From NCBI RefSeq assembly GCF_014055025.1, contig NZ_CP059571.1, positions 1,488,001 through 1,552,000 of the forward strand: a stretch of 64,000 nt of DNA, read 5' to 3'. Positions 1 through 64,000 of the stretch are shown here, piece after piece. Position 1 is the stretch's first letter; every line of letters begins with the position of its first letter. Both the position numbers and the translations under genes were made by a program. The notes below the pieces were generated by a model. The model was not told the DNA's origin. It worked only from the letters and a program-made list of their open reading frames with translations, and did not search any database. Source of the DNA: Neisseria bacilliformis. GTDB taxonomy: Bacteria > Pseudomonadota > Gammaproteobacteria > Burkholderiales > Neisseriaceae.

Positions 1-370
1 CGGCGACGGAAATGGCGTCCGTGCCCGCGTCGGCCACCAGCTTGTCCCAAGCCTCGCCGACAGCCTTATCCAATTCTTCGGGAAACGGCGTTTCCAAAAT
101 CCACTGGCGGATTTCCTTGCCCACCCGCGCCAGCTCGGTAACGTCGGACACATCCAAACCGGCCAGAGCCTGCGAGATGCGTTCGTTCAGGCCGTTATGC
201 GCGAGAAAGGCGCGGTAGGCTTCGGCGGTGGTGGCGAAACCGCCCGGCACGCGCACGCCTTTTTCGGTGAGCTGACTGATCATTTCACCGAGCGACGCGT
301 TTTTGCCGCCCACGCTGTCCACGTCGGTCATGCGCAGATTTTCAAACCAGATAACGTAATTTGCAGCCAT
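1..370 (-). CDS. ppsA: phosphoenolpyruvate synthase, N-terminal part (runs off window)
   Basis: The minus strand is open from the ATG at 370 to the window edge, about 123 codons. The product starts MAANYVIWFENLRM and continues with VDSVGGKNASLGEMI and GVRVPGGFATTAEAYRAFL, the start of the ATP-grasp (PEP/pyruvate-binding) domain of PEP synthase, which makes phosphoenolpyruvate from pyruvate and ATP in gluconeogenesis. The catalytic His domain and C-terminus lie outside the window. It is divergent from the gene for the kinase/pyrophosphorylase that regulates PEP synthase, a common pairing that supports the call. Cytoplasmic. Confidence 0.93.
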   Translation of the reverse strand, partial: MAANYVIWFENLRMTDVDSVGGKNASLGEMISQLTEKGVRVPGGFATTAEAYRAFLAHNGLNERISQALAGLDVSDVTELARVGKEIRQWILETPFPEELDKAVGEAWDKLVADAGTDAISVA

Positions 371-769
371 TTTATGTCGTCCAAATCAAAGGTTGTAGAA
401 GGATAGGGAAATCAAGGTGCGGCATTTTAACCAGCCAAAGCCGATGTGTCATGTGTTTTTCCGGCGGCAAAGGCATACAGGCCGTCTGAAAAAACGCGCG
501 ACCGCGCCGGTGTAATCCCCTGAAACCCCATATGCGGCCTACCCTGAAAAAACGTCAAAAACCAACCGAATCTTACATTTAAATACACTTCGCAACCTTT
601 ATGCATAAAAACAAACGCTCCGCCGCTGCATACGCCGCATACAAAGCACGTCCAACGCGGTTTCCCGCTAAAATGTAGCCCCATGTAGTTTCTGCGGCAC
701 ACTTCAATTTCAGACAGCCTCTTGCTATCATCCCGCCCCTTTACAACCCTTTGCAAAGCGAACCGCACC
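371..769. promoter_or_regulatory. divergent ppsA/ppsR intergenic region
   Basis: This 399-bp gap separates two divergent starts, so it should hold promoters for both. On the plus strand TATCAT (726-731) followed by a C-rich stretch is a plausible -10, 39 nt before ppsR. One AG-DUS lies near 480. I see no coding sequence or strong operator palindrome. Confidence 0.5.
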
Positions 770-1588
770 ATGACCCGCCGCGCCGCCTTTTTCATCTCCG
801 ACCGCACCGGCCTCACCTCCGAAAGCATGGGCGAAGCCCTGCTCGACCAGTTTCAGGACATCAAATTCAAGCGTTCCACCTATCCTTTTGTCGACACACC
901 CGAAAAAGCCCGCGCCATGGTGCAGATCATCGAAACCGCCGCGCGGCAGACCGACCTGCGCCCCTTAGTGTTTTCCAGCATCATCAACGAAGAAATCCGC
1001 GCCATCATCCGCAGCAGCCCCGGCCTGCACCTGAGCTTTTTCGACGCGTTTTTGGGCGTACTCGAAAACGAATTGGGCACCAAAGCCCGCCACGAAGCCG
1101 GCCGCGCCCACGGCATCGCCGACAGCGCGCGCTACGAAGCCCGCATGGACGCGGTGAACTTCACCCTCAACCACGACGACGGCGTGAGCGACAAAGACCT
1201 CAAAGACGCCGACGTCATCCTCATGGGCGTATCGCGCAGCGGCAAAACCCCCACCTGCCTGTATCTCGCCCTGCAATACGGCATCCGCGCCGCCAACTAC
1301 CCGCTCACCCCCGACGATTTGGACAACCCCGACCTGCCGCCGATGGTGAAACCCTACCGCAGCAAAATCTACGGCCTCACCATCAAACCCGAGCGGCTCG
1401 CCGACATCCGCGAAGAACGCCGCCCCAATTCAAACTACGCCAGCCTCGCCACATGCAGGCAGGAAGTGGCCGACGCCCAGGCCATGTTCCGCCGCTTCGA
1501 CATCCCCCACACCAACACCACCCACAAATCCGTAGAAGAACTCGCCGCCTGCATCATCCAGGCCTGCGGGCTGAAACGGCGTTTCTGA
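770..1588 (+). CDS. ppsR: PEP synthase regulatory protein (kinase/pyrophosphorylase)
   Basis: 272 residues, the usual size for the DUF299/PSRP family. The protein starts MTRRAAFFISDRTG, and a P-loop-like GVSRSGKT lies at residues 153-160 within the conserved DVILMGVSRSGKTPTCLYLA segment. Family members inactivate PEP synthase by ADP-dependent threonine phosphorylation and reactivate it by phosphate-dependent pyrophosphorolysis. The target gene ppsA is directly divergent. An in-frame upstream ATG at 722 exists, but residues before MTRR do not look like family sequence. A DUS hairpin follows the stop. Confidence 0.95.
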   Translation: MTRRAAFFISDRTGLTSESMGEALLDQFQDIKFKRSTYPFVDTPEKARAMVQIIETAARQTDLRPLVFSSIINEEIRAIIRSSPGLHLSFFDAFLGVLENELGTKARHEAGRAHGIADSARYEARMDAVNFTLNHDDGVSDKDLKDADVILMGVSRSGKTPTCLYLALQYGIRAANYPLTPDDLDNPDLPPMVKPYRSKIYGLTIKPERLADIREERRPNSNYASLATCRQEVADAQAMFRRFDIPHTNTTHKSVEELAACIIQACGLKRRF

Positions 1589-1604
1589 AACCCGCCGACA
1601 AAGC

Positions 1605-1642
1605 AAGAGGCCGTCTGAAAAACGTTTTTCAGACGGCCTCTT
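1605..1642. terminator. DUS inverted-repeat terminator after ppsR
   Basis: Perfect palindrome made of two inverted AGAGGCCGTCTGAAAAA arms around a CG centre, 17 bp after the ppsR stop. An identical 38-bp hairpin recurs at 63433-63470. Paired uptake sequences commonly act as intrinsic terminators in Neisseria. Confidence 0.8.
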
Positions 1643-2239
1643 GCCGTTGAAGCAGCGGGCAGCTTGGAGTGCACACCCAACATCGGCCGGTTGCACGGAT
1701 GTTTGGAATCGATCCAAGCTACCTTGGCTGCCGCGTATGCGGATTCAGCCCTAAGGTAGTGTGTGTCGCCCCGAGGCGACGCACACGTTCTCTGCCGCAT
1801 CCACACCCACGCCCTGCCCTGCCAACCCAAACCGCGTGCGTGGCTGCGCCCCCCTGCCTTAGCGGCAAGAGGCCGTCTGAAAACATGAAAAACGCAACGG
1901 GTTTCTTGGGTTGCAAACCCAACATCGGCGGACTGCGCGGGTGTCGGGGAGCGCCCCAGCCTGCCTTGGACGATTACGCGATGCCGAACCCGTTGCAGGG
2001 TGTGTCGTCCCAAGACGACGCACGCGGTTTCTGCCGGACAAGAGGCCGTCTAAAAACCTGTTGAGCGGATTTTTCAGACGGCCTTTCGTTTTCTTGCCGG
2101 ACAAACGGCTGCGGTAAAACGCAAACCGCGTGCGTGGCGTGTGCCACACGCCCTACCCCAACGGCAGAGGCCGTCTGAAAACATAAAAAAACGGCAGGCC
2201 GTGTGTTCGGTCTGCCGTTTTTTGCCGTCCGGTGCGGTT
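1643..2239. repeat. intergenic repeat mosaic (REP-like palindromes and DUS)
   Basis: No credible gene. It holds GTAG-headed palindromes at 1756-1787 (core GTCGCCCCGAGGCGAC) and about 1998-2030, inverted partners near 1830 and 2128-2158, a GGGTTGCAAACCC palindrome near 1909-1925, and several DUS (about 1870, 2044, 2075-2086, 2168). Inverted DUS with T-rich flanks at 2160-2225 may terminate the minus-strand carboxypeptidase gene. Confidence 0.7.
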
Positions 2240-3406
2240 TCACTCCAAATCCGTTTTCTCTTCCGGCGAAGCGGCCGCGCCGCCGGTGAAATCGAGTTGC
2301 GGCAGCAGGCTGTCGAGGTTGAGGCCGTTTTTGTCCAGCGTGGGGTAGTCGGAAAACGCCACGGTGTAGCCGCCGCCCGCGCTGCGGATTTGCGCCTGTG
2401 CGCCCAGCGGGAAGGTGGTTTTGTTGGCGATGTGGCCGAAGGGGAAGCCGGTGAGCACGGGCACGCGCGCCATACGCGAGACGGCCTGGATGACGGCGTT
2501 GAAGTCGTAGCCGCCGTCGTACACGTCGCGGATGTTGCCCATGCGGAAGTCGCCGAACACGATGGCCTGCTGTTTTTGTAGCACGCCCGCAAGCAGCAGG
2601 GTTTGCAGCATCCGTTCGATGCGGTAGGGCTGCTCGCCCACGTCTTCGAGAAACAGGATGCCGCCTTTGATGTCGGGCAGGTAGGGGCTGCCCGCGAGGG
2701 CGGCCAGCACGCTCAGGTTGCCGCCCCACAGCGTGCCGCCGATGTTGACGTTTTCGCGGCCGAAGGCGGACACGGACACGGTGTAGCCGCTGTTGGAGGC
2801 GCACTGCACGAAGGAGTCCATCGTGTAGCTGCCCGGAATCGGTTTGCCGAACTCGCTGTACACCATCGGCCCGGCGAAGCTGGGATAGCCGCCTTTGGCC
2901 AGCAGCGCGAGTTGCAGGGCGCACACGTCGCTGAAACCGAAAAACAGGGTGGCGTGTTCGCGCATTCTCGCCGCCAGCGAAGCAAAATCGATGTGCGGCA
3001 GCAGCCGCTGCGCCCCGTAGCCGCCGCGCAGCCCCATCATCACTTTGGGTGTGGCGGCGCGGCCGGAGGCGACGTCCTGCACGTCGGCGGTCCGCTCGGC
3101 GTCGCTGCCGGCAAAACGCTGGTGGCGGCGGAAGGCGGCGGCCTGGTTTTCCACCACGAAACCGGCGTTTTGCAGCCGCTCGATGCCCGTCTGCGCCCGC
3201 GCGGGGTCGGGCGCGAAGCCCGAGGGGGCGACGATGCGCAGCACATTTCCGTCGGTGCGGCGCACCGGCGCGGCGGGCGGCTTCGGGTTTGCGGCAACGG
3301 AGGGCTGCGCCGCAGGCACGCCGCCGGTACAGGCCTGCAACACGCCTGCCCCCGCCATCGCGGCGGAAGCACGGAACAGGTTGCGGCGGGAAATTTGCCA
3401 AGTCAT
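2240..3406 (-). CDS. ldcA: LD-carboxypeptidase (S66 family), Tat-type export signal
   Basis: 388 residues with a twin-arginine signal (SRRNLFRASAAMAGAG) and a possible lipobox LQAC at Cys26. The S66 triad is visible: Ser159 in FFGFSD, Glu254 in LFLEDVGE and His325 in FPFGHIA, with the conserved LRGGYG motif near 127. Family members remove D-alanine from muramoyl-tetrapeptides during cell-wall recycling; an export signal is atypical for cytoplasmic LdcA, so the role may be periplasmic. ATG 3406 is preferred over 3415 because GAAAGGA then lies about 8 nt upstream. The C-terminus is acidic and unconserved. Confidence 0.88.
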   Translation of the reverse strand: MTWQISRRNLFRASAAMAGAGVLQACTGGVPAAQPSVAANPKPPAAPVRRTDGNVLRIVAPSGFAPDPARAQTGIERLQNAGFVVENQAAAFRRHQRFAGSDAERTADVQDVASGRAATPKVMMGLRGGYGAQRLLPHIDFASLAARMREHATLFFGFSDVCALQLALLAKGGYPSFAGPMVYSEFGKPIPGSYTMDSFVQCASNSGYTVSVSAFGRENVNIGGTLWGGNLSVLAALAGSPYLPDIKGGILFLEDVGEQPYRIERMLQTLLLAGVLQKQQAIVFGDFRMGNIRDVYDGGYDFNAVIQAVSRMARVPVLTGFPFGHIANKTTFPLGAQAQIRSAGGGYTVAFSDYPTLDKNGLNLDSLLPQLDFTGGAAASPEEKTDLE

Positions 3407-3497
3407 TTCAAACATCCTTTCAAACGGTTCTGGGGCCTGTCGGCATTAACTGCGGCGAACTGTTTTGGCTGCGCCGAAGCTGCGCTTTCAGACGGCC

Positions 3498-3956
3498 TCA
3501 AACGCCATATTCATGTTGTGAGAGCGCGCGGATAACCAGCTTTTTGCCGGCCTCGTCCGCCAGAATATCGGCCACCTGCCGCGTCCAGTCCTCGGGCAGC
3601 GACACCGCCGACTTGCGTTCGGCCGCCGCCCAGATTGACGCGGGGAAGCAGGCGTCGTCAGCAAAACGCGCGATCACATGCCAGTGCAGGTGCGGCACGA
3701 CGTTGCCCAGGCTGGCCAGATTGATTTTCGCCGGACGCAGCACCCGCCGCATCGCCCGCTCGACATGGCAGACGGTTTCCATCAGCTCGTAACGGTCGGC
3801 GGCGGAGAGGTCGGTCATCTCGGCCACATGCGCGTGCCAAATCACGCGGCAGAAAGCGGGCGCGTTGGCTTCGTCGTGCACCGCGATCACACGCATTCTG
3901 TCGTTGCGCCACAAAACCTCTTCGCCGGACGCGGCGCAAATCGGGCAATCTTTCAT
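3498..3956 (-). CDS. HIT-family nucleotide hydrolase/transferase
   Basis: 152 residues with the histidine-triad motif PHLHWHV (His89, 91, 93) preceded by NLASLGNVV, typical of HIT proteins acting on nucleoside phosphoramidates or dinucleotides. It begins MKDCPICAASGEE, a CxxC start seen in several HIT subfamilies that may bind zinc. The start fits a TACAAT -10 box 28 nt upstream. Upstream in-frame sequence to 4106 contains repeat and DUS sequence and is not coding. A DUS with its GCTGCGCCGAAGCTGCGC extension follows the gene. The physiological substrate cannot be inferred. Confidence 0.88.
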   Translation of the reverse strand: MKDCPICAASGEEVLWRNDRMRVIAVHDEANAPAFCRVIWHAHVAEMTDLSAADRYELMETVCHVERAMRRVLRPAKINLASLGNVVPHLHWHVIARFADDACFPASIWAAAERKSAVSLPEDWTRQVADILADEAGKKLVIRALSQHEYGV

Positions 3957-3983
3957 TCGGACACCTGCTGTAAAAAAAGGCGC

Positions 3984-3989
3984 ATTGTA
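3984..3989 (-). promoter_or_regulatory. -10 box of the HIT gene
   Basis: TACAAT on the minus strand followed by GCGCC, 28 nt before the ATG. The same arrangement (TACAAT then a GC-rich discriminator) precedes several genes here: 5954, 28363, 43318. Confidence 0.5.
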
Positions 3990-4191
3990 GCCCAAACCGC
4001 GCAGGCACGGTTCGGGGCGCGCCCAAACCGCGTTTTCAGACGGCCTCACCACGTCTGCACCGCCGTAGGGTGTGATGTCGGATACAAATATCCGACCTGC
4101 GGCCATCCGCGCCCTGCCCTACCACGCCTAAAACCGCGCGCGTGGCTGTGGCGCACACGCTCCATACGGCGGAGGCCGTTTGAAAGCCGAA

Positions 4192-5928
4192 TCAGCCGGT
4201 GATTTTAAGATGCCGGTAGAGATAATCGCGGTAGTCGTTGACGAGTTGCTGGTCGGGGCTGTCTTCCAGCGTGCCGCCGGTGAGGCAGCGGATGGCGGTG
4301 TTGGCGTGCATCAGGCCGTCCTGCGGGGTGAGGCCGGCGGTTTCCAATATCACGCTGCCGAAGAGGGCGAGGTCGAGCAGGCGGTGCGGCGCGGGGGTGT
4401 GCGGCAGGCTGCTGCGGACGGCGCACTGGGTGAGGTAGTCGGGGTGCGGGTGGTCGGTTTGGATGGGTGGGGTGAAGTGCTCGAAGTTGGGCTGGTGGTC
4501 GCCGAAGTAGGCGAAGACGTAGTCGCGTTTTTTGGGGATGCTGTTCTTGCCGGAGGCAGCCTGAAAAGTGCTTGCCGCATTGTCGGAGGCCGTCTGAAAA
4601 CCGTCGGCGCGTTGTTGCAGCCATTGGTTGAAGGCTTCGGTGGCGGTGTTGAGGTCGGCGATGCGGGCGGCGTAGTCGTTCAGGCTGCCTATGGCTTTGT
4701 CGGAGAGGCCGTCTGAAACCAAGCTGTATCGGTTGGGGGCGTCGCTGCGGTAGGGGCCGTGTTCTTTCATGGTGAGCACGTAAACAAACAGAGGCTGCTC
4801 AATACCGGCCAGCGCGGGGTGGCGTTTTTCGAGGATTTGGCGGGCGTAGGCGAGCATTTCGCCGCTGCCGATGTGCCACAGGTTTTTGCTCAGGGGGGCG
4901 GGGTAGCCGAGTTCCTGCGGCTGCAAGACGAGGTCGAAGCCGAGGTGGTCGTAGGCGGCTTTGGCGTTGTAGTTGCCTTTGGTAAAGGGGGTAAGGGCGA
5001 CGCAGAAGTAGCCGTGGGCTTTGAGGTTTTTGACGAGGCCGCCCTGCATGTGGGGGACGACGGAGTAGAACACGCCGCCGGCAAGCGCGCCGAAGTCGGT
5101 GGAGGGGACGCCGGTGAGCAGGGCGAATTCGGATTTCCAGGTGCCGCCGCCGAAGGTGTGCACGCGCAGCGGGGCGGCAAAGCGGGTGTCGCGCTGCGGC
5201 GCGAACATGCTCATGGGCGGCAGGCTGTGGCTTTGCAGGGCGATGCGGTGCGGGTTGAAGGTGGATTCCTGCAAACATACGACGATGTCGGGCTTGTTTT
5301 CAGACGGCCTTTCAGGCTGCTTTTCAGCCAGCCCCTGCTCTTCTAAAAGCAGCCTGAAACGTTCGCCGTCGCCGTCGAATTCGGGGGTTTTGAAGAACAC
5401 GCTGCGGCAGGACATGGGCAGGTTGAGGAAGACGTCGCGGCCGTCGTCGGGCAGGGAGTCGAGCCACACCTGCACGGCGCGTTTGTCGCGGGTGTAACGC
5501 GCCATCAAGAGCAGGCTGGCGGCGGCGGCGAGGGCGGCGGCGATGCGCCAGATGCCGCCTGCCACGGCGGCGTCCGACCAGCCGAACAGGGCGTAGGCGA
5601 GCACGCCGACAAGGCCGGCCACGGCAACGATTGCGCCTTTGTAGTGGGTGAGGGTTTCCCAGTTGCGCCAGTCGAAGGCGAGCAGGAAGTCGGAAACCAA
5701 GAGCGGCTGTTTGTAGTAGTGGATTTTCAGGCGGTGGAACAGGATGAGGACGACAAACAGCACGGCGGCGAAGTTGAGGCCGCGCTGCCACTGGCCGCTG
5801 GCGGCGAACATCAGCGAGAAGAAGAGGACGAACTGGCAGGCGGCGAAAAAGCGCGTCCAGCGGTAGTGGGCTTTGCCGCCGACGGCCAGCGCGGCGGCGG
5901 CGAACAGGGCAAGCAGGATATAGTGCAT
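4192..5928 (-). CDS. LtaS/OpgB-like membrane sulfatase-fold phosphotransferase
   Basis: 578 residues. Four or five hydrophobic segments fill the first ~145 residues, followed by an alkaline-phosphatase-superfamily domain: metal Glu221 in CLQES, likely nucleophile Thr263 in GGGTWKSEFALLTG, and metal ligands Asp477-His478 in YFGDHQP. This pattern is that of phosphoglycerol transferase and LTA-synthase-like enzymes that modify glucans or lipids on the periplasmic face; the acceptor is unknown. A linker near residues 442-460 is encoded by an AG-DUS and a Kingella-type DUS read in frame (GFQTAS, TFQAAS). ATG 5955 overlaps the -10 box, so MHYILL at 5928 is preferred. Confidence 0.82.
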   Translation of the reverse strand: MHYILLALFAAAALAVGGKAHYRWTRFFAACQFVLFFSLMFAASGQWQRGLNFAAVLFVVLILFHRLKIHYYKQPLLVSDFLLAFDWRNWETLTHYKGAIVAVAGLVGVLAYALFGWSDAAVAGGIWRIAAALAAAASLLLMARYTRDKRAVQVWLDSLPDDGRDVFLNLPMSCRSVFFKTPEFDGDGERFRLLLEEQGLAEKQPERPSENKPDIVVCLQESTFNPHRIALQSHSLPPMSMFAPQRDTRFAAPLRVHTFGGGTWKSEFALLTGVPSTDFGALAGGVFYSVVPHMQGGLVKNLKAHGYFCVALTPFTKGNYNAKAAYDHLGFDLVLQPQELGYPAPLSKNLWHIGSGEMLAYARQILEKRHPALAGIEQPLFVYVLTMKEHGPYRSDAPNRYSLVSDGLSDKAIGSLNDYAARIADLNTATEAFNQWLQQRADGFQTASDNAASTFQAASGKNSIPKKRDYVFAYFGDHQPNFEHFTPPIQTDHPHPDYLTQCAVRSSLPHTPAPHRLLDLALFGSVILETAGLTPQDGLMHANTAIRCLTGGTLEDSPDQQLVNDYRDYLYRHLKITG

Positions 5929-5953
5929 GGCAATCGGGGCGGGAAAAGGCGGC

Positions 5954-5959
5954 ATTGTA
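5954..5959 (-). promoter_or_regulatory. -10 box of the LtaS/OpgB-like gene
   Basis: Minus-strand TACAAT followed by GCCGCC, 26 nt before the chosen ATG at 5928. It overlaps an in-frame ATG at 5955 that I take to be part of the promoter. Confidence 0.5.
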
Positions 5960-6052
5960 GCCGAAACGGCGGCGGGTCGGGCTGCGGGACGGGTTTTCAG
6001 ACGGCCTCTGCCCTCGGCCAGCGGGTAGCTTGCTGCGTGAATCCCCGGCCAA

Positions 6053-6157
6053 CGTCATTCCCGCGCAGGCGGGAATCTTGTCGGAATCCAAGCGGCAGTC
6101 TGCGTCTCCAAGCATGATTGGATACCAACCGGGATTCCCGCCTGCGCGGGAATGACG
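6053..6157. repeat. NIME-like unit: two dRS3 repeats
   Basis: Two copies of the neisserial dRS3 consensus ATTCCC-N8-GGGAAT in inverted orientation: 6057-6076 (ATTCCCGCGCAGGCGGGAAT) and 6134-6153, each extended by CGTC/GACG on the outside. The ~57 bp between them fits an RS-type spacer. dRS3 elements are known recombination sites and filamentous-phage integration targets in Neisseria; no phage is present here. Confidence 0.8.
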
Positions 6158-6566
6158 GTATTTTTGGTTTTCAGACGGCCTGATGTTTTTCAGGCTGCTT
6201 TGAGGCCGTCTGAAAAATAGGTTTCCATAAAATAGGTTTCCGTGCCATACGTAGAGTGTGTCGCCCCGAGGCGACGCACGCGTTCGCTGGCGCATCATCA
6301 ATCTGCACCCTTCCCTACCCTCCAAACCGCGTGCGTGCCTGCGGCACACACCCTACTTCAATGGCAGAGGCCGTCTGAAAAAGGCAGCCTGAAAACGGGA
6401 AACCTGTTTTTCAGGCTGCCTTTTGGCGTTTGCAAAAGTTACAAACCGTAAAGCATGCAATATAACTTGTTGTATAATATTGAAATTTTTTTATTTTAAA
6501 ATCGTGCACTGCGCAACCGCTGTGCTAGTATTGGCTGCACCGATTTGTTAAACAGGAGTTTTAAAT
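6158..6566. repeat. REP/DUS intergenic block and lipoprotein promoter region
   Basis: Contains AG-DUS (about 6172, 6204, 6368), Kingella-type DUS at 6189-6200, a GTAG palindrome at 6251-6284 (core GTCGCCCCGAGGCGAC) and its inverted partner at about 6328-6353. After 6440 the sequence turns AT-rich; TATAAT at 6473-6478 is a candidate -10 for the downstream lipoprotein gene, whose RBS is ACAGGAG. Confidence 0.65.
6382..6421. terminator. inverted pair of Kingella-type DUS
   Basis: AGGCAGCCTGAA (6382-6393) and its inverted copy (6410-6421) form a hairpin followed by T residues. The dialect differs from the resident AG-DUS. Confidence 0.6.
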
Positions 6567-6739
6567 ATGAAAAAATTGTTGATGGTATGCGTATTGGCCG
6601 GTTTGTCAGGCTGTGCCGTTTTGGACGGCAGCTTCGGCAAACCCAAAGCCCCGCCCAAAAGCCGGCAGCAGATTATTGCCGAGTTGAATGCCAAGTATCC
6701 GGGCTGCCCTCATATTGAGTCGGATTCAATATATGATCT

Positions 6740-7957
6740 GAGACCTTTGCAAAATTCCTTTTTCCCCGACAGCCGAAACCTAAATAAAGATTTTTGGCTG
6801 TTTTCGCCCCAAATCACTCCTGATTTTACCCAAATACCCCCTTAATCCTCCCCGGATACCTGATAATCAGGCATCCGGGCCGCTTTTTAGGCGCAAACAG
6901 GCACACTTAGCCTGTTAGCCGCTTTCAACAGGTTTAAACACATCGCCTTCAGATGGCTTTGCGCACTCACTTTAATCAGCCCGAAATAGGCTGCCCGGGC
7001 GTAGCGGAATTTACGGTGCAGCGTACCGAAGCTCTGTTCGACCACATAACGGGTTTTCGACAAATATCGGTTACGTTTGGTTTGCGCTTCCGTCAGCGGA
7101 CGGTTGCGGTGGGCTTTGCGCATAATGCCGTCCAGCAACCGATGCTCTTCCAGATGTTGCCGGTTTTCCGCACTGTCGTAGCCTTTATCGGCATAGACGG
7201 TCGTGCCTTCGGCTATCCCTTCCAGCAAAGGCGACAGATGGTTGCACTCATGGGTATTGGCGGGGGTAATGTGCAGTTTCTCGATATAGCCTTCCTCATC
7301 GGTGCGGGTATGTTGTTTGTAACCGAGTTTGTAGAGGCCGTTTTTCTTTGTCCAGCGAGCATCTTTATCTTTGCTCGGTGTGGTTTGGCTGCTGACTTGT
7401 CCTTCGTCATCGACTTCTATGGCTTGACGCTGTTTGCTGCCGGCGGTTTGAATAATGGTGGCGTCAATGACGGCGGCGGATGCTTTCTCTACTTTTAGGT
7501 TTTTTTCGGTCAGTTGGCAGTTAATCAGTTCCAGCAATTCGGACAGGGTGTCGTCTTGCGCCGCCGGTTGCGGTAGCGGCATAAGGTGCTGTCATCGGGG
7601 ATGCTCAGTTCGTCAAAACGGCAAAACAGGTTGAAATCGATGCGGGTAACGAGGCTGTGTTCGAGTTCGGGATCGGAGAGGCTGTGCCATTGTTCGAGCA
7701 GGATGGCTTTGAACATGGACAGCAGGGGATAGGCGGGACGGCCGCGGTGGTCTCGGAGGTAACGGGTTCTTTGACGATTCAGGTACTGTTCGATCGGTTG
7801 CCAATCAATCACTTGATCCAGCTTTAATAGTGGGAAGCGATCGATGTGTTTGGCAATCATGGCTTGTGCGGTTTGCTGAAAGAAGGTGCCCATGAGAAAT
7901 CCCCTAAATGTCTTGGTGGGAATTTAGGGGATTTGGGGGGGATTTTGCAAAGGTCTC
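6740..7957 (-). mobile_element. IS5-family insertion sequence (IS1106/IS1655-like)
   Basis: 1218 bp bounded by inverted repeats beginning GAGACCTTTGCAAAAT. GATCT is present on both outer sides (6735-6739 and 7958-7962), consistent with a target duplication. The single transposase gene is on the minus strand and closely resembles neisserial IS1106/IS1655 transposases from memory; an exact match would need ISfinder. Confidence 0.88.
6887..7893 (-). pseudogene. IS5-family transposase, frameshifted
   Basis: The N-terminal frame (from 7893) begins MGTFFQQTAQAMIAKHIDRF and reads to STLCRYRN. The C-terminal frame resumes at AQDDTLSELLELINCQL and runs to the stop at 6887. The two join if one base is restored near 7575 (CGGCGGCG in place of an expected CGGCTGGCG), giving about 335 residues. 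DDE residues are in VIDATIIQTAG, VYADKGYDS and VEQSFGTLHRKFRYA. There is no obvious slippery heptamer, so loss of function is more likely than programmed frameshifting. Confidence 0.82.
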
Positions 7958-8431
7958 GATCTATATAACGGGGACTGGCTGTGTGCAAAATGGTTGAAAC
8001 GGGAAAATTCGCCCGAAGGGCAATTGCGCAAGGCTTATGGGGAAGGGCGCATTTCCCATGAGCAGTACTGTTTGGAGGTTATGTCGCAATACGGCTTCCA
8101 TCCGACTTATGGCTCCGCATATGGCTGTGATATGGATGAAGAGAGGAGAAAGTATTGGGACAGAGTCGAACAAGAGAGGCGTGAAGCTTTGGAATATTAT
8201 GAAAAAACAAAAGACAAATACCATAAATGCATGAGCAAAGCTGTCCCTCAACAAGGAACGCATAAAGCCATGGAATCTTGCCGGCAAGTGTATACGCCCC
8301 GCCGGAAAAACTGATTTTCCCAACAAAGCCCGAAAACTGCCGCAGCCGTTCCGCCCGCAAGGGGAAAACCCGTGCGGAGGGCGGCTTGGGACGGAAACGG
8401 TTTCTGCAATCAAACACAAGGAATCAAACAA

Positions 8432-8905
8432 ATGAGTTCACGACTTATGAAAGAAATCCAGCAGGCACAACTGCGCCAGCTTGCCCAATCACTCCGCTCA
8501 ATCAAGGAAATGCTGCTTTTGATAGAACCGCTTTTAATTGCAAGAAGCGCAGTGGAAAAAGCGGAACTAGAGAAAATCAAAGAATTGCTCTCTCCTGAAG
8601 AAAGAGAGGAAATGGAGCGTTATTATGAGGACGAGACATATTGGAACGTTATCGTGTCATGCGAACCTGTAAACGAATGGATTGATAATCTGATACGGGA
8701 AATTGACTCTGTGGGCAATTCACCAAATCCCAATGATGCTTTGAAAATCGATTTTGACGCAATCATACGCAAATACCAAAGAATTCTTGATGAAGTGGCA
8801 AAGATTCTTAAACTCCTCTATGCGCCCCTGCCTACAAAGGAATCGGTCAAATACACAATAGAAAGAATAAAAAGGAGAAAAGAAGGCAAACGATTGAGAG
8901 TCTGA
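8432..8905 (+). CDS. hypothetical helical cytoplasmic protein
   Basis: 157 residues starting MSSRLMKEIQQAQLRQLAQS; AAGGA lies upstream and in-frame sequence before this ATG overlaps the end of the split lipoprotein gene region. The protein is highly charged and predicted largely alpha-helical by eye (LEKIKELLSPEEREEMERYY, FDAIIRKYQRILDEVAKILK) and ends in a basic tail RIKRRKEGKRLRV. No signal peptide, membrane segment or recognised motif. It sits in the accessory block between the split lipoprotein gene and a small secreted protein. Base composition is lower in G+C than the housekeeping genes. Function unknown. Confidence 0.7.
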   Translation: MSSRLMKEIQQAQLRQLAQSLRSIKEMLLLIEPLLIARSAVEKAELEKIKELLSPEEREEMERYYEDETYWNVIVSCEPVNEWIDNLIREIDSVGNSPNPNDALKIDFDAIIRKYQRILDEVAKILKLLYAPLPTKESVKYTIERIKRRKEGKRLRV

Positions 8906-8997
8906 ATCCCCTCGGCTTCATTCCCGAATTTGGCAGCCGCCGCAAGGCGGCTCCGGAAATGCAGCAATCACTTTAACCACCCATAGGAGTAAAAACC

Positions 8998-9303
8998 ATG
9001 TTGAAAAATATCTTAATCGTTGCACTGATGTCTGCTGCCGTGTCTCCGGCATTTGCAGGCAAGGCCAAACATAAAGCTTCGTCTGAAGCAATTTACAGAT
9101 CGCACCACCTCTTTATATCTCCCGAGAATTATGTGGAAAAACAAAACGGCAAATGGATGTACTGCACCAAAGGCAAAGGCTGCGTTTCCGAAAAAGAATA
9201 TGGCAAAGGCAAATTGCCTGGTGGCGAGAAGGCTTTTAGAAAACCTGAAACCAATAAAGAAATAGGAGAAGCCCTTTTTAAACAGTTTAAACAGAACCGA
9301 TAG
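8998..9303 (+). CDS. small secreted basic protein, unknown function
   Basis: 101 residues behind an AGGAG RBS. A signal peptide (MLKNILIVALMSAAVSPAFA, cleaved after AFA) leaves an ~80-residue basic periplasmic or secreted protein with two cysteines in YCTKGKGCVSE that could form a small disulfide loop, and many Lys/Gly residues. No homologue recognised. A Kingella-type DUS hairpin follows. Its neighbours are the S8 autotransporter and other small accessory ORFs. Confidence 0.72.
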   Translation: MLKNILIVALMSAAVSPAFAGKAKHKASSEAIYRSHHLFISPENYVEKQNGKWMYCTKGKGCVSEKEYGKGKLPGGEKAFRKPETNKEIGEALFKQFKQNR

Positions 9304-9350
9304 AAGGCTTTGGAAAAACTTTTTCGGCAATTGCCGCCAATCAAACGCAA

Positions 9351-9391
9351 AAAGCAGCCTGAACACAGGTGCTTTGTTTTCAGGCTGCTTT
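9351..9391. terminator. hairpin of inverted AAGCAGCCTGAA uptake sequences
   Basis: AAGCAGCCTGAA at 9352-9363 and its inverse at 9379-9390 form a 12-bp stem about 50 bp after the small secreted protein gene, followed by T residues. Kingella/Simonsiella-like dialect. Confidence 0.65.
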
Positions 9392-9487
9392 TGCGGTTTC
9401 GGCTGCGCCGGGGCCGCGCTTTCAGACGGCCTATCCGCAAATCAGGCGTAACGCCGTTGAATTTATGAATATTACGGGAAAAATAAA

Positions 9488-12130
9488 ATGAAATTCCGAA
9501 AATCCCTGATCGCATTATGTGTGTCTTGCGCCCTGCTTTCCGCCTGCGGCTCGGGCGGCAGCGGTTCGGGCACGACATCAATGCCCAATGTCAACACAGA
9601 CCCCAATGCGGGCGGGCGCGCCGTTCCGCAAATGAACGGCAAATTCAAAGGGCAGCGCAATTTTGCCCAAGATTCCAATGCAGACCGTGCCGCCGCCAAC
9701 GGCAACGGGGCAACCATTCTGTTGTCGGATACCGGCGTGGACATGGGTGTGGCGGATAAATTGTCCATTCATGTCGAAAAGGAAATGGTGCATATCGATG
9801 ATGATAAAAACATTTTCCGCACCGCTACCCGTCAAACCAATTCGCCGCACGGCACTTCTATGGTGCAAATCATGTCGCAACACGGGGCGAATGGTGCAAA
9901 AGTGGCGGTTGTAGGGCATATAACAGGCGTGGCAACCACCCGAGACATTGCCCAAGCCGAACTGGAAGCATTGAAAAACCGCAATGATGTGGCGGTGATT
10001 AACCAGTCTTTCGGCCTGGAAGACCAGGATTACAGCAAAATCGACAAATACCCCAGCATTGTTGCCCGCTATGCCGAAATTGTCCGCACGAAAAACCCTT
10101 TAATCGTTAAGGCTGCGGGCAACAGCGGGCAAGCCAATCCGGGTGTTGACTCCGTGCTTTATATGAACGGCACGGAAAACGCCAAAATTGTCGAACGCAA
10201 CTGGCTGATTGCCACCGGAATGAAAGACGGCGATGTCAACCGCAACAGATGCGGCCTTGCCAAAGACAACTGCATTGCCGTAAACGAAACCCATCGTGTC
10301 GAGCAAAACGGCAAAAGCGTCCTGACCGGCGGTTCTTCCAATGCCGCTGCCGTGGTATCCGCCACCGCCGCCCGCATCAAATCGCGTTTCGACTGGATGG
10401 GCGGGGCCGAGCTCAAACGCAGCATTATTTCCACTGCCGACGATGCCGGCAATAAAGGCGTAGATTCCATATTCGGCGTCGGCATACTGAACGAACCCCG
10501 CGCGTTGGGCGGATACGGCAAAGTCAACGGGCAGGAAGTTTTGAATGTTGCCGGAAAAAAACGCGAATACTTCTTCGACAACGACATCACCGGCACGGGC
10601 GGCATCACCAAAAACGGCTCGGCTTCCCTGATTCTAATGGGCAGGAATACCTATAACGGGGAAAACGTGGTCAACAACGGTTCGCTGGTGCTGGCCTCCG
10701 CCAACACCGCCGCAAACCGTGTGAACAGCAACGGGCGTTTGGTGGTGGGCGCGAACCCTTCCGACGACATTACCAGCGGCTCGGTTACGCTGAACGGAGG
10801 CAGGCTGTCTGCCGAAACCGCCAACGATTTCATTGTAAACGGCAATCTCGCGGTAAAAGGCGGCACGGTGGACAAAGCCGTCGGCTCGGCGATAAAAGTC
10901 AGCGGCAAGGCTGACATTTCCGGCAACAGCACTTTAAATGTAACCGACGCATACAAAGGCTATGTCAGCAAGGCGGGGCAGCAGGCAACCCTGTTGAGTG
11001 CCGACGCCATCAACGGCAGGTTCGCCAATGTGGCGGACAAAACCAACGGTTTGATTGACAGCAGTGTGCATCAGAGCGCAAGCGACATTACGGTTACGCT
11101 GAAACGCAATGATGTGGGCACGGTTGTCCCCCAATCCGCATACAGCGGCGCGAAAGCCGATGCAGCAAAGCTCGAAGAGGTATTCCGCCGCTTTGACACA
11201 GCCAAAGACAACGGCACTTTGACCAAAGCCCAAGAAAATTCCGCTGCGGTGTACACCAACAGCACCAATATGACCGCCACGCTGTTTGAACAAGGCACGG
11301 CCACCCGCCGCCACAGCCTGCAAAACCGTATCGACCAAGAACTGATGCAGAACAGCCGCTTTGCCGGCCGTTTGCAGGATGTCCGCTACGGCGGCAATGC
11401 GTGGGTTGACTACACCGGCTCCGCAGCCAAACTGGATACAGACGGTATCAGCGGCAAAAGCCATGAAAACAACTTCGGCATCGGCGCGGGCAAACGCTTT
11501 GGCAGACATTTGTTCGCCGCCGCCGCCAACCGTTTTGAAAGCCGCTGGAACGAACGCTTCGCCGGTGTGGAAAAAACGCTGAAAAACGACGGCTACGGCG
11601 CGGATTTCGGCTATGCCTACCTGCTTGGCAACGGTTTTGACCTGTTTGCCACCGCCGCTTGGAACCACATCGACAGCGGCAGGCTGTACGGCTTCGGTTT
11701 TGGCGCAGGCAAAGCATTCTCTTGGGACAAATGGTTTCTGCGCCCCGAAATCGGTCTGCAATATGTCCGCGCCCGTACCAAAAATACGGATGTGTCGGCC
11801 ACCCAATACCTCGACCGTTTGGACAGTAAAGCCGCCGCCGCCGCAATGGGCGTGCATGCCGCTTATTCGGTCGGCAGGCACTTTGCCCTGTTCGGCAAAG
11901 CCAATGTGGTGCGCGACCTGCACAACAAAACCGCAGAGCGCGCCACCATTAAAGGAACAGGCGTTACCGTGTCCGACAGCGAAAGCAAACGCCGCACCCG
12001 CGCCGGTATCGAAATCGGTGCGGTTTATCAAACCGATGACAATTGGAGTTTCAGCGCAGGCATGCGCCACGACCGCGCATCACACTGGCACAACACGGCG
12101 GTCAATGCCGGTTTGAAATACCGTTTTTAA
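9488..12130 (+). CDS. autotransporter serine protease (S8 subtilase), lipoprotein type
   Basis: 880 residues, organised like neisserial NalP/AspA. A lipoprotein signal ends in LLSAC (Cys20), followed by a Gly/Ser linker. The S8 triad is Asp81 (LLSDTGVD), His121 (SPHGTSM) and Ser284 (GGSSNAAA), with oxyanion Asn212 in AAGNSG. A beta-helix-like passenger (residues ~340-560) contains GSLVLASANTA and GSVTLNGGRLSAE repeats, and a C-terminal autotransporter barrel of about 280 residues ends in GLKYRF. Family members are surface lipoproteins that cleave other surface proteins. The active-site GTSMA is GSSNA here, as in the NalP group. No homopolymer tract suggesting phase variation was seen. A Kingella-type DUS lies downstream at 12206-12217. 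Confidence 0.92.
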   Translation: MKFRKSLIALCVSCALLSACGSGGSGSGTTSMPNVNTDPNAGGRAVPQMNGKFKGQRNFAQDSNADRAAANGNGATILLSDTGVDMGVADKLSIHVEKEMVHIDDDKNIFRTATRQTNSPHGTSMVQIMSQHGANGAKVAVVGHITGVATTRDIAQAELEALKNRNDVAVINQSFGLEDQDYSKIDKYPSIVARYAEIVRTKNPLIVKAAGNSGQANPGVDSVLYMNGTENAKIVERNWLIATGMKDGDVNRNRCGLAKDNCIAVNETHRVEQNGKSVLTGGSSNAAAVVSATAARIKSRFDWMGGAELKRSIISTADDAGNKGVDSIFGVGILNEPRALGGYGKVNGQEVLNVAGKKREYFFDNDITGTGGITKNGSASLILMGRNTYNGENVVNNGSLVLASANTAANRVNSNGRLVVGANPSDDITSGSVTLNGGRLSAETANDFIVNGNLAVKGGTVDKAVGSAIKVSGKADISGNSTLNVTDAYKGYVSKAGQQATLLSADAINGRFANVADKTNGLIDSSVHQSASDITVTLKRNDVGTVVPQSAYSGAKADAAKLEEVFRRFDTAKDNGTLTKAQENSAAVYTNSTNMTATLFEQGTATRRHSLQNRIDQELMQNSRFAGRLQDVRYGGNAWVDYTGSAAKLDTDGISGKSHENNFGIGAGKRFGRHLFAAAANRFESRWNERFAGVEKTLKNDGYGADFGYAYLLGNGFDLFATAAWNHIDSGRLYGFGFGAGKAFSWDKWFLRPEIGLQYVRARTKNTDVSATQYLDRLDSKAAAAAMGVHAAYSVGRHFALFGKANVVRDLHNKTAERATIKGTGVTVSDSESKRRTRAGIEIGAVYQTDDNWSFSAGMRHDRASHWHNTAVNAGLKYRF

Positions 12131-12313
12131 TGTGTGGAAATCACAGCGTTGCCTGCGCTTTTCGGATGCAGGCCAAACCGGCAGGTTTCGCCGCTTGTCA
12201 GAAATAAGCAGCCTGAAAAGTGCAAACAACGCGGTCTTTTCCAATCCCCCCAACCCAACCGCTGGATTAAAGCAGCAGTCTGATTTTGATTAAATTTTTT
12301 TCGGAGAAAAATT
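12131..12313. other. short intergenic region with a Kingella-type DUS
   Basis: Separates the autotransporter from the AT-rich gene. AAGCAGCCTGAA is at 12206-12217, and base composition falls sharply toward the next start. GGAG lies about 10 nt before ATG 12314. Confidence 0.5.
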
Positions 12314-13588
12314 ATGTCTGAAAACATGCCCCAAACCAAACAAATCTTCTCGCAATGCAGCCAGGAAGCGAAGGAAGCCATATATGAAATACTACAAACT
12401 GGCTATTTGGATATTTCCAAAAAGATAAACTTTATTCTAAATAAAAAACATCAAATAATAGAACAAATTAACTATTTAGAATTAGAACGAAAAGCCAATG
12501 CTCGCGAAGCAATAAAATCCTATACTGAAAATATTAAAATAGCAGAAAATAATATTTATAAGTGTAGTGATTTTATAAATAAATTTACTAAAATTCAGGA
12601 TAATTTGAATAAATTAATTAATAATTCTGGAAAAAATGCAATATTTTTCTTACTTGCTATTATTTTCGAAGTAGTGTTTTTCAATTTACCTAACAATATT
12701 GAAAAATCAAATCCTTGGCTTTTTATTTTGCTACTGACAACAGCATTACTTTTTCCATTATATTTTTTTATGTTATGGGTATTAAAAAACAATAATAAAA
12801 ATAATTTAGTAAATGAATACTATAACAAAAAATATAGAATGATAAGTGGATTAACGTTACAATGCTATGATAATGAGCGTTGTCTCTATTTATCTAATTC
12901 ATACGAACCAATAGACTTAGGCCGATTAGGCATACCTTCAATAGAACTTTACTTAAAAAACGAAAAAGAATCTGATGCAAAAACAATTGAAATAATTAAA
13001 AAAGTGCTTGGACGTTATGAACACAACGTACAATTTTATAAATCAGAATGTGAACGTTTTGAAAATATGTATAAAGATTATGAAAATGAAATATCATTAC
13101 TTAAATCTGAATTAAATGATTTAGACACGGAACAAGAGAACTTCTTTTCATCTCAGGAATTTCAAAAACTTGCCCACTACCCAACAGAATATGTGATGGC
13201 AATCAAAGAGGGAAACAGCATTTATTTTGACCTAACTATTGAATTTCTCAATACCCGCCAGGCCGACACATTAAAAGAAGCCTTTGCTTTAGTGAAAGAT
13301 TTTGTTTACAAGCGTCAAAATAAGATGATGCAGCAAAAAATGATGCAGCGGCTTAATAACCAGGCGATGTATTTCCAAGAAAACATATCGCAACTGTCCG
13401 ACAGCATGAACAGTGTTTTAGCCGAGTCCAAGCGGGCAAATAAAAACATACAGTCTGCAATATCTGCCTCCCAAAATGCCGAAAATGCGGCAAGAAACGC
13501 AATATCTTCAGCCAATGCGGCAACCGTCGCTGCCAATTACGCAGCCGGCATGGCAAACTATTCGATAAATATATCCCGAAACAAATAA
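12314..13588 (+). CDS. AT-rich membrane/coiled-coil protein of unknown function
   Basis: 424 residues starting MSENMPQTKQIFSQCSQEAK. A helical N-terminal region (~1-105) is followed by two membrane segments (about 109-124, AIFFLLAIIFEVVFF; and 134-156, LFILLLTTALLFPLYFFML), then a cytoplasmic-looking coiled-coil region (KKVLGRYEHNVQFYKSECER, LLKSELNDLDTEQENFF) and an Ala/Asn-rich tail. Its body is far richer in A+T than neighbours: bases 12601-12660 contain only 10 G/C. The last ~300 bp return toward genome average, so the gene may be chimeric. No family recognised; foreign origin is inferred. Confidence 0.8.
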   Translation: MSENMPQTKQIFSQCSQEAKEAIYEILQTGYLDISKKINFILNKKHQIIEQINYLELERKANAREAIKSYTENIKIAENNIYKCSDFINKFTKIQDNLNKLINNSGKNAIFFLLAIIFEVVFFNLPNNIEKSNPWLFILLLTTALLFPLYFFMLWVLKNNNKNNLVNEYYNKKYRMISGLTLQCYDNERCLYLSNSYEPIDLGRLGIPSIELYLKNEKESDAKTIEIIKKVLGRYEHNVQFYKSECERFENMYKDYENEISLLKSELNDLDTEQENFFSSQEFQKLAHYPTEYVMAIKEGNSIYFDLTIEFLNTRQADTLKEAFALVKDFVYKRQNKMMQQKMMQRLNNQAMYFQENISQLSDSMNSVLAESKRANKNIQSAISASQNAENAARNAISSANAATVAANYAAGMANYSINISRNK

Positions 13589-13716
13589 CGCCCTTGCGGA
13601 GCGGGCAGCTTATTGCCTGCCAATCCCCGAACAATTCGGGATAGAAAAATGGGGGCAATCAATGCCGCTCCGCGTTTTTGGTTTCTTATCAATTTTTATC
13701 AAATGAGACAAGCAAA

Positions 13717-14781
13717 ATGATGTTTATCCCTACCCGAAAATTTTTCAAACCGTTTAATGCCGCTTTGGCCGCCCTGCTGCTGGCTTACGCCGCCCCTGCT
13801 TGGGCAGAGGACATCGAAGCGCAATTCCGACAAGCCAATGCTGCTTATCAGGCAGGCAATTACCAACAGGCATTTCACTTAATGCAGCCGCTTGCCCAGC
13901 AAGGCATTATTGTTAGCGCACAACATAATTTGGGTTTGCTGTATTTCCACGGCAGAGGCGTGGCGCAAAATTATCAGCAGGCCGCAGCGTGGTTTCAAAA
14001 AGCGGCCGATCAAGGATATGCCGACTCGCAATTCAACTTGGGCATCATGTCTGCCGAGGGACTGGGCATGATGCAGAACCATCAGCAGGCCGCAACGTGG
14101 TTTCAAAAAGCCGCCGGTCAAGGACATGCCGATGCGCAATTCCGTTTGGCCAAACTGTATGCTTGGGGACTGGGCGTGCCGCAAAACCATCAGCAGGCGG
14201 CAGCGTGGTTTCAAAAAGCAGCCAATCAAGGGCATGCCGACGCGCAACTCTTTTTGGCTTCGATGTATGCAGAAGGAATAGGTGTGGCGCAAGACCGTCA
14301 GCAGGCCGCAGCGTGGTTTCAAAAAGCAGCCGAACAAGGGCATGCCAAAGCGCAAGTCTATTTGGGTTCGATGTATCGCACAGGCGACGGCGTGAAGCGG
14401 AATTATCAGCAAGCCTTAGCGTGGTATCGGAAAGCGGCCAATCAAGGAGATGCCGACGCGCAATTTTATTTGGGTTTGATGTACCGCATAGGCGAAGGCG
14501 TGAAGCGGAATTATCAGCAAGCCTTAGCGTGGTATCGGAAAGCGGCTGATCAAGGACAGGCCGACGCGCAAAACGAGTTGGGGATAATGTATGCAGCAGG
14601 AGAGGGCGTGGCGAAAAATGATCAGCAAGCCATAGAATGGTTTAACAAAGTACTGGCGCAGCCTGATACGCCCCAAAATGTCCAAGCCAAAGACAGTGCT
14701 ACGGCACAGATGGCTTTTGCAGTACTACGTAAGCCCCTGATACTCCAAAAAAGGCTCAATTCAAAGAACGTGCCACGATAG
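13717..14781 (+). CDS. Sel1-like repeat (SLR) periplasmic protein
   Basis: 354 residues with a signal peptide (LAALLLAYAAPAWA) and then about eight Sel1-type repeats of ~36 residues, such as AQFRLAKLYAWGLGVPQNH followed by QQAAAWFQKAANQG. SLR proteins are helical solenoids that mediate protein-protein contacts, often at the envelope. Repeats are nearly identical at DNA level (TATCAGCAAGCCTTAGCGTG recurs), so copy number could change by recombination. The double ATG at 13717 is preferred because the signal peptide follows at normal distance; an upstream in-frame ATG at 13678 adds unconserved residues. Confidence 0.88.
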   Translation: MMFIPTRKFFKPFNAALAALLLAYAAPAWAEDIEAQFRQANAAYQAGNYQQAFHLMQPLAQQGIIVSAQHNLGLLYFHGRGVAQNYQQAAAWFQKAADQGYADSQFNLGIMSAEGLGMMQNHQQAATWFQKAAGQGHADAQFRLAKLYAWGLGVPQNHQQAAAWFQKAANQGHADAQLFLASMYAEGIGVAQDRQQAAAWFQKAAEQGHAKAQVYLGSMYRTGDGVKRNYQQALAWYRKAANQGDADAQFYLGLMYRIGEGVKRNYQQALAWYRKAADQGQADAQNELGIMYAAGEGVAKNDQQAIEWFNKVLAQPDTPQNVQAKDSATAQMAFAVLRKPLILQKRLNSKNVPR

Positions 14782-15015
14782 GGATGTCTTTTGCAGTAAT
14801 ACGTGCTCATTAACCGTCTTGCATTGAGCAATGCGCAGCCTGCGGCCGCATCGGAGGCCGTCTGAAAAACCCGCAATACGGTTTTCAGACGGCCTTTCGT
14901 TTTTCCAACACGCAAACGGCTGCCGAGCCGAAATCGCGTGCATGGCTTGCGCCACATGCCCTACTTCAATGGCAGAGGCCGTCTGAAAACAGGCAGACGC
15001 AGTTTTCAGGCTGCC
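14782..15015. repeat. DUS hairpin and REP-like palindrome
   Basis: Inverted AG-DUS at about 14854-14897 could terminate the Sel1 gene. A REP-like inverted unit ending CCCTAC lies at 14934-14964 and is followed by another DUS. No gene seen. Confidence 0.6.
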
Positions 15016-15695
15016 TTACGGTTTTCGGTACGCGTCCAGCAGCGGGGCGGCGAAGGGCGTCCAGACCACGCCGCGCAGGCCGCTTTCGGTGAGGCGGCGG
15101 TTGAGCCAGCTGTTGCAGGTGTTGAACAGGTGGTAGCGGCCTTCGGCTTCGTAGAAAGCGTCGTCGGCAGTGTAGTGTGCGTCGGCCAGGGGCAGGGTTT
15201 TGCCGCCGCGCCGTTTGAAGTGGCGGGCGAGGTTTTCGGCAAGGCGGCGGTATTGTTCGCGGGAGACGGTGAAGCGCACGGCGTATTCGCCTTCGGCGGG
15301 CGGTGCGGCGAGGTAGTCGGCGTGGATCAGGGTTTCGTTCGCGCCGCTGAGGGCGCGGGCGGCGGTGGCGGCGGTGAGGTCGCGCCAGCGCGGGGTGTTG
15401 AGGTAAAAATCGCGCTCGCCCCAGCCGAGGGCGATGTAGCGGTAGGCCGCGCCGTTGCGGCCGTTTGCGGTGGCGGGGGGTCGGCGGCGGCGCGCCAGTC
15501 GTAAACGCCGTTGTCCAGCGGCATAACGATGTCGGCATGCACGCCGTTGCTGCGCAGATAGAGGGTGATGCCGTTGCCGCTTTCGTTTTCGCGTTGGACG
15601 ACGGATGAGAGTGCCCACGCGGCGGCGAAATAAATGACGGCGGCGAGGAGAAGGGCGGCAAGGGCGCGGGTGAGGATTTTGCGGGCTGTTTTCAT
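15016..15695 (-). pseudogene. DUF2459 (TIGR02117-like) membrane-anchored protein, frameshifted at a C tract
   Basis: The 5' frame from 15695 encodes a signal anchor (MKTARKILTRALAALLLAAV) and LYLRSNGVHADIVMPLDNGVYDWR, then goes out of frame. The -1 related frame continues with YRYIALGWGERDFYLNTPRW, YHLFNTCNSWLNR and VVWTPFA to the stop at 15016; both halves match DUF2459. The junction is a run of six C on the minus strand (15475-15480), and seven C would restore one ~226-residue reading frame. This could be a fixed lesion, slippage-based on/off switching or a sequencing error. DUF2459 has no established function. Confidence 0.78.
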
Positions 15696-15735
15696 GGGGC
15701 GGGGCTGGGGAGTAGTGGAAAGGGGGCGGGTTTGG

Positions 15736-16337
15736 GCTGTGCAATACGGTTTTGGCTGCGCCGAAGCTGCGCTTTCAGACGGCCTTTCGTTTTTCCAAAC
15801 GCCTCAAACCGCCGCCGCGCAGAAACCGTGTGCATGGCTTGCGCCACACACACTACTTCAATGGCAGAGGCCGTCTGAAAACAAACCAAGCATATGCGGC
15901 AGGGGGCATACGTAGGGTGTGTCGCCCCGAGGCGGCGCACGCGGTTTGGCCGTCTGAAAAACCATATTGCGCGGGTTTGTGCTGCGCCGAAGCTGTGTTT
16001 TCAGACTGCCTTTCGTTTTTCTAAATGCCTCAAACCGCCGCCGCACAGAAACCGCGTGCGTGCCTGCGCCACACACTCTACCTCAATGGCGAAGGCCGTC
16101 TGAAAACAAACCAAGCATATGCGACAGGGGGCATACGTAGGGTGTGTCGCCCCGAGGCGGCGCACGCGGTTTGGCCGTCTGAAAAACCGTATTGCGCGGA
16201 GTTGCGCTGCGCCGAAGCTGCGCTTTCAGACGGCCTTTCGTTTTTCCAAACGCCTCAAAGCCGCCGCTACACAGAAACCGCGTGCGTGGCTTGCGCCACA
16301 CACCCTACTTCAATGGCGGAGGCCGTCTGAAAAAAAG
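15736..16337. repeat. 225-bp tandem array (about 2.6 copies) of DUS/REP modules
   Basis: The landmark CTGCGCCGAAGCTG recurs at 15756, 15982 and 16207, and CATATGCG at 15891 and 16116, giving a 225-226 bp period. Each unit contains, in order, the GCTGCGCCGAAGCTG module, an inverted AG-DUS, an inverted REP-like palindrome ending in the complement of GTAG, a DUS, and a direct GTAG palindrome. The third copy is truncated at the metallophosphoesterase gene. No coding potential beyond spurious ORFs. Confidence 0.85.
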
Positions 16338-16341
16338 CGGT

Positions 16342-17430
16342 TCAGCGGCCCTTCACGTCGATAATCCACACTTCGGCCTGCGAGCCCAGGCGCAGGGGGA
16401 TGCCCCAGAAGCCGTAGCCGGAGGTTACGAAGAAGTGGCCGCTGCCGATTTTTTCGTAGCCGTAGTGCAGGCGGTAGAGGCTGCGGACGATGAGGTTGGC
16501 GGGGGCGACCTGGCCGTTGTGGACGTGGCCGGAGACTTGGATGTCCACGGGCAGGCGGCTGTGTGCTTCGATTTGGGTGGGTCGGTGGTCGAGCAGGATG
16601 ACGGGGCGGGCGGTGTCGTGTCCGGCCAAGAGTTTGGCGGTGGGCGGGCGGCGTTTGTCGAGGTCGTCGTTGCGGCCGGCGATGATGAGGCCGTCTGTTT
16701 CGATGACGCGGTTGGCCAGCACGCGGATGCCGGCTTTTTCCAGCTCTTCGTAGATTTCGCGCTCGTCGCCGAAGAGGTCGTGGTTGCCGAGGGTGGCGTA
16801 CACGCCCAGCGGGGCGTGCAGGCGTGCGAGGTGGGAGCGCATGTTTTCGCGGCGGTAGGCGGTTACGTCGTCGTCCATCAGGTCGCCCGGCAGCAGGATG
16901 AGGTCGGGTTTTTCCGTTTCCATGATGGCGGCGAGGCGGTCGAGCTGGCGGCCGCCGACGAGGACGCCCAGATGCAGGTCGGCGGTGGTGGCGATGCGCA
17001 GGGGTCGGGCGAGTTTTTTATCGATGACTATGCTTTGGTGGCGCACGACGGGGGTGTAGGCGTTGTACAGCCCCAAGCCGAACAGGGCGGCGACAAAGAG
17101 GGGGGCGAACAGGCGCAGGGCGCGGGCGAGGCGGGCTTGCGGCAGCAGGCGGCGCAGCAGCAGGTGCAGCAGGAAGGTGGCGAGCGCGGCATACATGACG
17201 AACAGCAGCAGCACCATCCAGAAGGCCATAACGCGGAAGACGAAATGCCCCAGTTGCAGCAGCAGGCCGGCGAGGAGGCCGTCTGAAACGAAAAAGGCCG
17301 CCGCCATCAGCCAGATGCGGCCTTTGCGGCCGATCAGCGGGGCGAACAGCCATTGCAGCGAACGCCCTAGGGCGTAGGTGAACAGCTGCAAAACGATGAC
17401 GACGGCGATGAAGATTTCGGGGTGGTTCAT
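16342..17430 (-). CDS. membrane-anchored metallophosphoesterase
   Basis: 362 residues. About four membrane helices fill the first ~135 residues, then a calcineurin-like phosphoesterase domain with motifs TADLHLG, LPGDLMDDD, LGNHDLFGDE and SGHVHNGQ, which carry the two-metal ligands. This is the YkuE/YaeI-like architecture; related enzymes act on phospholipid or nucleotide substrates at the membrane, but the substrate here is not inferable. It ends GSQAEVWIIDVKGR. The 225-bp repeat array lies just downstream. A DUS is read in frame within helix 2 (FFVSDGLLAG). Confidence 0.9.
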   Translation of the reverse strand: MNHPEIFIAVVIVLQLFTYALGRSLQWLFAPLIGRKGRIWLMAAAFFVSDGLLAGLLLQLGHFVFRVMAFWMVLLLFVMYAALATFLLHLLLRRLLPQARLARALRLFAPLFVAALFGLGLYNAYTPVVRHQSIVIDKKLARPLRIATTADLHLGVLVGGRQLDRLAAIMETEKPDLILLPGDLMDDDVTAYRRENMRSHLARLHAPLGVYATLGNHDLFGDEREIYEELEKAGIRVLANRVIETDGLIIAGRNDDLDKRRPPTAKLLAGHDTARPVILLDHRPTQIEAHSRLPVDIQVSGHVHNGQVAPANLIVRSLYRLHYGYEKIGSGHFFVTSGYGFWGIPLRLGSQAEVWIIDVKGR

Positions 17431-17481
17431 ACGGGTTTTCCCAAGGTGTTTTTGTGTTTTTCAGACGGCCTGTACGGCGGC

Positions 17482-17525
17482 AGAGGCCGTCTGAAAACCT
17501 GTTTGGCGGTTTTCAGACGGCCTCT
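17482..17525. terminator. DUS inverted-repeat terminator of dps
   Basis: AGAGGCCGTCTGAAAACC and its inverse flank a short loop, 17 bp downstream of the minus-strand dps stop. Confidence 0.7.
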
Positions 17526-17541
17526 TATTGTACCCCGGTGC

Positions 17542-18012
17542 TTATTTTTCCAATAAAACGCGCAGCATCCACGCGGTTTTTTCGTGCGCCTTCATGCGGA
17601 TGGTGAGCAGGTCGACGGTGGGCTCGTCGGCGGCTTCTTCGGCCAGCGGGAAGATTTCGCGGCAGATGCGCACGATGGTTTCCTGGCCTTCGACCAGCTC
17701 GCGGATCATGGCGTGCGCGTCGTTTTTGCTGTCGCCTTCTTTGATGGACGAGAGGGCGGCAAATTCGCTATACGAGCCGGGGGAGAGGAAGCCGAGGGCG
17801 CGGATGCGTTCGGCGATTTCGTCCACCGCCAGCGCGAGTTCGTTGTATTGGGTTTCAAACATGGTGTGCAGGCTGTGGAACATCGGGCCGCGCACGTTCC
17901 AGTGGTAGTTGTGGGTTTTCAGGTAGAGGGTGTAGCTGTTGGCGAGCAGCTGCGACAGGCCTTTGGCAATGCTTTCTCGCTGTTGGTCGCTCATGCCGAT
18001 GTTGATGCTCAT
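17542..18012 (-). CDS. dps: Dps-family DNA-protecting ferritin
   Basis: 156 residues starting MSINIGMSDQQRESIAKGLS behind AAGGAG. Typical Dps ferroxidase residues are in THNYHWNVRGPMFHSLHTMF and the following YNELALAVDEIAERIRALG. Dps dodecamers oxidise and store iron and protect DNA from peroxide in starvation or stress. Longer in-frame sequence to 18135 contains DUS-derived residues (RPSENAAS) and is not part of the protein. The upstream region 18013-18200 is AT-rich and should hold the promoter; I could not identify an OxyR or Fur site. Confidence 0.92.
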   Translation of the reverse strand: MSINIGMSDQQRESIAKGLSQLLANSYTLYLKTHNYHWNVRGPMFHSLHTMFETQYNELALAVDEIAERIRALGFLSPGSYSEFAALSSIKEGDSKNDAHAMIRELVEGQETIVRICREIFPLAEEAADEPTVDLLTIRMKAHEKTAWMLRVLLEK

Positions 18013-18551
18013 GGTGGAACTCCTTGTTTGGTTAACAGATTTGAACTTCGTTGAAGCTGCGTTTTCAGACGGCCTCACAAACTGCCTTGCCGTTTGAATG
18101 ATGCGGATAATAGGATTTATTAGTAGTGCAGTCAATTTTCTTTATCGTTTTTTACATTTCGATAGTTTTTATAAAATACGATGGCGGTTTGCTTATGCCG
18201 CGTCAATCGGGGCGGGCGGATGAGGCCGTCTGAAAAAACGCGGCGGCGGATTTCAGCCGAGGCAGCCAAGTCGAGCTACCCGTTTTCAGACGGCCTCTGC
18301 TGTTAAGGTAGAATCCGTAGGTCGGGCATTTATGCCCGACAGCCAACCGCCTGCAACTAAAAAATGTCGGGCATAAATACCTGACCTACCAACTTTCAGA
18401 CGGCCTCTGCCGCCGGTGTAGGGTGTGCGGCGCAGCCACGTACGCGGTTTGGGTTGCGGGGAAACGCGCGGATGGGTGATGCGGCACAGACCGCGTGCGT
18501 GGCTTGCGCCACACACCCTACGGCAGGGCGTGTTTTTTGTGCTGCCCCGCC
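18013..18551. repeat. dps upstream region followed by REP-like pairs
   Basis: 18013-18200 is the dps leader/promoter region (DUS with its extension at 18050-18075). 18317-18389 is an inverted pair of GTAGGTCGGGCATTTATGCC-type palindromes. A GTAG unit with core GTGCGGCGCAGCCAC lies at 18418-18450 and its inverted partner at about 18488-18522. No gene seen. Confidence 0.65.
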
Positions 18552-20150
18552 CTACCCCGCTTCGTGCTGCCGCACGAGGGCGCGGACGATGTGGCGGTTG
18601 GGGTGCAGGGCCTCGCGCAGGCGGCGGGAGAAGGGTTGCGGCAGGCCGAGGATTTCGGCGGCGGTTTGTTCGGCGCACCAGGGGGCGGTGGCCAGCCCGC
18701 GGCTGCCGTGGGCGGCGTTGACCCGGGCATTGGGCAGCCACGGGCAGGGTGCGTCGAGCGGGTAGTTTTTGTCGTGGGCGAGTTTGGCGTACACCTGTTT
18801 CATCGCGGCGTAGTCGGCCAGGCGGCCGACTACGGGCAGGTGGTCGGGGCTGTCGCAGCGCACGGCGGCGTGGCCTGCGGCGGCGGGGGCGGCGGACAGG
18901 TCGGCAGCAAGCTGCGGGTGCAGGCGTTCGAGTTCGCGGCGGTTGTGTTCTGCGTCGGCCTCGCGCCAGTCGCTGCCCGCGTCGTGCGGGATGAAACTCG
19001 CGCCGTAGCAGTGCCGCCCCTGCCATGCGGGGCTGATGTAGGCGGCGGCGGAGAGGGCGGTTTTCAGACGGCCTGAATACGGCGTGGCGGCGGAGAGGTC
19101 GGTTTGGCCGCGTATGAGCTGCCACGGCAGGGCGGCCAGGGCGGGGATGTGCGGGCTTTGCGCGCCGGTACAGTACACGATGTGCTGCGCGGACAGGGTG
19201 TGCGCGGGCGTTTGCAGCCGCCACGCGCCGCCTGACCATTGCGCCGACAGCAGCGGCGTGTGTTCGCGCAACGTGATGTTCGGGTGCGAGAGCAGGGCGC
19301 GTACCAGCGCGGGCGGGTGCAGCCACGCGCCCTGCGGCCAGTAGAGGCCGTCTGAAAACATGTCGATGCCGGCGATTGCGCCCGCTTCTTTTGCGCTTAC
19401 GCCGCGATAGAGGTGGGCGTGGTGCTTTTGCGTGGCGAGTGCGGCGTTGCGGCGGGTTTCGGCGGGGTTGTGGTTCAGGTGCAGCAGCCCCGAAGGCTGC
19501 CAGTTTTCCCGCTCGGGCAGGAGTTCGTCGAGCAGGCGGCGGCTGTGGCCGTAGCCGCCGAGCAGCAGTTCGGTCTGCTCCGTGTCGTGCGCGGAGATTT
19601 TGGCATACAGCAGACCCTGCCGGTTGCCGCTGGCCGCCTGCGCCGCTCTGCCCGCTTCGAGCACGGTAACGCGCACGCCGCGCGAGGCCAGCGCGTAGGC
19701 CGTGGCCGCGCCCGCGATGCCTGCGCCGACCACGGCCACGTGTTCCGGCGGGAGAACGGGTTTTTCAGACGGCCTGTACCACGGCTTGTACGGCGCGGCG
19801 GCGGTTTGCGGCACGGGTTCGGTCTGCCAGTGCAGGCCGTCCCCGCCTAAAACATGCGGGGATGACGTTTCTGAAAAATGCTCGTGCAGCCGCGCGGCGC
19901 ACACGGGCGGCATCAGCCACAGCTCGCAATCGGGCAGCAGGCCGCGCAGGATGTTGGGCGCGGCAAACTGCACGCAGGCCGAGTGCTGCGGCCAGAGGGC
20001 GAGAAACCGCCGCTCGGTTTCGCACGGCGCGGCGGAGGCGGCAAATTCGGGAAAGCGCAAATCGGGCAGGCAGACAATCAGGCGGCGGTATTTCCGTGCC
20101 GCACGGACGAGTTCGGCCAAGGGCGGCGGGGCGTTCCAGGCGGCGGTCAT
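18552..20150 (-). CDS. mnmC: FAD-dependent tRNA cmnm5(s2)U34 oxidoreductase, MnmC C-domain type
   Basis: 532 residues starting MTAAWNAPPP behind AAGGA. After ~150 unusual residues comes a DAO-fold domain with the FAD motif VAVVGAGIAGAATAYALASR (starting near residue 135) and ASGNRQGLLYAK, typical of the MnmC oxidoreductase domain that removes the carboxymethyl group during U34 wobble modification. No SAM-methyltransferase domain is visible, so only the oxidase half is present. DUS are read in all three frames (FSDGL, RPSEK, GRLKT). A 30-bp palindrome is inserted within one DUS and adds ten residues (ETSSPHVLGG) between FS and DGLHW. Confidence 0.82.
   Translation of the reverse strand: MTAAWNAPPPLAELVRAARKYRRLIVCLPDLRFPEFAASAAPCETERRFLALWPQHSACVQFAAPNILRGLLPDCELWLMPPVCAARLHEHFSETSSPHVLGGDGLHWQTEPVPQTAAAPYKPWYRPSEKPVLPPEHVAVVGAGIAGAATAYALASRGVRVTVLEAGRAAQAASGNRQGLLYAKISAHDTEQTELLLGGYGHSRRLLDELLPERENWQPSGLLHLNHNPAETRRNAALATQKHHAHLYRGVSAKEAGAIAGIDMFSDGLYWPQGAWLHPPALVRALLSHPNITLREHTPLLSAQWSGGAWRLQTPAHTLSAQHIVYCTGAQSPHIPALAALPWQLIRGQTDLSAATPYSGRLKTALSAAAYISPAWQGRHCYGASFIPHDAGSDWREADAEHNRRELERLHPQLAADLSAAPAAAGHAAVRCDSPDHLPVVGRLADYAAMKQVYAKLAHDKNYPLDAPCPWLPNARVNAAHGSRGLATAPWCAEQTAAEILGLPQPFSRRLREALHPNRHIVRALVRQHEAG
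19841..19870. repeat. palindrome inserted inside a DUS within mnmC
   Basis: GGCCGT (19835-19840) and CTGAAAA (from 19871) are the two halves of one uptake sequence, separated by 30 bp that begin CCCCGCC and end CGGGGATGACGTTT. Removing the 30 bp recreates GGCCGTCTGAAAA and keeps the reading frame. Sister copies of 25 bp occur at 43246, 50968, 52786, 59413 and 59626. Confidence 0.85.
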
Positions 20151-20263
20151 GGCGGGTTCCTTTCGGGCGGGGGATTGGGCGTTTCCGGGCTGTTTTGAGC
20201 GTGCGGGGCGTGCGGCGCAAAAACCGCGTGCGTGGCTGTGGCGCACACCCTGCCTTAATGGTA
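20151..20263. repeat. mnmC upstream REP-like unit
   Basis: An inverted REP-like palindrome lies at about 20224-20256 (CGCGTGCGTGGC followed by GCGCACACCCTGCC), ahead of a DUS hairpin. No gene. Confidence 0.5.
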
Positions 20264-20297
20264 GAGGCCGTCTGAAAGCGTGGTTTCAGACGGCCTC
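20264..20297. terminator. DUS hairpin after the 186-residue exported protein gene
   Basis: GAGGCCGTCTGAAA and its inverse, 10 bp past the minus-strand stop at 20308. Confidence 0.65.
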
Positions 20298-20307
20298 AAA
20301 CGCCGGT

Positions 20308-20868
20308 TTATTTTTTGTCCGCGCAGGAATTTGCCGCGCCCGCTTTGGCGCGGGTGTCGCACACGCTGACGGCTTTCAGGTAGTAGGAGGCGCGGTCGGC
20401 TTCGGCTTCGTTCGGCTCGTGGCGGAAGGCGTATTGGGCGATGTAGAGCGCGTCGCGGCCTTCGATGGCTTTGAAGAAGGTGAATTCGGGCGTGCCGCTT
20501 TGCGGGTTTTTCTGGCAGCCCGCCACCCAAGCGACCACGGGGTAGCCGTTGAGGGTGGGCGGCACTTCGGTTTTCTGTACGCTTCCGTCGCGGCAGACAC
20601 TCAGCCAGCCTTGTCCGATAAAGCGGAAAGCGTCTTCGGCACTGGGGCGTTTTTTGCCGTTCATCACTTGGATGGTGATCATTTCCTGCCATTTTTCAAC
20701 GCTTTGGCCTTTGGGCACGTATTCGGTCATGTCCACGCCGTTGCTGTTGTCGCGGAAGGCGGCGGCGAATCCGGCGGGCAGCTTGGGCGTGCGCAGTTTT
20801 TCGCCCGCCGCGAAGGCGAGGCAGGGCAGCAGCAGGGCGGCGGCGAGGAGGGTTTTGGCGGTGTTCAC
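20308..20868 (-). CDS. exported protein of unknown function
   Basis: 186 residues with a clear signal peptide (MNTAKTLLAAALLLPCLAFA). The mature part contains GVDMTEYVPKGQSVEKWQEM, four cysteines (SVCRDG, AGCQKN, SVCDTR, NSCADKK) and DALYIAQYAFRHEP. I do not recognise a family. Periplasmic location and two disulfides are plausible. It is the next gene after accA on the same strand, but a DUS hairpin and 70 bp separate them, so it is probably a separate unit. A RBS GGACATCCC-type start is weak but the signal peptide supports ATG 20868. Confidence 0.75.
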   Translation of the reverse strand: MNTAKTLLAAALLLPCLAFAAGEKLRTPKLPAGFAAAFRDNSNGVDMTEYVPKGQSVEKWQEMITIQVMNGKKRPSAEDAFRFIGQGWLSVCRDGSVQKTEVPPTLNGYPVVAWVAGCQKNPQSGTPEFTFFKAIEGRDALYIAQYAFRHEPNEAEADRASYYLKAVSVCDTRAKAGAANSCADKK

Positions 20869-20901
20869 GGGATGTCCTTTTTTCAGGCGGGAAATAGAAA
20901 A

Positions 20902-20933
20902 AGGCCGTCTGAAAATCTGTTTTCAGACGGCCT
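20902..20933. terminator. DUS hairpin after accA
   Basis: AGGCCGTCTGAAAA-TCTG-TTTTCAGACGGCCT, a nearly perfect palindrome 7 bp past the accA stop (minus strand). Confidence 0.75.
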
Positions 20934-20940
20934 CTGCGGG

Positions 20941-21900
20941 TTATTTTTCAACAAACTGGCCGTAGGCCATGATGCGGCCGAAGCGGCGGTCGAGCAGGTC
21001 GGAGAGCGGCATGTCCTGCGCGGCGCGCAGTTGTTCGGACAGGACTTCGCGCACGCGCTCCATCAGTTCCTCATAATTGCGGTGCGCCCCGCCCAGCGGC
21101 TCTTCGATCACTTTGTCGATCAGGCCGAGTTTGGCGAGGCGGTCGGCAGTGATGCCCAGCGCGGCGGCGGCATCGGCGGCCTTTTCGGCGGTTTTCCACA
21201 GAATCGAGGCGCAGCCTTCGGGGGAAATCACGGAATAGGTGGAATATTGCAGCATGTTCACATAATCGCCCACGGCAATGGCCAGCGCGCCGCCGGAGCC
21301 GCCTTCGCCGATGATGGTGCAGATGACGGGCACTTTGAGTTTGGTGAGCTCGTACAGATTGCGGCCGATGGCTTCGGACTGGTTGCGCTCTTCCGCGCCG
21401 ATGCCCGGATACGCGCCCGGGGTGTCCACGAAGGTGAGCACGGGCAGGCGGAATTTTTCCGCCAGATGCATCAGGCGCAGGGCTTTGCGGTAGCCTTCGG
21501 GGCGGGGCATGCCGAAATTGCGGCGGATTTTTTCTTTGGTGTCGCGGCCTTTCTGGTGGCCGATGACGACGACGCTCTGGCCGTTGAACCGCGCCAGCCC
21601 GCCGACGATGGCGTGGTCGTCGGCGAAATGGCGGTCGCCGTGCAGCTCTTGGAAATCGGTGCACAGCGCGGCGATGTAGTCCAGCGTGTAGGGACGCTGC
21701 GGGTGGCGCGACACCTGCGACACCTGCGCGGGGGTGAGTTTGGCGTAGATGGACTTGGCCAGCTCGCTGCTTTTTTTCTGCAAACGTTCGATTTCGTCGC
21801 TGATGTCCACGGCAGATTCGCCTTGGACGAAACGCAACTCTTCGATTTTTTTGGTCAGCTCGGCCAGCGGCTGCTCGAAGTCAAGAAAAACGGGCTTCAT
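20941..21900 (-). CDS. accA: acetyl-CoA carboxylase carboxyltransferase, alpha subunit
   Basis: 319 residues, the standard AccA length. Begins [20 protein letters not shown] and contains [40 protein letters not shown] and [20 protein letters not shown], all hallmark AccA segments. With AccD it transfers the carboxyl group from biotin-BCCP to acetyl-CoA, the first committed step of fatty acid synthesis. accD is not in the window, as usual when accA and accD are unlinked. A minus-strand TATCAT box with a GC-rich discriminator lies 41 nt before the ATG. Confidence 0.96.
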
Positions 21901-21940
21901 ATGGGAACGGTCTCACATTGGAAGGAAATTTTCGCGCGGC

Positions 21941-21946
21941 ATGATA
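21941..21946 (-). promoter_or_regulatory. -10 box of accA
   Basis: Minus-strand TATCAT followed by GCCGCGCG, 41 nt upstream of the accA ATG. Confidence 0.4.
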
Positions 21947-22067
21947 CGCGTTTTGCCGCCGTTTGGCGAAGGGAGCGCGCAATCTACGCGATAAACGGCA
22001 GGCGGGCAAGTGCCGTGTTAAACTGCGCGCTTTTTCAGACGGCCACAAACAAAAAAGGAGGCGCGGC

Positions 22068-22466
22068 ATGGAGCGGCAGCAGGCAGACGCGATGCGTTTG
22101 GACAAATGGCTATGGGCGGCGCGGTTTTTCAAAACCCGCGCCCTCGCGCAAAAGCATATCGGGCTGGGGCGCGTGCTGGTGAACGGCGCGAAGGTGAAAA
22201 ACAGCAAAAACATCGCATCGGGCGACGTTATCCGCCTCACGCTCAACTCGCTGCCCTACGAAATCACCGTGCTCGCGCTCAACCACCAACGCCGCCCCGC
22301 CCCCGAAGCGCGGCTGCTCTACCGCGAAGACGAAAAAGTGGCGGCCGAGCGCGAAGCGCAAAAGCTGCTCGACCAGGCATCCCGCGCCAGCGCGGCCTAC
22401 CCCGACGGGCGGCCGACCAAACGCGACCGCCGCCAGATCGAGAAGCTCAAACGCGGGGAATTCTAA
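22068..22466 (+). CDS. hslR: S4-domain RNA-binding heat-shock protein (Hsp15-like)
   Basis: 132 residues behind AAAAAAGGAGG. The S4 domain is at the N-terminus: MRLDKWLWAARFFKTRALAQ then IGLGRVLVNGAKVKNSKNI. The C-terminus is basic and alpha-helical (GRPTKRDRRQIEKLKRGEF). Hsp15 binds 50S subunits carrying nascent chains after failed translation and recycles them. Longer in-frame sequence upstream reads through a DUS and is rejected as coding. Two direct AG-DUS follow the stop. Confidence 0.88.
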   Translation: MERQQADAMRLDKWLWAARFFKTRALAQKHIGLGRVLVNGAKVKNSKNIASGDVIRLTLNSLPYEITVLALNHQRRPAPEARLLYREDEKVAAEREAQKLLDQASRASAAYPDGRPTKRDRRQIEKLKRGEF

Positions 22467-22640
22467 ACGCAGAGGCCGTCTGAAAAGCCTTAGAGGCCGT
22501 CTGAAAACACAGTTTCGGCACAGCCCAAACCCGTTTGCGGCCGCATTTGCAGAAACGTCATCCCGCGTGGGCGGGGACGACACTGCCACACGGTATCACC
22601 ACACAAACCCACAGATTTGATTGAAAGAAAGGAAACCATC
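22467..22640. other. intergenic region with DUS and a degenerate DUS-splitting palindrome
   Basis: Direct DUS at about 22480 and 22494. At 22553-22576 a degenerate form of the GATGACGTTT palindrome (AAACGTCATCCCGC then GGGCGGGG) follows CAG, resembling the DUS-split elements elsewhere. AAAGGAAAC supplies the next gene's RBS. Confidence 0.45.
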
Positions 22641-23486
22641 ATGCGCTGGCAAGGCAGAGAACGCAGCAGCAACATCGAAGACCGACGCGGGCAAAGCAGC
22701 GGCGGCGGGGGAGGAGGCGGCATGGGCATCGTCGGCCTCATCGTCGTACTCGTCGGCGCGTATTACGGCGTGGACTTGTCCGGCATCGTCGGCGGCACGC
22801 CGCAGCTGGGCACAAGCACCGCGCGGCAGACCACGCTCAGCAGCAAGGAAGAAGCCCAGCTTGAAGAATTGTCCGCCGTGGTGCTGGCCGACACCGAAAA
22901 AACCTGGCAGGAATACTTCGCCCGCCAAAACGCCCGCTACACCCCCACCACGCTCGTGCTCTACACCGGCGGCACGCAAACCGCCTGCGGCACAGGGCAG
23001 GCGGCGATGGGACCCTTCTACTGCCCGGCCGACAAAAAGGTTTACCTCGATCTCTCGTTCTACGAAGAAATGCGCAGCAAACTGGGCGCGGCGGGCGACA
23101 CCGCCTTCGGCTACGTCATCGCCCACGAAGTCGGCCACCACGTGCAAAACCTGCTCGGCATCCTGCCGCAGGTGCACCAGATGCAGCAGCAGGCGAACAA
23201 AACCGAGGCCAACCGCCTCTCAGTGAAACTCGAGCTGCAAGCCGACTGCTTCGCCGGCGTGTGGGCGAAATACGCGCAGCGGCAGGATTTGCTCGAAGCG
23301 GGCGACATCGAAGAAGCGGTGAAGGCCGCCGAAGCCGTCGGCGACGACACCCTGCAAAAACGCAGCCGCGGCTACGCCGTGCCCGATAGCTTCACCCACG
23401 GCACGTCCGAACAGCGCATGTACTGGCTCAAACGCGGCCTGCAAAGCGGCGACATCAAACAGTGCGACACCTTCGCCGCCGAGTAA
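22641..23486 (+). CDS. ypfJ: YpfJ-family neutral zinc metallopeptidase, membrane anchored
   Basis: 281 residues. MRWQGRERSSNIEDRRGQ opens, then a Gly run, one membrane segment (MGIVGLIVVLVGAYYGVDL, ~28-46) and a periplasmic domain with YCPADKKVYLDLSFYEEM and the zinc motif HEVGHH (residues 162-167), followed by LELQADCFAGVWA, whose Asp/Glu residues complete the site. It matches the YpfJ/DUF of putative neutral zinc metallopeptidases; substrates are unknown. ATG 22641 is chosen for its RBS and family-like start MRW. An unusual poly-Gly hinge precedes the membrane segment. Confidence 0.9.
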   Translation: MRWQGRERSSNIEDRRGQSSGGGGGGGMGIVGLIVVLVGAYYGVDLSGIVGGTPQLGTSTARQTTLSSKEEAQLEELSAVVLADTEKTWQEYFARQNARYTPTTLVLYTGGTQTACGTGQAAMGPFYCPADKKVYLDLSFYEEMRSKLGAAGDTAFGYVIAHEVGHHVQNLLGILPQVHQMQQQANKTEANRLSVKLELQADCFAGVWAKYAQRQDLLEAGDIEEAVKAAEAVGDDTLQKRSRGYAVPDSFTHGTSEQRMYWLKRGLQSGDIKQCDTFAAE

Positions 23487-23796
23487 ATAATAGACAGGCC
23501 GTCTGAACACACCGCTCCGGCGCGGCCTCTTATTTAGCGGCAACAACCGCGTGCGTCACCTCGGGGCGATAACGCTTTCAGTAGGTCGGGCATCCATGCC
23601 CGACATTTTTCAAATCTGCCGGTGTTCGTCGGGCATAAATGCCCGACCTGCATTTGTGGCGCAAGCCACGCACGCGGTTTGCGTTTGCCGCAGCCGTTTG
23701 CCCGATAAAGAAACGAAAGGCCGTCTGAAAAACCGTCTGAAAAACCGTTTTACCGGTTTTCAGACTGCCTCAATGCAGGGCGATAGATATAGCCAC
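23487..23796. repeat. REP-like pairs and DUS
   Basis: Holds a GTAGGTCGGGCATCCATGCC palindrome with inverted partner (23581-23652), flanking units with CGCGTGCG and CCACGCACGCGG cores, and DUS at about 23499, 23727 and 23742 with an inverted DUS near 23757 that can form a terminator for the minus-strand gene at 23797. Confidence 0.6.
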
Positions 23797-24030
23797 CTAC
23801 TGCGCCGTTTTCCGCTTGCAGCCGTTTTCGCCGCGCTCCTGGCACTCTATCGTTTTGCGCACCCGCCCGTCCCAGTCCCTGGGCTTGTCGAAACCCTCGG
23901 TCGGCGACGGAATCTGCGCCGCCTTCTCCTTAATCCTGTCCCCGTAAAACTCCCAAACGGCAAACGCCGCCAGCAGCAGCGCGGCCAGTTTTACCCAGCG
24001 TAAAATTTTCTGTTTTTGTGCGAAATCCAT
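23797..24030 (-). CDS. small membrane-anchored hypothetical protein
   Basis: 77 residues starting MDFAQKQKILRWVKLAALLL. One membrane segment (about 10-28) is followed by a charged periplasmic-side tail with PSPTEGFDKPRDWDGRVRKT and two cysteines (IECQERGENGCKR). No known domain. Its frame is free of repeat-derived residues, the gene is bracketed by a hairpin at its 3' side, and it is divergent from zwf. The RBS is weak (GGGAAT). Moderate confidence that it is expressed. Confidence 0.6.
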   Translation of the reverse strand: MDFAQKQKILRWVKLAALLLAAFAVWEFYGDRIKEKAAQIPSPTEGFDKPRDWDGRVRKTIECQERGENGCKRKTAQ

Positions 24031-24185
24031 TTTTTATTCCCGAAAATGCTGAAAACCAAGCGAGATGCGGCGGATTTTAACGTTTTGGCAGAATTTGTGA
24101 AGCCCCAACCGCTGCGGCGCATAGACAAGCCCCCGCCGCCGCGTGTAGCATGGCCGCGCCTTTCATCCGACCCGTCCCCAAACCC

Positions 24186-25598
24186 ATGCAGTCCGAACAA
24201 AAAAACTTCGACCTTATCCTCTTCGGCGCAACCGGCGATCTGTCCATGCGCAAACTCCTGCCCGCCCTCTACGACGCCCACGCCGCCGGCCGGCTGCATC
24301 CGAAGGGGCGCATCCTCGGCGCAAGCCGCAGCCGCCTGACCCGCGGACAATTCCTCGCCAAAGCCGCAGCAGAAGCCCGCCCCCACACCGCCGCCACACC
24401 CGCCGAATGGGACGCCTTCTGCCAAAGAATCGACTACCTGCCGCTGGACATCGGCAACCCGCAGGACTTCGCCGCCCTCGCCGCCGAAATACGCGGCAAA
24501 GCCGACAGCGAAAGCATCGTCTTCTACCTTTCCGCCGCCCCCCAATTCTTCGTCCCCGCCTGCCGCAGCCTCGCCGCACACGGCCTCAACGGCGCAAACA
24601 CCCGCGTCGTCCTCGAAAAACCGCTGGGCACCGACCTCGAATCCTGCCGCCTCATCAACGACGGCGTGGCGCAGTATTTCCAAGAACGCCAAATCCTGCG
24701 CATCGACCACTACCTCGGCAAAAACGGCCTGCACAACCTCCTCGCCCTGCGTTTCGGCAACAGCCTCTTCGAGCCGCTGTGGAACAATCGCCACATCCGC
24801 TCCGTGCAAATCACCCTTGCCGAAACCCTCGGCGTCGAAGCGCGCGGCGAGTTCTACAACGGCATCGGCGCGCTGCGCGACATGGTGCAGAACCACATCA
24901 TGCAGATACTCTGCCTCACCGCCATGGAACGCCCGCAAAGCCTCGACGCCGACGCCCTGCGCGACGCCAAGCTGCAACTCATCCGCGACCTCCTCCCCCT
25001 CGACCCCGCCGCCGACGCCGTCTTCGGCCAATACACCTTTTCAGACGGCCTCAAAGGCTACACCCAGGAACACAAAGTCCCGCCCGAGAGCCGCACCGAA
25101 ACCTACGCCGCCCTGCGCGCCTTCATCGGCAACCCCCGCTGGGCGGGCGTCCCCTTCTACCTGCGCACCGGCAAACGCCTGTCCCGCCGCGCCGCCGAAA
25201 TCGTCATCGCCTTCAAACCCCCGGCCGACACCCTCTTCCCCGCCGCCCTGCCCAACCGCCTCGTCATCAGCCTGCAAGCCGACGACGAAACCCTGCACCT
25301 GCGACTCAACGTCAAAACCCCCGACGGCGCGCAGAACACCGCCCCCGCCGAGCTGGGCTTCGACACCCGCCCCGGCCGCCGCCCCTCCGCCTACGAAACC
25401 CTGCTGCTCGAAGCCCTCGCCGGCCGCGCCGCCCTGTTCAACCGCCGCGACGAACTCGAAGCCGCCTGGGCCTGGCTCGCCCCCGCCCTCGAAGCCCTGC
25501 GGCAAAACCCGCCCCACCCCTACCCCGCCGGCAGCACCGGCCCCGCCGCCGCAAACAGTCTCCCCGCAGCAGGCGACGCATGGTTTGAAGGCATCTGA
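24186..25598 (+). CDS. zwf: glucose-6-phosphate 1-dehydrogenase
   Basis: 470 residues. The NAD(P) motif ILFGATGDLSMRKLLPALYD lies at residues 11-30, the substrate/catalytic motif RIDHYLGKN (family RIDHYLGKE; here Asn replaces Glu) near 175, and EKPLGTDLESC and KVPPESRTETYAAL follow. It catalyses the first oxidative pentose-phosphate/Entner-Doudoroff step, giving NADPH. Start MQSEQKNFDL at 24186 matches the family N-terminus; ATG 24150 lies in a TAGCAT -10-like element. A DUS is read in frame at FSDGLKG. A hairpin terminator follows. Neighbouring edd/pgl genes are not present. Confidence 0.92.
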   Translation: MQSEQKNFDLILFGATGDLSMRKLLPALYDAHAAGRLHPKGRILGASRSRLTRGQFLAKAAAEARPHTAATPAEWDAFCQRIDYLPLDIGNPQDFAALAAEIRGKADSESIVFYLSAAPQFFVPACRSLAAHGLNGANTRVVLEKPLGTDLESCRLINDGVAQYFQERQILRIDHYLGKNGLHNLLALRFGNSLFEPLWNNRHIRSVQITLAETLGVEARGEFYNGIGALRDMVQNHIMQILCLTAMERPQSLDADALRDAKLQLIRDLLPLDPAADAVFGQYTFSDGLKGYTQEHKVPPESRTETYAALRAFIGNPRWAGVPFYLRTGKRLSRRAAEIVIAFKPPADTLFPAALPNRLVISLQADDETLHLRLNVKTPDGAQNTAPAELGFDTRPGRRPSAYETLLLEALAGRAALFNRRDELEAAWAWLAPALEALRQNPPHPYPAGSTGPAAANSLPAAGDAWFEGI

Positions 25599-25605
25599 AC
25601 CGTTT

Positions 25606-25638
25606 GAGGCCGTCTGAAAACAAATTTCGGACGGCCTC
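25606..25638. terminator. DUS hairpin after zwf
   Basis: GAGGCCGTCTGAAAA with inverted partner TTTCGGACGGCCTC (one mismatch) 8 bp after the stop. Confidence 0.7.
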
Positions 25639-26139
25639 AGCCGTTTGTGTAGGGTGTGTCGCCCCCAAGCGACGCACGCGCTTGCTGCCGTTTAAACAAA
25701 AGGCCGTCTGAAAAACAAATTTCAGACGGCCTCTCATTTCTCCTGCCGCCCAAGCAGCTGCCGCAGCACGGAAACCGCGTGCGTGGCTGCGCCACACACC
25801 CTACCTCAACGGCAGAGGCCGTCTGAAAAAATAACATTTCCTATGCCGAACCTATCGTAGGGTGTGTCGCCCCCAGGCGACGCACGCGGTTGCTGCCGTT
25901 TAAACAAGAGGCCGTCTGAAAACCGTAAATCAGATTTTGGCTTCGCCGAAGCTGCGCTTTCAGACGGCCTCCCGTTTCCCCGCCGCCCAAGTCGCCGCCG
26001 CGACACACAAACCGCGTGCGTGGCTGCGCCACACACCCTACCTATGCAAAAAGGCCGTCTGAAAGCGCAGCTTCGGCGAAGCCAAAATCCGATTTTTGGT
26101 TTTTCAGACGGCCTGTTTGGTTTTATCCGCCGGTAAGGC
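25639..26139. repeat. two REP-like pairs separated by DUS hairpins
   Basis: Direct GTAG units with core GTCGCCCCC-AGGCGAC at 25648-25680 and 25857-25891, each followed by an inverted partner (25775-25803 and 26011-26041). Between them are DUS hairpins (25702-25733, 25909-25970). 25909-25970 and 26052-26115 are inverted versions of the same extended DUS hairpin (core GCAGCTTCGGCGAAGCC); the latter can terminate the copper receptor gene. No gene. Confidence 0.7.
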
Positions 26140-28155
26140 TTAGAACTGCATTTGCAGTCTGACCCAGGCGGTGCGGCCGGGTTCGTTGACGCGGGTGGTT
26201 TGGGTGCCGGCGGAGGGGTCGCCGCCTTTGCTGACGAATTCGGCGTAGGTTTTGTTGAACAGGTTGTCTACGCCGCCTTGCAGGGTGGCATATTTGGCGA
26301 TGCGCCAGCCGGCGTTGAGGGAGAGTGTGCCGAAGCCGCCCGCCGCGCCGAGGTCTTGGCCGACGATGTTGCCTTGTCCGACGGCGTAGCGTTTTTGGGC
26401 GGCGGCTACGCGCCAGAGTGCGCCCGCGCTGAATTTGCCGTTGTCCCAGGCGAGGGTGTTGCGCCATTCGAGCGGCGGGGTTTGCGCCAAGGGCAGGCCG
26501 TCGGTGCGGTTTTTGCCGCGTGTATAGGCGAGGCTGCTGCCGATTTCCCAGTGCGGGGCGAACTGCCATTTGAATTCGGCTTCGCCGCCGAAGCGGGTGG
26601 CGTTGATGTTGCGGCCGTTGAGGCACATCATGCCGGGGCATTTTTCCAGGAGGATGAAGTCGCGCACGTCGCCGGCGAAGACGGAGAGCGAGCCTTGCAG
26701 GTGTTCGGTTTTCCAGATCATGCCGGCGTCGATTTGGCGGTTTTGTTCGCGTTTGAGGCTGGTGGAGGTGCGGCGTTCCCAGTAGTCGGGGGCGCGCTCG
26801 GAGAGGCCGAAGCCGGCGTAGTATTTGGTCGCGCCTGCCTGCTGTTCCCAGCGGAGGAAGCCGGAGTTGAGGCGGTAGTTTTGCTGGCGGTTGGCTTGGG
26901 TGATGGCGAGGCGGCCGTTGTAGGTGCTGCCTGCGGCGAAGTCGTATTCGGCGTCCACTTTGTCGCGGCGCAGGCCGGCGACGAATTTTTGGTTGGCGGT
27001 GCGCTGCCATGCGGCTTCGGCGTATACGCCCCATTGGGTGAAGTTTTGCTGGGGCATGTAGGGTTTGGCGGTGTAGCTGCCGAGGGGTTCCATGTTCATG
27101 CTGGCGCGCTGGCGGTGGCGGTCGCGCATGTAGTCCGCGCCCACTTGCAGGTTGACGTTGTTCCAGTCGAAGGTGGCTTTGATGTTGCCGGTGTCGATGC
27201 GCCGTTCGGGGTTGACCGCGCTCATCATCATGCGCCACATCATGCTGCCAGGCATGACGCGGCGGGTGCGCAGGGTGTAGGTGTCCATCACATGATCGAT
27301 TTTGCTTTTGCCGTAGCGCATTTCGAGTTCGGTAAACCACGGGGTGAGGTGTTTTTGCGTCCAGCGCACGTTCCATGCGTCGCGGTCGAATTTGCTGCCG
27401 TCCATCATGCGGTCGGCGTAGGCGGCTTTGCCACGGCTGCGCTCGTAGGTGGCGGCGACGGTGGTGTCCTCGGTGGGGGTGATGCCAACCTGCACCATCT
27501 GGTTGTCGCGTTTGAATTCGGAGTGGACTTCGTTGCCGCTGCCGTCTTTGTAGTCGTCTGCTTGGTTGTGGGAGATATTGGTGCGGAAATAGCCGTATCT
27601 GCCGCCCACTTGGCCTTCAAACGAGCCGTCGAGGCGGCTGTTGCTGCCCACCATCGCGCTGGCGGAAATCTGGTAGGGTTTTTCGTCGAACTTCGGGTCT
27701 TTGCGGACAAACTGCACCGCGCCCGCCACCAGACCCGCGCCCTGCGTTACGCTCTGCGGGCCTTTGGTAACGATCACTTCGTCGTAGGTGTTGGGGAAAA
27801 TATAGGCTGTGGGCGGGTCCATGCGGTTGGAGCAGCCGCCGTAGATGAATTGGTCGTCGGCGTTGATGCTCAAACGCGAGCCGCCGAGGCCGCGAAACAG
27901 CGGGTCGCCCGAGCTGCCGCCTTTGCGGATCACGCTCATATTGGGCACGGATTGCAGCAGGTCCGCGCCGTCGCCCGCAGGCATGGGCTGGATGGTGGCT
28001 TTGGGGTTGAAGCGGACGGTGTTGGCCTTTTGCTGCACCGCGCCGGTTACCACCACGGGATCAAGCCCGCCCTCCTGTTCGACGGTTTCGCCGTCCGCCC
28101 AAGCGTGGGACACCGCCAATACCAGCGGCAGCAGCAGCCATGTTTTCTGTTTCAT
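26140..28155 (-). CDS. TonB-dependent outer-membrane copper receptor (OprC/NosA type)
   Basis: 671 residues behind AAGGAGATT. Signal peptide to SHAWA, TonB-box-like DPVVVTG, then a plug domain with LLQSVPNMSVIRKGGSSGDP and the copper-receptor signature GGCSNRMDPPTAY, in which Cys108 and Met112 form the CxxxM pair that binds copper in OprC. The barrel contains Met-rich MPGSMMWRMMMSA and CPGMMCLNG, and ends RTAWVRLQMQF, an outer-membrane C-terminus. It probably binds copper at the cell surface using TonB energy. The upstream 28156-28300 region is AT-rich and holds the promoter; a regulator site was not identified. Confidence 0.88.
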   Translation of the reverse strand: MKQKTWLLLPLVLAVSHAWADGETVEQEGGLDPVVVTGAVQQKANTVRFNPKATIQPMPAGDGADLLQSVPNMSVIRKGGSSGDPLFRGLGGSRLSINADDQFIYGGCSNRMDPPTAYIFPNTYDEVIVTKGPQSVTQGAGLVAGAVQFVRKDPKFDEKPYQISASAMVGSNSRLDGSFEGQVGGRYGYFRTNISHNQADDYKDGSGNEVHSEFKRDNQMVQVGITPTEDTTVAATYERSRGKAAYADRMMDGSKFDRDAWNVRWTQKHLTPWFTELEMRYGKSKIDHVMDTYTLRTRRVMPGSMMWRMMMSAVNPERRIDTGNIKATFDWNNVNLQVGADYMRDRHRQRASMNMEPLGSYTAKPYMPQQNFTQWGVYAEAAWQRTANQKFVAGLRRDKVDAEYDFAAGSTYNGRLAITQANRQQNYRLNSGFLRWEQQAGATKYYAGFGLSERAPDYWERRTSTSLKREQNRQIDAGMIWKTEHLQGSLSVFAGDVRDFILLEKCPGMMCLNGRNINATRFGGEAEFKWQFAPHWEIGSSLAYTRGKNRTDGLPLAQTPPLEWRNTLAWDNGKFSAGALWRVAAAQKRYAVGQGNIVGQDLGAAGGFGTLSLNAGWRIAKYATLQGGVDNLFNKTYAEFVSKGGDPSAGTQTTRVNEPGRTAWVRLQMQF

Positions 28156-28402
28156 GCTGATAATCTCCTTAAAATCCGATTTAAAATTGTTCATAAAGTG
28201 TAAAACGCAGGCGAATTATAACAACACAGTTACGGAATAACATATAAACAACCCGCTTGTTGACCTAGCGCAAAACAAATAACGGCAGGCAGTATTTTTT
28301 GCCTGTTTGCGCCGAAAATCCGGTTTTCAGACGGCCTTTTCGGTATCGGCGGACACAAATGCTACAATCGCGCCCGTTTTTCATTTCACAGAAAGCAAAC
28401 GC
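28156..28402. promoter_or_regulatory. divergent promoter region, copper receptor / HerA-like ATPase
   Basis: AT-rich leader of the receptor gene on one side; on the other, TACAAT at 28363-28368 with discriminator CGCGCCC, 35 nt before the ATPase ATG. One inverted DUS at about 28324-28336. Confidence 0.5.
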
Positions 28403-29935
28403 ATGAACCCGCTCACCATCGCCGTGCACGGCAGCGAACACACCCCCCTCGACATCGTCGGCAAAATGGCCAACCGCCACGGCCTCATCGCCGGTGCGAC
28501 CGGCACCGGCAAAACCGTTACCCTGCGCAAAATGGCCGAAAGTTTCAGCCGTATCGGCGTGCCCGTCTTCCTTGCCGACGTGAAAGGCGACCTGTCCGGC
28601 CTGTGCGGTGCGGGCAGCGACTCAGGCAAGGTGGGCGAGCGCATGGCCGAATTCGGTTTGGACAAAACGTCCTATTTACAAGGCTTCCCCGTGCGCTTTT
28701 GGGACGTGTACGGCGAAAGCGGCATCCCCGTGCGCGTAACCGTGTCCGAAATGGGCCCGATGCTGCTCGCCCGCCTGATGAACCTCAACGACACGCAGGA
28801 GGGGCTGCTCAACCTGGTGTTCAAGGCCGCCGACGACCAAGGCTGGCATCTGATTGATTTGAAAGACCTGCGCGGCATGCTGCAATACGTGGCCGACCAC
28901 GCCAAGGAATACCGCACCCAATACGGCAACGTGTCCGCCGCCAGCGTGGGCGCGATCCAACGCCAGCTGCTCACCCTCGAAAACGAAGGCGCGCAGGCGT
29001 TTTTCGGCGAACCCGCCCTCAACCTCGCCGACTGGCTGCAAACCGAAGGCGGACAGGGCGTCATCAACATCCTCAACGCCGAAAAGCTGATGCGCTCGCC
29101 GCGCCTGTACAGCGCGTTTTTGCTGTGGTTTCTCGCCGAACTGTTTGAAACCCTGCCCGAAGTGGGCGATTTGGCGCAGCCCAAATTCGTCATGTTTTTC
29201 GACGAAGCGCATCTGATGTTCGACAACGCCGCCCCCGCGCTGATGGAGCAGGTGGAACAGGTCGTGCGCCTCATCCGCTCCAAAGGCGTGGGCGTGTATT
29301 TCGTTACCCAAAACCCGCTCGATCTGCCCGACACCATCCTCGGCCAGCTCGGCAACCGCGTGCAGCACGCCCTGCGTGCCTTCACTCCGCGCGACCAGAA
29401 AGCCGTGAAAGCCGCCGCCGACACCTTCCGCAGCAACCCCGGCATCAAAGTGGCCGAAGCCATCACCGAACTGGGCGTGGGCGAAGCCCTCGTCTCCTTC
29501 CTCGACGAAAAAGGCATGCCCGAACCGGTGCAGCGCGCCCTTATCCTGCCGCCGCAGTCGCAGCTTGCCCCCTTGTCCGCCGACGAGCGCGCCGCGCGTT
29601 TCCAAAACGACATCCTCTACCGCCACTACAAAGACGCGGTGGACAACTTCTCCGCCTACGAAACCCTGCAACAGCTCGCCGCCGAGCAGGCGCAGGCCGC
29701 CCCCGCCGCGCCGCAAAACGCCGCTCCCGCGCAGCAGAATGCCCCCGCCGCCGCAGAAAAAAAACAGCCCGGCCTGATCGAAGGCTTCCTCGGCGGCCTG
29801 TTCGGCAGCCGCAAAAAAGCCAATCAGGGGCTGGGCTACGATTTGGCCGACAGCATCGGCAACAAAATCAACAAGCAGGTAACCAACGCCATCTCCCGCA
29901 GCGTAATGGGCGTGATTAAAAACATGATGAAATAG
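28403..29935 (+). CDS. HerA/VirD4-like ATPase of the YjgR (DUF853) family
   Basis: 510 residues starting MNPLTIAVHGSEHTPLDIVG. Walker A GATGTGKTVTLRKMAESF near residue 32, ADVKGDLSGLCG, Walker B FVMFFDEAHLMF near 270, then VYFVTQNPLDLPDTILGQLG. The C-terminal third is Ala/Pro/Gln-rich and ends with a Gly/Ile-rich helix (DLADSIGNKINKQVTNAISR). YjgR proteins are RecA-fold P-loop NTPases of uncertain role. The in-frame upstream sequence to 28307 reads through a DUS and the promoter, so it is excluded. Followed by DUS hairpins. Confidence 0.9.
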   Translation: MNPLTIAVHGSEHTPLDIVGKMANRHGLIAGATGTGKTVTLRKMAESFSRIGVPVFLADVKGDLSGLCGAGSDSGKVGERMAEFGLDKTSYLQGFPVRFWDVYGESGIPVRVTVSEMGPMLLARLMNLNDTQEGLLNLVFKAADDQGWHLIDLKDLRGMLQYVADHAKEYRTQYGNVSAASVGAIQRQLLTLENEGAQAFFGEPALNLADWLQTEGGQGVINILNAEKLMRSPRLYSAFLLWFLAELFETLPEVGDLAQPKFVMFFDEAHLMFDNAAPALMEQVEQVVRLIRSKGVGVYFVTQNPLDLPDTILGQLGNRVQHALRAFTPRDQKAVKAAADTFRSNPGIKVAEAITELGVGEALVSFLDEKGMPEPVQRALILPPQSQLAPLSADERAARFQNDILYRHYKDAVDNFSAYETLQQLAAEQAQAAPAAPQNAAPAQQNAPAAAEKKQPGLIEGFLGGLFGSRKKANQGLGYDLADSIGNKINKQVTNAISRSVMGVIKNMMK

Positions 29936-29985
29936 GGTCTGTTGGCAATCAATAGACCCTTGGCCGTCTGAAAAACGGCAAAACG

Positions 29986-30038
29986 GCAAAGAGGCCGTCT
30001 GAAAATCCGTTTTACAGGTTTTCAGACGGCCTCTTTGC
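29986..30038. terminator. DUS hairpin after the DUF853 gene
   Basis: GCAAAGAGGCCGTCTGAAAA and its inverse around a short loop; two imperfect DUS lie between the stop and this hairpin. Confidence 0.75.
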
Positions 30039-30155
30039 CTTAACCTTTTTTAACCTGCTGATTTTTTCGGCAGCCGCCTGCCGCAAATTCCCGCCGCATC
30101 AAATCCCGCTGCGACACACCGTTTTCCGTGCCGCGAAAAGGGTTGCGCGACGGTT

Positions 30156-30231
30156 TTGTCAAGACCTGTTTCACACGGTTAAAACACGATATATTGTATT
30201 CCGACACTCCAATTCATACTATATCTAGTAT
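30156..30231 (+). promoter_or_regulatory. nrdA promoter with two NrdR boxes
   Basis: TTGTCA (30156-30161), 17 bp, TTAAAA (30179-30184) form a possible sigma-70 promoter. Directly downstream are two 16-bp near-palindromes, ACACGATATATTGTAT (30184-30199) and ATACTATATCTAGTAT (30216-30231), 32 bp start to start, i.e. three helical turns. Both fit the NrdR box pattern (ACAC-wATATw-GTGT-like), implying repression by the Zn/ATP-dependent regulator NrdR. The nrdR gene itself is not in the window. Confidence 0.72.
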
Positions 30232-30254
30232 TTTCACCCCATAAAGGATTCCCG

Positions 30255-32534
30255 ATGAATGCCGCTGAAAACCTCAAAGTAACCAAACGCGACGGCCGTT
30301 TGGAAAATATCGATTTAGACAAAATCCACCGCGTTGTTACCTGGGCGGCCGAGGGACTGAAAAACGTTTCTGTCTCCCAAGTCGAGCTCAAATCGCACAT
30401 CCAGTTTTACAACGGCATCCGCACCGACGACATCCACGAAACCATCATCAAAGCCGCCGCCGACCTGATTTCGCAGGAAACGCCCGATTACCAGTATCTC
30501 GCTGCGCGTCTGGCGATTTTCCACCTGCGCAAAATCGCCTACGGCCAGTTTGAGCCGCCGCATCTCTTCGACCATGTTAAAAAACTCACCGAAGCGGGCA
30601 AATACGACCGCCACATCATTGAAGACTACAGCCGCGAAGAGTTTGACGAGCTGAATGCCTACATCGACCACAGCCGCGACATGACTTTTTCTTACGCCGC
30701 CGTGAAACAGCTCGAGGGCAAATATCTGGTGCAGAACCGCGTTACCCGCCAGATTTACGAAACACCGCAGTTTCTGTATGTTTTAGTGGCGATGTGCCTG
30801 TTTTCCAAATACCCGAAAGACACGCGCCTCAATTATGTGAAACGCTTTTACGACGCGGTTTCCACCTTCAAAGTATCGCTGCCCACGCCGATTATGAGCG
30901 GCGTGCGCACGCCCACGCGCCAGTTCAGCTCGTGCGTTCTGATCGAATGCGACGACAGCCTCGATTCCATCAACGCCACCACCAGCGCGATTGTGAAATA
31001 CGTTTCCCAACGCGCCGGTATCGGCATCAACGCCGGACGCATCCGCGGCCTCGGCGCAGAGATTCGCGGCGGCGAAGCGCAGCACACCGGCTGCATTCCG
31101 TTTTTCAAAATGTTCCAAGCGGCGGTTAAATCCTGCTCGCAGGGCGGCGTGCGCGGCGGCGCGGCAACCTTGTTCTACCCCTTGTGGCACATCGAAGCTG
31201 AAAGCCTGTTGGTGTTGAAAAACAACCGCGGCGTGGAAGACAACCGCATCCGCCAACTGGATTACGGCGTGCAAATCAACCGCCTGTTGTACACCCGCCT
31301 GATTAAAGGCGGCAACATCACGCTGTTCTCGCCCAACGAAGTTCCCGGTCTGTACGACGCGTTCTTTGCCGACCAAGACGAATTCGAGCGTCTCTACACG
31401 AAATACGAGCAAGACCCGAATATCCGCAAGCGCACCTTGTCGGCTACCGATTTGTTCTCCACGCTGATGCAGGAACGCGCCGGAACAGGACGTATCTACA
31501 TCCAAAACGTCGATCACTGCAACACGCACAGCCCGTTTGACCCGCGCGTCGCACCCGTGCACCAGTCCAACCTGTGCATGGAAATCGCCCTGCCGACCAA
31601 ACCGCTGGACAACATCAACGATCCGAACGGCGAAATCGCCCTGTGTACCCTGTCTGCCTTCAATTTGGGCGCATTAAACAGCTTGGACGAGCTGGAAGGG
31701 CTTGCCGATTTGACCGTACGCGCACTTGATGCCTTGCTGGATTATCAAGACTATCCGGTCGAAGCCGCTCGCACCGCGACCATGAACCGCCGCACGCTCG
31801 GCATCGGCGTCATCAACTACGCCTACTATCTGGCGAAAAACGGCGTCCGTTACAGCGACGATTCCGCGCTCGGTCTGACCCACCGCACCTTTGAAGCCAT
31901 GCAGTATTACCTGCTCAAAGCATCGGTGAACCTTGCCAAAGAATACGGCGCATGCCCGCTGTTCAATCAAACCGTTTATTCGCAAGGCAAACTGCCCATC
32001 GACACCTACAAAAAAGACTTGGATGCTGTGTGCAGCGAACCGCTGTTGTGCGACTGGGAAAGCCTGCGTGCCGACATCGTCGAACACGGCCTGCGCAACT
32101 CCACCCTCACCGCACTCATGCCGTCTGAAACCAGTTCGCAAATCGCCAACGCCACCAACGGCATCGAGCCACCGCGCGGGCTGGTAACAGTCAAAGCATC
32201 GAAAGACGGCATCCTGAAACAAGTCGTACCGGAGTTTGAAACCCTGAAAGATGCCTACGAAACCCTATGGCAGCTTCCGGGCAACGAAGGCTATTTGAAA
32301 CTCGTTGGTGTGATGCAAAAATTCGTCGATCAGGCGATTTCTGCCAATACCGCCTATGACCCGGGCAAATTCGAAGGCAACAAAGTTTCCATGAAACAAA
32401 TGCTCAAAGACCTGCTGACCGCCTACAAATACGGCGTGAAAACCCTGTATTACCACAACACCCGCGACGGCGCGGACGACACCCAAACCGACATCCAAGA
32501 CGACGGCTGCGCGGGGGGGGCTTGTAAGATTTAA
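30255..32534 (+). CDS. nrdA: ribonucleoside-diphosphate reductase class Ia, alpha subunit
   Basis: 759 residues behind AAAGGATT. N-terminal ATP-cone (VTKRDGRLENIDLDKIHRVV), catalytic core with RQFSSCVLIECDDS, NLCMEIALPT and CTLSAFNLGALN, and C-terminal redox pair in DDGCAGGACKI. It reduces ribonucleotides to deoxyribonucleotides with NrdB. The sequence closely resembles enterobacterial NrdA from memory. The last codons run through eight consecutive G (32513-32520), so a slip of one base would remove the terminal Cys. Its base composition is less G+C-rich than that of adjoining genes. nrdB follows after a small ORF and an oxidoreductase gene. Confidence 0.95.
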   Translation: MNAAENLKVTKRDGRLENIDLDKIHRVVTWAAEGLKNVSVSQVELKSHIQFYNGIRTDDIHETIIKAAADLISQETPDYQYLAARLAIFHLRKIAYGQFEPPHLFDHVKKLTEAGKYDRHIIEDYSREEFDELNAYIDHSRDMTFSYAAVKQLEGKYLVQNRVTRQIYETPQFLYVLVAMCLFSKYPKDTRLNYVKRFYDAVSTFKVSLPTPIMSGVRTPTRQFSSCVLIECDDSLDSINATTSAIVKYVSQRAGIGINAGRIRGLGAEIRGGEAQHTGCIPFFKMFQAAVKSCSQGGVRGGAATLFYPLWHIEAESLLVLKNNRGVEDNRIRQLDYGVQINRLLYTRLIKGGNITLFSPNEVPGLYDAFFADQDEFERLYTKYEQDPNIRKRTLSATDLFSTLMQERAGTGRIYIQNVDHCNTHSPFDPRVAPVHQSNLCMEIALPTKPLDNINDPNGEIALCTLSAFNLGALNSLDELEGLADLTVRALDALLDYQDYPVEAARTATMNRRTLGIGVINYAYYLAKNGVRYSDDSALGLTHRTFEAMQYYLLKASVNLAKEYGACPLFNQTVYSQGKLPIDTYKKDLDAVCSEPLLCDWESLRADIVEHGLRNSTLTALMPSETSSQIANATNGIEPPRGLVTVKASKDGILKQVVPEFETLKDAYETLWQLPGNEGYLKLVGVMQKFVDQAISANTAYDPGKFEGNKVSMKQMLKDLLTAYKYGVKTLYYHNTRDGADDTQTDIQDDGCAGGACKI

Positions 32535-32545
32535 AGGGGAGCACC

Positions 32546-32752
32546 ATGAATCCTGATAATTTTAATATTGAGTTGATCTGGAAAGAAATTGATAGCGGTT
32601 TTGGAGAAGGTGATAGTGATGATGAAATCAGGAAAGCTATCCTTGCAAAGATCCCTGATGTAGATATATCGCAGGTAAATAGCATGCTAAAAAATGCAAG
32701 ACAACTTCGAGAAGAATTTATTAATGCACGATTCGATCAACCAAGTATGTAA
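32546..32752 (+). CDS. small acidic hypothetical protein between nrdA and nrdB
   Basis: 68 residues starting MNPDNFNIELIWKEIDSGFG behind AGGGGAGC, only 11 nt after nrdA, so probably cotranscribed. Acidic and helical in appearance (SDDEIRKAILAKIPDVDISQ), without signal peptide or recognised domain. Its low G+C content differs from the flanking genes. Codon use and the strong RBS support translation. Function unknown. Confidence 0.65.
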   Translation: MNPDNFNIELIWKEIDSGFGEGDSDDEIRKAILAKIPDVDISQVNSMLKNARQLREEFINARFDQPSM

Positions 32753-32756
32753 ATTG

Positions 32757-32910
32757 TAGGTTGGATACTTGTATCCAACATTTGAGGATTTTCAGACGGC
32801 CTCAAAGGCTACCTGAAAAGGCCGTCTGAAAACCAGCTTACGGCTGCCACCATTCAGCTAAAACTAATTTAAATTGAAGCAAGCCGTAGCCTGCATACAA
32901 AGAGACAGCA
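32757..32910. repeat. REP-like palindrome and mixed DUS dialects
   Basis: GTAGGTTGGATACTTGTATCCAACATTT palindrome-type unit starts at 32757 (core TTGGATACTTGTATCCAA). Then an inverted AG-DUS (32791-32802), an Eikenella-type AGGCTACCTGAA (32806-32817) and an AG-DUS. No gene. Confidence 0.6.
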
Positions 32911-33036
32911 GCCGTAGGGTGTGTGGCTTTGCCACGCACGCGGTTTAACCCCTTTTCAGACGACCTTACCCGTTTAAAGGCTACCTGAAAAAAGCCGCCT
33001 GAAAGCGCAGCTTCAGCGCAGCCAAAACCGCAAACC
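32911..33036 (+). repeat. direct repeat, upstream copy, flanking the oxidoreductase gene
   Basis: Starts GCCGTAGGGTGTGTGGC, contains the TTTGCCACGCACGCGGTTTA REP arm, an inverted AGGTCGTCTGAA variant (32955-32966), AGGCTACCTGAA (32978-32989) and the GCGCAGCTTCAGCGCAGCC module. Same order and near-identical sequence as 34125-34250. Confidence 0.8.
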
Positions 33037-33072
33037 CACCACTGCCGTCATTTCCGCGCAAAGGAAACCACC

Positions 33073-34131
33073 ATGACCACCCCATCCCCATCCGCCTCCC
33101 AACCCATCAATGTCGGCATCATCGGCCTCAGCGCGGGCGGCGGCTGGGCATCGATGGCGCACTACCCCTCACTCTCCCGCCTGCCCGAACTGTTCGCCAT
33201 CAAAGGCCTCACCGCCGGCAGCCCCGCTTCTGCCAAACTCGCCGCCGAAAAATACCGCGTGCCGTTTTACAGCGACAACCCCGCCGAACTCGCCGCCCGC
33301 GACGACATCGGCCTCATCGTCGTCGCCGTCAGCCTCCCCCAACACCAAGCCCTTATCGAACAAATCGTCCCCTACGGCAAAGCCATCTACTGCGAATGGC
33401 CGCTCGGCACCACGCCCGAACAGTCCCGCACCCTGCAACAAACCGCCGAAAAATACGGCTGCCGCACCTTCATCGGCCTGCAAGCCCTCACCTCCCCCTA
33501 CGTGCGCAAAATCAAAGCCCTGCTCGACGACCCCGCCGCCGGCCGCCTGCTCAGCTGCACCGTGCGAGGCAGCGATCCGACACGCGGCTTCATCGTCGAT
33601 CCGCGCTATCTCTATGCCCAGCAGCAGGAAAACGGCGTCAACACCCTCACCATCCCGTTCGCCCACATGCTCGCTGCCCTCAACCTGCTGACCGGCCGCC
33701 CGCCCCTCGAACGCGCCCTCACCGCCTGCCTCCACCCCCAAGTGCGCCGCAAAGACAACGGCCAAACCCTCCGCCGCACCGCCACCGACCACGTCCTCTA
33801 CCAAGCCCGCCACACCAACGGCGCGCTCACAGACGTGGTTTACCTCGGCGGCGGCAGCGGGCTGGCCATGCAAATCGAATGCGAACACCTCAGCCTCGTC
33901 ATCACCGCCAACAGCGGCCACATCCAATACGAACCGCTCACCATCGAAATCATCCGCGAAGGCCAAAGCCAAACCCTGCCGCCCCACAGCACCCCCGCCG
34001 AATGCCTGGTCGAAACCTATCGCGCCGTGTGGCACGACCTGCACCACGGCACACACACCGTCCCCGACTTTGCCTACGCCGCCGAACACCAGCAGCGCGT
34101 GTTCGATTTGGCGGCAAATCCGCAGCCGTAG
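33073..34131 (+). CDS. Gfo/Idh/MocA-family NAD(P)-dependent oxidoreductase
   Basis: 352 residues behind AAAGGAAA. Rossmann start INVGIIGLSAGGGWASMAHY, with a variant GxGxxG motif, IGLIVVAVSLPQHQALIEQI and EWPLGTTPEQ (in place of the usual EKP), then a C-terminal alpha/beta domain. The GLSAGGGWASMAHYP and EWPL variants resemble the fungal Gal80-like branch, which can bind dinucleotide without being a typical dehydrogenase. The stop TAG is supplied by the GTAG of the adjoining REP-like repeat. The gene lies between two 126-bp direct repeats inside the nrdA-nrdB interval and looks like an inserted cassette. Confidence 0.85.
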   Translation: MTTPSPSASQPINVGIIGLSAGGGWASMAHYPSLSRLPELFAIKGLTAGSPASAKLAAEKYRVPFYSDNPAELAARDDIGLIVVAVSLPQHQALIEQIVPYGKAIYCEWPLGTTPEQSRTLQQTAEKYGCRTFIGLQALTSPYVRKIKALLDDPAAGRLLSCTVRGSDPTRGFIVDPRYLYAQQQENGVNTLTIPFAHMLAALNLLTGRPPLERALTACLHPQVRRKDNGQTLRRTATDHVLYQARHTNGALTDVVYLGGGSGLAMQIECEHLSLVITANSGHIQYEPLTIEIIREGQSQTLPPHSTPAECLVETYRAVWHDLHHGTHTVPDFAYAAEHQQRVFDLAANPQP

Positions 34132-34250
34132 GGAGTGCGGCTTTGCCACGCACGCGGTTTAACCCGTTTTCAGACGGCCTCACCCGTTTAAAGGCTACCT
34201 GAAAAGGCCGTCTGAAAGCGCAGCTTCGGCGCACCAAAACCCGCCAACCC
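34125..34250 (+). repeat. direct repeat, downstream copy
   Basis: Near-identical to 32911-33036: GCCGTAGGGAGTGCGGC, TTTGCCACGCACGCGGTTTA, inverted AG-DUS, AGGCTACCTGAA (34192-34203) and the GCGCAGCTTCGGCGCA module. A further inverted AGGCTACCTGAA (34254-34265) follows, just before nrdB. Confidence 0.8.
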
Positions 34251-34291
34251 GTTTTCAGGTAGCCTCCCCCACCCATACAGAGAGACCCACC

Positions 34292-35446
34292 ATGTCCTGC
34301 GAACACCTCGTCATGCAATACAGCACATTCAGCAAACAGAAAAACGACGCGCTCAAAGAGCCGATGTTTTTCGGCCAGCCGGTCAACGTCGCCCGCTACG
34401 ACCAGCAGAAATTTGAAGTGTTTGAAAAGCTGATTGAAAAACAGCTTTCCTTCTTCTGGCGGCCGGAAGAAATCGACGTATCGCGCGACCGCATCGACTA
34501 CGCCAATCTGCCCGAGCATGAAAAACACATTTTCATCAGCAACTTAAAATACCAAACCCTGCTCGATTCCATTCAAGGCCGCAGCCCCAATGTCGCGCTG
34601 CTGCCCTTGGTGTCGATTCCCGAATTGGAAACATGGATTGAAACGTGGAGCTTTTCCGAAACCATCCACTCGCGCAGCTACACCCACATCATCCGCAACA
34701 TCGTCAACGACCCGTCTGTCGTGTTCGACGACATCGTGCAAAACGAATACATCATCGCCCGCGCCGAAGACATCGCCTGCTACTACGACGATTTGATCGA
34801 ATACACCCAGTATTACAACCTCTTGGGCGAGGGCGTGCACCAGGTCGGCGGCAAAACCGTGGTCGTGAAACTGCGCGAATTGAAGAAGAAACTCTATCTC
34901 TGCCTGATGTGCGTGAACGTGCTCGAAGCCATCCGTTTTTACGTTTCCTTCGCCTGCTCGTTTGCCTTTGCCGAGCGCGAGCTGATGGAGGGCAACGCCA
35001 AAATCATCAAACTCATCGCCCGCGACGAAGCCCTGCACCTCACCAGCACGCAGCATATGCTCAACCTGATGCGCGCCGGTGCCGACGATCCTGAAATGGC
35101 GGAAATCGCCGTCGAATTGCAGGACGAATGTTTCAAACTCTTCAAAAAAGCGGCGGAGCAGGAAAAAGAATGGGCTGCCTATCTGTTTAAAGACGGTTCG
35201 ATGATCGGCCTGAACAAAGACATTTTGTGCCAATACGTCGAATACATCACCAACCACCGCATGATCGCCGTCGGCCTCGACCCCGCCTTCCCCGCCTCCA
35301 ACCAAAACCCAATCCCGTGGATCAACGCCTGGCTCTCGTCCGACAATGTGCAGGTCGCCCCGCAGGAAGTGGAAATCTCCTCCTACCTCATCGGCCAAAT
35401 CGACGCCGAAATCGATGCGGATGATTTGGACGGGTTTGAGTTGTGA
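34292..35446 (+). CDS. nrdB: ribonucleoside-diphosphate reductase class Ia, beta subunit
   Basis: 384 residues starting [20 protein letters not shown]. Strongly enterobacterial-like: [55 protein letters not shown] and [20 protein letters not shown]. It carries the di-iron ligands and the radical tyrosine (SYTH context) that start catalysis in NrdA. ATG 34292 has GAGAG 8 nt upstream; MQYSTFSK at 34313 is possible and closer to the common family start. It is separated from nrdA by 1.7 kb of inserted sequence, which may give it its own promoter. Confidence 0.94.
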
Positions 35447-35460
35447 ATGCCAAACAAGAC

Positions 35461-35507
35461 AAGAGGCCGTCTGAAAAACTATTTTGCAGCTTTTCAGACG
35501 GCTTTTT
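35461..35507. terminator. DUS hairpin after nrdB
   Basis: AGAGGCCGTCTGAAAA and TTTTCAGACGGCTTTTT around a 13-nt loop, 15 bp after the stop. Confidence 0.7.
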
Positions 35508-35785
35508 CATGCCATTTGAAAATGTGCACCGACGGGGACGGCCGCCGCTAAGGTAAGGTGTGTGGCGCAGCCACGCACGCGGTCTCGGCTTGACAGAGAA
35601 CGCGTGCGCCGCCTTGGGGCGACACCCTACGCCACCCCGTCCCGCCGTTATTCCCGCGCCGCCGAAATCCGCAGGTCGGGCATTTATGCCCGACCGGACA
35701 CCGTCGGCAACCAAACAACGTCGGGCATAAATGCCCGACCTACCCACCCGCCACACCCTGCGGCAGGTTCGGCATTACATTAAAG
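35508..35785. repeat. REP-like cluster
   Basis: GTGTGTGGCGCAGCCACGCAC unit near 35551-35581, inverted unit ending GACACCCTAC (35602-35630), and a GTCGGGCATTTATGCCCGAC inverted pair at 35672-35743. No gene. Confidence 0.65.
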
Positions 35786-35827
35786 AAGGCCGTCTGAAAA
35801 CCGTAAAACGATTTTTCAGACGGCCTT
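35786..35827. terminator. DUS hairpin after gdhA
   Basis: AAGGCCGTCTGAAAA and inverse around GTAAAACGA-like loop, 32 bp past the minus-strand gdhA stop. Confidence 0.7.
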
Positions 35828-35858
35828 TTAACGCCATGCGATGCGGTTCGAAGCGTCG

Positions 35859-37489
<1,631 letters not shown>

Positions 37490-37735
37490 ATGCCCGCCGC
37501 CTACCGCCTGTTCGACACCGTCCGCACGCTGGAAGACATCCCCGACGTATCCGGCCAAACCCTGCCCGCCGGCAGCGTCGGCGCGATTGTCGAAATCTTC
37601 CACCGCCCCGAACCGGCGTTTATAGTGGAATTCGAGGCAGACCGCGACTTGGATCTGCCCATCCTCAAAGCAAACCAAATCGCCCCCGCCGCACCCGTTC
37701 CCGCCGACGGCCGCCAACGGCAAAAGGCCGTCTGA
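37490..37735 (+). CDS. DUF4926-like small protein
   Basis: 81 residues starting MPAAYRLFDTVRTLEDIPDV, then LPAGSVGAIVEIFHRPEPAF and LDLPILKANQI, which fits DUF4926 (small beta-barrel-like proteins of unknown role, often near toxin or transporter genes). The C-terminus RQRQKAV and the stop are encoded by a DUS (AAGGCCGTCTGA). Immediately downstream, in the same frame and without a stop, is a cysteine-rich ORF lacking a start codon. No good RBS visible. Confidence 0.6.
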   Translation: MPAAYRLFDTVRTLEDIPDVSGQTLPAGSVGAIVEIFHRPEPAFIVEFEADRDLDLPILKANQIAPAAPVPADGRQRQKAV

Positions 37736-38083
37736 AAGCACAGCTTCGGCGCAGCCAAACACGGCTCGCCCATATTTACGGAAAACCAAACCATACAAAC
37801 CATTTCCCCCGACTTCCAAATCCGCTGCCCCACTTCCCACTGCACCGGCTGGGTATGCTTCATCGAAGACGAAGACGCGCCCTTCTTCGGCTGCGGCGAA
37901 TGCGGCGGCACATGGGACAGCAAAGCGCAACTTGATGCCGACATCGGCAAAATCGCCGCCAAACACCCCCACCGCTGCGCCGTCTATATCCAAACCGAAA
38001 ACGCCGGCTGGCAGAGTGCCCCCTTCGACAAAGAACCGGCCGACTACTGCGAACGCGTCGAAGAAGAACCCTGGGGCTGTTGA
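37736..38083 (+). pseudogene. cysteine-rich ORF lacking a start codon, downstream of a DUS-borne stop
   Basis: Open in the same frame as the DUF4926-like gene from the DUS stop (TGA 37733-37735) to TGA 38083. No ATG, GTG or TTG lies before the conserved-looking part, which reads IQTISPDFQIRCPTSHCTGW, FFGCGECGGTWDS and CAVYIQTENAGW. The CxxC pairs suggest a zinc-ribbon-like protein of ~100 residues. The DUS module GCACAGCTTCGGCGCAGCC has replaced the expected 5' end. It may be read via an unusual start (ATA 37772), by readthrough, or not at all. Confidence 0.5.
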
Positions 38084-38143
38084 CACCGCCCCGCCCGTTT
38101 TTCGGAAAGCCCAACCCAACCCCAAACCACAAGGAAACCCGCA

Positions 38144-38422
38144 ATGTCCTCATCCCGTTCCGTCCTCACCGTTATCGGCAAAGACCGCATCGGCATCGTT
38201 TACGACGTGTCCAAACTCTTGGCCGAACACCAAATCAACATCCTCAACATCAGCCAGCAGCTGATGGACGACTACTTCACCATGATCATCCTCATCGACA
38301 CCGCCAAATGCCCGCAAAGCCGCGAAGAAATGCTCGAAATCTTCGCCCAAGCGGGCAAACGCCTCGCGCTGGACATCCGCATGCAGAACGAAGAACTCTT
38401 CAACGCCATGCACCGCATCTGA
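38144..38422 (+). CDS. ACT-domain protein (UPF0237 family)
   Basis: 92 residues behind AAGGAAA. A single ACT domain: SRSVLTVIGKDRIGIVYDVS, INILNISQQLMDDYFTMIIL, then IRMQNEELFNAMHRI, matching the UPF0237 family. ACT domains usually bind amino acids or similar ligands; no target enzyme is fused. The ABC-ATPase genes start 64 bp downstream beyond a DUS hairpin (38430-38476). Confidence 0.9.
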   Translation: MSSSRSVLTVIGKDRIGIVYDVSKLLAEHQINILNISQQLMDDYFTMIILIDTAKCPQSREEMLEIFAQAGKRLALDIRMQNEELFNAMHRI

Positions 38423-38463
38423 AACGTTTTCAGACGGCCTTTTGCCCCGCCGCGCGCAGGCAA

Positions 38464-38857
38464 AAGGCCGTCTGAAAAATACCGCCATGGACAACATCCT
38501 CGACGTTCGAAACCTCAACGCCTTTTTCGGCCGCAGCCAAGTGCTGCACGACATCGGCTTTGCCGTCGCGCGCGGCAGCAAAACCGCGATTGTCGGCGAA
38601 AGCGGCAGCGGCAAAACCGTGCTGGCGCAGGGCATCATGCGCCTCAATCCCGCCGTGTCGAAGGCCGTCTGAAAAATACCGCCATGGACAACATCCTCGA
38701 CGTTCGAAACCTCAACGCCTTTTTCGGCCGCAGCCAAGTGCTGCACGACATCGGCTTTGCCGTCGCGCGCGGCAGCAAAACCGCGATTGTCGGCGAAAGC
38801 GGCAGCGGCAAAACCGTGCTGGCGCAGGGCATCATGCGCCTCAATCCCGCCGTGTCG
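38464..38857 (+). repeat. perfect 197-bp tandem duplication at the 5' end of the ABC ATPase gene
   Basis: 38464-38660 and 38661-38857 are identical: DUS, ATACCGCC leader, ATG and the first 57 codons. The join GTGTCG|AAGGCCGTC shows no long homology. Identity over 197 bp indicates a recent event or an assembly artefact. Confidence 0.92.
38487..38672 (+). pseudogene. truncated 5' copy of the ABC ATPase gene
   Basis: Encodes [20 protein letters not shown] through the Walker [10 protein letters not shown] to LNPAVS, then KAV and a stop provided by the DUS that begins the second copy. 61 residues, the N-terminal third of an ABC domain without Walker B. Same leader as the intact copy, so it may be translated, but it is unlikely to be functional. 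Confidence 0.85.
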
Positions 38858-40246
38858 CTGGCAGGCCGTCTGAATTTCAACGGCCAAAACCTGCTCGGCC
38901 TGCCGCCGCGCGGCTTGCAGAAACTGCGCGGGCGCAGAATCGGCATGGTGTTCCAAGAGCCGATGACCGCGCTCAACCCCGTGATGACGGTGGGCGCGCA
39001 GATTGCCGAAGTGCTCACCCTGCATCTGGGGCTGGACAAAAAACAGGCGTGGGAAAAAGCCGTGTCGCTGCTGGCGCAAACCGGCATCCGCGAGCCGCAG
39101 CGGCAGGCCGCCGCCTACCCCTTCCAACTCTCCGGCGGCCAGCGGCAGCGCGCCATGATTGCAATGGCGGCGGCGGCCGAACCCGAGCTGCTGATTGCCG
39201 ACGAACCCACCACCGCGCTCGATGTCGCCGTGCAGGCGCAGATACTCGATCTGCTCGCCGGCCTGCAACAAACGCGCAACATGACCCTGCTCTACATCAC
39301 CCACGACCTGAATCTGGTGCGCCGCTTTGCCGACAACATCATCGTCATGCGCCACGGCCGCATCGTCGAACAGGGCGCGGCGCATGAGGTTTTCAGACGG
39401 CCGCAACACGAATACACCAAAATGCTGCTCGATGCCGCGCCGCCGCGCAGCGTCGTCCCCCTGCCGGACACAAGCCCCACGGTATTGCAGACCGAAGGCA
39501 TCGGCGTGTCGGTGCGGCAAAAAACCGGCTGGTTCTCCGAGCGCGAAAAAGTGCTGCTGCACCCCTTGTCGTTCGAGCTGAAAGCGGGCGAAACGCTGGG
39601 CGTGATCGGCGAGAGCGGCAGCGGCAAAACCACGCTGGCCAAGGCACTGATGCGGCTGGTGGCGGCGAAAGGCCGTCTGAAAATCCACAATCGGGATTGG
39701 ACGGAACAATCGCGCCGCGCCATCCAAATGGTGTTCCAAGACCCGTTTTCCGCCTTCAACCCGCGCATGGACGCCGCCGACCTCGTTTCCGAACCGCTGC
39801 GCATCCACGCGCCGCAGCTGGACAAAGCCGAACGCCGCCGCCGCGCCGCAAAAGCCATCGAAGAAGTCGGCCTGAGTGCCGACGCCGCCTGCCGCTACCC
39901 GCACGAATTTTCCGGCGGACAACGGCAGCGGCTGGCACTTGCCCGCGCCGTCATCGCGCAGCCCGAAATCCTCGTCCTCGACGAACCCACCAGCGCGCTC
40001 GACGTGCAGTGGCAGCGACAGATACTCGCCCTGCTCGCCGACTTACAGCGGCGGCACGGCCTCAGCCTCATCCTTATCAGCCACGACCTCGCCGTCATCC
40101 GCGCCCTCGCCCACCGCGTCATCGTGCTGAAAAACGGCCAAGTGGTCGAAACCGGCGAATGCGAAACCGTGTTCGCCAAGCCGCAGCACGAATACACCCG
40201 CGAACTGGCTGCGCACGCCGCCGCCCATAGCGCAGAGGCCGTCTGA
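38684..40246 (+). CDS. peptide-type ABC transporter ATP-binding protein with two fused ATPase domains
   Basis: 520 residues with two ABC domains of the DppD/DppF (oligopeptide, YejF-like) type. Domain 1: Walker [16 protein letters not shown] (~34), signature [13 protein letters not shown], Walker [13 protein letters not shown]. Domain 2: [15 protein letters not shown] (~310), [27 protein letters not shown]. Fused ATPases of this kind power import of peptides or microcin-like substrates; the permease and binding-protein genes are not adjacent, so the partner is unknown. DUS occur in frame (AGRLNF, VFRRPQ, KGRLKI, EAV-stop). Ends 1 bp before lpxK. Confidence 0.92.
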
Positions 40247-40247
40247 A

Positions 40248-41294
40248 ATGCCCAAACCCCACCAAATCATCGAACGCCACTGGCAACACCCGCGCCTGCC
40301 GCTCACCCTGCTGCTGTGGCCGCTTTCGCGCGTTTTTCAGACGGCCTCCTTTCTACGCCGCCGCCTCTACCGAACAGGCCGTCTGAAAAGCGAAAAACTG
40401 CCCGTGCCCGTCGTCGTCGTCGGCAACATCCATGCGGGCGGCACGGGCAAAACGCCGATTGTCGCCGCGCTGGTCAAAGGTTTGCAGGCGCAGGGGCTGA
40501 AAACCGGCATCGTCAGCCGGGGCTATGGGCGGCAGGACGGCGGCGTGCGCGTGTTGGGCGCAGGCGATACGGCGGCGCAGGCGGGCGACGAGCCGCTGAT
40601 GCTGCTGCGCCAAACCTCCGCCCCCGCAGCCGTCGGCCGCCGCCGCGCCGAAGCCACCCGCGCCCTGCTGGCCGCGCATCCCGATTTGGACGTGATCGTC
40701 GCCGACGACGGCCTGCAACACTACGCGCTGGCGCGGGACATCGAAATCGCCGTCTTCCCCGCCGCCGATTTGGGGCGGACAAACCTCGATCTGCTGCCCA
40801 ACGGCGGCCTGCGCGAGCCGGTATCGCGCCTGAAAAGCGCGGATTTCGTCATCGTCAGCGGCGGCACGGATGCCGCTTCCGCCGCCGCGCAACTCGGCCT
40901 GCCGCCGGAAAAAGTGTTTTTTTCCACACTGGAAAACGGCGCAGTCTACCGCCTCTCCCGCCCCGCCGAAACCTGGGACGCAGGCCGTCTGAAAAACACA
41001 AAAACCGCCGCCCTCGCCGGCATCGCCCGCCCCGAACGTTTCTTCCAAAGCCTGCGCGATGCGGGCATCCGCCCCGGGCAAACCGTCGCCCTGCCCGACC
41101 ACGCCCGCCTCACCGCCGCCGACCTGCCCGAGGCCGAAGCGGTGTTCATTACCGAAAAAGACGCGGTGAAACTTGCAGCCGCCCCCGTTCCCGAAAATGT
41201 GTGGGTACTGCCCGTTCGTGCGATAATCCGCCCCGATTTGGCCGCAGAGCTTGCAGGCCGTCTGAAAACCTTGTCTGCCCAAAAAAAAGGATGA
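40248..41294 (+). CDS. lpxK: tetraacyldisaccharide 4'-kinase
   Basis: 348 residues. Begins [20 protein letters not shown] and carries the LpxK P-loop region [20 protein letters not shown], followed by [16 protein letters not shown] and [10 protein letters not shown]. It phosphorylates the lipid A precursor at the 4' position on the inner membrane. The start follows the ABC gene stop by one base (TGAAATG), so translation may be coupled. DUS-encoded residues occur ([22 protein letters not shown]). lpxK-DUF2059-ycaR-kdsB form a tight LPS-related cluster. Confidence 0.95.
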
Positions 41295-41297
41295 AAC

Positions 41298-41846
41298 ATG
41301 AAGATTCTCACCGCCGCCCTGCTCTGCTGCGCCTGCACCGCCGCCTTCGCCGCCCCGCCCACCGACGCGTCGCTGGAAAAACTGATGCGGGTGCAGCACA
41401 TCGACGATATGTGGCAAGACATGTCCGCCACCATCCCCGACATGGCCAAGCAGATCATCGCCGACAACGGCGCAATGCGGGCCACGCTGGAAAACGTGCC
41501 CGAAAGCAAAAAAGCGCGCTTTGCCCAAATCACCGAACAATTCCTGCGCGACACCGCCGCCGATACCGCCACGCCCGAGTTCAGAGGCCGTCTGAAAAAA
41601 ATCGTGATGCAGGAAATGAAAACGACCTACACGCAGGAAGAAGTGGGCGCCATGACCGCCTTCTTCGACACGCCCGTCGGCCAGTCGCTTATCCGGAAAC
41701 AGGCTGCCTTCACCAGAAAAATCATGCCTGCCGTCATCAAAGAAACGCAGGCTCTTACCGAAAAACGCACCCGCGCCTACATCCGCGAACTCGAACGCCT
41801 CGCCTGCGAACCCGCCAAACCGCAAAAATCCCAAAAATCAAAATAA
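41298..41846 (+). CDS. exported DUF2059 protein
   Basis: 182 residues behind AAAAGGATG-type RBS, 3 bp after lpxK. Signal peptide [18 protein letters not shown], then a helical DUF2059 domain with [20 protein letters not shown] and [19 protein letters not shown]. Family function unknown; probably periplasmic. The basic tail [11 protein letters not shown] looks disordered. Placement inside the lpxK-kdsB cluster suggests an envelope role but this is inference. Confidence 0.88.
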
Positions 41847-41856
41847 GGAAGCCGCA

Positions 41857-42039
41857 ATGGAACAAAAATACTTCGACATCCTCGTCTGCCCCGTAACCAA
41901 AGGCCGCCTCGAATACCGCCGCGACAAGCAGGAACTGTGGAGCCGCCAGGCCAAACTCGCCTACCCCATCAAAGACGGCATCCCCCACATGCTCGAAAAC
42001 GAAGCCCGCGCATTGAGCGAAGAGGAACTGGCCTCATGA
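41857..42039 (+). CDS. ycaR: Trm112/YcaR-like small protein (UPF0434)
   Basis: 60 residues starting [20 protein letters not shown], ending [20 protein letters not shown]; this is the bacterial YcaR (UPF0434/Trm112) fold. Usually linked to lpxK and kdsB as here. AAGGAAGCC precedes the ATG. It overlaps kdsB by ATGA, indicating translational coupling. Only one of the usual zinc cysteines (Cys11) is seen, so zinc binding is doubtful. Confidence 0.92.
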
Positions 42040-42797
42040 GCTTCACCGTCATCATCCCCGCCCGCCTCGCATCCAGCCGCCTGCCGCGCAAAGCCCTCGC
42101 CGACATCGGCGGCAAACCGATGGTGGTGCGCGTGGCCGAACGCGCCGCGCAAAGCCGTGCCTCGCGCATCGTCGTCGCCACCGATTCCGCCGAAATCCAA
42201 GCCGCCTGCCAATCGCACGGCATCGAAGCCGTGCTCACCGCCGAGTCCCACGAAAGCGGCACCAACCGCCTGGCCGAAGCCGCTGACCTCCTCGGCCTCG
42301 CCCCCGAAGCCGTCGTCGTCAACGTGCAGGGCGACGAGCCGCTCATCGATCCCGAACTCGTCAACCGCACCGCCGCCGCCCTCGCCGCAGGCAACGCGCC
42401 GATGGCCACCGCCGCCCACGAAATCCGCGATTTCGACGAATTTCTTAATCCCAACGTCGTCAAAGTCGTCGTCGGCGCGCAGCAAAACGCCCTCTATTTC
42501 AGCCGCGCCCCCGTCCCCTACCCGCGCGACACCATGCGGCAGAACCTGCGCGAACTGCCGCAGCCCCTGCCCCTGCGCCACATCGGCCTCTACGCCTACC
42601 GCGCCGGCTTCCTGCGCGAATACGCCGCCCTGTCCCCCTCCCCGCTCGAACAGGCCGAATCGCTCGAACAACTGCGCGTGCTCTGGCACGGTCGCGCCAT
42701 CGCCCTCGTCCGCACCGACACCGCCCCCGCCCCCGCCCCCGGCGTGGACACACAGGAAGACCTCGACCGCGTCCGCCGCCTTTTTCAGACGGCCTGA
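42036..42797 (+). CDS. kdsB: 3-deoxy-manno-octulosonate cytidylyltransferase
   Basis: 253 residues. [20 protein letters not shown] is the nucleotide-binding start, then [32 protein letters not shown], and [13 protein letters not shown], all KdsB hallmarks. It activates KDO as CMP-KDO for LPS inner-core synthesis. Overlaps ycaR by four bases. The last residues RRLFQTA and the stop codon are encoded by an inverted DUS (TTTTTCAGACGGCCTGA), showing how uptake sequences have been accepted at the gene end. Confidence 0.95.
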
Positions 42798-43317
42798 TGA
42801 CCTCTTTATCACCTAAGGCAGGGTGTGTGGCGCAGCCACGCACGCGGTCTTTGTTGCACAGCCATCCCGCAACCACCCCTTCGGCAACAAAAGGCCGTCT
42901 GAAAACCCACAATCCAGTTTTCAGACGGCCTTTTGCCGTTAGGATAGAGTGCGCGGCACAGTTGCGGGATTTGCGGACTGCGGGCATTTGTTGCAGAGCC
43001 GGTATCCGGTAGGTCGGGCATTCATGCCCGACCTGTTTTAGTTGCCGACGGTCAGTCGGGCATGAATGCCCGACCTACTACGCTGCATTTTCAGACGGCC
43101 TCTTACCGCTAAGGCAGGGTGTGTGGCTTGCCACGCACGCGGTTGCTGTGCAGCAGGCAGGTTGGGTTGCAAACCCAACATCTCCGATTACCCGACCATA
43201 TTGGGTCAAGACCCAACCTGCGCTCACCCAAACATCGGAGGCCGTCCCCGCCTGCTCGGGGATGACGTTTCTGAAAATGCCCAAAACCCGTTTTCAGACG
43301 GCCTCTGCGTTTTCCTT
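42798..43317. repeat. REP-like cluster, DUS hairpins and a DUS-splitting palindrome
   Basis: GGGTGTGTGGCGCAGCCACG unit at 42815-42846; a DUS hairpin at 42889-42934 that can terminate kdsB; GTAGGTCGGGCATTCATGCC inverted pair at 43010-43078; GTGTGTGGCTTGCCACGCAC unit near 43114-43144; palindromes GGGTTGCAAACCC and TTGGGTCAAGACCCAA (43164-43218). At 43246-43270 a 25-bp palindrome interrupts a DUS (GGCCGT before, CTGAAAA after). No gene. Confidence 0.75.
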
Positions 43318-43323
43318 TACAAT
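43318..43323 (+). promoter_or_regulatory. -10 box of parC
   Basis: TACAAT followed by GCCGCCC, 32 nt before the parC ATG. It contains an in-frame ATG (43322) rejected as start. Confidence 0.5.
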
Positions 43324-43354
43324 GCCGCCCTTTCTTCCACCCGATCCCATCCGC

Positions 43355-45658
43355 ATGAGCCAAGAAACCCCTTCCGTCCTTTCCGAAAACGACACCCTCA
43401 TCCTCGGGCAATACGCCGAACGCGCCTATCTCGAATACGCCATGAGCGTGGTTAAAGGCCGTGCACTGCCCGAAGTTTCCGATGGCCAGAAGCCCGTGCA
43501 GCGGCGCATCCTCTACGCCATGCGCGACATGGGGCTGACGGCGGGTGCGAAGCCCGTGAAGTCTGCCCGCGTGGTGGGCGAGATTTTGGGCAAATACCAC
43601 CCGCACGGCGACAGCTCGGCCTATGAAGCGATGGTACGCATGGCGCAGGATTTCACGCTGCGCTACCCCTTAATCGACGGCATCGGCAACTTCGGCTCGC
43701 GCGACGGCGACGGCGCGGCGGCGATGCGCTACACCGAAGCGCGGCTCACGCCGATTGCCGAGCTGCTGCTTTCGGAAATCCATCAGGGCACGGTGGATTT
43801 TGTGCCCAACTACGACGGCGCGTTTGAAGAACCCGCCATGCTGCCCGCGCGGCTGCCGATGGTTTTGCTCAACGGCGCGTCGGGCATCGCGGTGGGCATG
43901 GCCACGGAAATTCCGCCGCACAATCTGGGCGAAGTTACCCAAGCCGCGATTGCACTTTTGAAAAAGCCGCATTTGGAAACGGCTGATCTAATGGAATTTA
44001 TCCCCGCGCCCGATTTTGCCGGCGGCGGGCAGATCATCACGCCGGCGGCGGATTTGCGCCAGATTTACGAAACCGGCAAAGGCAGCGTGCGCGTGAGGGC
44101 GCGTTACGAAATCGAGCGGCTCGCACGCGGCCAGTGGCGCGTGATTGTTACCGAGCTGCCGCCCAACACCAACGCCGCGAAAATCCTCGCCGAAATCGAA
44201 GAACAAACCAACCCCAAACCCAAAGCGGGCAAAAAACAGCTCAACCAAGACCAGCTCAACACCAAAAAGCTGATGCTCGATTTGATCGACCGCGTGCGCG
44301 ACGAATCCGACGGCGAACACCCCGTGCGCCTCGTGTTCGAACCCAAATCCAGCCGCACCGACACCGACGCGTTCATCAACACGCTGATGGCGCAAACCTC
44401 GCTCGAAGGCAATGTGCTGATGAATCTGGTGATGATGGGTTTGGACAACCGCCCCGCGCAGAAAAACCTGAAAACCATTTTGCAGGAATGGCTGGATTTC
44501 CGCGTTGTTACCGTTACACGTCGTCTGAAATTCCGCCTCTCGCAGGTGGAAAAACGGCTGCACATTCTCGAAGGCCGTCTGAAAGTCTTTTTGCACATCG
44601 ACGAAGTGATTAAGGTGATCCGCGAGTCGGACGATCCGAAAACCGACCTGATGGCAGCGTTCGGCCTCACCGAAATCCAAGCCGAAGACATTCTCGAAAT
44701 CCGCCTGCGCCAGCTCGCCCGCCTCGAAGGCTTCAAACTCGAAAAAGAATTGAACGAACTGCGCGAAGAGCAAGGCCGTCTGAACATTCTGCTCGGCGAC
44801 GAAAACGAAAAGAAAAAGCTCATCATCAAAGAAATGCAGGCCGACATGAAGCAATACGGCGACGAACGCCGCACGCTGGTGGAAGAAGCCGGCCGCGCCG
44901 TGCTCACGCAGACCACTGCCGACGAGCCCGTTACCCTGATTCTGTCGGAAAAAGGCTGGATACGCAGCCGGGCGGGCCACAACCTCGATTTGAGCCAAAC
45001 CGCCTTTAAAGAGGGCGATCGCCTCAAACAAACCCTCGAAGGCCGCACCGTGCAGCCTGTGATCATCCTCGACACACTGGGGCGCACCTACACGCTCGAT
45101 GCCGCCGAAATCCCCGGCGGGCGCGGCGACGGTGTGCCCGTGTCGTCTTTAATCGAGTTACAAAACGGCGCGAAACCTGCCGCCATGCTCACCGGCGTGC
45201 CCGAGCAGCACTATCTTTTGGCCGGCAGCGGCGGCTACGGCTTTATCGCCAAACTCGCCGACATGGTCAGCCGCAACAAAAACGGCAAAGTGCTGATGAC
45301 GCTCGACGCAGGCGAAACCGTGCTGCCGCCCGTGCCCGTTTACGCCTCGTCGCTCATCAATCCCGACTGCAAAGTGGTGCTGGCCGACAGCGGCAACCGC
45401 CTGCTGGCCTTCCCGCTGGGCGAATTAAAAGTGATGCCCAAAGGGCGCGGTTTGCAGCTCACCCCGCTTTCAGACGACCTCCGCCTCGAACACATCGCCG
45501 TCGTTTCCACGCCCGAGTTTATTGTGGAATCGGTGGGCAAACGCGGCGCGGCGCATCAGGAAAAACTGCGCATCCAAGACATCGCGGGCAAACGCAGCAG
45601 AAAAGGCAAAGTTTTAGAGCTTTCAGGCCGTCTGAAAAACATCAGGGGCGCGGATTGA
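43355..45658 (+). CDS. parC: DNA topoisomerase IV subunit A
   Basis: 767 residues from [20 protein letters not shown], the size of gonococcal ParC. Breakage-reunion domain with [20 protein letters not shown], quinolone region [16 protein letters not shown] (Asp86, Ser87, Ser88, Glu91, all wild type by gonococcal numbering) and active-site Tyr in [11 protein letters not shown]-terminal beta-propeller with [10 protein letters not shown] at the end. With ParE it decatenates chromosomes. DUS are read in frame as GRLKVF, GRLNI and GRLKN. A DUS hairpin follows. parE is not nearby. Confidence 0.95.
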
Positions 45659-45662
45659 ACAA

Positions 45663-45705
45663 GAGGCCGTCTGAAAACCCGCAATGCGTGTTTTCAGACG
45701 GCCTC
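45663..45705. terminator. DUS hairpin after parC
   Basis: GAGGCCGTCTGAAAAC and its inverse around GCAATGCG-type loop, 5 bp after the stop. Confidence 0.75.
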
Positions 45706-46028
45706 ACCGCGTCTGATCTTCCGTAGGGTGTGTCGCCCCGAGGCAACGCACGCGGTCTGTGCCATGCAGCGAATCCGCGCGTTTTCCGCAACTCCGCAAC
45801 CGCGTGCGTGGCTGCGCCACACACACTACCCAACGACAGAAGCCGTCTGAAAGCGCAGTCGGTAGGTCGGGCATTCATGCCCGACATTTTTCAGCAGGTA
45901 GCTTGGGTTGCAAACCCAACATTGGCGGATTGCGGGGGTGTTGGATCTCGACCCAACCTACCTTGGCGGCATCCTGCAAGCCCAAAAACCGCGTGCGTGG
46001 CTTGTGCCACACACCCACCAAAATGGCA
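45706..46028. repeat. REP-like cluster downstream of parC
   Basis: GTAG unit with GTCGCCCCGAGGC core at 45722-45757, inverted partner at about 45800-45830, a lone GTAGGTCGGGCATTCATGCC unit at 45862, GGGTTGCAAACCC palindrome near 45906, and an inverted unit near 45990-46016. No gene. Confidence 0.65.
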
Positions 46029-46074
46029 AAAAGGCCGTCTGAAAACCGTATTACGGGTTTTCAGACGGCCTTTT
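46029..46074. terminator. DUS hairpin after the hemerythrin-like gene
   Basis: AAAAGGCCGTCTGAAAACCGT and inverse, ending in TTTT, 13 bp past the minus-strand stop. Confidence 0.75.
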
Positions 46075-46087
46075 GATGTGCTGCCGC

Positions 46088-46555
46088 TTACGAAGCCAGC
46101 GTGCGGGCAAAAAGAATGTTGTCTTCCAGCTCGATGTGCTCGGCGAGGTCGTCGGCAAACTGTTTGGCCAGGGCGTAGAGCTGCCGCCATGCTTCGCTGG
46201 CGTTGTCGGGCGCGGTGAAGTTGGCGGTTACGGCGGCGAGTTGTCCGATTGCGCCCTGGTGGTCGCCGTGTTCGTGCATCATCATGCGGATGGGCATGGC
46301 CGCGCCGCTGCCCGCGCCGTTTTCAATCATGGGGAACAGGATGCGTTCTTCCTTCATCATGTGGCTGAGCAGCTCGTTTTGAATGGCCTGCACGAGGGGG
46401 ACGAAGTCGGCGGGGAAACCGGCGGTGCCGTCGAGTGCTTCGCCCGCTTCAATCATGGCGGCAAGCTGGCTGCGGTGGGTTTCATGGTAGCGGGGGACGA
46501 TGTGGGCGGTGATGTCGCCGAGCGGGGCGTTCTGCCATTGGGCGTGGAGGGTCAT
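46088..46555 (-). CDS. dnrN: hemerythrin-like iron-centre repair protein (DnrN/ScdA/YtfE type)
   Basis: 155 residues behind AAGGACC. The His/Glu-rich hemerythrin-like domain shows DITAHIVPRYHETHRSQL, LLSHMMKEERILFPMI, MRMMMHEHGDHQGAI and LAEHIELEDNILF, matching the di-iron ligands of RIC proteins (YtfE/ScdA/DnrN), which repair iron-sulfur clusters after nitric oxide or peroxide damage. In Neisseria dnrN is under NsrR; I could not identify an NsrR operator. A minus-strand TATAAT box lies at 46611-46616. The N-terminal ScdA domain is missing, as in neisserial DnrN. Confidence 0.82.
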   Translation of the reverse strand: MTLHAQWQNAPLGDITAHIVPRYHETHRSQLAAMIEAGEALDGTAGFPADFVPLVQAIQNELLSHMMKEERILFPMIENGAGSGAAMPIRMMMHEHGDHQGAIGQLAAVTANFTAPDNASEAWRQLYALAKQFADDLAEHIELEDNILFARTLAS

Positions 46556-46641
46556 GGTGTGGTCCTTGTGGTTCGGCCGCTTATGCTGCGGCTCGGTTTG
46601 AAAGGTGCGGATTATAGGAATGTTTGGAAAACGGGGCAAAT

Positions 46642-46676
46642 GAGGCCGTCTGAAAAACGGTTTTTCAGACGGCCTC
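46642..46676. terminator. DUS hairpin after xerD
   Basis: GAGGCCGTCTGAAAAACGG and inverse, 14 bp past the minus-strand xerD stop. Confidence 0.75.
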
Positions 46677-46690
46677 TGTACACACGCGTT

Positions 46691-47563
46691 TCAGCCGCGC
46701 GGGTGGTGTTCGATGACGATGCTTTTGAGGCGTTCGGCGGCGACGCGGGTGTAGATTTCGGTGGTGCTGATGCTGGCGTGGCCGAGCAGTTCCTGCACCA
46801 CGCGCAGATCCGCGCCGTGGTTGACGAGGTGGGTGGCGAAGGCGTGGCGCAGGCCGTGGGGGGAGAGGTGGCGGATGCCGGCGGCGGCGGCGTGTTTTTC
46901 CACAATCATCCAGGCGAGCTGGCGGCTGATGCCGACCCGTTTCTGGCTGACGAAGATTTCGTCGCAGCGGGCGTTTTTCAGAAGCTGCGGCCGCGCTTGG
47001 GCGAGGTAGCGTTCGAGCCAGTAAACGGCTTCTTCGCCCATCGGCACGATGCGCTGTTTGCCGCCTTTGCCGATGGTGGAAACAAAGCCCGCTTGCAGTT
47101 TGGCTTCGTCCTGGCGCAGGCGCACGGCTTCGCTGACGCGCAATCCGGTGGCGTACATCAGTTCGAGCAGGGCTTTGTCGCGCAGGCCGTGGGGGGTATC
47201 GGCGTCGGGGGCGGCGAGCAGGGCGTCGATTTGCGCTTCGCCGATGACGGGGGGCAGGGTTTTTTCCTGTTTGGGGCTGCGCAGGTGTTCGGTGGGGTCG
47301 GCGGCGGTTTGGCCGGTGTCGAGCAGCCAGCCGTAGAGGCGTTTGCAGGCGGAGAGGGCGCGGGCTTGGGAGCGCGGGCTTGCTTCGGCGCGGTAAACGG
47401 CTGCGGCCAGGTCGCCGCTTTGCGCGTCGAGCCAGCCTTTGCCCTGCTCCGAAAGCCGCGCGGCGGTTTTTTCGAGGTCGCGGCGGTAGGCGGCGAGGGT
47501 GTTCGCGCTGAGGCGGTCTTGCAGCCAGAGGTGGTCGATGAGGCGTTCGATGGTTTCGTCCAT
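46691..47563 (-). CDS. xerD: site-specific tyrosine recombinase XerD
   Basis: 290 residues. N-terminal SAM-like domain (MDETIERLIDHLWLQDRLSA) and catalytic domain with Arg in ATGLRVSEAVRL, Lys in GKGGKQRIVPM, HGLRHAFATHL, LLGHASISTTEIYTRV with the nucleophile Tyr. With XerC it resolves chromosome dimers at dif. It starts 4 bp after bcp, and its RBS AAGGGG sits inside a degenerate DUS, so bcp and xerD are probably cotranscribed. XerC is not in the window. Confidence 0.92.
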   Translation of the reverse strand: MDETIERLIDHLWLQDRLSANTLAAYRRDLEKTAARLSEQGKGWLDAQSGDLAAAVYRAEASPRSQARALSACKRLYGWLLDTGQTAADPTEHLRSPKQEKTLPPVIGEAQIDALLAAPDADTPHGLRDKALLELMYATGLRVSEAVRLRQDEAKLQAGFVSTIGKGGKQRIVPMGEEAVYWLERYLAQARPQLLKNARCDEIFVSQKRVGISRQLAWMIVEKHAAAAGIRHLSPHGLRHAFATHLVNHGADLRVVQELLGHASISTTEIYTRVAAERLKSIVIEHHPRG

Positions 47564-47567
47564 GTTT

Positions 47568-48017
47568 TCAGACGGCCCCTTGGCCGCTTTTCAGGGTTTC
47601 GAGCACTTCGCGGGCGTGGCCGGCGGCTTTGACTTTGCGCCATTCGTGCGCGATTTCGCCCTGTCCGTTTAACACGAAGGTGCTGCGCTCGATGCCGTAA
47701 GACTCTTTGCCGTAGAGCTTTTTCAGTTTGATGACGTCAAACAGGCGGCAGACGGTTTCGTCGGCGTCGCTCAGCAGCGGGAAGCGGAAGCCCTGTTTGG
47801 CGCAGAAGTTTTGGTGCGATTTGACGCCGTCGCGCGAGACGCCCGCCACGGTGTAGCCCAGCGCGGCGAATTCGCCCAGCAGGGCGTTGAATTCCAAGCC
47901 TTCGGTGGTGCAGCCGGGGGTGCTGTCTTTGGGGTAGAAATAGAGCACCAGCGGCAGATGGTCGGCGGCGCGGAAAGGTTTGCCGGAGGAGGCGGGGAGG
48001 GTAAAATCGTATTTCAT
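47568..48017 (-). CDS. bcp: thioredoxin-dependent peroxiredoxin, BCP/PrxQ type
   Basis: 149 residues. MKYDFTLPASSGKPFRAADH, then YFYPKDSTPGCTTEGLEF with peroxidatic Cys (PGCTTE), YTVAGVSRDGVKSHQNFC with a possible resolving Cys, and FPLLSDADE. It reduces hydroperoxides using thioredoxin. The end GQGAV and stop overlap a degenerate DUS. Just upstream of xerD and likely in one transcript. The start is preceded by CTGTAACGGGGAAAAGCG on the other side of a DUS, with a weak RBS. Confidence 0.92.
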   Translation of the reverse strand: MKYDFTLPASSGKPFRAADHLPLVLYFYPKDSTPGCTTEGLEFNALLGEFAALGYTVAGVSRDGVKSHQNFCAKQGFRFPLLSDADETVCRLFDVIKLKKLYGKESYGIERSTFVLNGQGEIAHEWRKVKAAGHAREVLETLKSGQGAV

Positions 48018-48109
48018 GGCAGATACCTGTAACGGGGAAAAGCGCGGATGGTAGGCCGTCTGAAAACCGCAGGCAAGCCCGAGTTATCCACACTTTGCAT
48101 ATCTTAACG

Positions 48110-48138
48110 CTTGACTTATCCACAGGCTGCCCTATATA
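48110..48138 (+). promoter_or_regulatory. probable sigma-32 heat-shock promoter of clpB
   Basis: CTTGAC (48110-48115), 14 bp, CCCTATATA (48130-48138) fit the heat-shock consensus CTTGAA-N13/14-CCCCATNT, 41 nt before the clpB start. Known Neisseria clpB is heat induced. Confidence 0.7.
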
Positions 48139-48178
48139 GCCCGCCATGACGAAACCATTGACAATGTAAGGAGACTTT

Positions 48179-50752
<2,574 letters not shown>

Positions 50753-50778
50753 CAAATCCTTGAAGGCTTGAAGTGAAG

Positions 50779-50816
50779 AAAAGGCCGTCTGAAAAACAGT
50801 TTTCAGACGGCCTTTT
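50779..50816. terminator. DUS hairpin after clpB
   Basis: AAAAGGCCGTCTGAAAAAC and inverse ending CCTTTTT, 27 bp after the stop. Confidence 0.78.
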
Positions 50817-51110
50817 TCCATCCAGTCCATGCCGAACCCAAGGTAGGGTGTGTCGCCCCGAGGCGACGCACGCGTTCTCTGCTGCTTCAACCAATCCGCA
50901 CTTTCCCTGCAACCCAAACCGCGTGCGTGGCTTGCGCCACACACCCTACCTAAACGGCAGAGGCCGTCTCCGCCTTCGCGGGGATGACGTTTCTGAAAAC
51001 CGGTAAAACGGGTTTGGCTGCGCCGAAGCTACACTTTCAGACGGCCTTTTTCGATGTCGAATGATACGTAGGGTGTGTGGCGCAGCCACGCACGCGGTTT
51101 GTACAGTTTA
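50817..51110. repeat. REP-like pair plus DUS-splitting palindrome
   Basis: GTAG unit with GTCGCCCCGAGGCGAC core at 50841-50875, inverted partner at 50918-50950, a 25-bp palindrome splitting a DUS at 50968-50992, an extended-DUS module near 51012-51040 and a GTAG unit with core TGTGGCGCAGCCACGC at 51066-51103. No gene. Confidence 0.7.
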
Positions 51111-51144
51111 GAGGCCGTCTGAAAAACGTTTTTCAGACGGCCTC
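51111..51144. terminator. DUS hairpin after the phosphatase gene
   Basis: GAGGCCGTCTGAAAAACG and inverse, 4 bp past the minus-strand stop of the tyrosine phosphatase gene. Confidence 0.75.
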
Positions 51145-51147
51145 CGT

Positions 51148-51612
51148 TTAACCACCCGCCGCCGCAATCTTATCCGCCAGCGCGGCGCAGCCGGCGGAGA
51201 CCAGGCGGTAGGTTTCGTCGAAGTCGCCGGTGTACCACGGGTCGGGGACGTGGCTGTAACCCTGTTCGGGGATGAGGTCGGTGAGTTTGAACAGTTTTTC
51301 GGGATGGCGGCCGAAGCGTTTTTCCAGTTCGGCAAGGTTGGCGTTGTCCATGGCGACCAGGTAGTCGAACCGCTGCCAGTCGCGGTTTTCCACGCGGCGG
51401 CTGGTGAAGCCGCCGCCGTCGATGCCGTGGCGGCGCAGTACGGCTTTGGTTTCGCGGTGCATGTCTTCGCCGTCGTGCCAGCCGGAAGTGCCCGCGCTGG
51501 CGGCCTGGATTTGGGCGGACAGGCCGCGTTCGGCGGCAGTGCGGCGCATGACGTATTCGGCCATCGGCGAGCGGCAGATGTTGCCGAGGCACACGAAAAG
51601 GACGCGGGTCAT
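51148..51612 (-). CDS. low-molecular-weight protein-tyrosine phosphatase
   Basis: 154 residues. The P-loop CX5R is Cys8-LGNIC-Arg14 in MTRVLFVCLGNICRSPMAEY, and the general acid Asp is in VPDPWYTGD, both diagnostic of LMW-PTP. Such enzymes dephosphorylate bacterial tyrosine kinases or exopolysaccharide regulators. It overlaps the end of the upstream unknown gene by four bases (ATGA), so both are cotranscribed. No tyrosine kinase gene is present in the window. Start at 51612 is the only good one. Confidence 0.92.
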   Translation of the reverse strand: MTRVLFVCLGNICRSPMAEYVMRRTAAERGLSAQIQAASAGTSGWHDGEDMHRETKAVLRRHGIDGGGFTSRRVENRDWQRFDYLVAMDNANLAELEKRFGRHPEKLFKLTDLIPEQGYSHVPDPWYTGDFDETYRLVSAGCAALADKIAAAGG

Positions 51613-52712
51613 GACGCGCCGCCGTCGCCGTAGAGCGGGTTGTGGCCGGGTAGGCGCAGGGCTTGCGGGTAGGCGGGCAGCTCGTCGTTTTCGCCGATGG
51701 GCTCGTGCAGCAGGCGGATGTTTTCCACGCGGCATTCGGCCAGAAGGTCGAGGAAGTTCTGCTGGACGGTTTCGATGTCGTCCATCGGCGAGAGCGGCCA
51801 GGTGAAGGTTTGCGGCTGTACGTCGAACTGGCTTTCGGTGGCGTTGAAGCCGAAAACGAGTCTGCCGCCTTCCTGCGCGGCCATCACCACGCCGACGCGT
51901 GGGCTCTGCATGCGGATGGCGCGGATGGCGTTGGCGGCGAACACGTCCATCGCCATGCGCAGGCGCATGTGGCCGGCGGCGGTGAGGGCGGCGGGGGGGA
52001 TGTCGGCCGAGAGCGGGTTGGCAAACAGGGTTACGCCGGAGGTTTTCAGGGCTTCGATCCACACCTGCATCAGCGGCAGGGCGGCGTTTTGCAGGTTTTT
52101 GCCCAACGCGCCCGCCAGTTCGCAGCCGCCGTAGCCGAGGGCGAAGGCCGCGCTCACCGACTGGCCTTCGGCCAGCGGCAGTTTTTCGGTTTGCGGCAGC
52201 TCGGCGGCAAATGCGGCGGCGGCTTCTGGGCTTTGCTTGGCTTTAAACCATTGTCCGGCGTTGATTTCCGACATCTGTCCGGCGGTGATGAGGCGCGGCA
52301 GCCAGGTGGCGCGGGTGAGCGCGCGGGTGTGCGGGTAGTTGGCAAGGCAGGTGCAAAGCTCGGACACGGGCGTATCGGCAGGCAGGGCGGCTTCTTTTTT
52401 GCAGCCGGCCACCAGAACCACGGGCAGGGCGAACCATTGCGCTTCATCGTCGGTTTTGGCCTGCAACACGTCGTTCACCGCCGCCATGATTTGCCGGTAG
52501 GCATCCGCGCTGGGGGTCATGCTCAGGGCGACGGAGAGGTTGAGGTAGAAGTTTTGCGACAACATGCCGTGTATCTGCGCCCGCAGGGCTTCGGCGGCGA
52601 TTTTGCCCGCCGCGCCGCCGCCTGCGGCCTGCACGGCGTGCATCAGCAGCTCGCGCTTCACCGGTTCGGCGGGATAGGGGCGGGTGTCGGGGAGGTAGCG
52701 GTGTTCGGACAT
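51609..52712 (-). CDS. conserved protein of unknown function upstream of the phosphatase gene
   Basis: 367 residues starting MSEHRYLPDTRPYPAEPVKR. Soluble, no signal peptide; contains VQAAGGGAAGKIAAEALRAQ, WFALPVVLVAGCKKEAALPA, MRLRMAMDVFAANAIRAIRM and GRLVFGFNATESQFDVQPQ. I do not recognise a domain. The codon use matches neighbours and the gene is coupled to a tyrosine phosphatase, so a shared pathway is possible. A minus-strand TATAAT-like box (52757-52762) lies 45 nt upstream. Confidence 0.82.
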   Translation of the reverse strand: MSEHRYLPDTRPYPAEPVKRELLMHAVQAAGGGAAGKIAAEALRAQIHGMLSQNFYLNLSVALSMTPSADAYRQIMAAVNDVLQAKTDDEAQWFALPVVLVAGCKKEAALPADTPVSELCTCLANYPHTRALTRATWLPRLITAGQMSEINAGQWFKAKQSPEAAAAFAAELPQTEKLPLAEGQSVSAAFALGYGGCELAGALGKNLQNAALPLMQVWIEALKTSGVTLFANPLSADIPPAALTAAGHMRLRMAMDVFAANAIRAIRMQSPRVGVVMAAQEGGRLVFGFNATESQFDVQPQTFTWPLSPMDDIETVQQNFLDLLAECRVENIRLLHEPIGENDELPAYPQALRLPGHNPLYGDGGAS

Positions 52713-53196
52713 GGCGGGCTTTCTTGTGCTGGTTCGGTGCGGAAAAAATGCCGCGGATTATAGCAAAATTTGTGTTGCAGGCCGTACCCGCCCGCACGGG
52801 GATGGCGTTTCCGAAAGCCGTGTTTTTCAGACGGCCTCTGCGGCATGTGTGAGGCCGTCTGAAAAACGCAAAAACGGGTTTTGGCTGCGCCGAAGCGGCA
52901 CTTTCAGACGGCCTCCCTATTATGCCCGCCCCGCAAATTCCGCAACCGCGTACGTGGCTGCGCCGCACACCCTGCCTTGGCGGCAGAGGCCGTCTGAAAC
53001 ATGAAATCCGCTTCGCAAGCTGAAATGTCAACACACCCTACGTCAGGTTCGGCATCGGCGGATGCGGCAGGCCGTCTGAAAACGCGGCTTCGGCGCAGGC
53101 GCGGGCGGATTTTGTTTTTTCAGACGGCCTCAAAACGGCGCGGCGGGTATTCTGCGGTAGAATGCGCGGCTTTCGTCCAACCGCAAAGGGTTTCCC
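52713..53196. repeat. promoters, DUS and repeats before pheA
   Basis: Minus-strand TATAAT (52757-52762) for the upstream gene; a 25-bp palindrome at 52786-52810 within a degenerate DUS (GGCCGT then CCGAAAG); DUS at about 52826, 52852 and 53120; an extended-DUS module (52878-52910); an inverted REP-like unit (52944-52972); and plus-strand TAGAAT (53158-53163) with GC-rich discriminator, 33 nt before pheA. No gene. Confidence 0.6.
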
Positions 53197-54279
53197 ATGA
53201 ACGCCGAACAGGAACGCCGGCTTCTGCCGCACCGCGACGCCATCGACCGCATCGATGCCGCCGTGTTGAAACTTTTAAACGAACGCGCCGTCCACGCCCG
53301 CGCCATCGGCCAGCTCAAAGGCACAGGCGTGGTGTACCGCCCCGAGCGCGAGGCGCAGGTGTTGCGGCGGATTAAGGAAATGAACGAAGGCCCCCTGTCC
53401 GACGAGGGCATGGCACGGCTGTTTCGCGAAGTGATGAGCGAATGCTTGGCCGTGGAGCGGCCGCTCACCATCGCCTACCTCGGCCCAGAAGGCACGTTTA
53501 CCCAGCAGGCGGCGGTCAAGCATTTCGGCCATGCCGCCGACACCGCCGCCTGCGCCAGCGTGGACGAATGCATGCGCCGCGTGGAAGCGGATCAGGCCGA
53601 CTACGCCGTCGTCCCCGTGGAAAACTCCACCGAAGGCTCGGTCGGCCGCACCCTTGATCTGCTGGTGTCCTCGCCGCTCAAAGCCTGCGGCGAAGTGGTG
53701 CTGCGCATCCATCACCAGCTTTTGCGCCGCCGCGAAGGTTTGGACGGCACGCAGAAAGTGTACGCCCACGCGCAGGCGCTGGCGCAGTGCCACGACTGGC
53801 TGAACAAAAACCTGCCCGCAGGCATCGAACGCATCCCCGTGTCCAGCAACGCCGAAGCCGCCCGTCTCGCCTCGGAAGACGACACCGCGCTGGCCATAGC
53901 CGGCACGGCCGCCGCCGAACGCTACGCCCTCACCGCCCTCGCGCGCAACATCGAAGACGAGCCGGACAACACCACCCGTTTCCTCGTGCTGGGCAAGCAG
54001 GACACCGCCCCGAGCGGGCGCGACAAAACCTCGCTGCTGTTCTCCATCCCCAACCGTGCCGGCGCGGCCGCCGCCCTGCTCGCCCCCTTCGGCGCGGCGG
54101 GCATTTCGATGACCAAATTTGAAAGCCGCCCCAGCAAAACCGGCTTGTGGGAATACGTGTTCTTCATCGACATCGAAGGCCACCGCAGCGACACGCCCGT
54201 GCGCGCCCTACTCGAACGCTTCGCCGCCGACAATGTTTTCGTCAAAACCATCGGCTCGTATCCCGCCGCCGTTTTGTGA
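53197..54279 (+). CDS. pheA: bifunctional chorismate mutase/prephenate dehydratase
   Basis: 360 residues. AroQ-type mutase domain (HRDAIDRIDAAVLKLLNERA, 11-100), prephenate dehydratase domain (YLGPEGTFTQQAAVKHFGHA, PVENSTEGSVGRTLDLLVSS) and a C-terminal ACT domain with KTSLLFSIPNRAGA and FESRPSKTGLWEY for phenylalanine feedback. It makes phenylpyruvate from chorismate. Start is supported by position relative to TAGAAT. An aro gene cluster is not adjacent. Confidence 0.95.
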   Translation: MNAEQERRLLPHRDAIDRIDAAVLKLLNERAVHARAIGQLKGTGVVYRPEREAQVLRRIKEMNEGPLSDEGMARLFREVMSECLAVERPLTIAYLGPEGTFTQQAAVKHFGHAADTAACASVDECMRRVEADQADYAVVPVENSTEGSVGRTLDLLVSSPLKACGEVVLRIHHQLLRRREGLDGTQKVYAHAQALAQCHDWLNKNLPAGIERIPVSSNAEAARLASEDDTALAIAGTAAAERYALTALARNIEDEPDNTTRFLVLGKQDTAPSGRDKTSLLFSIPNRAGAAAALLAPFGAAGISMTKFESRPSKTGLWEYVFFIDIEGHRSDTPVRALLERFAADNVFVKTIGSYPAAVL

Positions 54280-54367
54280 AACCGTTTGAAACCCCGCACG
54301 CGCCGCAAGCGTGTCCCAACTTCGCTGCAACATTGTTTTCAAACGGTCTCCAAGCCGATACAACACC

Positions 54368-54985
54368 ATGAACGAAATGAACAACATCGCCGTCTATTGC
54401 GGCTCGAATTACGGACAAAACCCCGCCTACCTGCACGCCGCCCGCGAGCTGGGCGCGCTCATCGCCCGACGCGGCGCGCGCCTGATATACGGTGGCGGCC
54501 GCATCGGCCTGATGGGCGCGGCGGCCGATGCCGTGCTGGCACACGGCGGCAAAGTCAGCGGCGTCATCCCCGCCTTCCTCGCCGAAAAAGAAATGGCGCA
54601 CGGCGGCCTCACCGAACTCGTCCAAACCGCCGACATGGCCGCACGCAAAAGCAAAATGATCGCCCTCGCCGATGCCTTTGTCGCCCTCGCCGGCGGCATC
54701 GGCACCTTTGAAGAACTGTTTGAAGTCCTCTCCCTCTCCCAGCTGCGGCAGCACCAAAAACCCGTCGGCCTGCTCAACACCGCCGGCTTCTACACCCCCC
54801 TGCTCGCCCTGTTGCGACACACCGCCGCCGAAGGCTTCATGCCCGCAGCCAACCTCGGCCTGCTGTGCGTGGCCGACACCCCCGCCGCGCTGTTGGAAAA
54901 AATGGCCGCGTGGCAGCCGCAAGAGGCGCAAAACGCGCAAAAATGGACGCAGCCCGCATGGCTGGCGCAAGAGACGCAAACATGA
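54368..54985 (+). CDS. LOG-family nucleotide ribohydrolase (TIGR00730)
   Basis: 205 residues starting MNEMNNIAVYCGSNYGQNPA. LOG-family motifs: YGGGRIGLMGAAADAVLAHG near residue 45 and LAGGIGTFEELFEVLSLSQL near 110. The family motif PGGxGTxxE has Ala instead of Pro here. LOG proteins cleave N6-modified nucleoside monophosphates or other nucleotides; the substrate is uncertain. The C-terminus is Gln/Ala-rich. It overlaps the next gene by ATGA. ATG 54368 preferred to upstream in-frame ATG at 54311, which has no RBS. Confidence 0.88.
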   Translation: MNEMNNIAVYCGSNYGQNPAYLHAARELGALIARRGARLIYGGGRIGLMGAAADAVLAHGGKVSGVIPAFLAEKEMAHGGLTELVQTADMAARKSKMIALADAFVALAGGIGTFEELFEVLSLSQLRQHQKPVGLLNTAGFYTPLLALLRHTAAEGFMPAANLGLLCVADTPAALLEKMAAWQPQEAQNAQKWTQPAWLAQETQT

Positions 54986-55782
54986 ACGCCCCCGCATCCT
55001 GCGCCATCCTCGGCCTCGGCTACCTCGGCCGCCCCCTTGCCGAAACCCTGTGGCAGCACGGCAGCCGCGTCGCCGCGTGGAAAAAAACACTCACCTCCGA
55101 CGACATCGCCCTGCCGATCGAGCTCGCCACCGGCGACATCGCCGCGCAGAACGGTTTTCAGACGGCCTTTGCCCGCTGGCAGGGCATAGAAACCTGGGTC
55201 TGCCTGCTGCCGCCCTCCGCCTTCGCCCACACGCCCGAAGCCTACCCCGCCGCCGTCCGCACCTGGGCGCAGGCCGCCGCACACTACGGCGCAAACCACC
55301 TCATCTTCACATCCAGCATCAGCGTCTTCGGCCGCCACATGGGCGAGTGCCGCGAACACACCCCGCCCGAGCCCGACCCGCAAAACACCGTCGCCCGCCG
55401 CCTCATCGAAGCCGAAGCCGCCGTATTCGCCGCCGCCGTCCCCCACACCGACATCCTCCGCCTCGGCGGCCTCTACTGCGCCGAACGCCACCCCCTGTTT
55501 TCCATCCTTGCCAAACAAAGCCGCCCCCACGCCCGCGAACCGGCCAACATGCTCCACCGCAGCCGCGCCGCAGCCGCCCTGTTTCAGACGGCCTGCACCC
55601 CCGGCGGACACCGCTTGCGCCACCTCGTCGAAACCCCGCACCCGAGCAAACAACAGTTCTACACCGAACAGGCCGCTCGCCTCGGCCTACCCCCGCCCGC
55701 GTTCGCATCAGGCGCAGCCAGCCGCCGCACCGTCGCAACCCTGTATCCCGAATTTTCTGATATATTGGCCGCAAACCCATAA
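54982..55782 (+). CDS. NAD-dependent epimerase/dehydratase-like protein (YeeZ-type)
   Basis: 266 residues starting MNAPASCAILGLGYLGRPLA, a Rossmann motif GLGYLG, then IFTSSISVFGRHMGECREHT, GLYCAERHPLFSILAKQSR and a C-terminal region. It resembles YeeZ-like NAD(P) binding proteins rather than classic sugar epimerases (the YxxxK motif is not evident). Translationally coupled to the LOG gene. DUS are read in frame as GFQTAFARW and LFQTACTPG. Function not assigned. Confidence 0.78.
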   Translation: MNAPASCAILGLGYLGRPLAETLWQHGSRVAAWKKTLTSDDIALPIELATGDIAAQNGFQTAFARWQGIETWVCLLPPSAFAHTPEAYPAAVRTWAQAAAHYGANHLIFTSSISVFGRHMGECREHTPPEPDPQNTVARRLIEAEAAVFAAAVPHTDILRLGGLYCAERHPLFSILAKQSRPHAREPANMLHRSRAAAALFQTACTPGGHRLRHLVETPHPSKQQFYTEQAARLGLPPPAFASGAASRRTVATLYPEFSDILAANP

Positions 55783-55933
55783 CACATAACAACACAGGCC
55801 GTCTGAAACCCCGCCTCGACAAAGTTAAAACCCGGCACAACAGCCCCGCCATACCAACAAACACCCGCGCCGCCCGCCGACACCGTTTTCACTTCGTCCA
55901 AGCCGCGTTTTCAGACGGCCTCCGAAAGCCACC

Positions 55934-56506
55934 ATGCCCGCCACCGCCCTGCTCAACAGCCTCATCCGCCTCAGCCCCGAAACACAACGCGCCCTCGCCG
56001 GCTACAACGGCATCGTCCTCAGCCTGCACACCGCCGGCCTCACCCTCAAAGCCCGCATCAACGCCGACGGCCTGTTTCACGCTACCACCCGCCCCGCCGA
56101 CACCGCCATCACCCTGCACGAAGGCGCATGGCCGAAACTCCTCGCCGGACACCCCCCCGCAATCGCCGACCTCGCCATCAGCGGCGACACCGCCCTCGGC
56201 CTCAACCTCCTCGCCGCCCTCGCCCCCCTCCCCCGCCGCCTCGCCGAACGCCTCACTCCCGCCCTGCGCCAAACCGCCACTACCGCCGCCGCCAAACTGC
56301 ACACCCTGACCCACCGCCCCGCCGCCACCGCCGAGCCCGTTTCCCGCACAGATTTCATGCAACTGGCGGAACAAACCGCCGCCCTCGCCGCGCAAACCGC
56401 CGCCCTGCAAACCGCCCTCGCCGAACTGCGCACCGAAAACGCCGCCCTGCGCTGCGACCTCGAATACCTCCACGCCCGCCTGGACAAATTCGACCGCGAC
56501 TGGTAA
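55934..56506 (+). CDS. ubiJ: UbiJ-like SCP2-domain ubiquinone accessory protein
   Basis: 190 residues starting MPATALLNSLIRLSPETQRA. SCP2-like N-terminal part with HEGAWPKLLAGHPPAIADLA and ISGDTALGLNLLAALAPL, then a C-terminal coiled coil (LAEQTAALAAQTAALQTALA, LRTENAALRCDLEYLHARLD). UbiJ binds lipid intermediates and organises the aerobic ubiquinone complex. Usually between ubiE and ubiB, not so here, hence moderate confidence. An inverted DUS with AGCCACC is 10 nt upstream; RBS weak. Confidence 0.65.
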   Translation: MPATALLNSLIRLSPETQRALAGYNGIVLSLHTAGLTLKARINADGLFHATTRPADTAITLHEGAWPKLLAGHPPAIADLAISGDTALGLNLLAALAPLPRRLAERLTPALRQTATTAAAKLHTLTHRPAATAEPVSRTDFMQLAEQTAALAAQTAALQTALAELRTENAALRCDLEYLHARLDKFDRDW

Positions 56507-56984
56507 CACACCGGCGTCCCGCTTATCAGGTAGGGTGTGCGGCGCAAGCCGCGCACGCGGACTCTGTTTTACAAGCGGCTGTCCGCACCCGCCACACAAA
56601 AGGCCGTCTGAAAGCTGCGCAATGCGGTTTTCAGACGGCCTCTGCCGTATAACGAACCCGCCTGCCTCCCAAATCCGAAACCGCGTGTGTGGCTTGCGCC
56701 ACACAGCCTACCCAACGCCGGAGGCCGTCTGAAAATCGTAGGTCGGATTCTTGAATCCGACGCTTCCCCGCAGGGGAATTCCGTTGTACGGGATGCCGGA
56801 TACAAGTATCCGACCTGCGGCTTTTACGGTTTATCAGGTAGGGCGTGTCGCCCTAAGGCGACGCACGCGGTTTCAGGATTACGGGGAAAACGCGGATGCG
56901 TTGCACGGTAGAGAAGGCGTGCGTCGTCTCGGGGCGACACACCCTACTGAACTGCTGCCCGTATCCGGCACATAAAAGGCCGTC
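56507..56984. repeat. REP-like cluster downstream of the UbiJ-like gene
   Basis: GTAG unit with core TGCGGCGCAAGCCGCGC at 56530-56562, DUS hairpin 56600-56641, inverted REP-like unit 56681-56712, GTAGGTCGGATTCTTGAATC unit with inverted partner (56737-56818), GTAG unit 56838-56872 with core GTCGCCCTAAGGCGAC, and its inverse 56910-56946. No gene. Confidence 0.7.
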
Positions 56985-57018
56985 TGAAAACCCGTATTGC
57001 GGTTTTCAGACGGCCTTT
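56985..57018. terminator. DUS hairpin after maeB
   Basis: AAAGGCCGTCTGAAAACCCG with inverse, 28 bp past the minus-strand maeB stop. Confidence 0.72.
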
Positions 57019-57046
57019 GCTTACGGCGCGGGGACGCTTGGCGCGT

Positions 57047-59326
57047 TTACTGGCGTTGGGCGTCCACGGCGGCGAGGGCGATCATGTTGACGATGCGGCG
57101 CACGGTGGAAATCGGCGTAACAATCTGCACGGGTTTGTTCAGTCCCATCAGGATGGGGCCGACGGTGATGCCGTTGGTGGCGTTGACGCGCAGCAGGTTG
57201 TAGCTGATGTTGGCGGCTTCGACGTTGGGCATCACCAGCAGGTTGGCCGCGCCCGAAAGCGTGGTTTCGGGGAAGATGCTGCGGCGCATTTCGTCGTCCA
57301 GCGCCACGTCGGCCTGCATTTCGCCGTCGATTTCCAACTCGGGATCAAGCTCGCGGATCATTTCCAAAGCCTGCTGCATTTTCGTGGCATCCGCATCGCG
57401 GCGCGAGCCGTAGTTGGAGTTGGACACCAGCGCGACTTTGGGTTTGATGCCGAAGCGTTTCATTTCGGCGGCGCACATCAGGGTGCCTTTGGCGAGCTGT
57501 TCGGCGGTGGGGTTTTCGTTGATGTAGGTGTCGGCGATGAAGAAGTTGCCTTTGTTGGAAATCAAGGCGTTCATGGCGAAGGCTTCTTTTTCGGGGTTGT
57601 TGTAGCCGATGACTTCCTCCATGACGGCGAAGTGGTCGTGGAAACGCCCCATGGTGCCGCAGACAAGGCCGTCGGCGTGGCCGAGTTTGACCATCAGCGC
57701 GCCGACGAGGGTGCTGTTGGCTTTAAGGCGGCGGCGCGCCATTTCTTCGGTTACGCCTTGGCGTTTGCGCAGGCTGTAATACGCTTTCCAGCTTTCTTCG
57801 TAGTGGGGGTTGTTTTTGATGTCGATGAGTTCGTAGTCTTTGCCGGCCTGGATGGTGAGCCCCTGGGCGGCGATGCGCTCTTCGATGAGTTTGCCGTCGC
57901 CGACGAGGATGGGGAAGGCGAGTTTGTGGCTGGCGACGTGTTGGGCGGCATGCAGCACGCGTTCGTCTTCGCCTTCGGTGAGGACGATGCGTTTGATTTC
58001 TTTGCGCGCCTGGTTGAAGACGGGGCGCATGAAGAGGCTGGTTTTGTAGACGAACTCGGTGAGTTTTTCGGCGTAGGCTTTGAGGTCGGCTATCGGGCGG
58101 GTGGCCACGCCGGAATCCATGGCGGCTTTGGCGACGGCGGGGGCGATGCGGGCGATGAGGCGGGGGTCGAAGGGTTTGGGGATGAGGTATTCGGGGCCGA
58201 AGGTGAGTTCGGCGTCGCCGTATGCGCCGGCCACTTCCGCGCTGGATTCGGCCATGGCCAGATCGGCGATGGCGCGCACGCAGGCGAGTTTCATTTCTTC
58301 GTTGATGGTGGTTGCGCCCACATCAAGCGCGCCACGGAAGATGAAGGGGAAGCAGAGGACGTTGTTGACTTGGTTGGGGAAGTCGGAGCGGCCGGTGCCG
58401 ATGATGACGTCGGGGCGGGCGGCTTTGGCTTCGGGCGGCCAGATTTCGGGCTGGGGGTTGGCCAGGGCGAGGACGACGGGGTTGGGGTTCATGGTTTTGA
58501 GCATGTCGGTGCCCAATACGTTGGCACTGGAAAGGCCGAGGAAGATGTCTTTGCCGGATACGGCGTCGCCGAGCACGCGCTGGCCGTTGTCGGCAATGGC
58601 GTAGCGCACTTTGCTCTCGTCCATGCGTTCGCGGTCTTCGCGGGTTTGGTAGATGACGCCTTTGGAGTCGCAGACGGTGATGTTTTCGCGTTTCATGCCC
58701 AGGGCGACGAGCAGGTCGAGGCAGGCGATGGCGGCCGCGCCCGCGCCGGAGCAGACGAGCGATACTTGGCCGATGTCTTTTTTCACCACGCGCAGGGCGT
58801 TGAGGACGGCGGCGGCGGTAATGATGGCGGTGCCGTGTTGGTCGTCGTGGAACACGGGGATGTTGCAGCGTTCGCGCAGTTTTTTCTCGATGTGGAAGCA
58901 CTCGGGGGCTTTGATGTCTTCGAGGTTGATGCCGCCGAAGGTGGGTTCGAGCGCGGCGATGATTTCCACCAGTTTGTCGGGGTCGGTTTCGTTCACTTCG
59001 ATGTCGAACACGTCGATGTTGGCGAATTTTTTAAACAGTACGCCCTTGCCTTCCATCACGGGTTTGCCCGCCAGTGCGCCGATGTTGCCCAGGCCGAGCA
59101 CGGCGGTGCCGTTGGAAATCACGGCCACGAGGTTGCCTTTGGCGGTGTATTTGTAGGCGTTGAGTGGGTCGGCATGGATTTCCATGCAGGGCGCGGCCAC
59201 GCCGGGCGAGTAGGCCAGCGACAGGTCGTACTGCGTGCCCAGGGGCTTGGTGGGGGCGACTTGGATTTTGCCCGGGTTGGGGTATTCGTGAAAGCGCAAC
59301 GCGGCTTCTTTGATCATATCGTCCAT
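57047..59326 (-). CDS. maeB: NADP-dependent malic enzyme with C-terminal phosphotransacetylase-like domain
   Basis: 759 residues behind CAGGAG. Malic domain with [52 protein letters not shown] and [20 protein letters not shown], then a C-terminal PTA-like domain from ~430 ([53 protein letters not shown]). It converts malate to pyruvate with NADPH formation; the PTA-like domain is regulatory. ATG 59326 matches MaeB starts; upstream frame contains DUS-derived residues and a palindrome. Confidence 0.95.
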
Positions 59327-59664
59327 GCTGTTTTCTCCTGAAAGGTCGGTAGGGAACAGGCCGTCTGAAAAAGCGCGTCCGGCTTGCGGCTGCGCCGAAA
59401 CTGCGTTTTCAGAAACGTCATTCCCGCGAAGGCGGGCACGGCCTGTGAAGATTTGCAAAGGCTGGATTCTAACACGCGGCGGCGCACTCGGGCGGGAAAT
59501 TACAGGGGATTACGGCGTGTCGCCCATCCCGCCGCGCGGCGGCGCGGCAGCGGAGAGGCCGTCTGAAAAAGCGGCTTCGGCGCGGCCAAAATCCGGTTTT
59601 GGCCGCGCCGAAGCTGCGTTTTCAGAAACGTCATCCCCGCGAAGGCGGGCACGGCCTCTTTACA
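59327..59664. repeat. two DUS-splitting palindromes and an inverted extended-DUS pair
   Basis: 25-bp palindromes at 59413-59437 and 59626-59650 (AAACGTCAT then CGCGAAGGCGGGC), each inside an inverted DUS (TTTTCAG before, ACGGCCT after). Between them, the GGCTTCGGCGCGGCCAAAA module and its inverse form a large palindrome (59572-59610). Holds the maeB promoter; no gene. Confidence 0.75.
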
Positions 59665-60699
59665 TCAGGCAACCTGCGTTTGGTGTTCGCCGCCCACGCG
59701 TTCGCGGATTGCGCCGAGGCGGTACACGGTTTCGCCCTGTTCGGTCAGGAACGCGGCCAGTGCGTCGGCGTTTTCGGCGGCGACGACCACCACCATGCCG
59801 ATGCCGCAGTTGAAGGTGCGGTACATTTCCTGCGTCTCCACATTGCCCGCTTTTTGCAGCCATTGGAACAGCTTGGGCAGCTCCCACGCTTTCGCGTCGA
59901 TTTGGGCGACGGTGTTTTCCGGCAGGATGCGCGGCACGTTTTCGGTGATGCCGCCGCCGGTGATGTGCGCCATACCTTTAATTTCAAACTGTTTTATTGC
60001 AGCCAGAATCGGTTTTACATACAGGCGGGTCGGCGCAATGACGGCTTCGCGCAGGGTTTTGCCGTTGTCGAATTCCGCGTCCAAATCTGGCCGGTCGCGT
60101 TCGATGATTTTGCGGATCAGCGAATAGCCGTTGGAATGCGCGCCGTTGGAAGCCAAGCCCAACACAACGTCGCCGGCTTTGATGCTGCGGCCGTTGATGA
60201 CGCGCTCTTTCTCCACCACACCCACGGCAAAGCCGGCCAAATCGTATTCGCCCTCGGGATACATGCCCGGCATTTCGGCGGTTTCGCCGCCGATCAGGGC
60301 GCAGCCGGATGCTTCGCAGCCTTGCGCGATGCCTTTGATCACGTCGGTAGCGCGTGCCACATCGAGTTTGCCGCAGGCGAAATAATCGAGGAAAAACAGC
60401 GGCTCCGCGCCCTGTACGAGAATGTCGTTCACGCTCATGGCGACCAGGTCGATGCCCACGGTGTCGTGTTTGTCCCAATCGAAAGCGAGTTTGAGTTTGG
60501 TGCCCACGCCGTCGGTGCCGCTCACCAGCACGGGGTTTTGGTATTTTTTGCCGATTTCCACCAGCGCGCCGAAGCCGCCCAAACCGCCCAGCACTTCGGG
60601 GCGCATGGTGCGTTTGGCAAAGGGTTTGATGTTTTCGACCAAACGGTCGCCCGCGTCGATGTCCACGCCCGCGTCGCGGTAGCTCAAAGATTCGCTCAT
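59665..60699 (-). CDS. purM: phosphoribosylformylglycinamidine cyclo-ligase
   Basis: 344 residues from [20 protein letters not shown]. PurM motifs: [80 protein letters not shown] and [20 protein letters not shown]. It performs the fifth step of purine synthesis, forming AIR from FGAM with ATP. GGAAT precedes the ATG; the longer frame to 60741 has no good RBS. Other pur genes are not adjacent. Confidence 0.96.
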
Positions 60700-60772
60700 A
60701 TTCCGTGCTTTCAAAATCAAGGTTGCAAAAACGGCGCGCATTTTACCCGAACTTCTCCCGCCGTGGCTGCCT

Positions 60773-60806
60773 GAGGCCGTCTGAAAACCGTTTTTCAGAC
60801 AGCCTC
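60773..60806. terminator. DUS hairpin between purM and the permease gene
   Basis: GAGGCCGTCTGAAAACC paired with TTTTCAGACAGCCTC (one mismatch). It sits between two divergent starts, so it is a hairpin of unclear direction rather than a gene-end terminator. Confidence 0.45.
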
Positions 60807-60895
60807 AAAATCCGTTTAAAGCCTTTGCCCGTGCGGCGCATCCCCCGCCGTGTTATCCTTCGCGCCTTTACAGTCCCGCCTTTGGCACACTTTAT

Positions 60896-61966
60896 ATGTA
60901 CACCAAGAAAAAACGCGGCCTCTCGCCGTGGATTATCGGCACGGCCTTTTTCCTCGCCTGCGGCGCGCTGGTGCTCGCCCTGCGCGACATTCTGATGCCG
61001 TTTATCGTGGCCGCCGTGCTGGCCTACATCCTCAACCCGCTGGTGGAAAAACTGCGCGACAAAGGCGTGCCGCGCGGCGCGGCCTCAATGCTGGTGATGC
61101 TGTTCGCCCTGCTGCTGCTGCTCGCCCTGCTGCTGATCCTCGTGCCCATGCTGATCACCCAGTTTGAAAACCTCACCAACCGCCTGCCGCAGCTTATCGA
61201 CTTCGCCCAAAACAAAGCCCTGCCCTGGCTGCACGCCCATTTCGGCGGCAGCCTGCCGCTGAACAAAGAAGCCGCCGCCAACTGGCTGAAAAACCACAGC
61301 GGCACAGTGCAGCAGGCCGCCTCGCAAATCGCCCCCGCCCTCATGGCGCAGGGCGGCGCGCTGGCCGTGGGCGTGAGCAACTTCGTCCTGCTGCCGCTGC
61401 TGCTTTATTATTTCCTGTTCGACTGGCAACGCTGGTCGCACGGCATCCGCGCCCTGATTCCGCGCCGCTTCATCGACACCTACACCCGCATCAGCCGCGA
61501 AATGGACGACGTACTGGGCGAATTCCTGCGCGGGCAGCTTATGGTGATGCTGATTATGGGGCTGGTCTACGGCACCGGCCTCATGCTCACCGGCCTCGAT
61601 TCCGGTTTCGCCATCGGCATGATTGCCGGCATCCTCGTGTTCGTCCCCTATCTGGGCGCGTTCACCGGCCTGCTGCTCGCCACCGTCGCCGCCCTGCTGC
61701 AATTCAACTCCTGGCACGGCATGGTTGCCGTCTGGTCGGTGTTTGCCGTGGGACAGTTTCTCGAAAGCTTCTTCATCACCCCAAAAATCGTCGGCGACCG
61801 CATCGGCCTCTCCCCTTTCTGGGTGATTTTCTCCCTGATGGCCTTCGGCCAGCTCATGGGCTTTGTCGGCATGCTCGTCGGTCTGCCGCTGGCCGCCGTC
61901 TGCCTCGTCCTCCTGCGCGAAGGCTCGCAAGCCTACTTCGCCAGCCGCTTCTACCAACACAAATAA
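60896..61966 (+). CDS. AI-2E/PerM-family membrane protein
   Basis: 356 residues starting MYTKKKRGLSPWIIGTAFFL with about eight membrane segments: LDLRDILMPFIVAAVLAYI-type N-terminal helices, a soluble loop ~95-165 (LPWLHAHFGGSLPLNKEAAA) and VLLPLLLYYFLFDW, MLIMGLVYGTGLML, FVPYLGAFTGLLLATV, LMGFVGMLVGLPLAAVCLVL. Matches the UPF0118/AI-2E transporter superfamily, some members of which are Na+/H+ antiporters or permeases. Two bases before ubiC. A TTATCC box with GC-rich discriminator near 60851 may be its promoter. Confidence 0.88.
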   Translation: MYTKKKRGLSPWIIGTAFFLACGALVLALRDILMPFIVAAVLAYILNPLVEKLRDKGVPRGAASMLVMLFALLLLLALLLILVPMLITQFENLTNRLPQLIDFAQNKALPWLHAHFGGSLPLNKEAAANWLKNHSGTVQQAASQIAPALMAQGGALAVGVSNFVLLPLLLYYFLFDWQRWSHGIRALIPRRFIDTYTRISREMDDVLGEFLRGQLMVMLIMGLVYGTGLMLTGLDSGFAIGMIAGILVFVPYLGAFTGLLLATVAALLQFNSWHGMVAVWSVFAVGQFLESFFITPKIVGDRIGLSPFWVIFSLMAFGQLMGFVGMLVGLPLAAVCLVLLREGSQAYFASRFYQHK

Positions 61967-61968
61967 CC

Positions 61969-62529
61969 ATGACATCCCTCATCTGGCACAACACCCTGCC
62001 GCAGGCATGGAGGCCGTCTGAAAACACATACCGCGGATTTTCAGACGGCCAAAACCCCGCCTTCGCGCGCATCGCCGCCGCCCCCTCGCTCACCGCCGCC
62101 CTGCGCGCCCTGCCGCACACCTTCGCCGTGCGCCTGCTGCACCTGGGCGAAGCCGAAGCCTCCCCGCTTTTGGGCGACACTTTTACCGCCGCGCCGCCCT
62201 TCTGCCGCGACGTATACCTCTGCCTCGACGGCGTCCCCGCCATATGGGCGCGCAGCCAGTGCCCGCCCGATTCCGCCTTCTGGCGCGACATCCTAAACTG
62301 CGGCAGCCGCCCGCTGGGCGAAACCCTCTTCGGCGGCCTCCCCGGCCTCAGCCGCAGCCCCCTGCAATACGCCCGCCCCCGCCCCGGCCTCATCCCCCAA
62401 GCCCCCGCTGCCTTGCTCGCCCGCCGCTCCTTCTTCACCCACCAAGGCCAAACCCTCGGCCTGACCGAATGCTTCCTGCCCCCCCTCGCGCAGCTTGCAA
62501 AAGCGGCGGCAAGCGCAGAGGCCGTCTGA
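61969..62529 (+). CDS. ubiC: chorismate lyase
   Basis: 186 residues starting MTSLIWHNTLPQAWRPSENT. UbiC motifs include VRLLHLGEAEASPLL, VYLCLDGVPAIWARSQCPP, GSRPLGETLFGG and RRSFFTHQGQTLGLTECFLP. It forms 4-hydroxybenzoate from chorismate, the first committed step of ubiquinone synthesis. Two DUS are read at the N-terminus (RPSENTY, GFSDGQ) and a DUS supplies the final SAEAV and stop. It begins 2 bp after the permease gene. No ubiA beside it. Confidence 0.85.
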   Translation: MTSLIWHNTLPQAWRPSENTYRGFSDGQNPAFARIAAAPSLTAALRALPHTFAVRLLHLGEAEASPLLGDTFTAAPPFCRDVYLCLDGVPAIWARSQCPPDSAFWRDILNCGSRPLGETLFGGLPGLSRSPLQYARPRPGLIPQAPAALLARRSFFTHQGQTLGLTECFLPPLAQLAKAAASAEAV

Positions 62530-62645
62530 AAACAAAGTTAAAACCGCCCGCCGCCCGCAACCCGTTTTCAAACACGAAACCCGTTTTCAGACGGCCTCAA
62601 ACACCCCAAACACCGCCCGCCCCCAATCCCCACCGGAACAAAAAC

Positions 62646-63428
62646 ATGGACAAACTCACCCTCGCCCTCATCACCAAAAACGAAGCCGCCAACCTCGCCG
62701 CCTGCCTCGACAGCGCCAAACCCCTCGCCTGCCCCATCGTCATCATCGACTCCGGCAGCACCGACGACACCCCCGCCATCGCCGAACGCTACGGCGCGCA
62801 ATTCCACGTCTTCCCCGACTGGCCCGGCTTCGGCCCGCAGCGCAACCGCGCCCACCCCCACATCCATACCGACTGGGTACTCTGGCTAGACGCCGACGAA
62901 CGCCTCACCCCAGAACTGTGCCGCAGCATCCAAGCCGCCGTCGCCGCCACCCCCGCCGACGGCCGGACCGCCTTCGCCTTCAACCGCCTGAGCAACACCT
63001 TCGGCAAATTCATCCGCCACAGCGGCTGGTATCCCGACTGGGTCGTCCGCCTCTACCCCGCCGCCCACGCCCGATACAGCGACGACCTCATCCACGAAAA
63101 AGTCCTCCTGCCCGCAAACTGCCGCACCGGAAAACTCAGCGGCGACTGCCTGCACTACACCTACGCCACCCTCGACCAATTCCTGCAAAAACAAAACCTG
63201 TACAGCACCGCCTGGGCCGAACAACGCCGCCTGCACATGAAACGCACCGGCCTTGCCGCCGCCTTCCTGCACAGCACCGCCGCCTTCGTCAAAATGTACC
63301 TCCTCAAAGCCGGCTTCCTCGACGGCCGCCACGGCCTCCTCCTCGCCGCCCTCTCCGCCCAATCCGCCTTCAACAAATACGCCGCCCTCTGGCTCGCCGC
63401 CAACACCCCGCCCGAACAGGACAAATAA
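62646..63428 (+). CDS. family 2 glycosyltransferase (LPS core type, WaaE/KdtX-like)
   Basis: 260 residues starting MDKLTLALITKNEAANLAAC. GT2 features: VIIDSGSTDDTPAIAERYGA, HTDWVLWLDADERLTPEL (DAD metal motif), then RHSGWYPDWVVRLY and KVLLPANCRTGKLSGDCLHY, which match the WaaE/KdtX branch that adds glucose to the LPS inner core. C-terminal amphipathic helices suggest membrane association. Located after ubiC, 116 bp away, with DUS and an inverted DUS between them. The LOS acceptor is unproven. Confidence 0.85.
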   Translation: MDKLTLALITKNEAANLAACLDSAKPLACPIVIIDSGSTDDTPAIAERYGAQFHVFPDWPGFGPQRNRAHPHIHTDWVLWLDADERLTPELCRSIQAAVAATPADGRTAFAFNRLSNTFGKFIRHSGWYPDWVVRLYPAAHARYSDDLIHEKVLLPANCRTGKLSGDCLHYTYATLDQFLQKQNLYSTAWAEQRRLHMKRTGLAAAFLHSTAAFVKMYLLKAGFLDGRHGLLLAALSAQSAFNKYAALWLAANTPPEQDK

Positions 63429-63432
63429 ACCG

Positions 63433-63470
63433 AAGAGGCCGTCTGAAAAACGTTTTTCAGACGGCCTCTT
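63433..63470. terminator. DUS hairpin after the glycosyltransferase gene
   Basis: AAGAGGCCGTCTGAAAAACG and its inverse; identical to 1605-1642. Confidence 0.78.
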
Positions 63471-63804
63471 CGTTAGGCAGGCGTATGGCGCAAACCACGC
63501 ACGCGGTTTCTGTGTTGCGGCGATTGCTTGGGCGACAGGAACACGAGAGACCGTCCCCGCCTGCGCTGTGAGGCCGTCTGAAAGCGCAGCTTCGGCACAG
63601 CCAAAATCCGGTTTCGGCACACAAAAGGCCGTCTGAAAAACGTTTTTCAGACGGCCTCTGGTTTATGCGGCGCAAACCGCGTGCGCCGCCTTGGGGGCAT
63701 ACACCACATCGGTTTCGGCACGGGCGGGATGGCAAACAGGCCGTCTGAAAAGCAGATTGTACGTTTTCAGACGGCCTCTTGCCTGTGCGGCGTTTGCCCG
63801 CGCC
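63471..63804. repeat. REP-like remnants, extended DUS and DUS hairpins
   Basis: An inverted-type palindrome (CAGGCGTATGGCGCAAACCACG) at about 63476-63505, a truncated DUS-splitting palindrome near 63551 (CCGT followed by CCCCGCCTGCG), the GCGCAGCTTCGGCACAGCC module near 63580, and DUS hairpins at 63626-63660 and 63739-63780. The last can terminate the porin gene. No gene. Confidence 0.65.
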
Positions 63805-64000
63805 TCAGCGGAATTTGTAGGTGTACTGCACGCCCAAAATATCAGCGTGGTTTTTGAACGAGGCGGCGGCGCGGCCTTTGCTGTCCACGTCGTAGCCGGT
63901 GGCGGGCGCGCCCTCGAAGCGGGCGTCGTTGATGTGGATGTGGCTGTATGCCAGGTCGAACACGTGGCGTTTGCCGCGCGTGTATTTCACGCCGGCGGAA
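63805..64000 (-). CDS. FadL/OmpP1-like outer-membrane protein, C-terminal end
   Basis: The minus strand is open from the window edge to the stop at 63805, about 64 residues: VKYTRGKRHVFDLAYSHIHI, INDARFEGAPATGYDVDSKG, then FKNHADILGVQYTYKFR. This is the terminal strand pattern of FadL/TodX/OmpP1 porins, with a Phe near the C-terminus. These transport hydrophobic compounds through the outer membrane. The rest lies beyond the window, so identity is tentative. Confidence 0.8.
   Translation of the reverse strand, partial: SAGVKYTRGKRHVFDLAYSHIHINDARFEGAPATGYDVDSKGRAAASFKNHADILGVQYTYKFR

Follow-up and report, generated by a model that had tools for sequence, protein, structure and literature searches.

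Small hairpin elements that probably insert at one fixed point within the DNA uptake sequence of Neisseria

Comparison of split and uninterrupted copies of the DNA uptake sequence (DUS) shows, as far as the sequences can tell, that one hairpin family has repeatedly inserted into pre-existing DUS at a fixed site and in several length classes. We consider it highly probable that these are small non-autonomous mobile elements, which enter the DUS at GGCCGT^CTGAA in one orientation, the point being defined to within one or two bases. An earlier note on this DNA had proposed the targeted insertion of a palindromic block into DUS, and the empty sites of relatives together with the fixed step support that proposal. 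Moreover, three features go beyond it: a 30-bp class lying in frame, a 44-bp class, and a second DUS-splitting family.

Split DUS copies in the window and in the genome

All six palindromic blocks reported by the earlier note are present in the window (the whole 64-kb stretch of DNA that was analysed), each lying between GGCCGT and CTGAA, or CCGAA in one case, and five are indeed 25 bp long and one, at 19841, 30 bp. On the plus strand, the 30-bp copy occupies 19835..19875 (GGCCGT 19835-19840, insert 19841-19870, CTGAA 19871-19875), followed by 25-bp copies at 43240..43275 (insert 43246-43270), 50962..50997 (insert 50968-50992) and 52780..52815 (insert 52786-52810), the last splitting a degenerate DUS whose right half, from 52811, reads CCGAA. 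The minus strand carries 25-bp copies at 59408..59443 (insert 59413-59437, with the A-type right end GGGAATGACG) and 59621..59656 (insert 59626-59650). Several split DUS are arms of intergenic inverted DUS pairs, the intact partners lying at 43293-43302, 52826-52835, 59360-59369 and 59558-59567, respectively, for 43240, 52780, 59408 and 59621. Three-way folds are predicted for such pairs, including those at 43240..43275 and 59621..59656 (z -10 for the latter). The degenerate and truncated relatives that had been mentioned are also there: on the minus strand at 22548..22582 (insert from 22553, right half TTTCTGCAA, left half no clear DUS) and on the plus strand at 63549..63582 (GACCGTCCCCGCCTGCGC, with an intact DUS then at 63573). 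For comparison, 6057..6151 holds a pair of ordinary dRS3-like cores, at 6059-6074 and 6136-6151, which are arranged in opposite order and lie outside DUS.

The 30-bp copy falls within an MnmC-like open frame of 577 aa on the minus strand (18555..20285), residues 182-572 of which match MnmC_Cterm (TIGR03197) above the cut-off. In this gene, an in-frame 10-codon insert turns FSDGL into FSETSSPHVLGGDGL.

The pattern search that had been called for places DUS splitting far above chance in the own genome. GCCGTN{12,42}GRNGTTTCTGAA, which covers inserts of up to about 51 bp, matched 82 times in the whole genome against 0 for the reversed-pattern control, and the looser GGCCGTNVN{10,40}HNCTGAAA, which covers up to about 44 bp and detects one element orientation only, gave 94 matches in the N. 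bacilliformis genome against 8 in its control. A larger autonomous parent, if there is one, would fall outside both of these ranges. The 82 matches represent 81 elements, because one is a longer reading of a neighbouring element; the strict pattern misses the degenerate copy at 52786. Inserts are mostly 25, 30 or 44 bp long genome-wide. Among 89 forward-strand cores of the form CCCGYN{4,30}GGGRATGACG, 31 end in GGGGATGACG (G-type), and reading by hand found both DUS halves around all 31, with at most two mismatches and in one orientation. Two G-type exceptions occur among the reverse-strand cores listed, one without DUS (71204) and one with the left half only (105487), and a few DUS-splitting copies, such as that at 59413, have the A-type right end. 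Reversed-orientation copies were absent from 270,571 bases of own-genome sequence, a biased and partly overlapping sample. Element orientation showed no replichore strand bias of the kind that a lagging-strand mechanism might give (p 0.89).

This first family is abundant only in the own genome. Of 83 family genomes, three contain the strict pattern (own genome, 70; G042, 7; G017, 1). Pooled over the other 45 genomes of the genus, the looser pattern gave 556 matches against 440 in the control; 11 of these genomes reached at least twofold over control with at least 12 matches, and none exceeded 24. Copies of 30 bp number 16 in G042 and one or two in three other genomes; two 30-bp copies lie in G044. 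The 25-bp variants in other species were searched for with no mismatches allowed. A scan of species genomes, the own genome left out, returned 37 matching stretches. Of these, 29 were single matches lacking the hairpin; the 8 that have it come from Bergeriella denitrificans (1) and Neisseria sp. S5R_Sa_39 (7). The family with its hairpin pattern was not found in viral contigs.

Empty sites, length classes and a second family

The earlier note would have given up targeted insertion if orthologous loci never showed an uninterrupted DUS; relatives do carry one at the same point, which favours insertion. In the relative G020, 11 of the 16 intergenic loci compared have an uninterrupted DUS in the slot, with both flanks anchored in 6 and a single flank in 5; the remaining 5, including 50962..50997, are unclear. 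For the other intergenic copies in the window, the G020 slot corresponding to 43240..43275 holds an intact inverted DUS pair (one flank anchored) and that corresponding to 52780..52815 an intact DUS, while those corresponding to 59408..59443 (TTCAGACGGCCTGCGAAGATTTGCAAA) and 59621..59656 are empty sites. Empty sites within genes are base-exact: G020 has FSDGL in mnmC where the own genome has the insert (19835), the two genomes differ in the same way in an SDR gene, and polA carries an insert in G017 and G042, with an intact TTCAGACGGCC in 14 of the 30 polA genes read. These comparisons leave an ambiguity of at most one or two bases (T or TC), and the target-site duplication at terminal inverted repeats that characterizes MITEs was not seen in them.

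DUS-splitting hairpins inside genes tend to have frame-keeping lengths. In the own genome, 5 of 7 copies of the 30-bp class lie deep inside ORFs, against 0 of 39 for the 25- and 44-bp classes. Because the deep-in-gene copies belong to the frame-keeping class, frame-shifting insertions were presumably lost. The class is not confined to genes, since 9 of the 16 copies in G042 have no identified gene assigned to them. A 1069-aa ORF holds three or four copies; a family search of that ORF gave no match.

Nine of 46 Neisseria genomes carry a second hairpin family, which has the tail AGGCTTCGCAYT and interrupts the DUS at that same step; it also appears in 16 stretches of viral contigs. Its copies measure 21 or 24 bp in priA, dinG, hrpA, holB and yjeF and 23 bp elsewhere; 6 of 7 copies of 21/24 bp lie in identified genes, against 0 of 5 copies of 23 bp. 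Empty sites were found in yjeF (G029 versus G020, base-exact) and in priA (G022/G032 versus G020, the latter with a one-base DUS variant). Comparing dinG with G020 gave no clean result.

A proposed mechanism and its alternatives

We propose that the element moves in hairpin form, probably as a single strand, and that a trans-acting strand-transfer enzyme recognizing DUS-like single strands or nicks may join it there. Insertion probably abolishes the uptake signal of the DUS concerned; where one arm of an inverted pair is split, the stem might still form around the new hairpin. More tentatively, Neisseria could hold a DUS-specific strand-cutting or -joining activity, possibly serving the single strands of transformation, by which at least two hairpin families home, their frame-keeping variants living in genes.

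A host RAYT (REP-associated tyrosine transposase) acting in trans, as has been proposed for GTAG REPs, is a rather unlikely candidate for moving the elements. The own genome has three Y1_Tnp genes, and the two tested score as REP-associated tyrosine transposases above the cut-off; the DUS element is REP-like in structure; and TnpAREP cuts single strands at CT (PMC8266576), while the sole CT of the DUS is the insertion step. Additionally, an ordinary dRS3 (L125:1241) lies about 0.15-0.2 kb upstream of a G015 gene that is related, at 76% identity, to the RAYT at 1582399. However, the linked recombinase that the earlier note had suggested seeking was not found: the RAYT genes looked at adjoin other repeats. 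Those at 1582399, at 2201981 and in G042 have GTAG-tagged repeats at their borders, with GTAG repeats next to the RAYT at each of the loci L049, L050 and L127, so that the REPtron arrangement, a RAYT bordered by its own repeat, was not seen; at L050, about 0.7 kb and another ORF separate the RAYT from the nearest DUS element. Y1_Tnp does not track the carriers either (9 of 11 carriers versus 20 of 35 non-carriers, p 0.17), and carriers G014 and G029 have no match. Finally, the left end of the second family is at odds with a C^T cut, because the base after GGCCGT is there usually A, not C.

It is unlikely that the entire split cassette, DUS halves included, moves and replaces or converts a DUS by short-homology recombination during transformation, with no transposase involved. 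The DUS halves would offer 6-7 bp of homology per side, Neisseria readily recombines incoming single strands, and the lack of a linked transposase agrees with this route, but arms of that length are very short for RecA. Furthermore, the bases beside the split mostly match the host DUS dialect (AG or AT), so the halves flanking the element are host DUS, and the second family has only the site in common; both argue against a moving cassette.

Random insertion with survival only in DUS, on the grounds that DUS occupy tolerant places such as terminators and protein loops, is very improbable: it would suit the split arms of inverted pairs between genes, whose stem is predicted to re-form despite the insert, but selection would not choose a single step and a single orientation, all 31 forward G-type cores lie in DUS, and ordinary dRS3 persist outside DUS in the same genome. 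Chance overlap between independent copies of DUS and dRS3, abundant as both are, can be dismissed because the reversed-pattern control gave 0 against 82 matches, and the looser control, with 8 against 94, likewise rejects it.

The DUS is the mark of self DNA for the genus Neisseria. If hairpin elements indeed home to it, they would switch off uptake signals singly and change terminators, and core proteins would gain 7 or 10 residues; the insert-bearing genes identified here include those for DNA polymerase I, DNA ligase, PriA, DinG and a HolB-like protein. CGTC-type repeats would gain a defined target, so that a simple substrate would serve in looking for their enzyme; DUS-specific DNA cutting becomes a testable idea.

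Relation to known repeats

The published systems are compared here on the basis of excerpts of the cited papers. The earlier note had called the core dRS3-derived, which holds for the shared hairpin core and CGTC tag but not for the strict dRS3 pattern. Most family-1 copies listed have ATGACG at the right end, and some ATGGCG. CGTC REPs have an 8-9 bp stem with complementary A/T at the first and second positions and a loop of 4-5 (PMC3733652), whereas the G-type stem here, CCCCGC/GCGGGG, has at most one A/T pair, with loops of 4, about 9 or about 23 nt. The pattern used to search for dRS3 is ATTCCC-N8-GGGAAT (PMC2911385), and in the copies listed, by reading, the left DUS half GGCCGT stands in place of the left AT. 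The ordinary dRS3 copies read (GATTCCCGC..GCGGGAATGACG) lie outside DUS.

A literature search found no description of DUS-splitting hairpin elements, in agreement with the earlier note. Among the closest known repeats is the dRS3 or CGTC-1 REP of Neisseria (Di Nocera 2013, PMC3733652), which shares the GC hairpin core, the CGTC tag (GACG) at one end and the 4-nt loop (here in the 25-bp class); CGTC-type repeats also "apparently lack a dedicated transposase" (PMC3733652). It differs in that the DUS element swaps the outer A/T stem pairs (CCCC..GGGG), adds the 30- and 44-bp classes, and occupies DUS, whereas the dRS3 copies read here lie in AAGAT..GACGG contexts. Correia/NEMIS repeats of Neisseria (PMC3733652, PMC1431543) are likewise small and non-autonomous, but are TA-flanked (PMC1431543), and the excerpts compared do not mention DUS targeting. 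IS200/IS605 and RAYT REPtrons (PMC8266576) resemble the DUS element in having a hairpin, a short fixed junction sequence and no clear target duplication, whereas the DUS element has no gene of its own and the RAYTs looked at adjoin other repeats.

REP-type hairpins inside another repeat are known from target palindromes (A. variabilis GTAG-15, T. roseum GTAG-23, H. neapolitanus CGTC-1; PMC3733652). In contrast, the target of the DUS elements is a functional uptake signal, which may also be single and intragenic and which relatives carry without the insert. Rickettsia palindromic elements (RPE; PMC3733652) are also palindromic and in frame within unrelated proteins, and in-frame inserts with insert-free orthologues, as in RPE, were found here in mnmC, SDR, polA, yjeF and priA. 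Host, sequence and length differ, and only the Neisseria elements insert specifically into the DUS.

Split uptake sequences and their empty sites

The window (positions 1488001-1552000 of a 2.49-Mb genome) holds 135 perfect copies of GCCGTCTGAA against 0.17 expected, with AG preceding 125 and A following 132 of the 135. We confirmed all six palindromic blocks reported earlier to split the DNA uptake sequence (DUS) here, between GGCCGT and CTGAA (once degenerate, at 52786), and the two sites at 22553 and 63549 prove to be decayed relatives of the split-DUS element. A further repeat, GCGCAGCTTCGGCGCAGCC, was observed at window 63573-63610 and in the right flanks of other loci, often after a split or intact DUS. 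DUS often have another GTAG-like repeat, GTAGGGTGTGTCGCC..GGCGACGCACGCG, in their intergenic surroundings; it lies to the left of the window copy at 50968 and at many other loci.

The earlier note had proposed looking for an uninterrupted DUS at the split points in orthologous loci. When a 17.5-kb piece of the window was used to find the nearest relative, G020 gave the best match. The 770 kb of G020 examined contain 1092 uninterrupted DUS, and the right-end motif GATGACGTTTCTGAA is absent from them. We aligned 53 queries (5 window sites and 48 loci, of which some overlap) to these 770 kb and set side by side 16 loci with anchors nearby. An intact DUS occupies the G020 slot at 11 of the 16. Both flanks are anchored at six of these (window 59413, 59626 and 52786; genome 246610, 947141 and 1240198) and one flank at five (window 43246; genome 247414, 472656, 936968 and 988671). 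The other 5 (window 50968; genome 145329, 471260, 1029044 and 1455055) are ambiguous. The clearest empty site is window 59413, where G020 has TTCAGACGGCCTGCGAAGATTTGCAAA and N. bacilliformis has the split form and then CTGTGAAGATTTGCAAA.

Empty sites were also found inside genes. At the window's 30-bp copy in an MnmC-like gene, N. bacilliformis encodes HFSETSSPHVLGGDGLHWQ versus YFSDGLEWQ in G020, whose DNA carries an intact DUS; the DUS peptide is absent at this point in the other species whose fragments were compared. An SDR gene at 1291921 likewise differs between the two genomes by exactly 30 bp. Among 30 polA genes read, two (G017 and G042) carry a 30-bp insert, and the same point has intact TTCAGACGGCC in 14, the one-base variant TTCAGACGACC in 8 and other sequences in 4. 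In G027 (L255) and G044 (L261), a different insert occupies this point, and a single polA DUS site is used by two element families. The polarity across these polA genes favours insertion over excision.

Abundance, core types and host dialect

Across the N. bacilliformis genome, GCCGTN{12,42}GRNGTTTCTGAA gives 82 matches representing 81 elements (one match is a longer reading of its neighbour), a count that leaves out degenerate copies such as window 52786; the reversed-pattern control gives 0. The 25-bp class has 57 members, the 44-bp class 17 and the 30-bp class 4; lengths of 24 and 27 bp occur once each, and one further 25-bp element, whose left half is GGCCGC, was picked up via a GCCGT upstream. 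A looser search, free of letters specific to the element, yielded 94 matches versus 8 in the control, and 556 versus 440 summed over the other 45 genomes, 11 of which have at least 12 matches and at least twice their own control. The strict pattern is present in 3 of 83 genomes of the family. In a genus-wide search that allowed as many as 3 mismatches, the 30-bp pattern occurs 7 times in N. bacilliformis, 16 times in G042, twice in G044 and once each in G017 and G029, with 0 matches in the controls.

A core search without DUS letters gave 182 matches in N. bacilliformis, 89 forward (apparently the complete set) and 93 reverse. The GGGGATGACG end is found on 31 of the 89 forward cores, and both DUS halves flank all 31, with up to 2 mismatches and in one orientation, as read against strict-pattern matches (21) or the sequence of the surrounding regions (10). 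Two cores with the G-type right end among the reverse-strand matches listed have no full DUS around them. Those cores with the GGGAATGACG end that were read are ordinary dRS3, a CGTC-tagged REP repeat of Neisseria, and lie outside DUS, mostly with GAT on the left side. The A-type right end also occurs on some DUS-splitting copies.

The DUS halves around the inserts belong to the host. In a comparison resting on few copies per species, genomes with mostly AG intact DUS have AG on split DUS (42/44 in N. bacilliformis, loci L001-L048; 3/3 in G017; 5/6 in G042), as do the single copies in G029, G032, G050 and G014, the last with a single intact DUS seen. AT is found on the 23-bp copies of G022 and G027, where intact DUS are mostly AT-DUS, and on 12/12 such copies in viral contigs, whose intact DUS include both types (AT 17, AG 7; 8 stretches counted). 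Beyond the single exceptions in N. bacilliformis and G042, G012 has CC and G022 has one AG, in priA.

Length classes, reading frames and a second family

Genes around 46 N. bacilliformis copies, a subset from 48 loci plus 3, were predicted with a simple caller that uses GC by codon position. Five of seven 30-bp copies lie deep in ORFs, one at an ORF edge and one between genes, and 19/24 of the 25-bp and 11/15 of the 44-bp copies are intergenic, the remainder lying at ORF edges or no more than about 130 nt from a predicted start. Fisher's test gives p = 1.5e-5 for deep positions only (5/7 versus 0/39), with the boundary between deep and edge set post hoc after the calls had been seen, and p = 0.003 when every inside call is counted (5/7 versus 5/39). 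In G042, 7 of 16 30-bp copies were placed in identified genes (polA, pepN, cysJ, ligA, murE, cydD and a DUF2868 gene) and the other 9 were not. A 1069-aa ORF of N. bacilliformis, on the minus strand at 1590316-1593522 (L158:10317-13523), contains three 30-bp DUS elements in frame, with another close to its start; it has no family match in NCBIfam or Pfam, and its G020 relatives align at about 31-32% identity.

The G027 and G044 inserts in polA revealed the second family, whose short, variable hairpin has AGGCTTCGCAYT after it and splits the DUS at the identical step. Nine of 46 genomes contain it between two intact DUS halves (1-3 matches each; control 0). Twelve distinct copies were read, six of 21 bp, one of 24 bp and five of 23 bp. 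Six of the seven 21- and 24-bp copies are inside identified genes: dinG and an hrpA-like gene in G017, priA in G022 and G032, yjeF in G029 and a holB-like gene in G050, the hrpA and holB matches being partial and below the NCBIfam cut-off. All five 23-bp copies lie outside long coding-like frames, as judged from the reading frames. Compared with G020, yjeF of G029 gives a base-exact empty site, and priA an empty site with a one-base DUS variant. In the hrpA-like gene (L281), a second, degenerate stretch resembling this family, AGGCTACGCACTCTGAA, lies about 50 nt past the first in the same frame. In a viral-contig collection the family occurs in 16 stretches (L291-L306), several alike, with twelve 23-bp and four 21-bp copies; these contigs are Neisseria-like, and some have two copies near each other.

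Hairpin form, candidate transposases and known systems

Predicted folds support a hairpin form of the element: in three split inverted-DUS pairs the stem is retained and the insert forms a hairpin at its side (z -3.7, -2.0 and -10.1), and the single copy in a coding region also forms a hairpin (z -2.8). N. bacilliformis has three Y1_Tnp genes, and both of the two tested encode REP-associated tyrosine transposases (RAYTs). The linked recombinase sought by the earlier note did not emerge, as the RAYTs examined adjoin GTAG-tagged repeats. Such repeats border the RAYTs at 1582399 and 2201981 and that of G042, which by these borders look like partners of another repeat. In L050, L049 and L127, RAYT genes have GTAG-tagged palindromes (GTAGGTTGGGTT.., GTAGGTCGGGCAT..) at their borders, which makes them GTAG REPtrons in Neisseria. 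In G015, an ordinary dRS3 also lies not far upstream of a relative of the 1582399 RAYT (L125:1241), which counts against tying such RAYTs to another repeat. The presence of Y1_Tnp does not separate carriers from non-carriers (p 0.17), and no replichore bias of the element was seen.

Searches of openly accessible papers, including the available portions of PMC2397512, PMC3630211 and PMC2911385, yielded no description of elements inserted in DUS. The one "disrupted DUS" that came up, in PMC1431543, is experimental control DNA. Genome maintenance genes are enriched in DUS, as cited there, and this enrichment may lie behind the insertions in polA, ligA, priA, dinG and the holB-like gene. In the sections available, Di Nocera 2013 (PMC3733652) describes dRS3 as CGTC-1 REPs, reports no dedicated transposase for them, and records REPs inside other palindromes and replication and repair genes with REPs; the word "uptake" has 0 occurrences in PMC3733652. 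TnpAREP cuts single strands at CT, according to the part of PMC8266576 available. The CT step of the DUS at the insertion point is the same dinucleotide as that cut by TnpAREP, but the left end of the second family does not fit a C^T cut.
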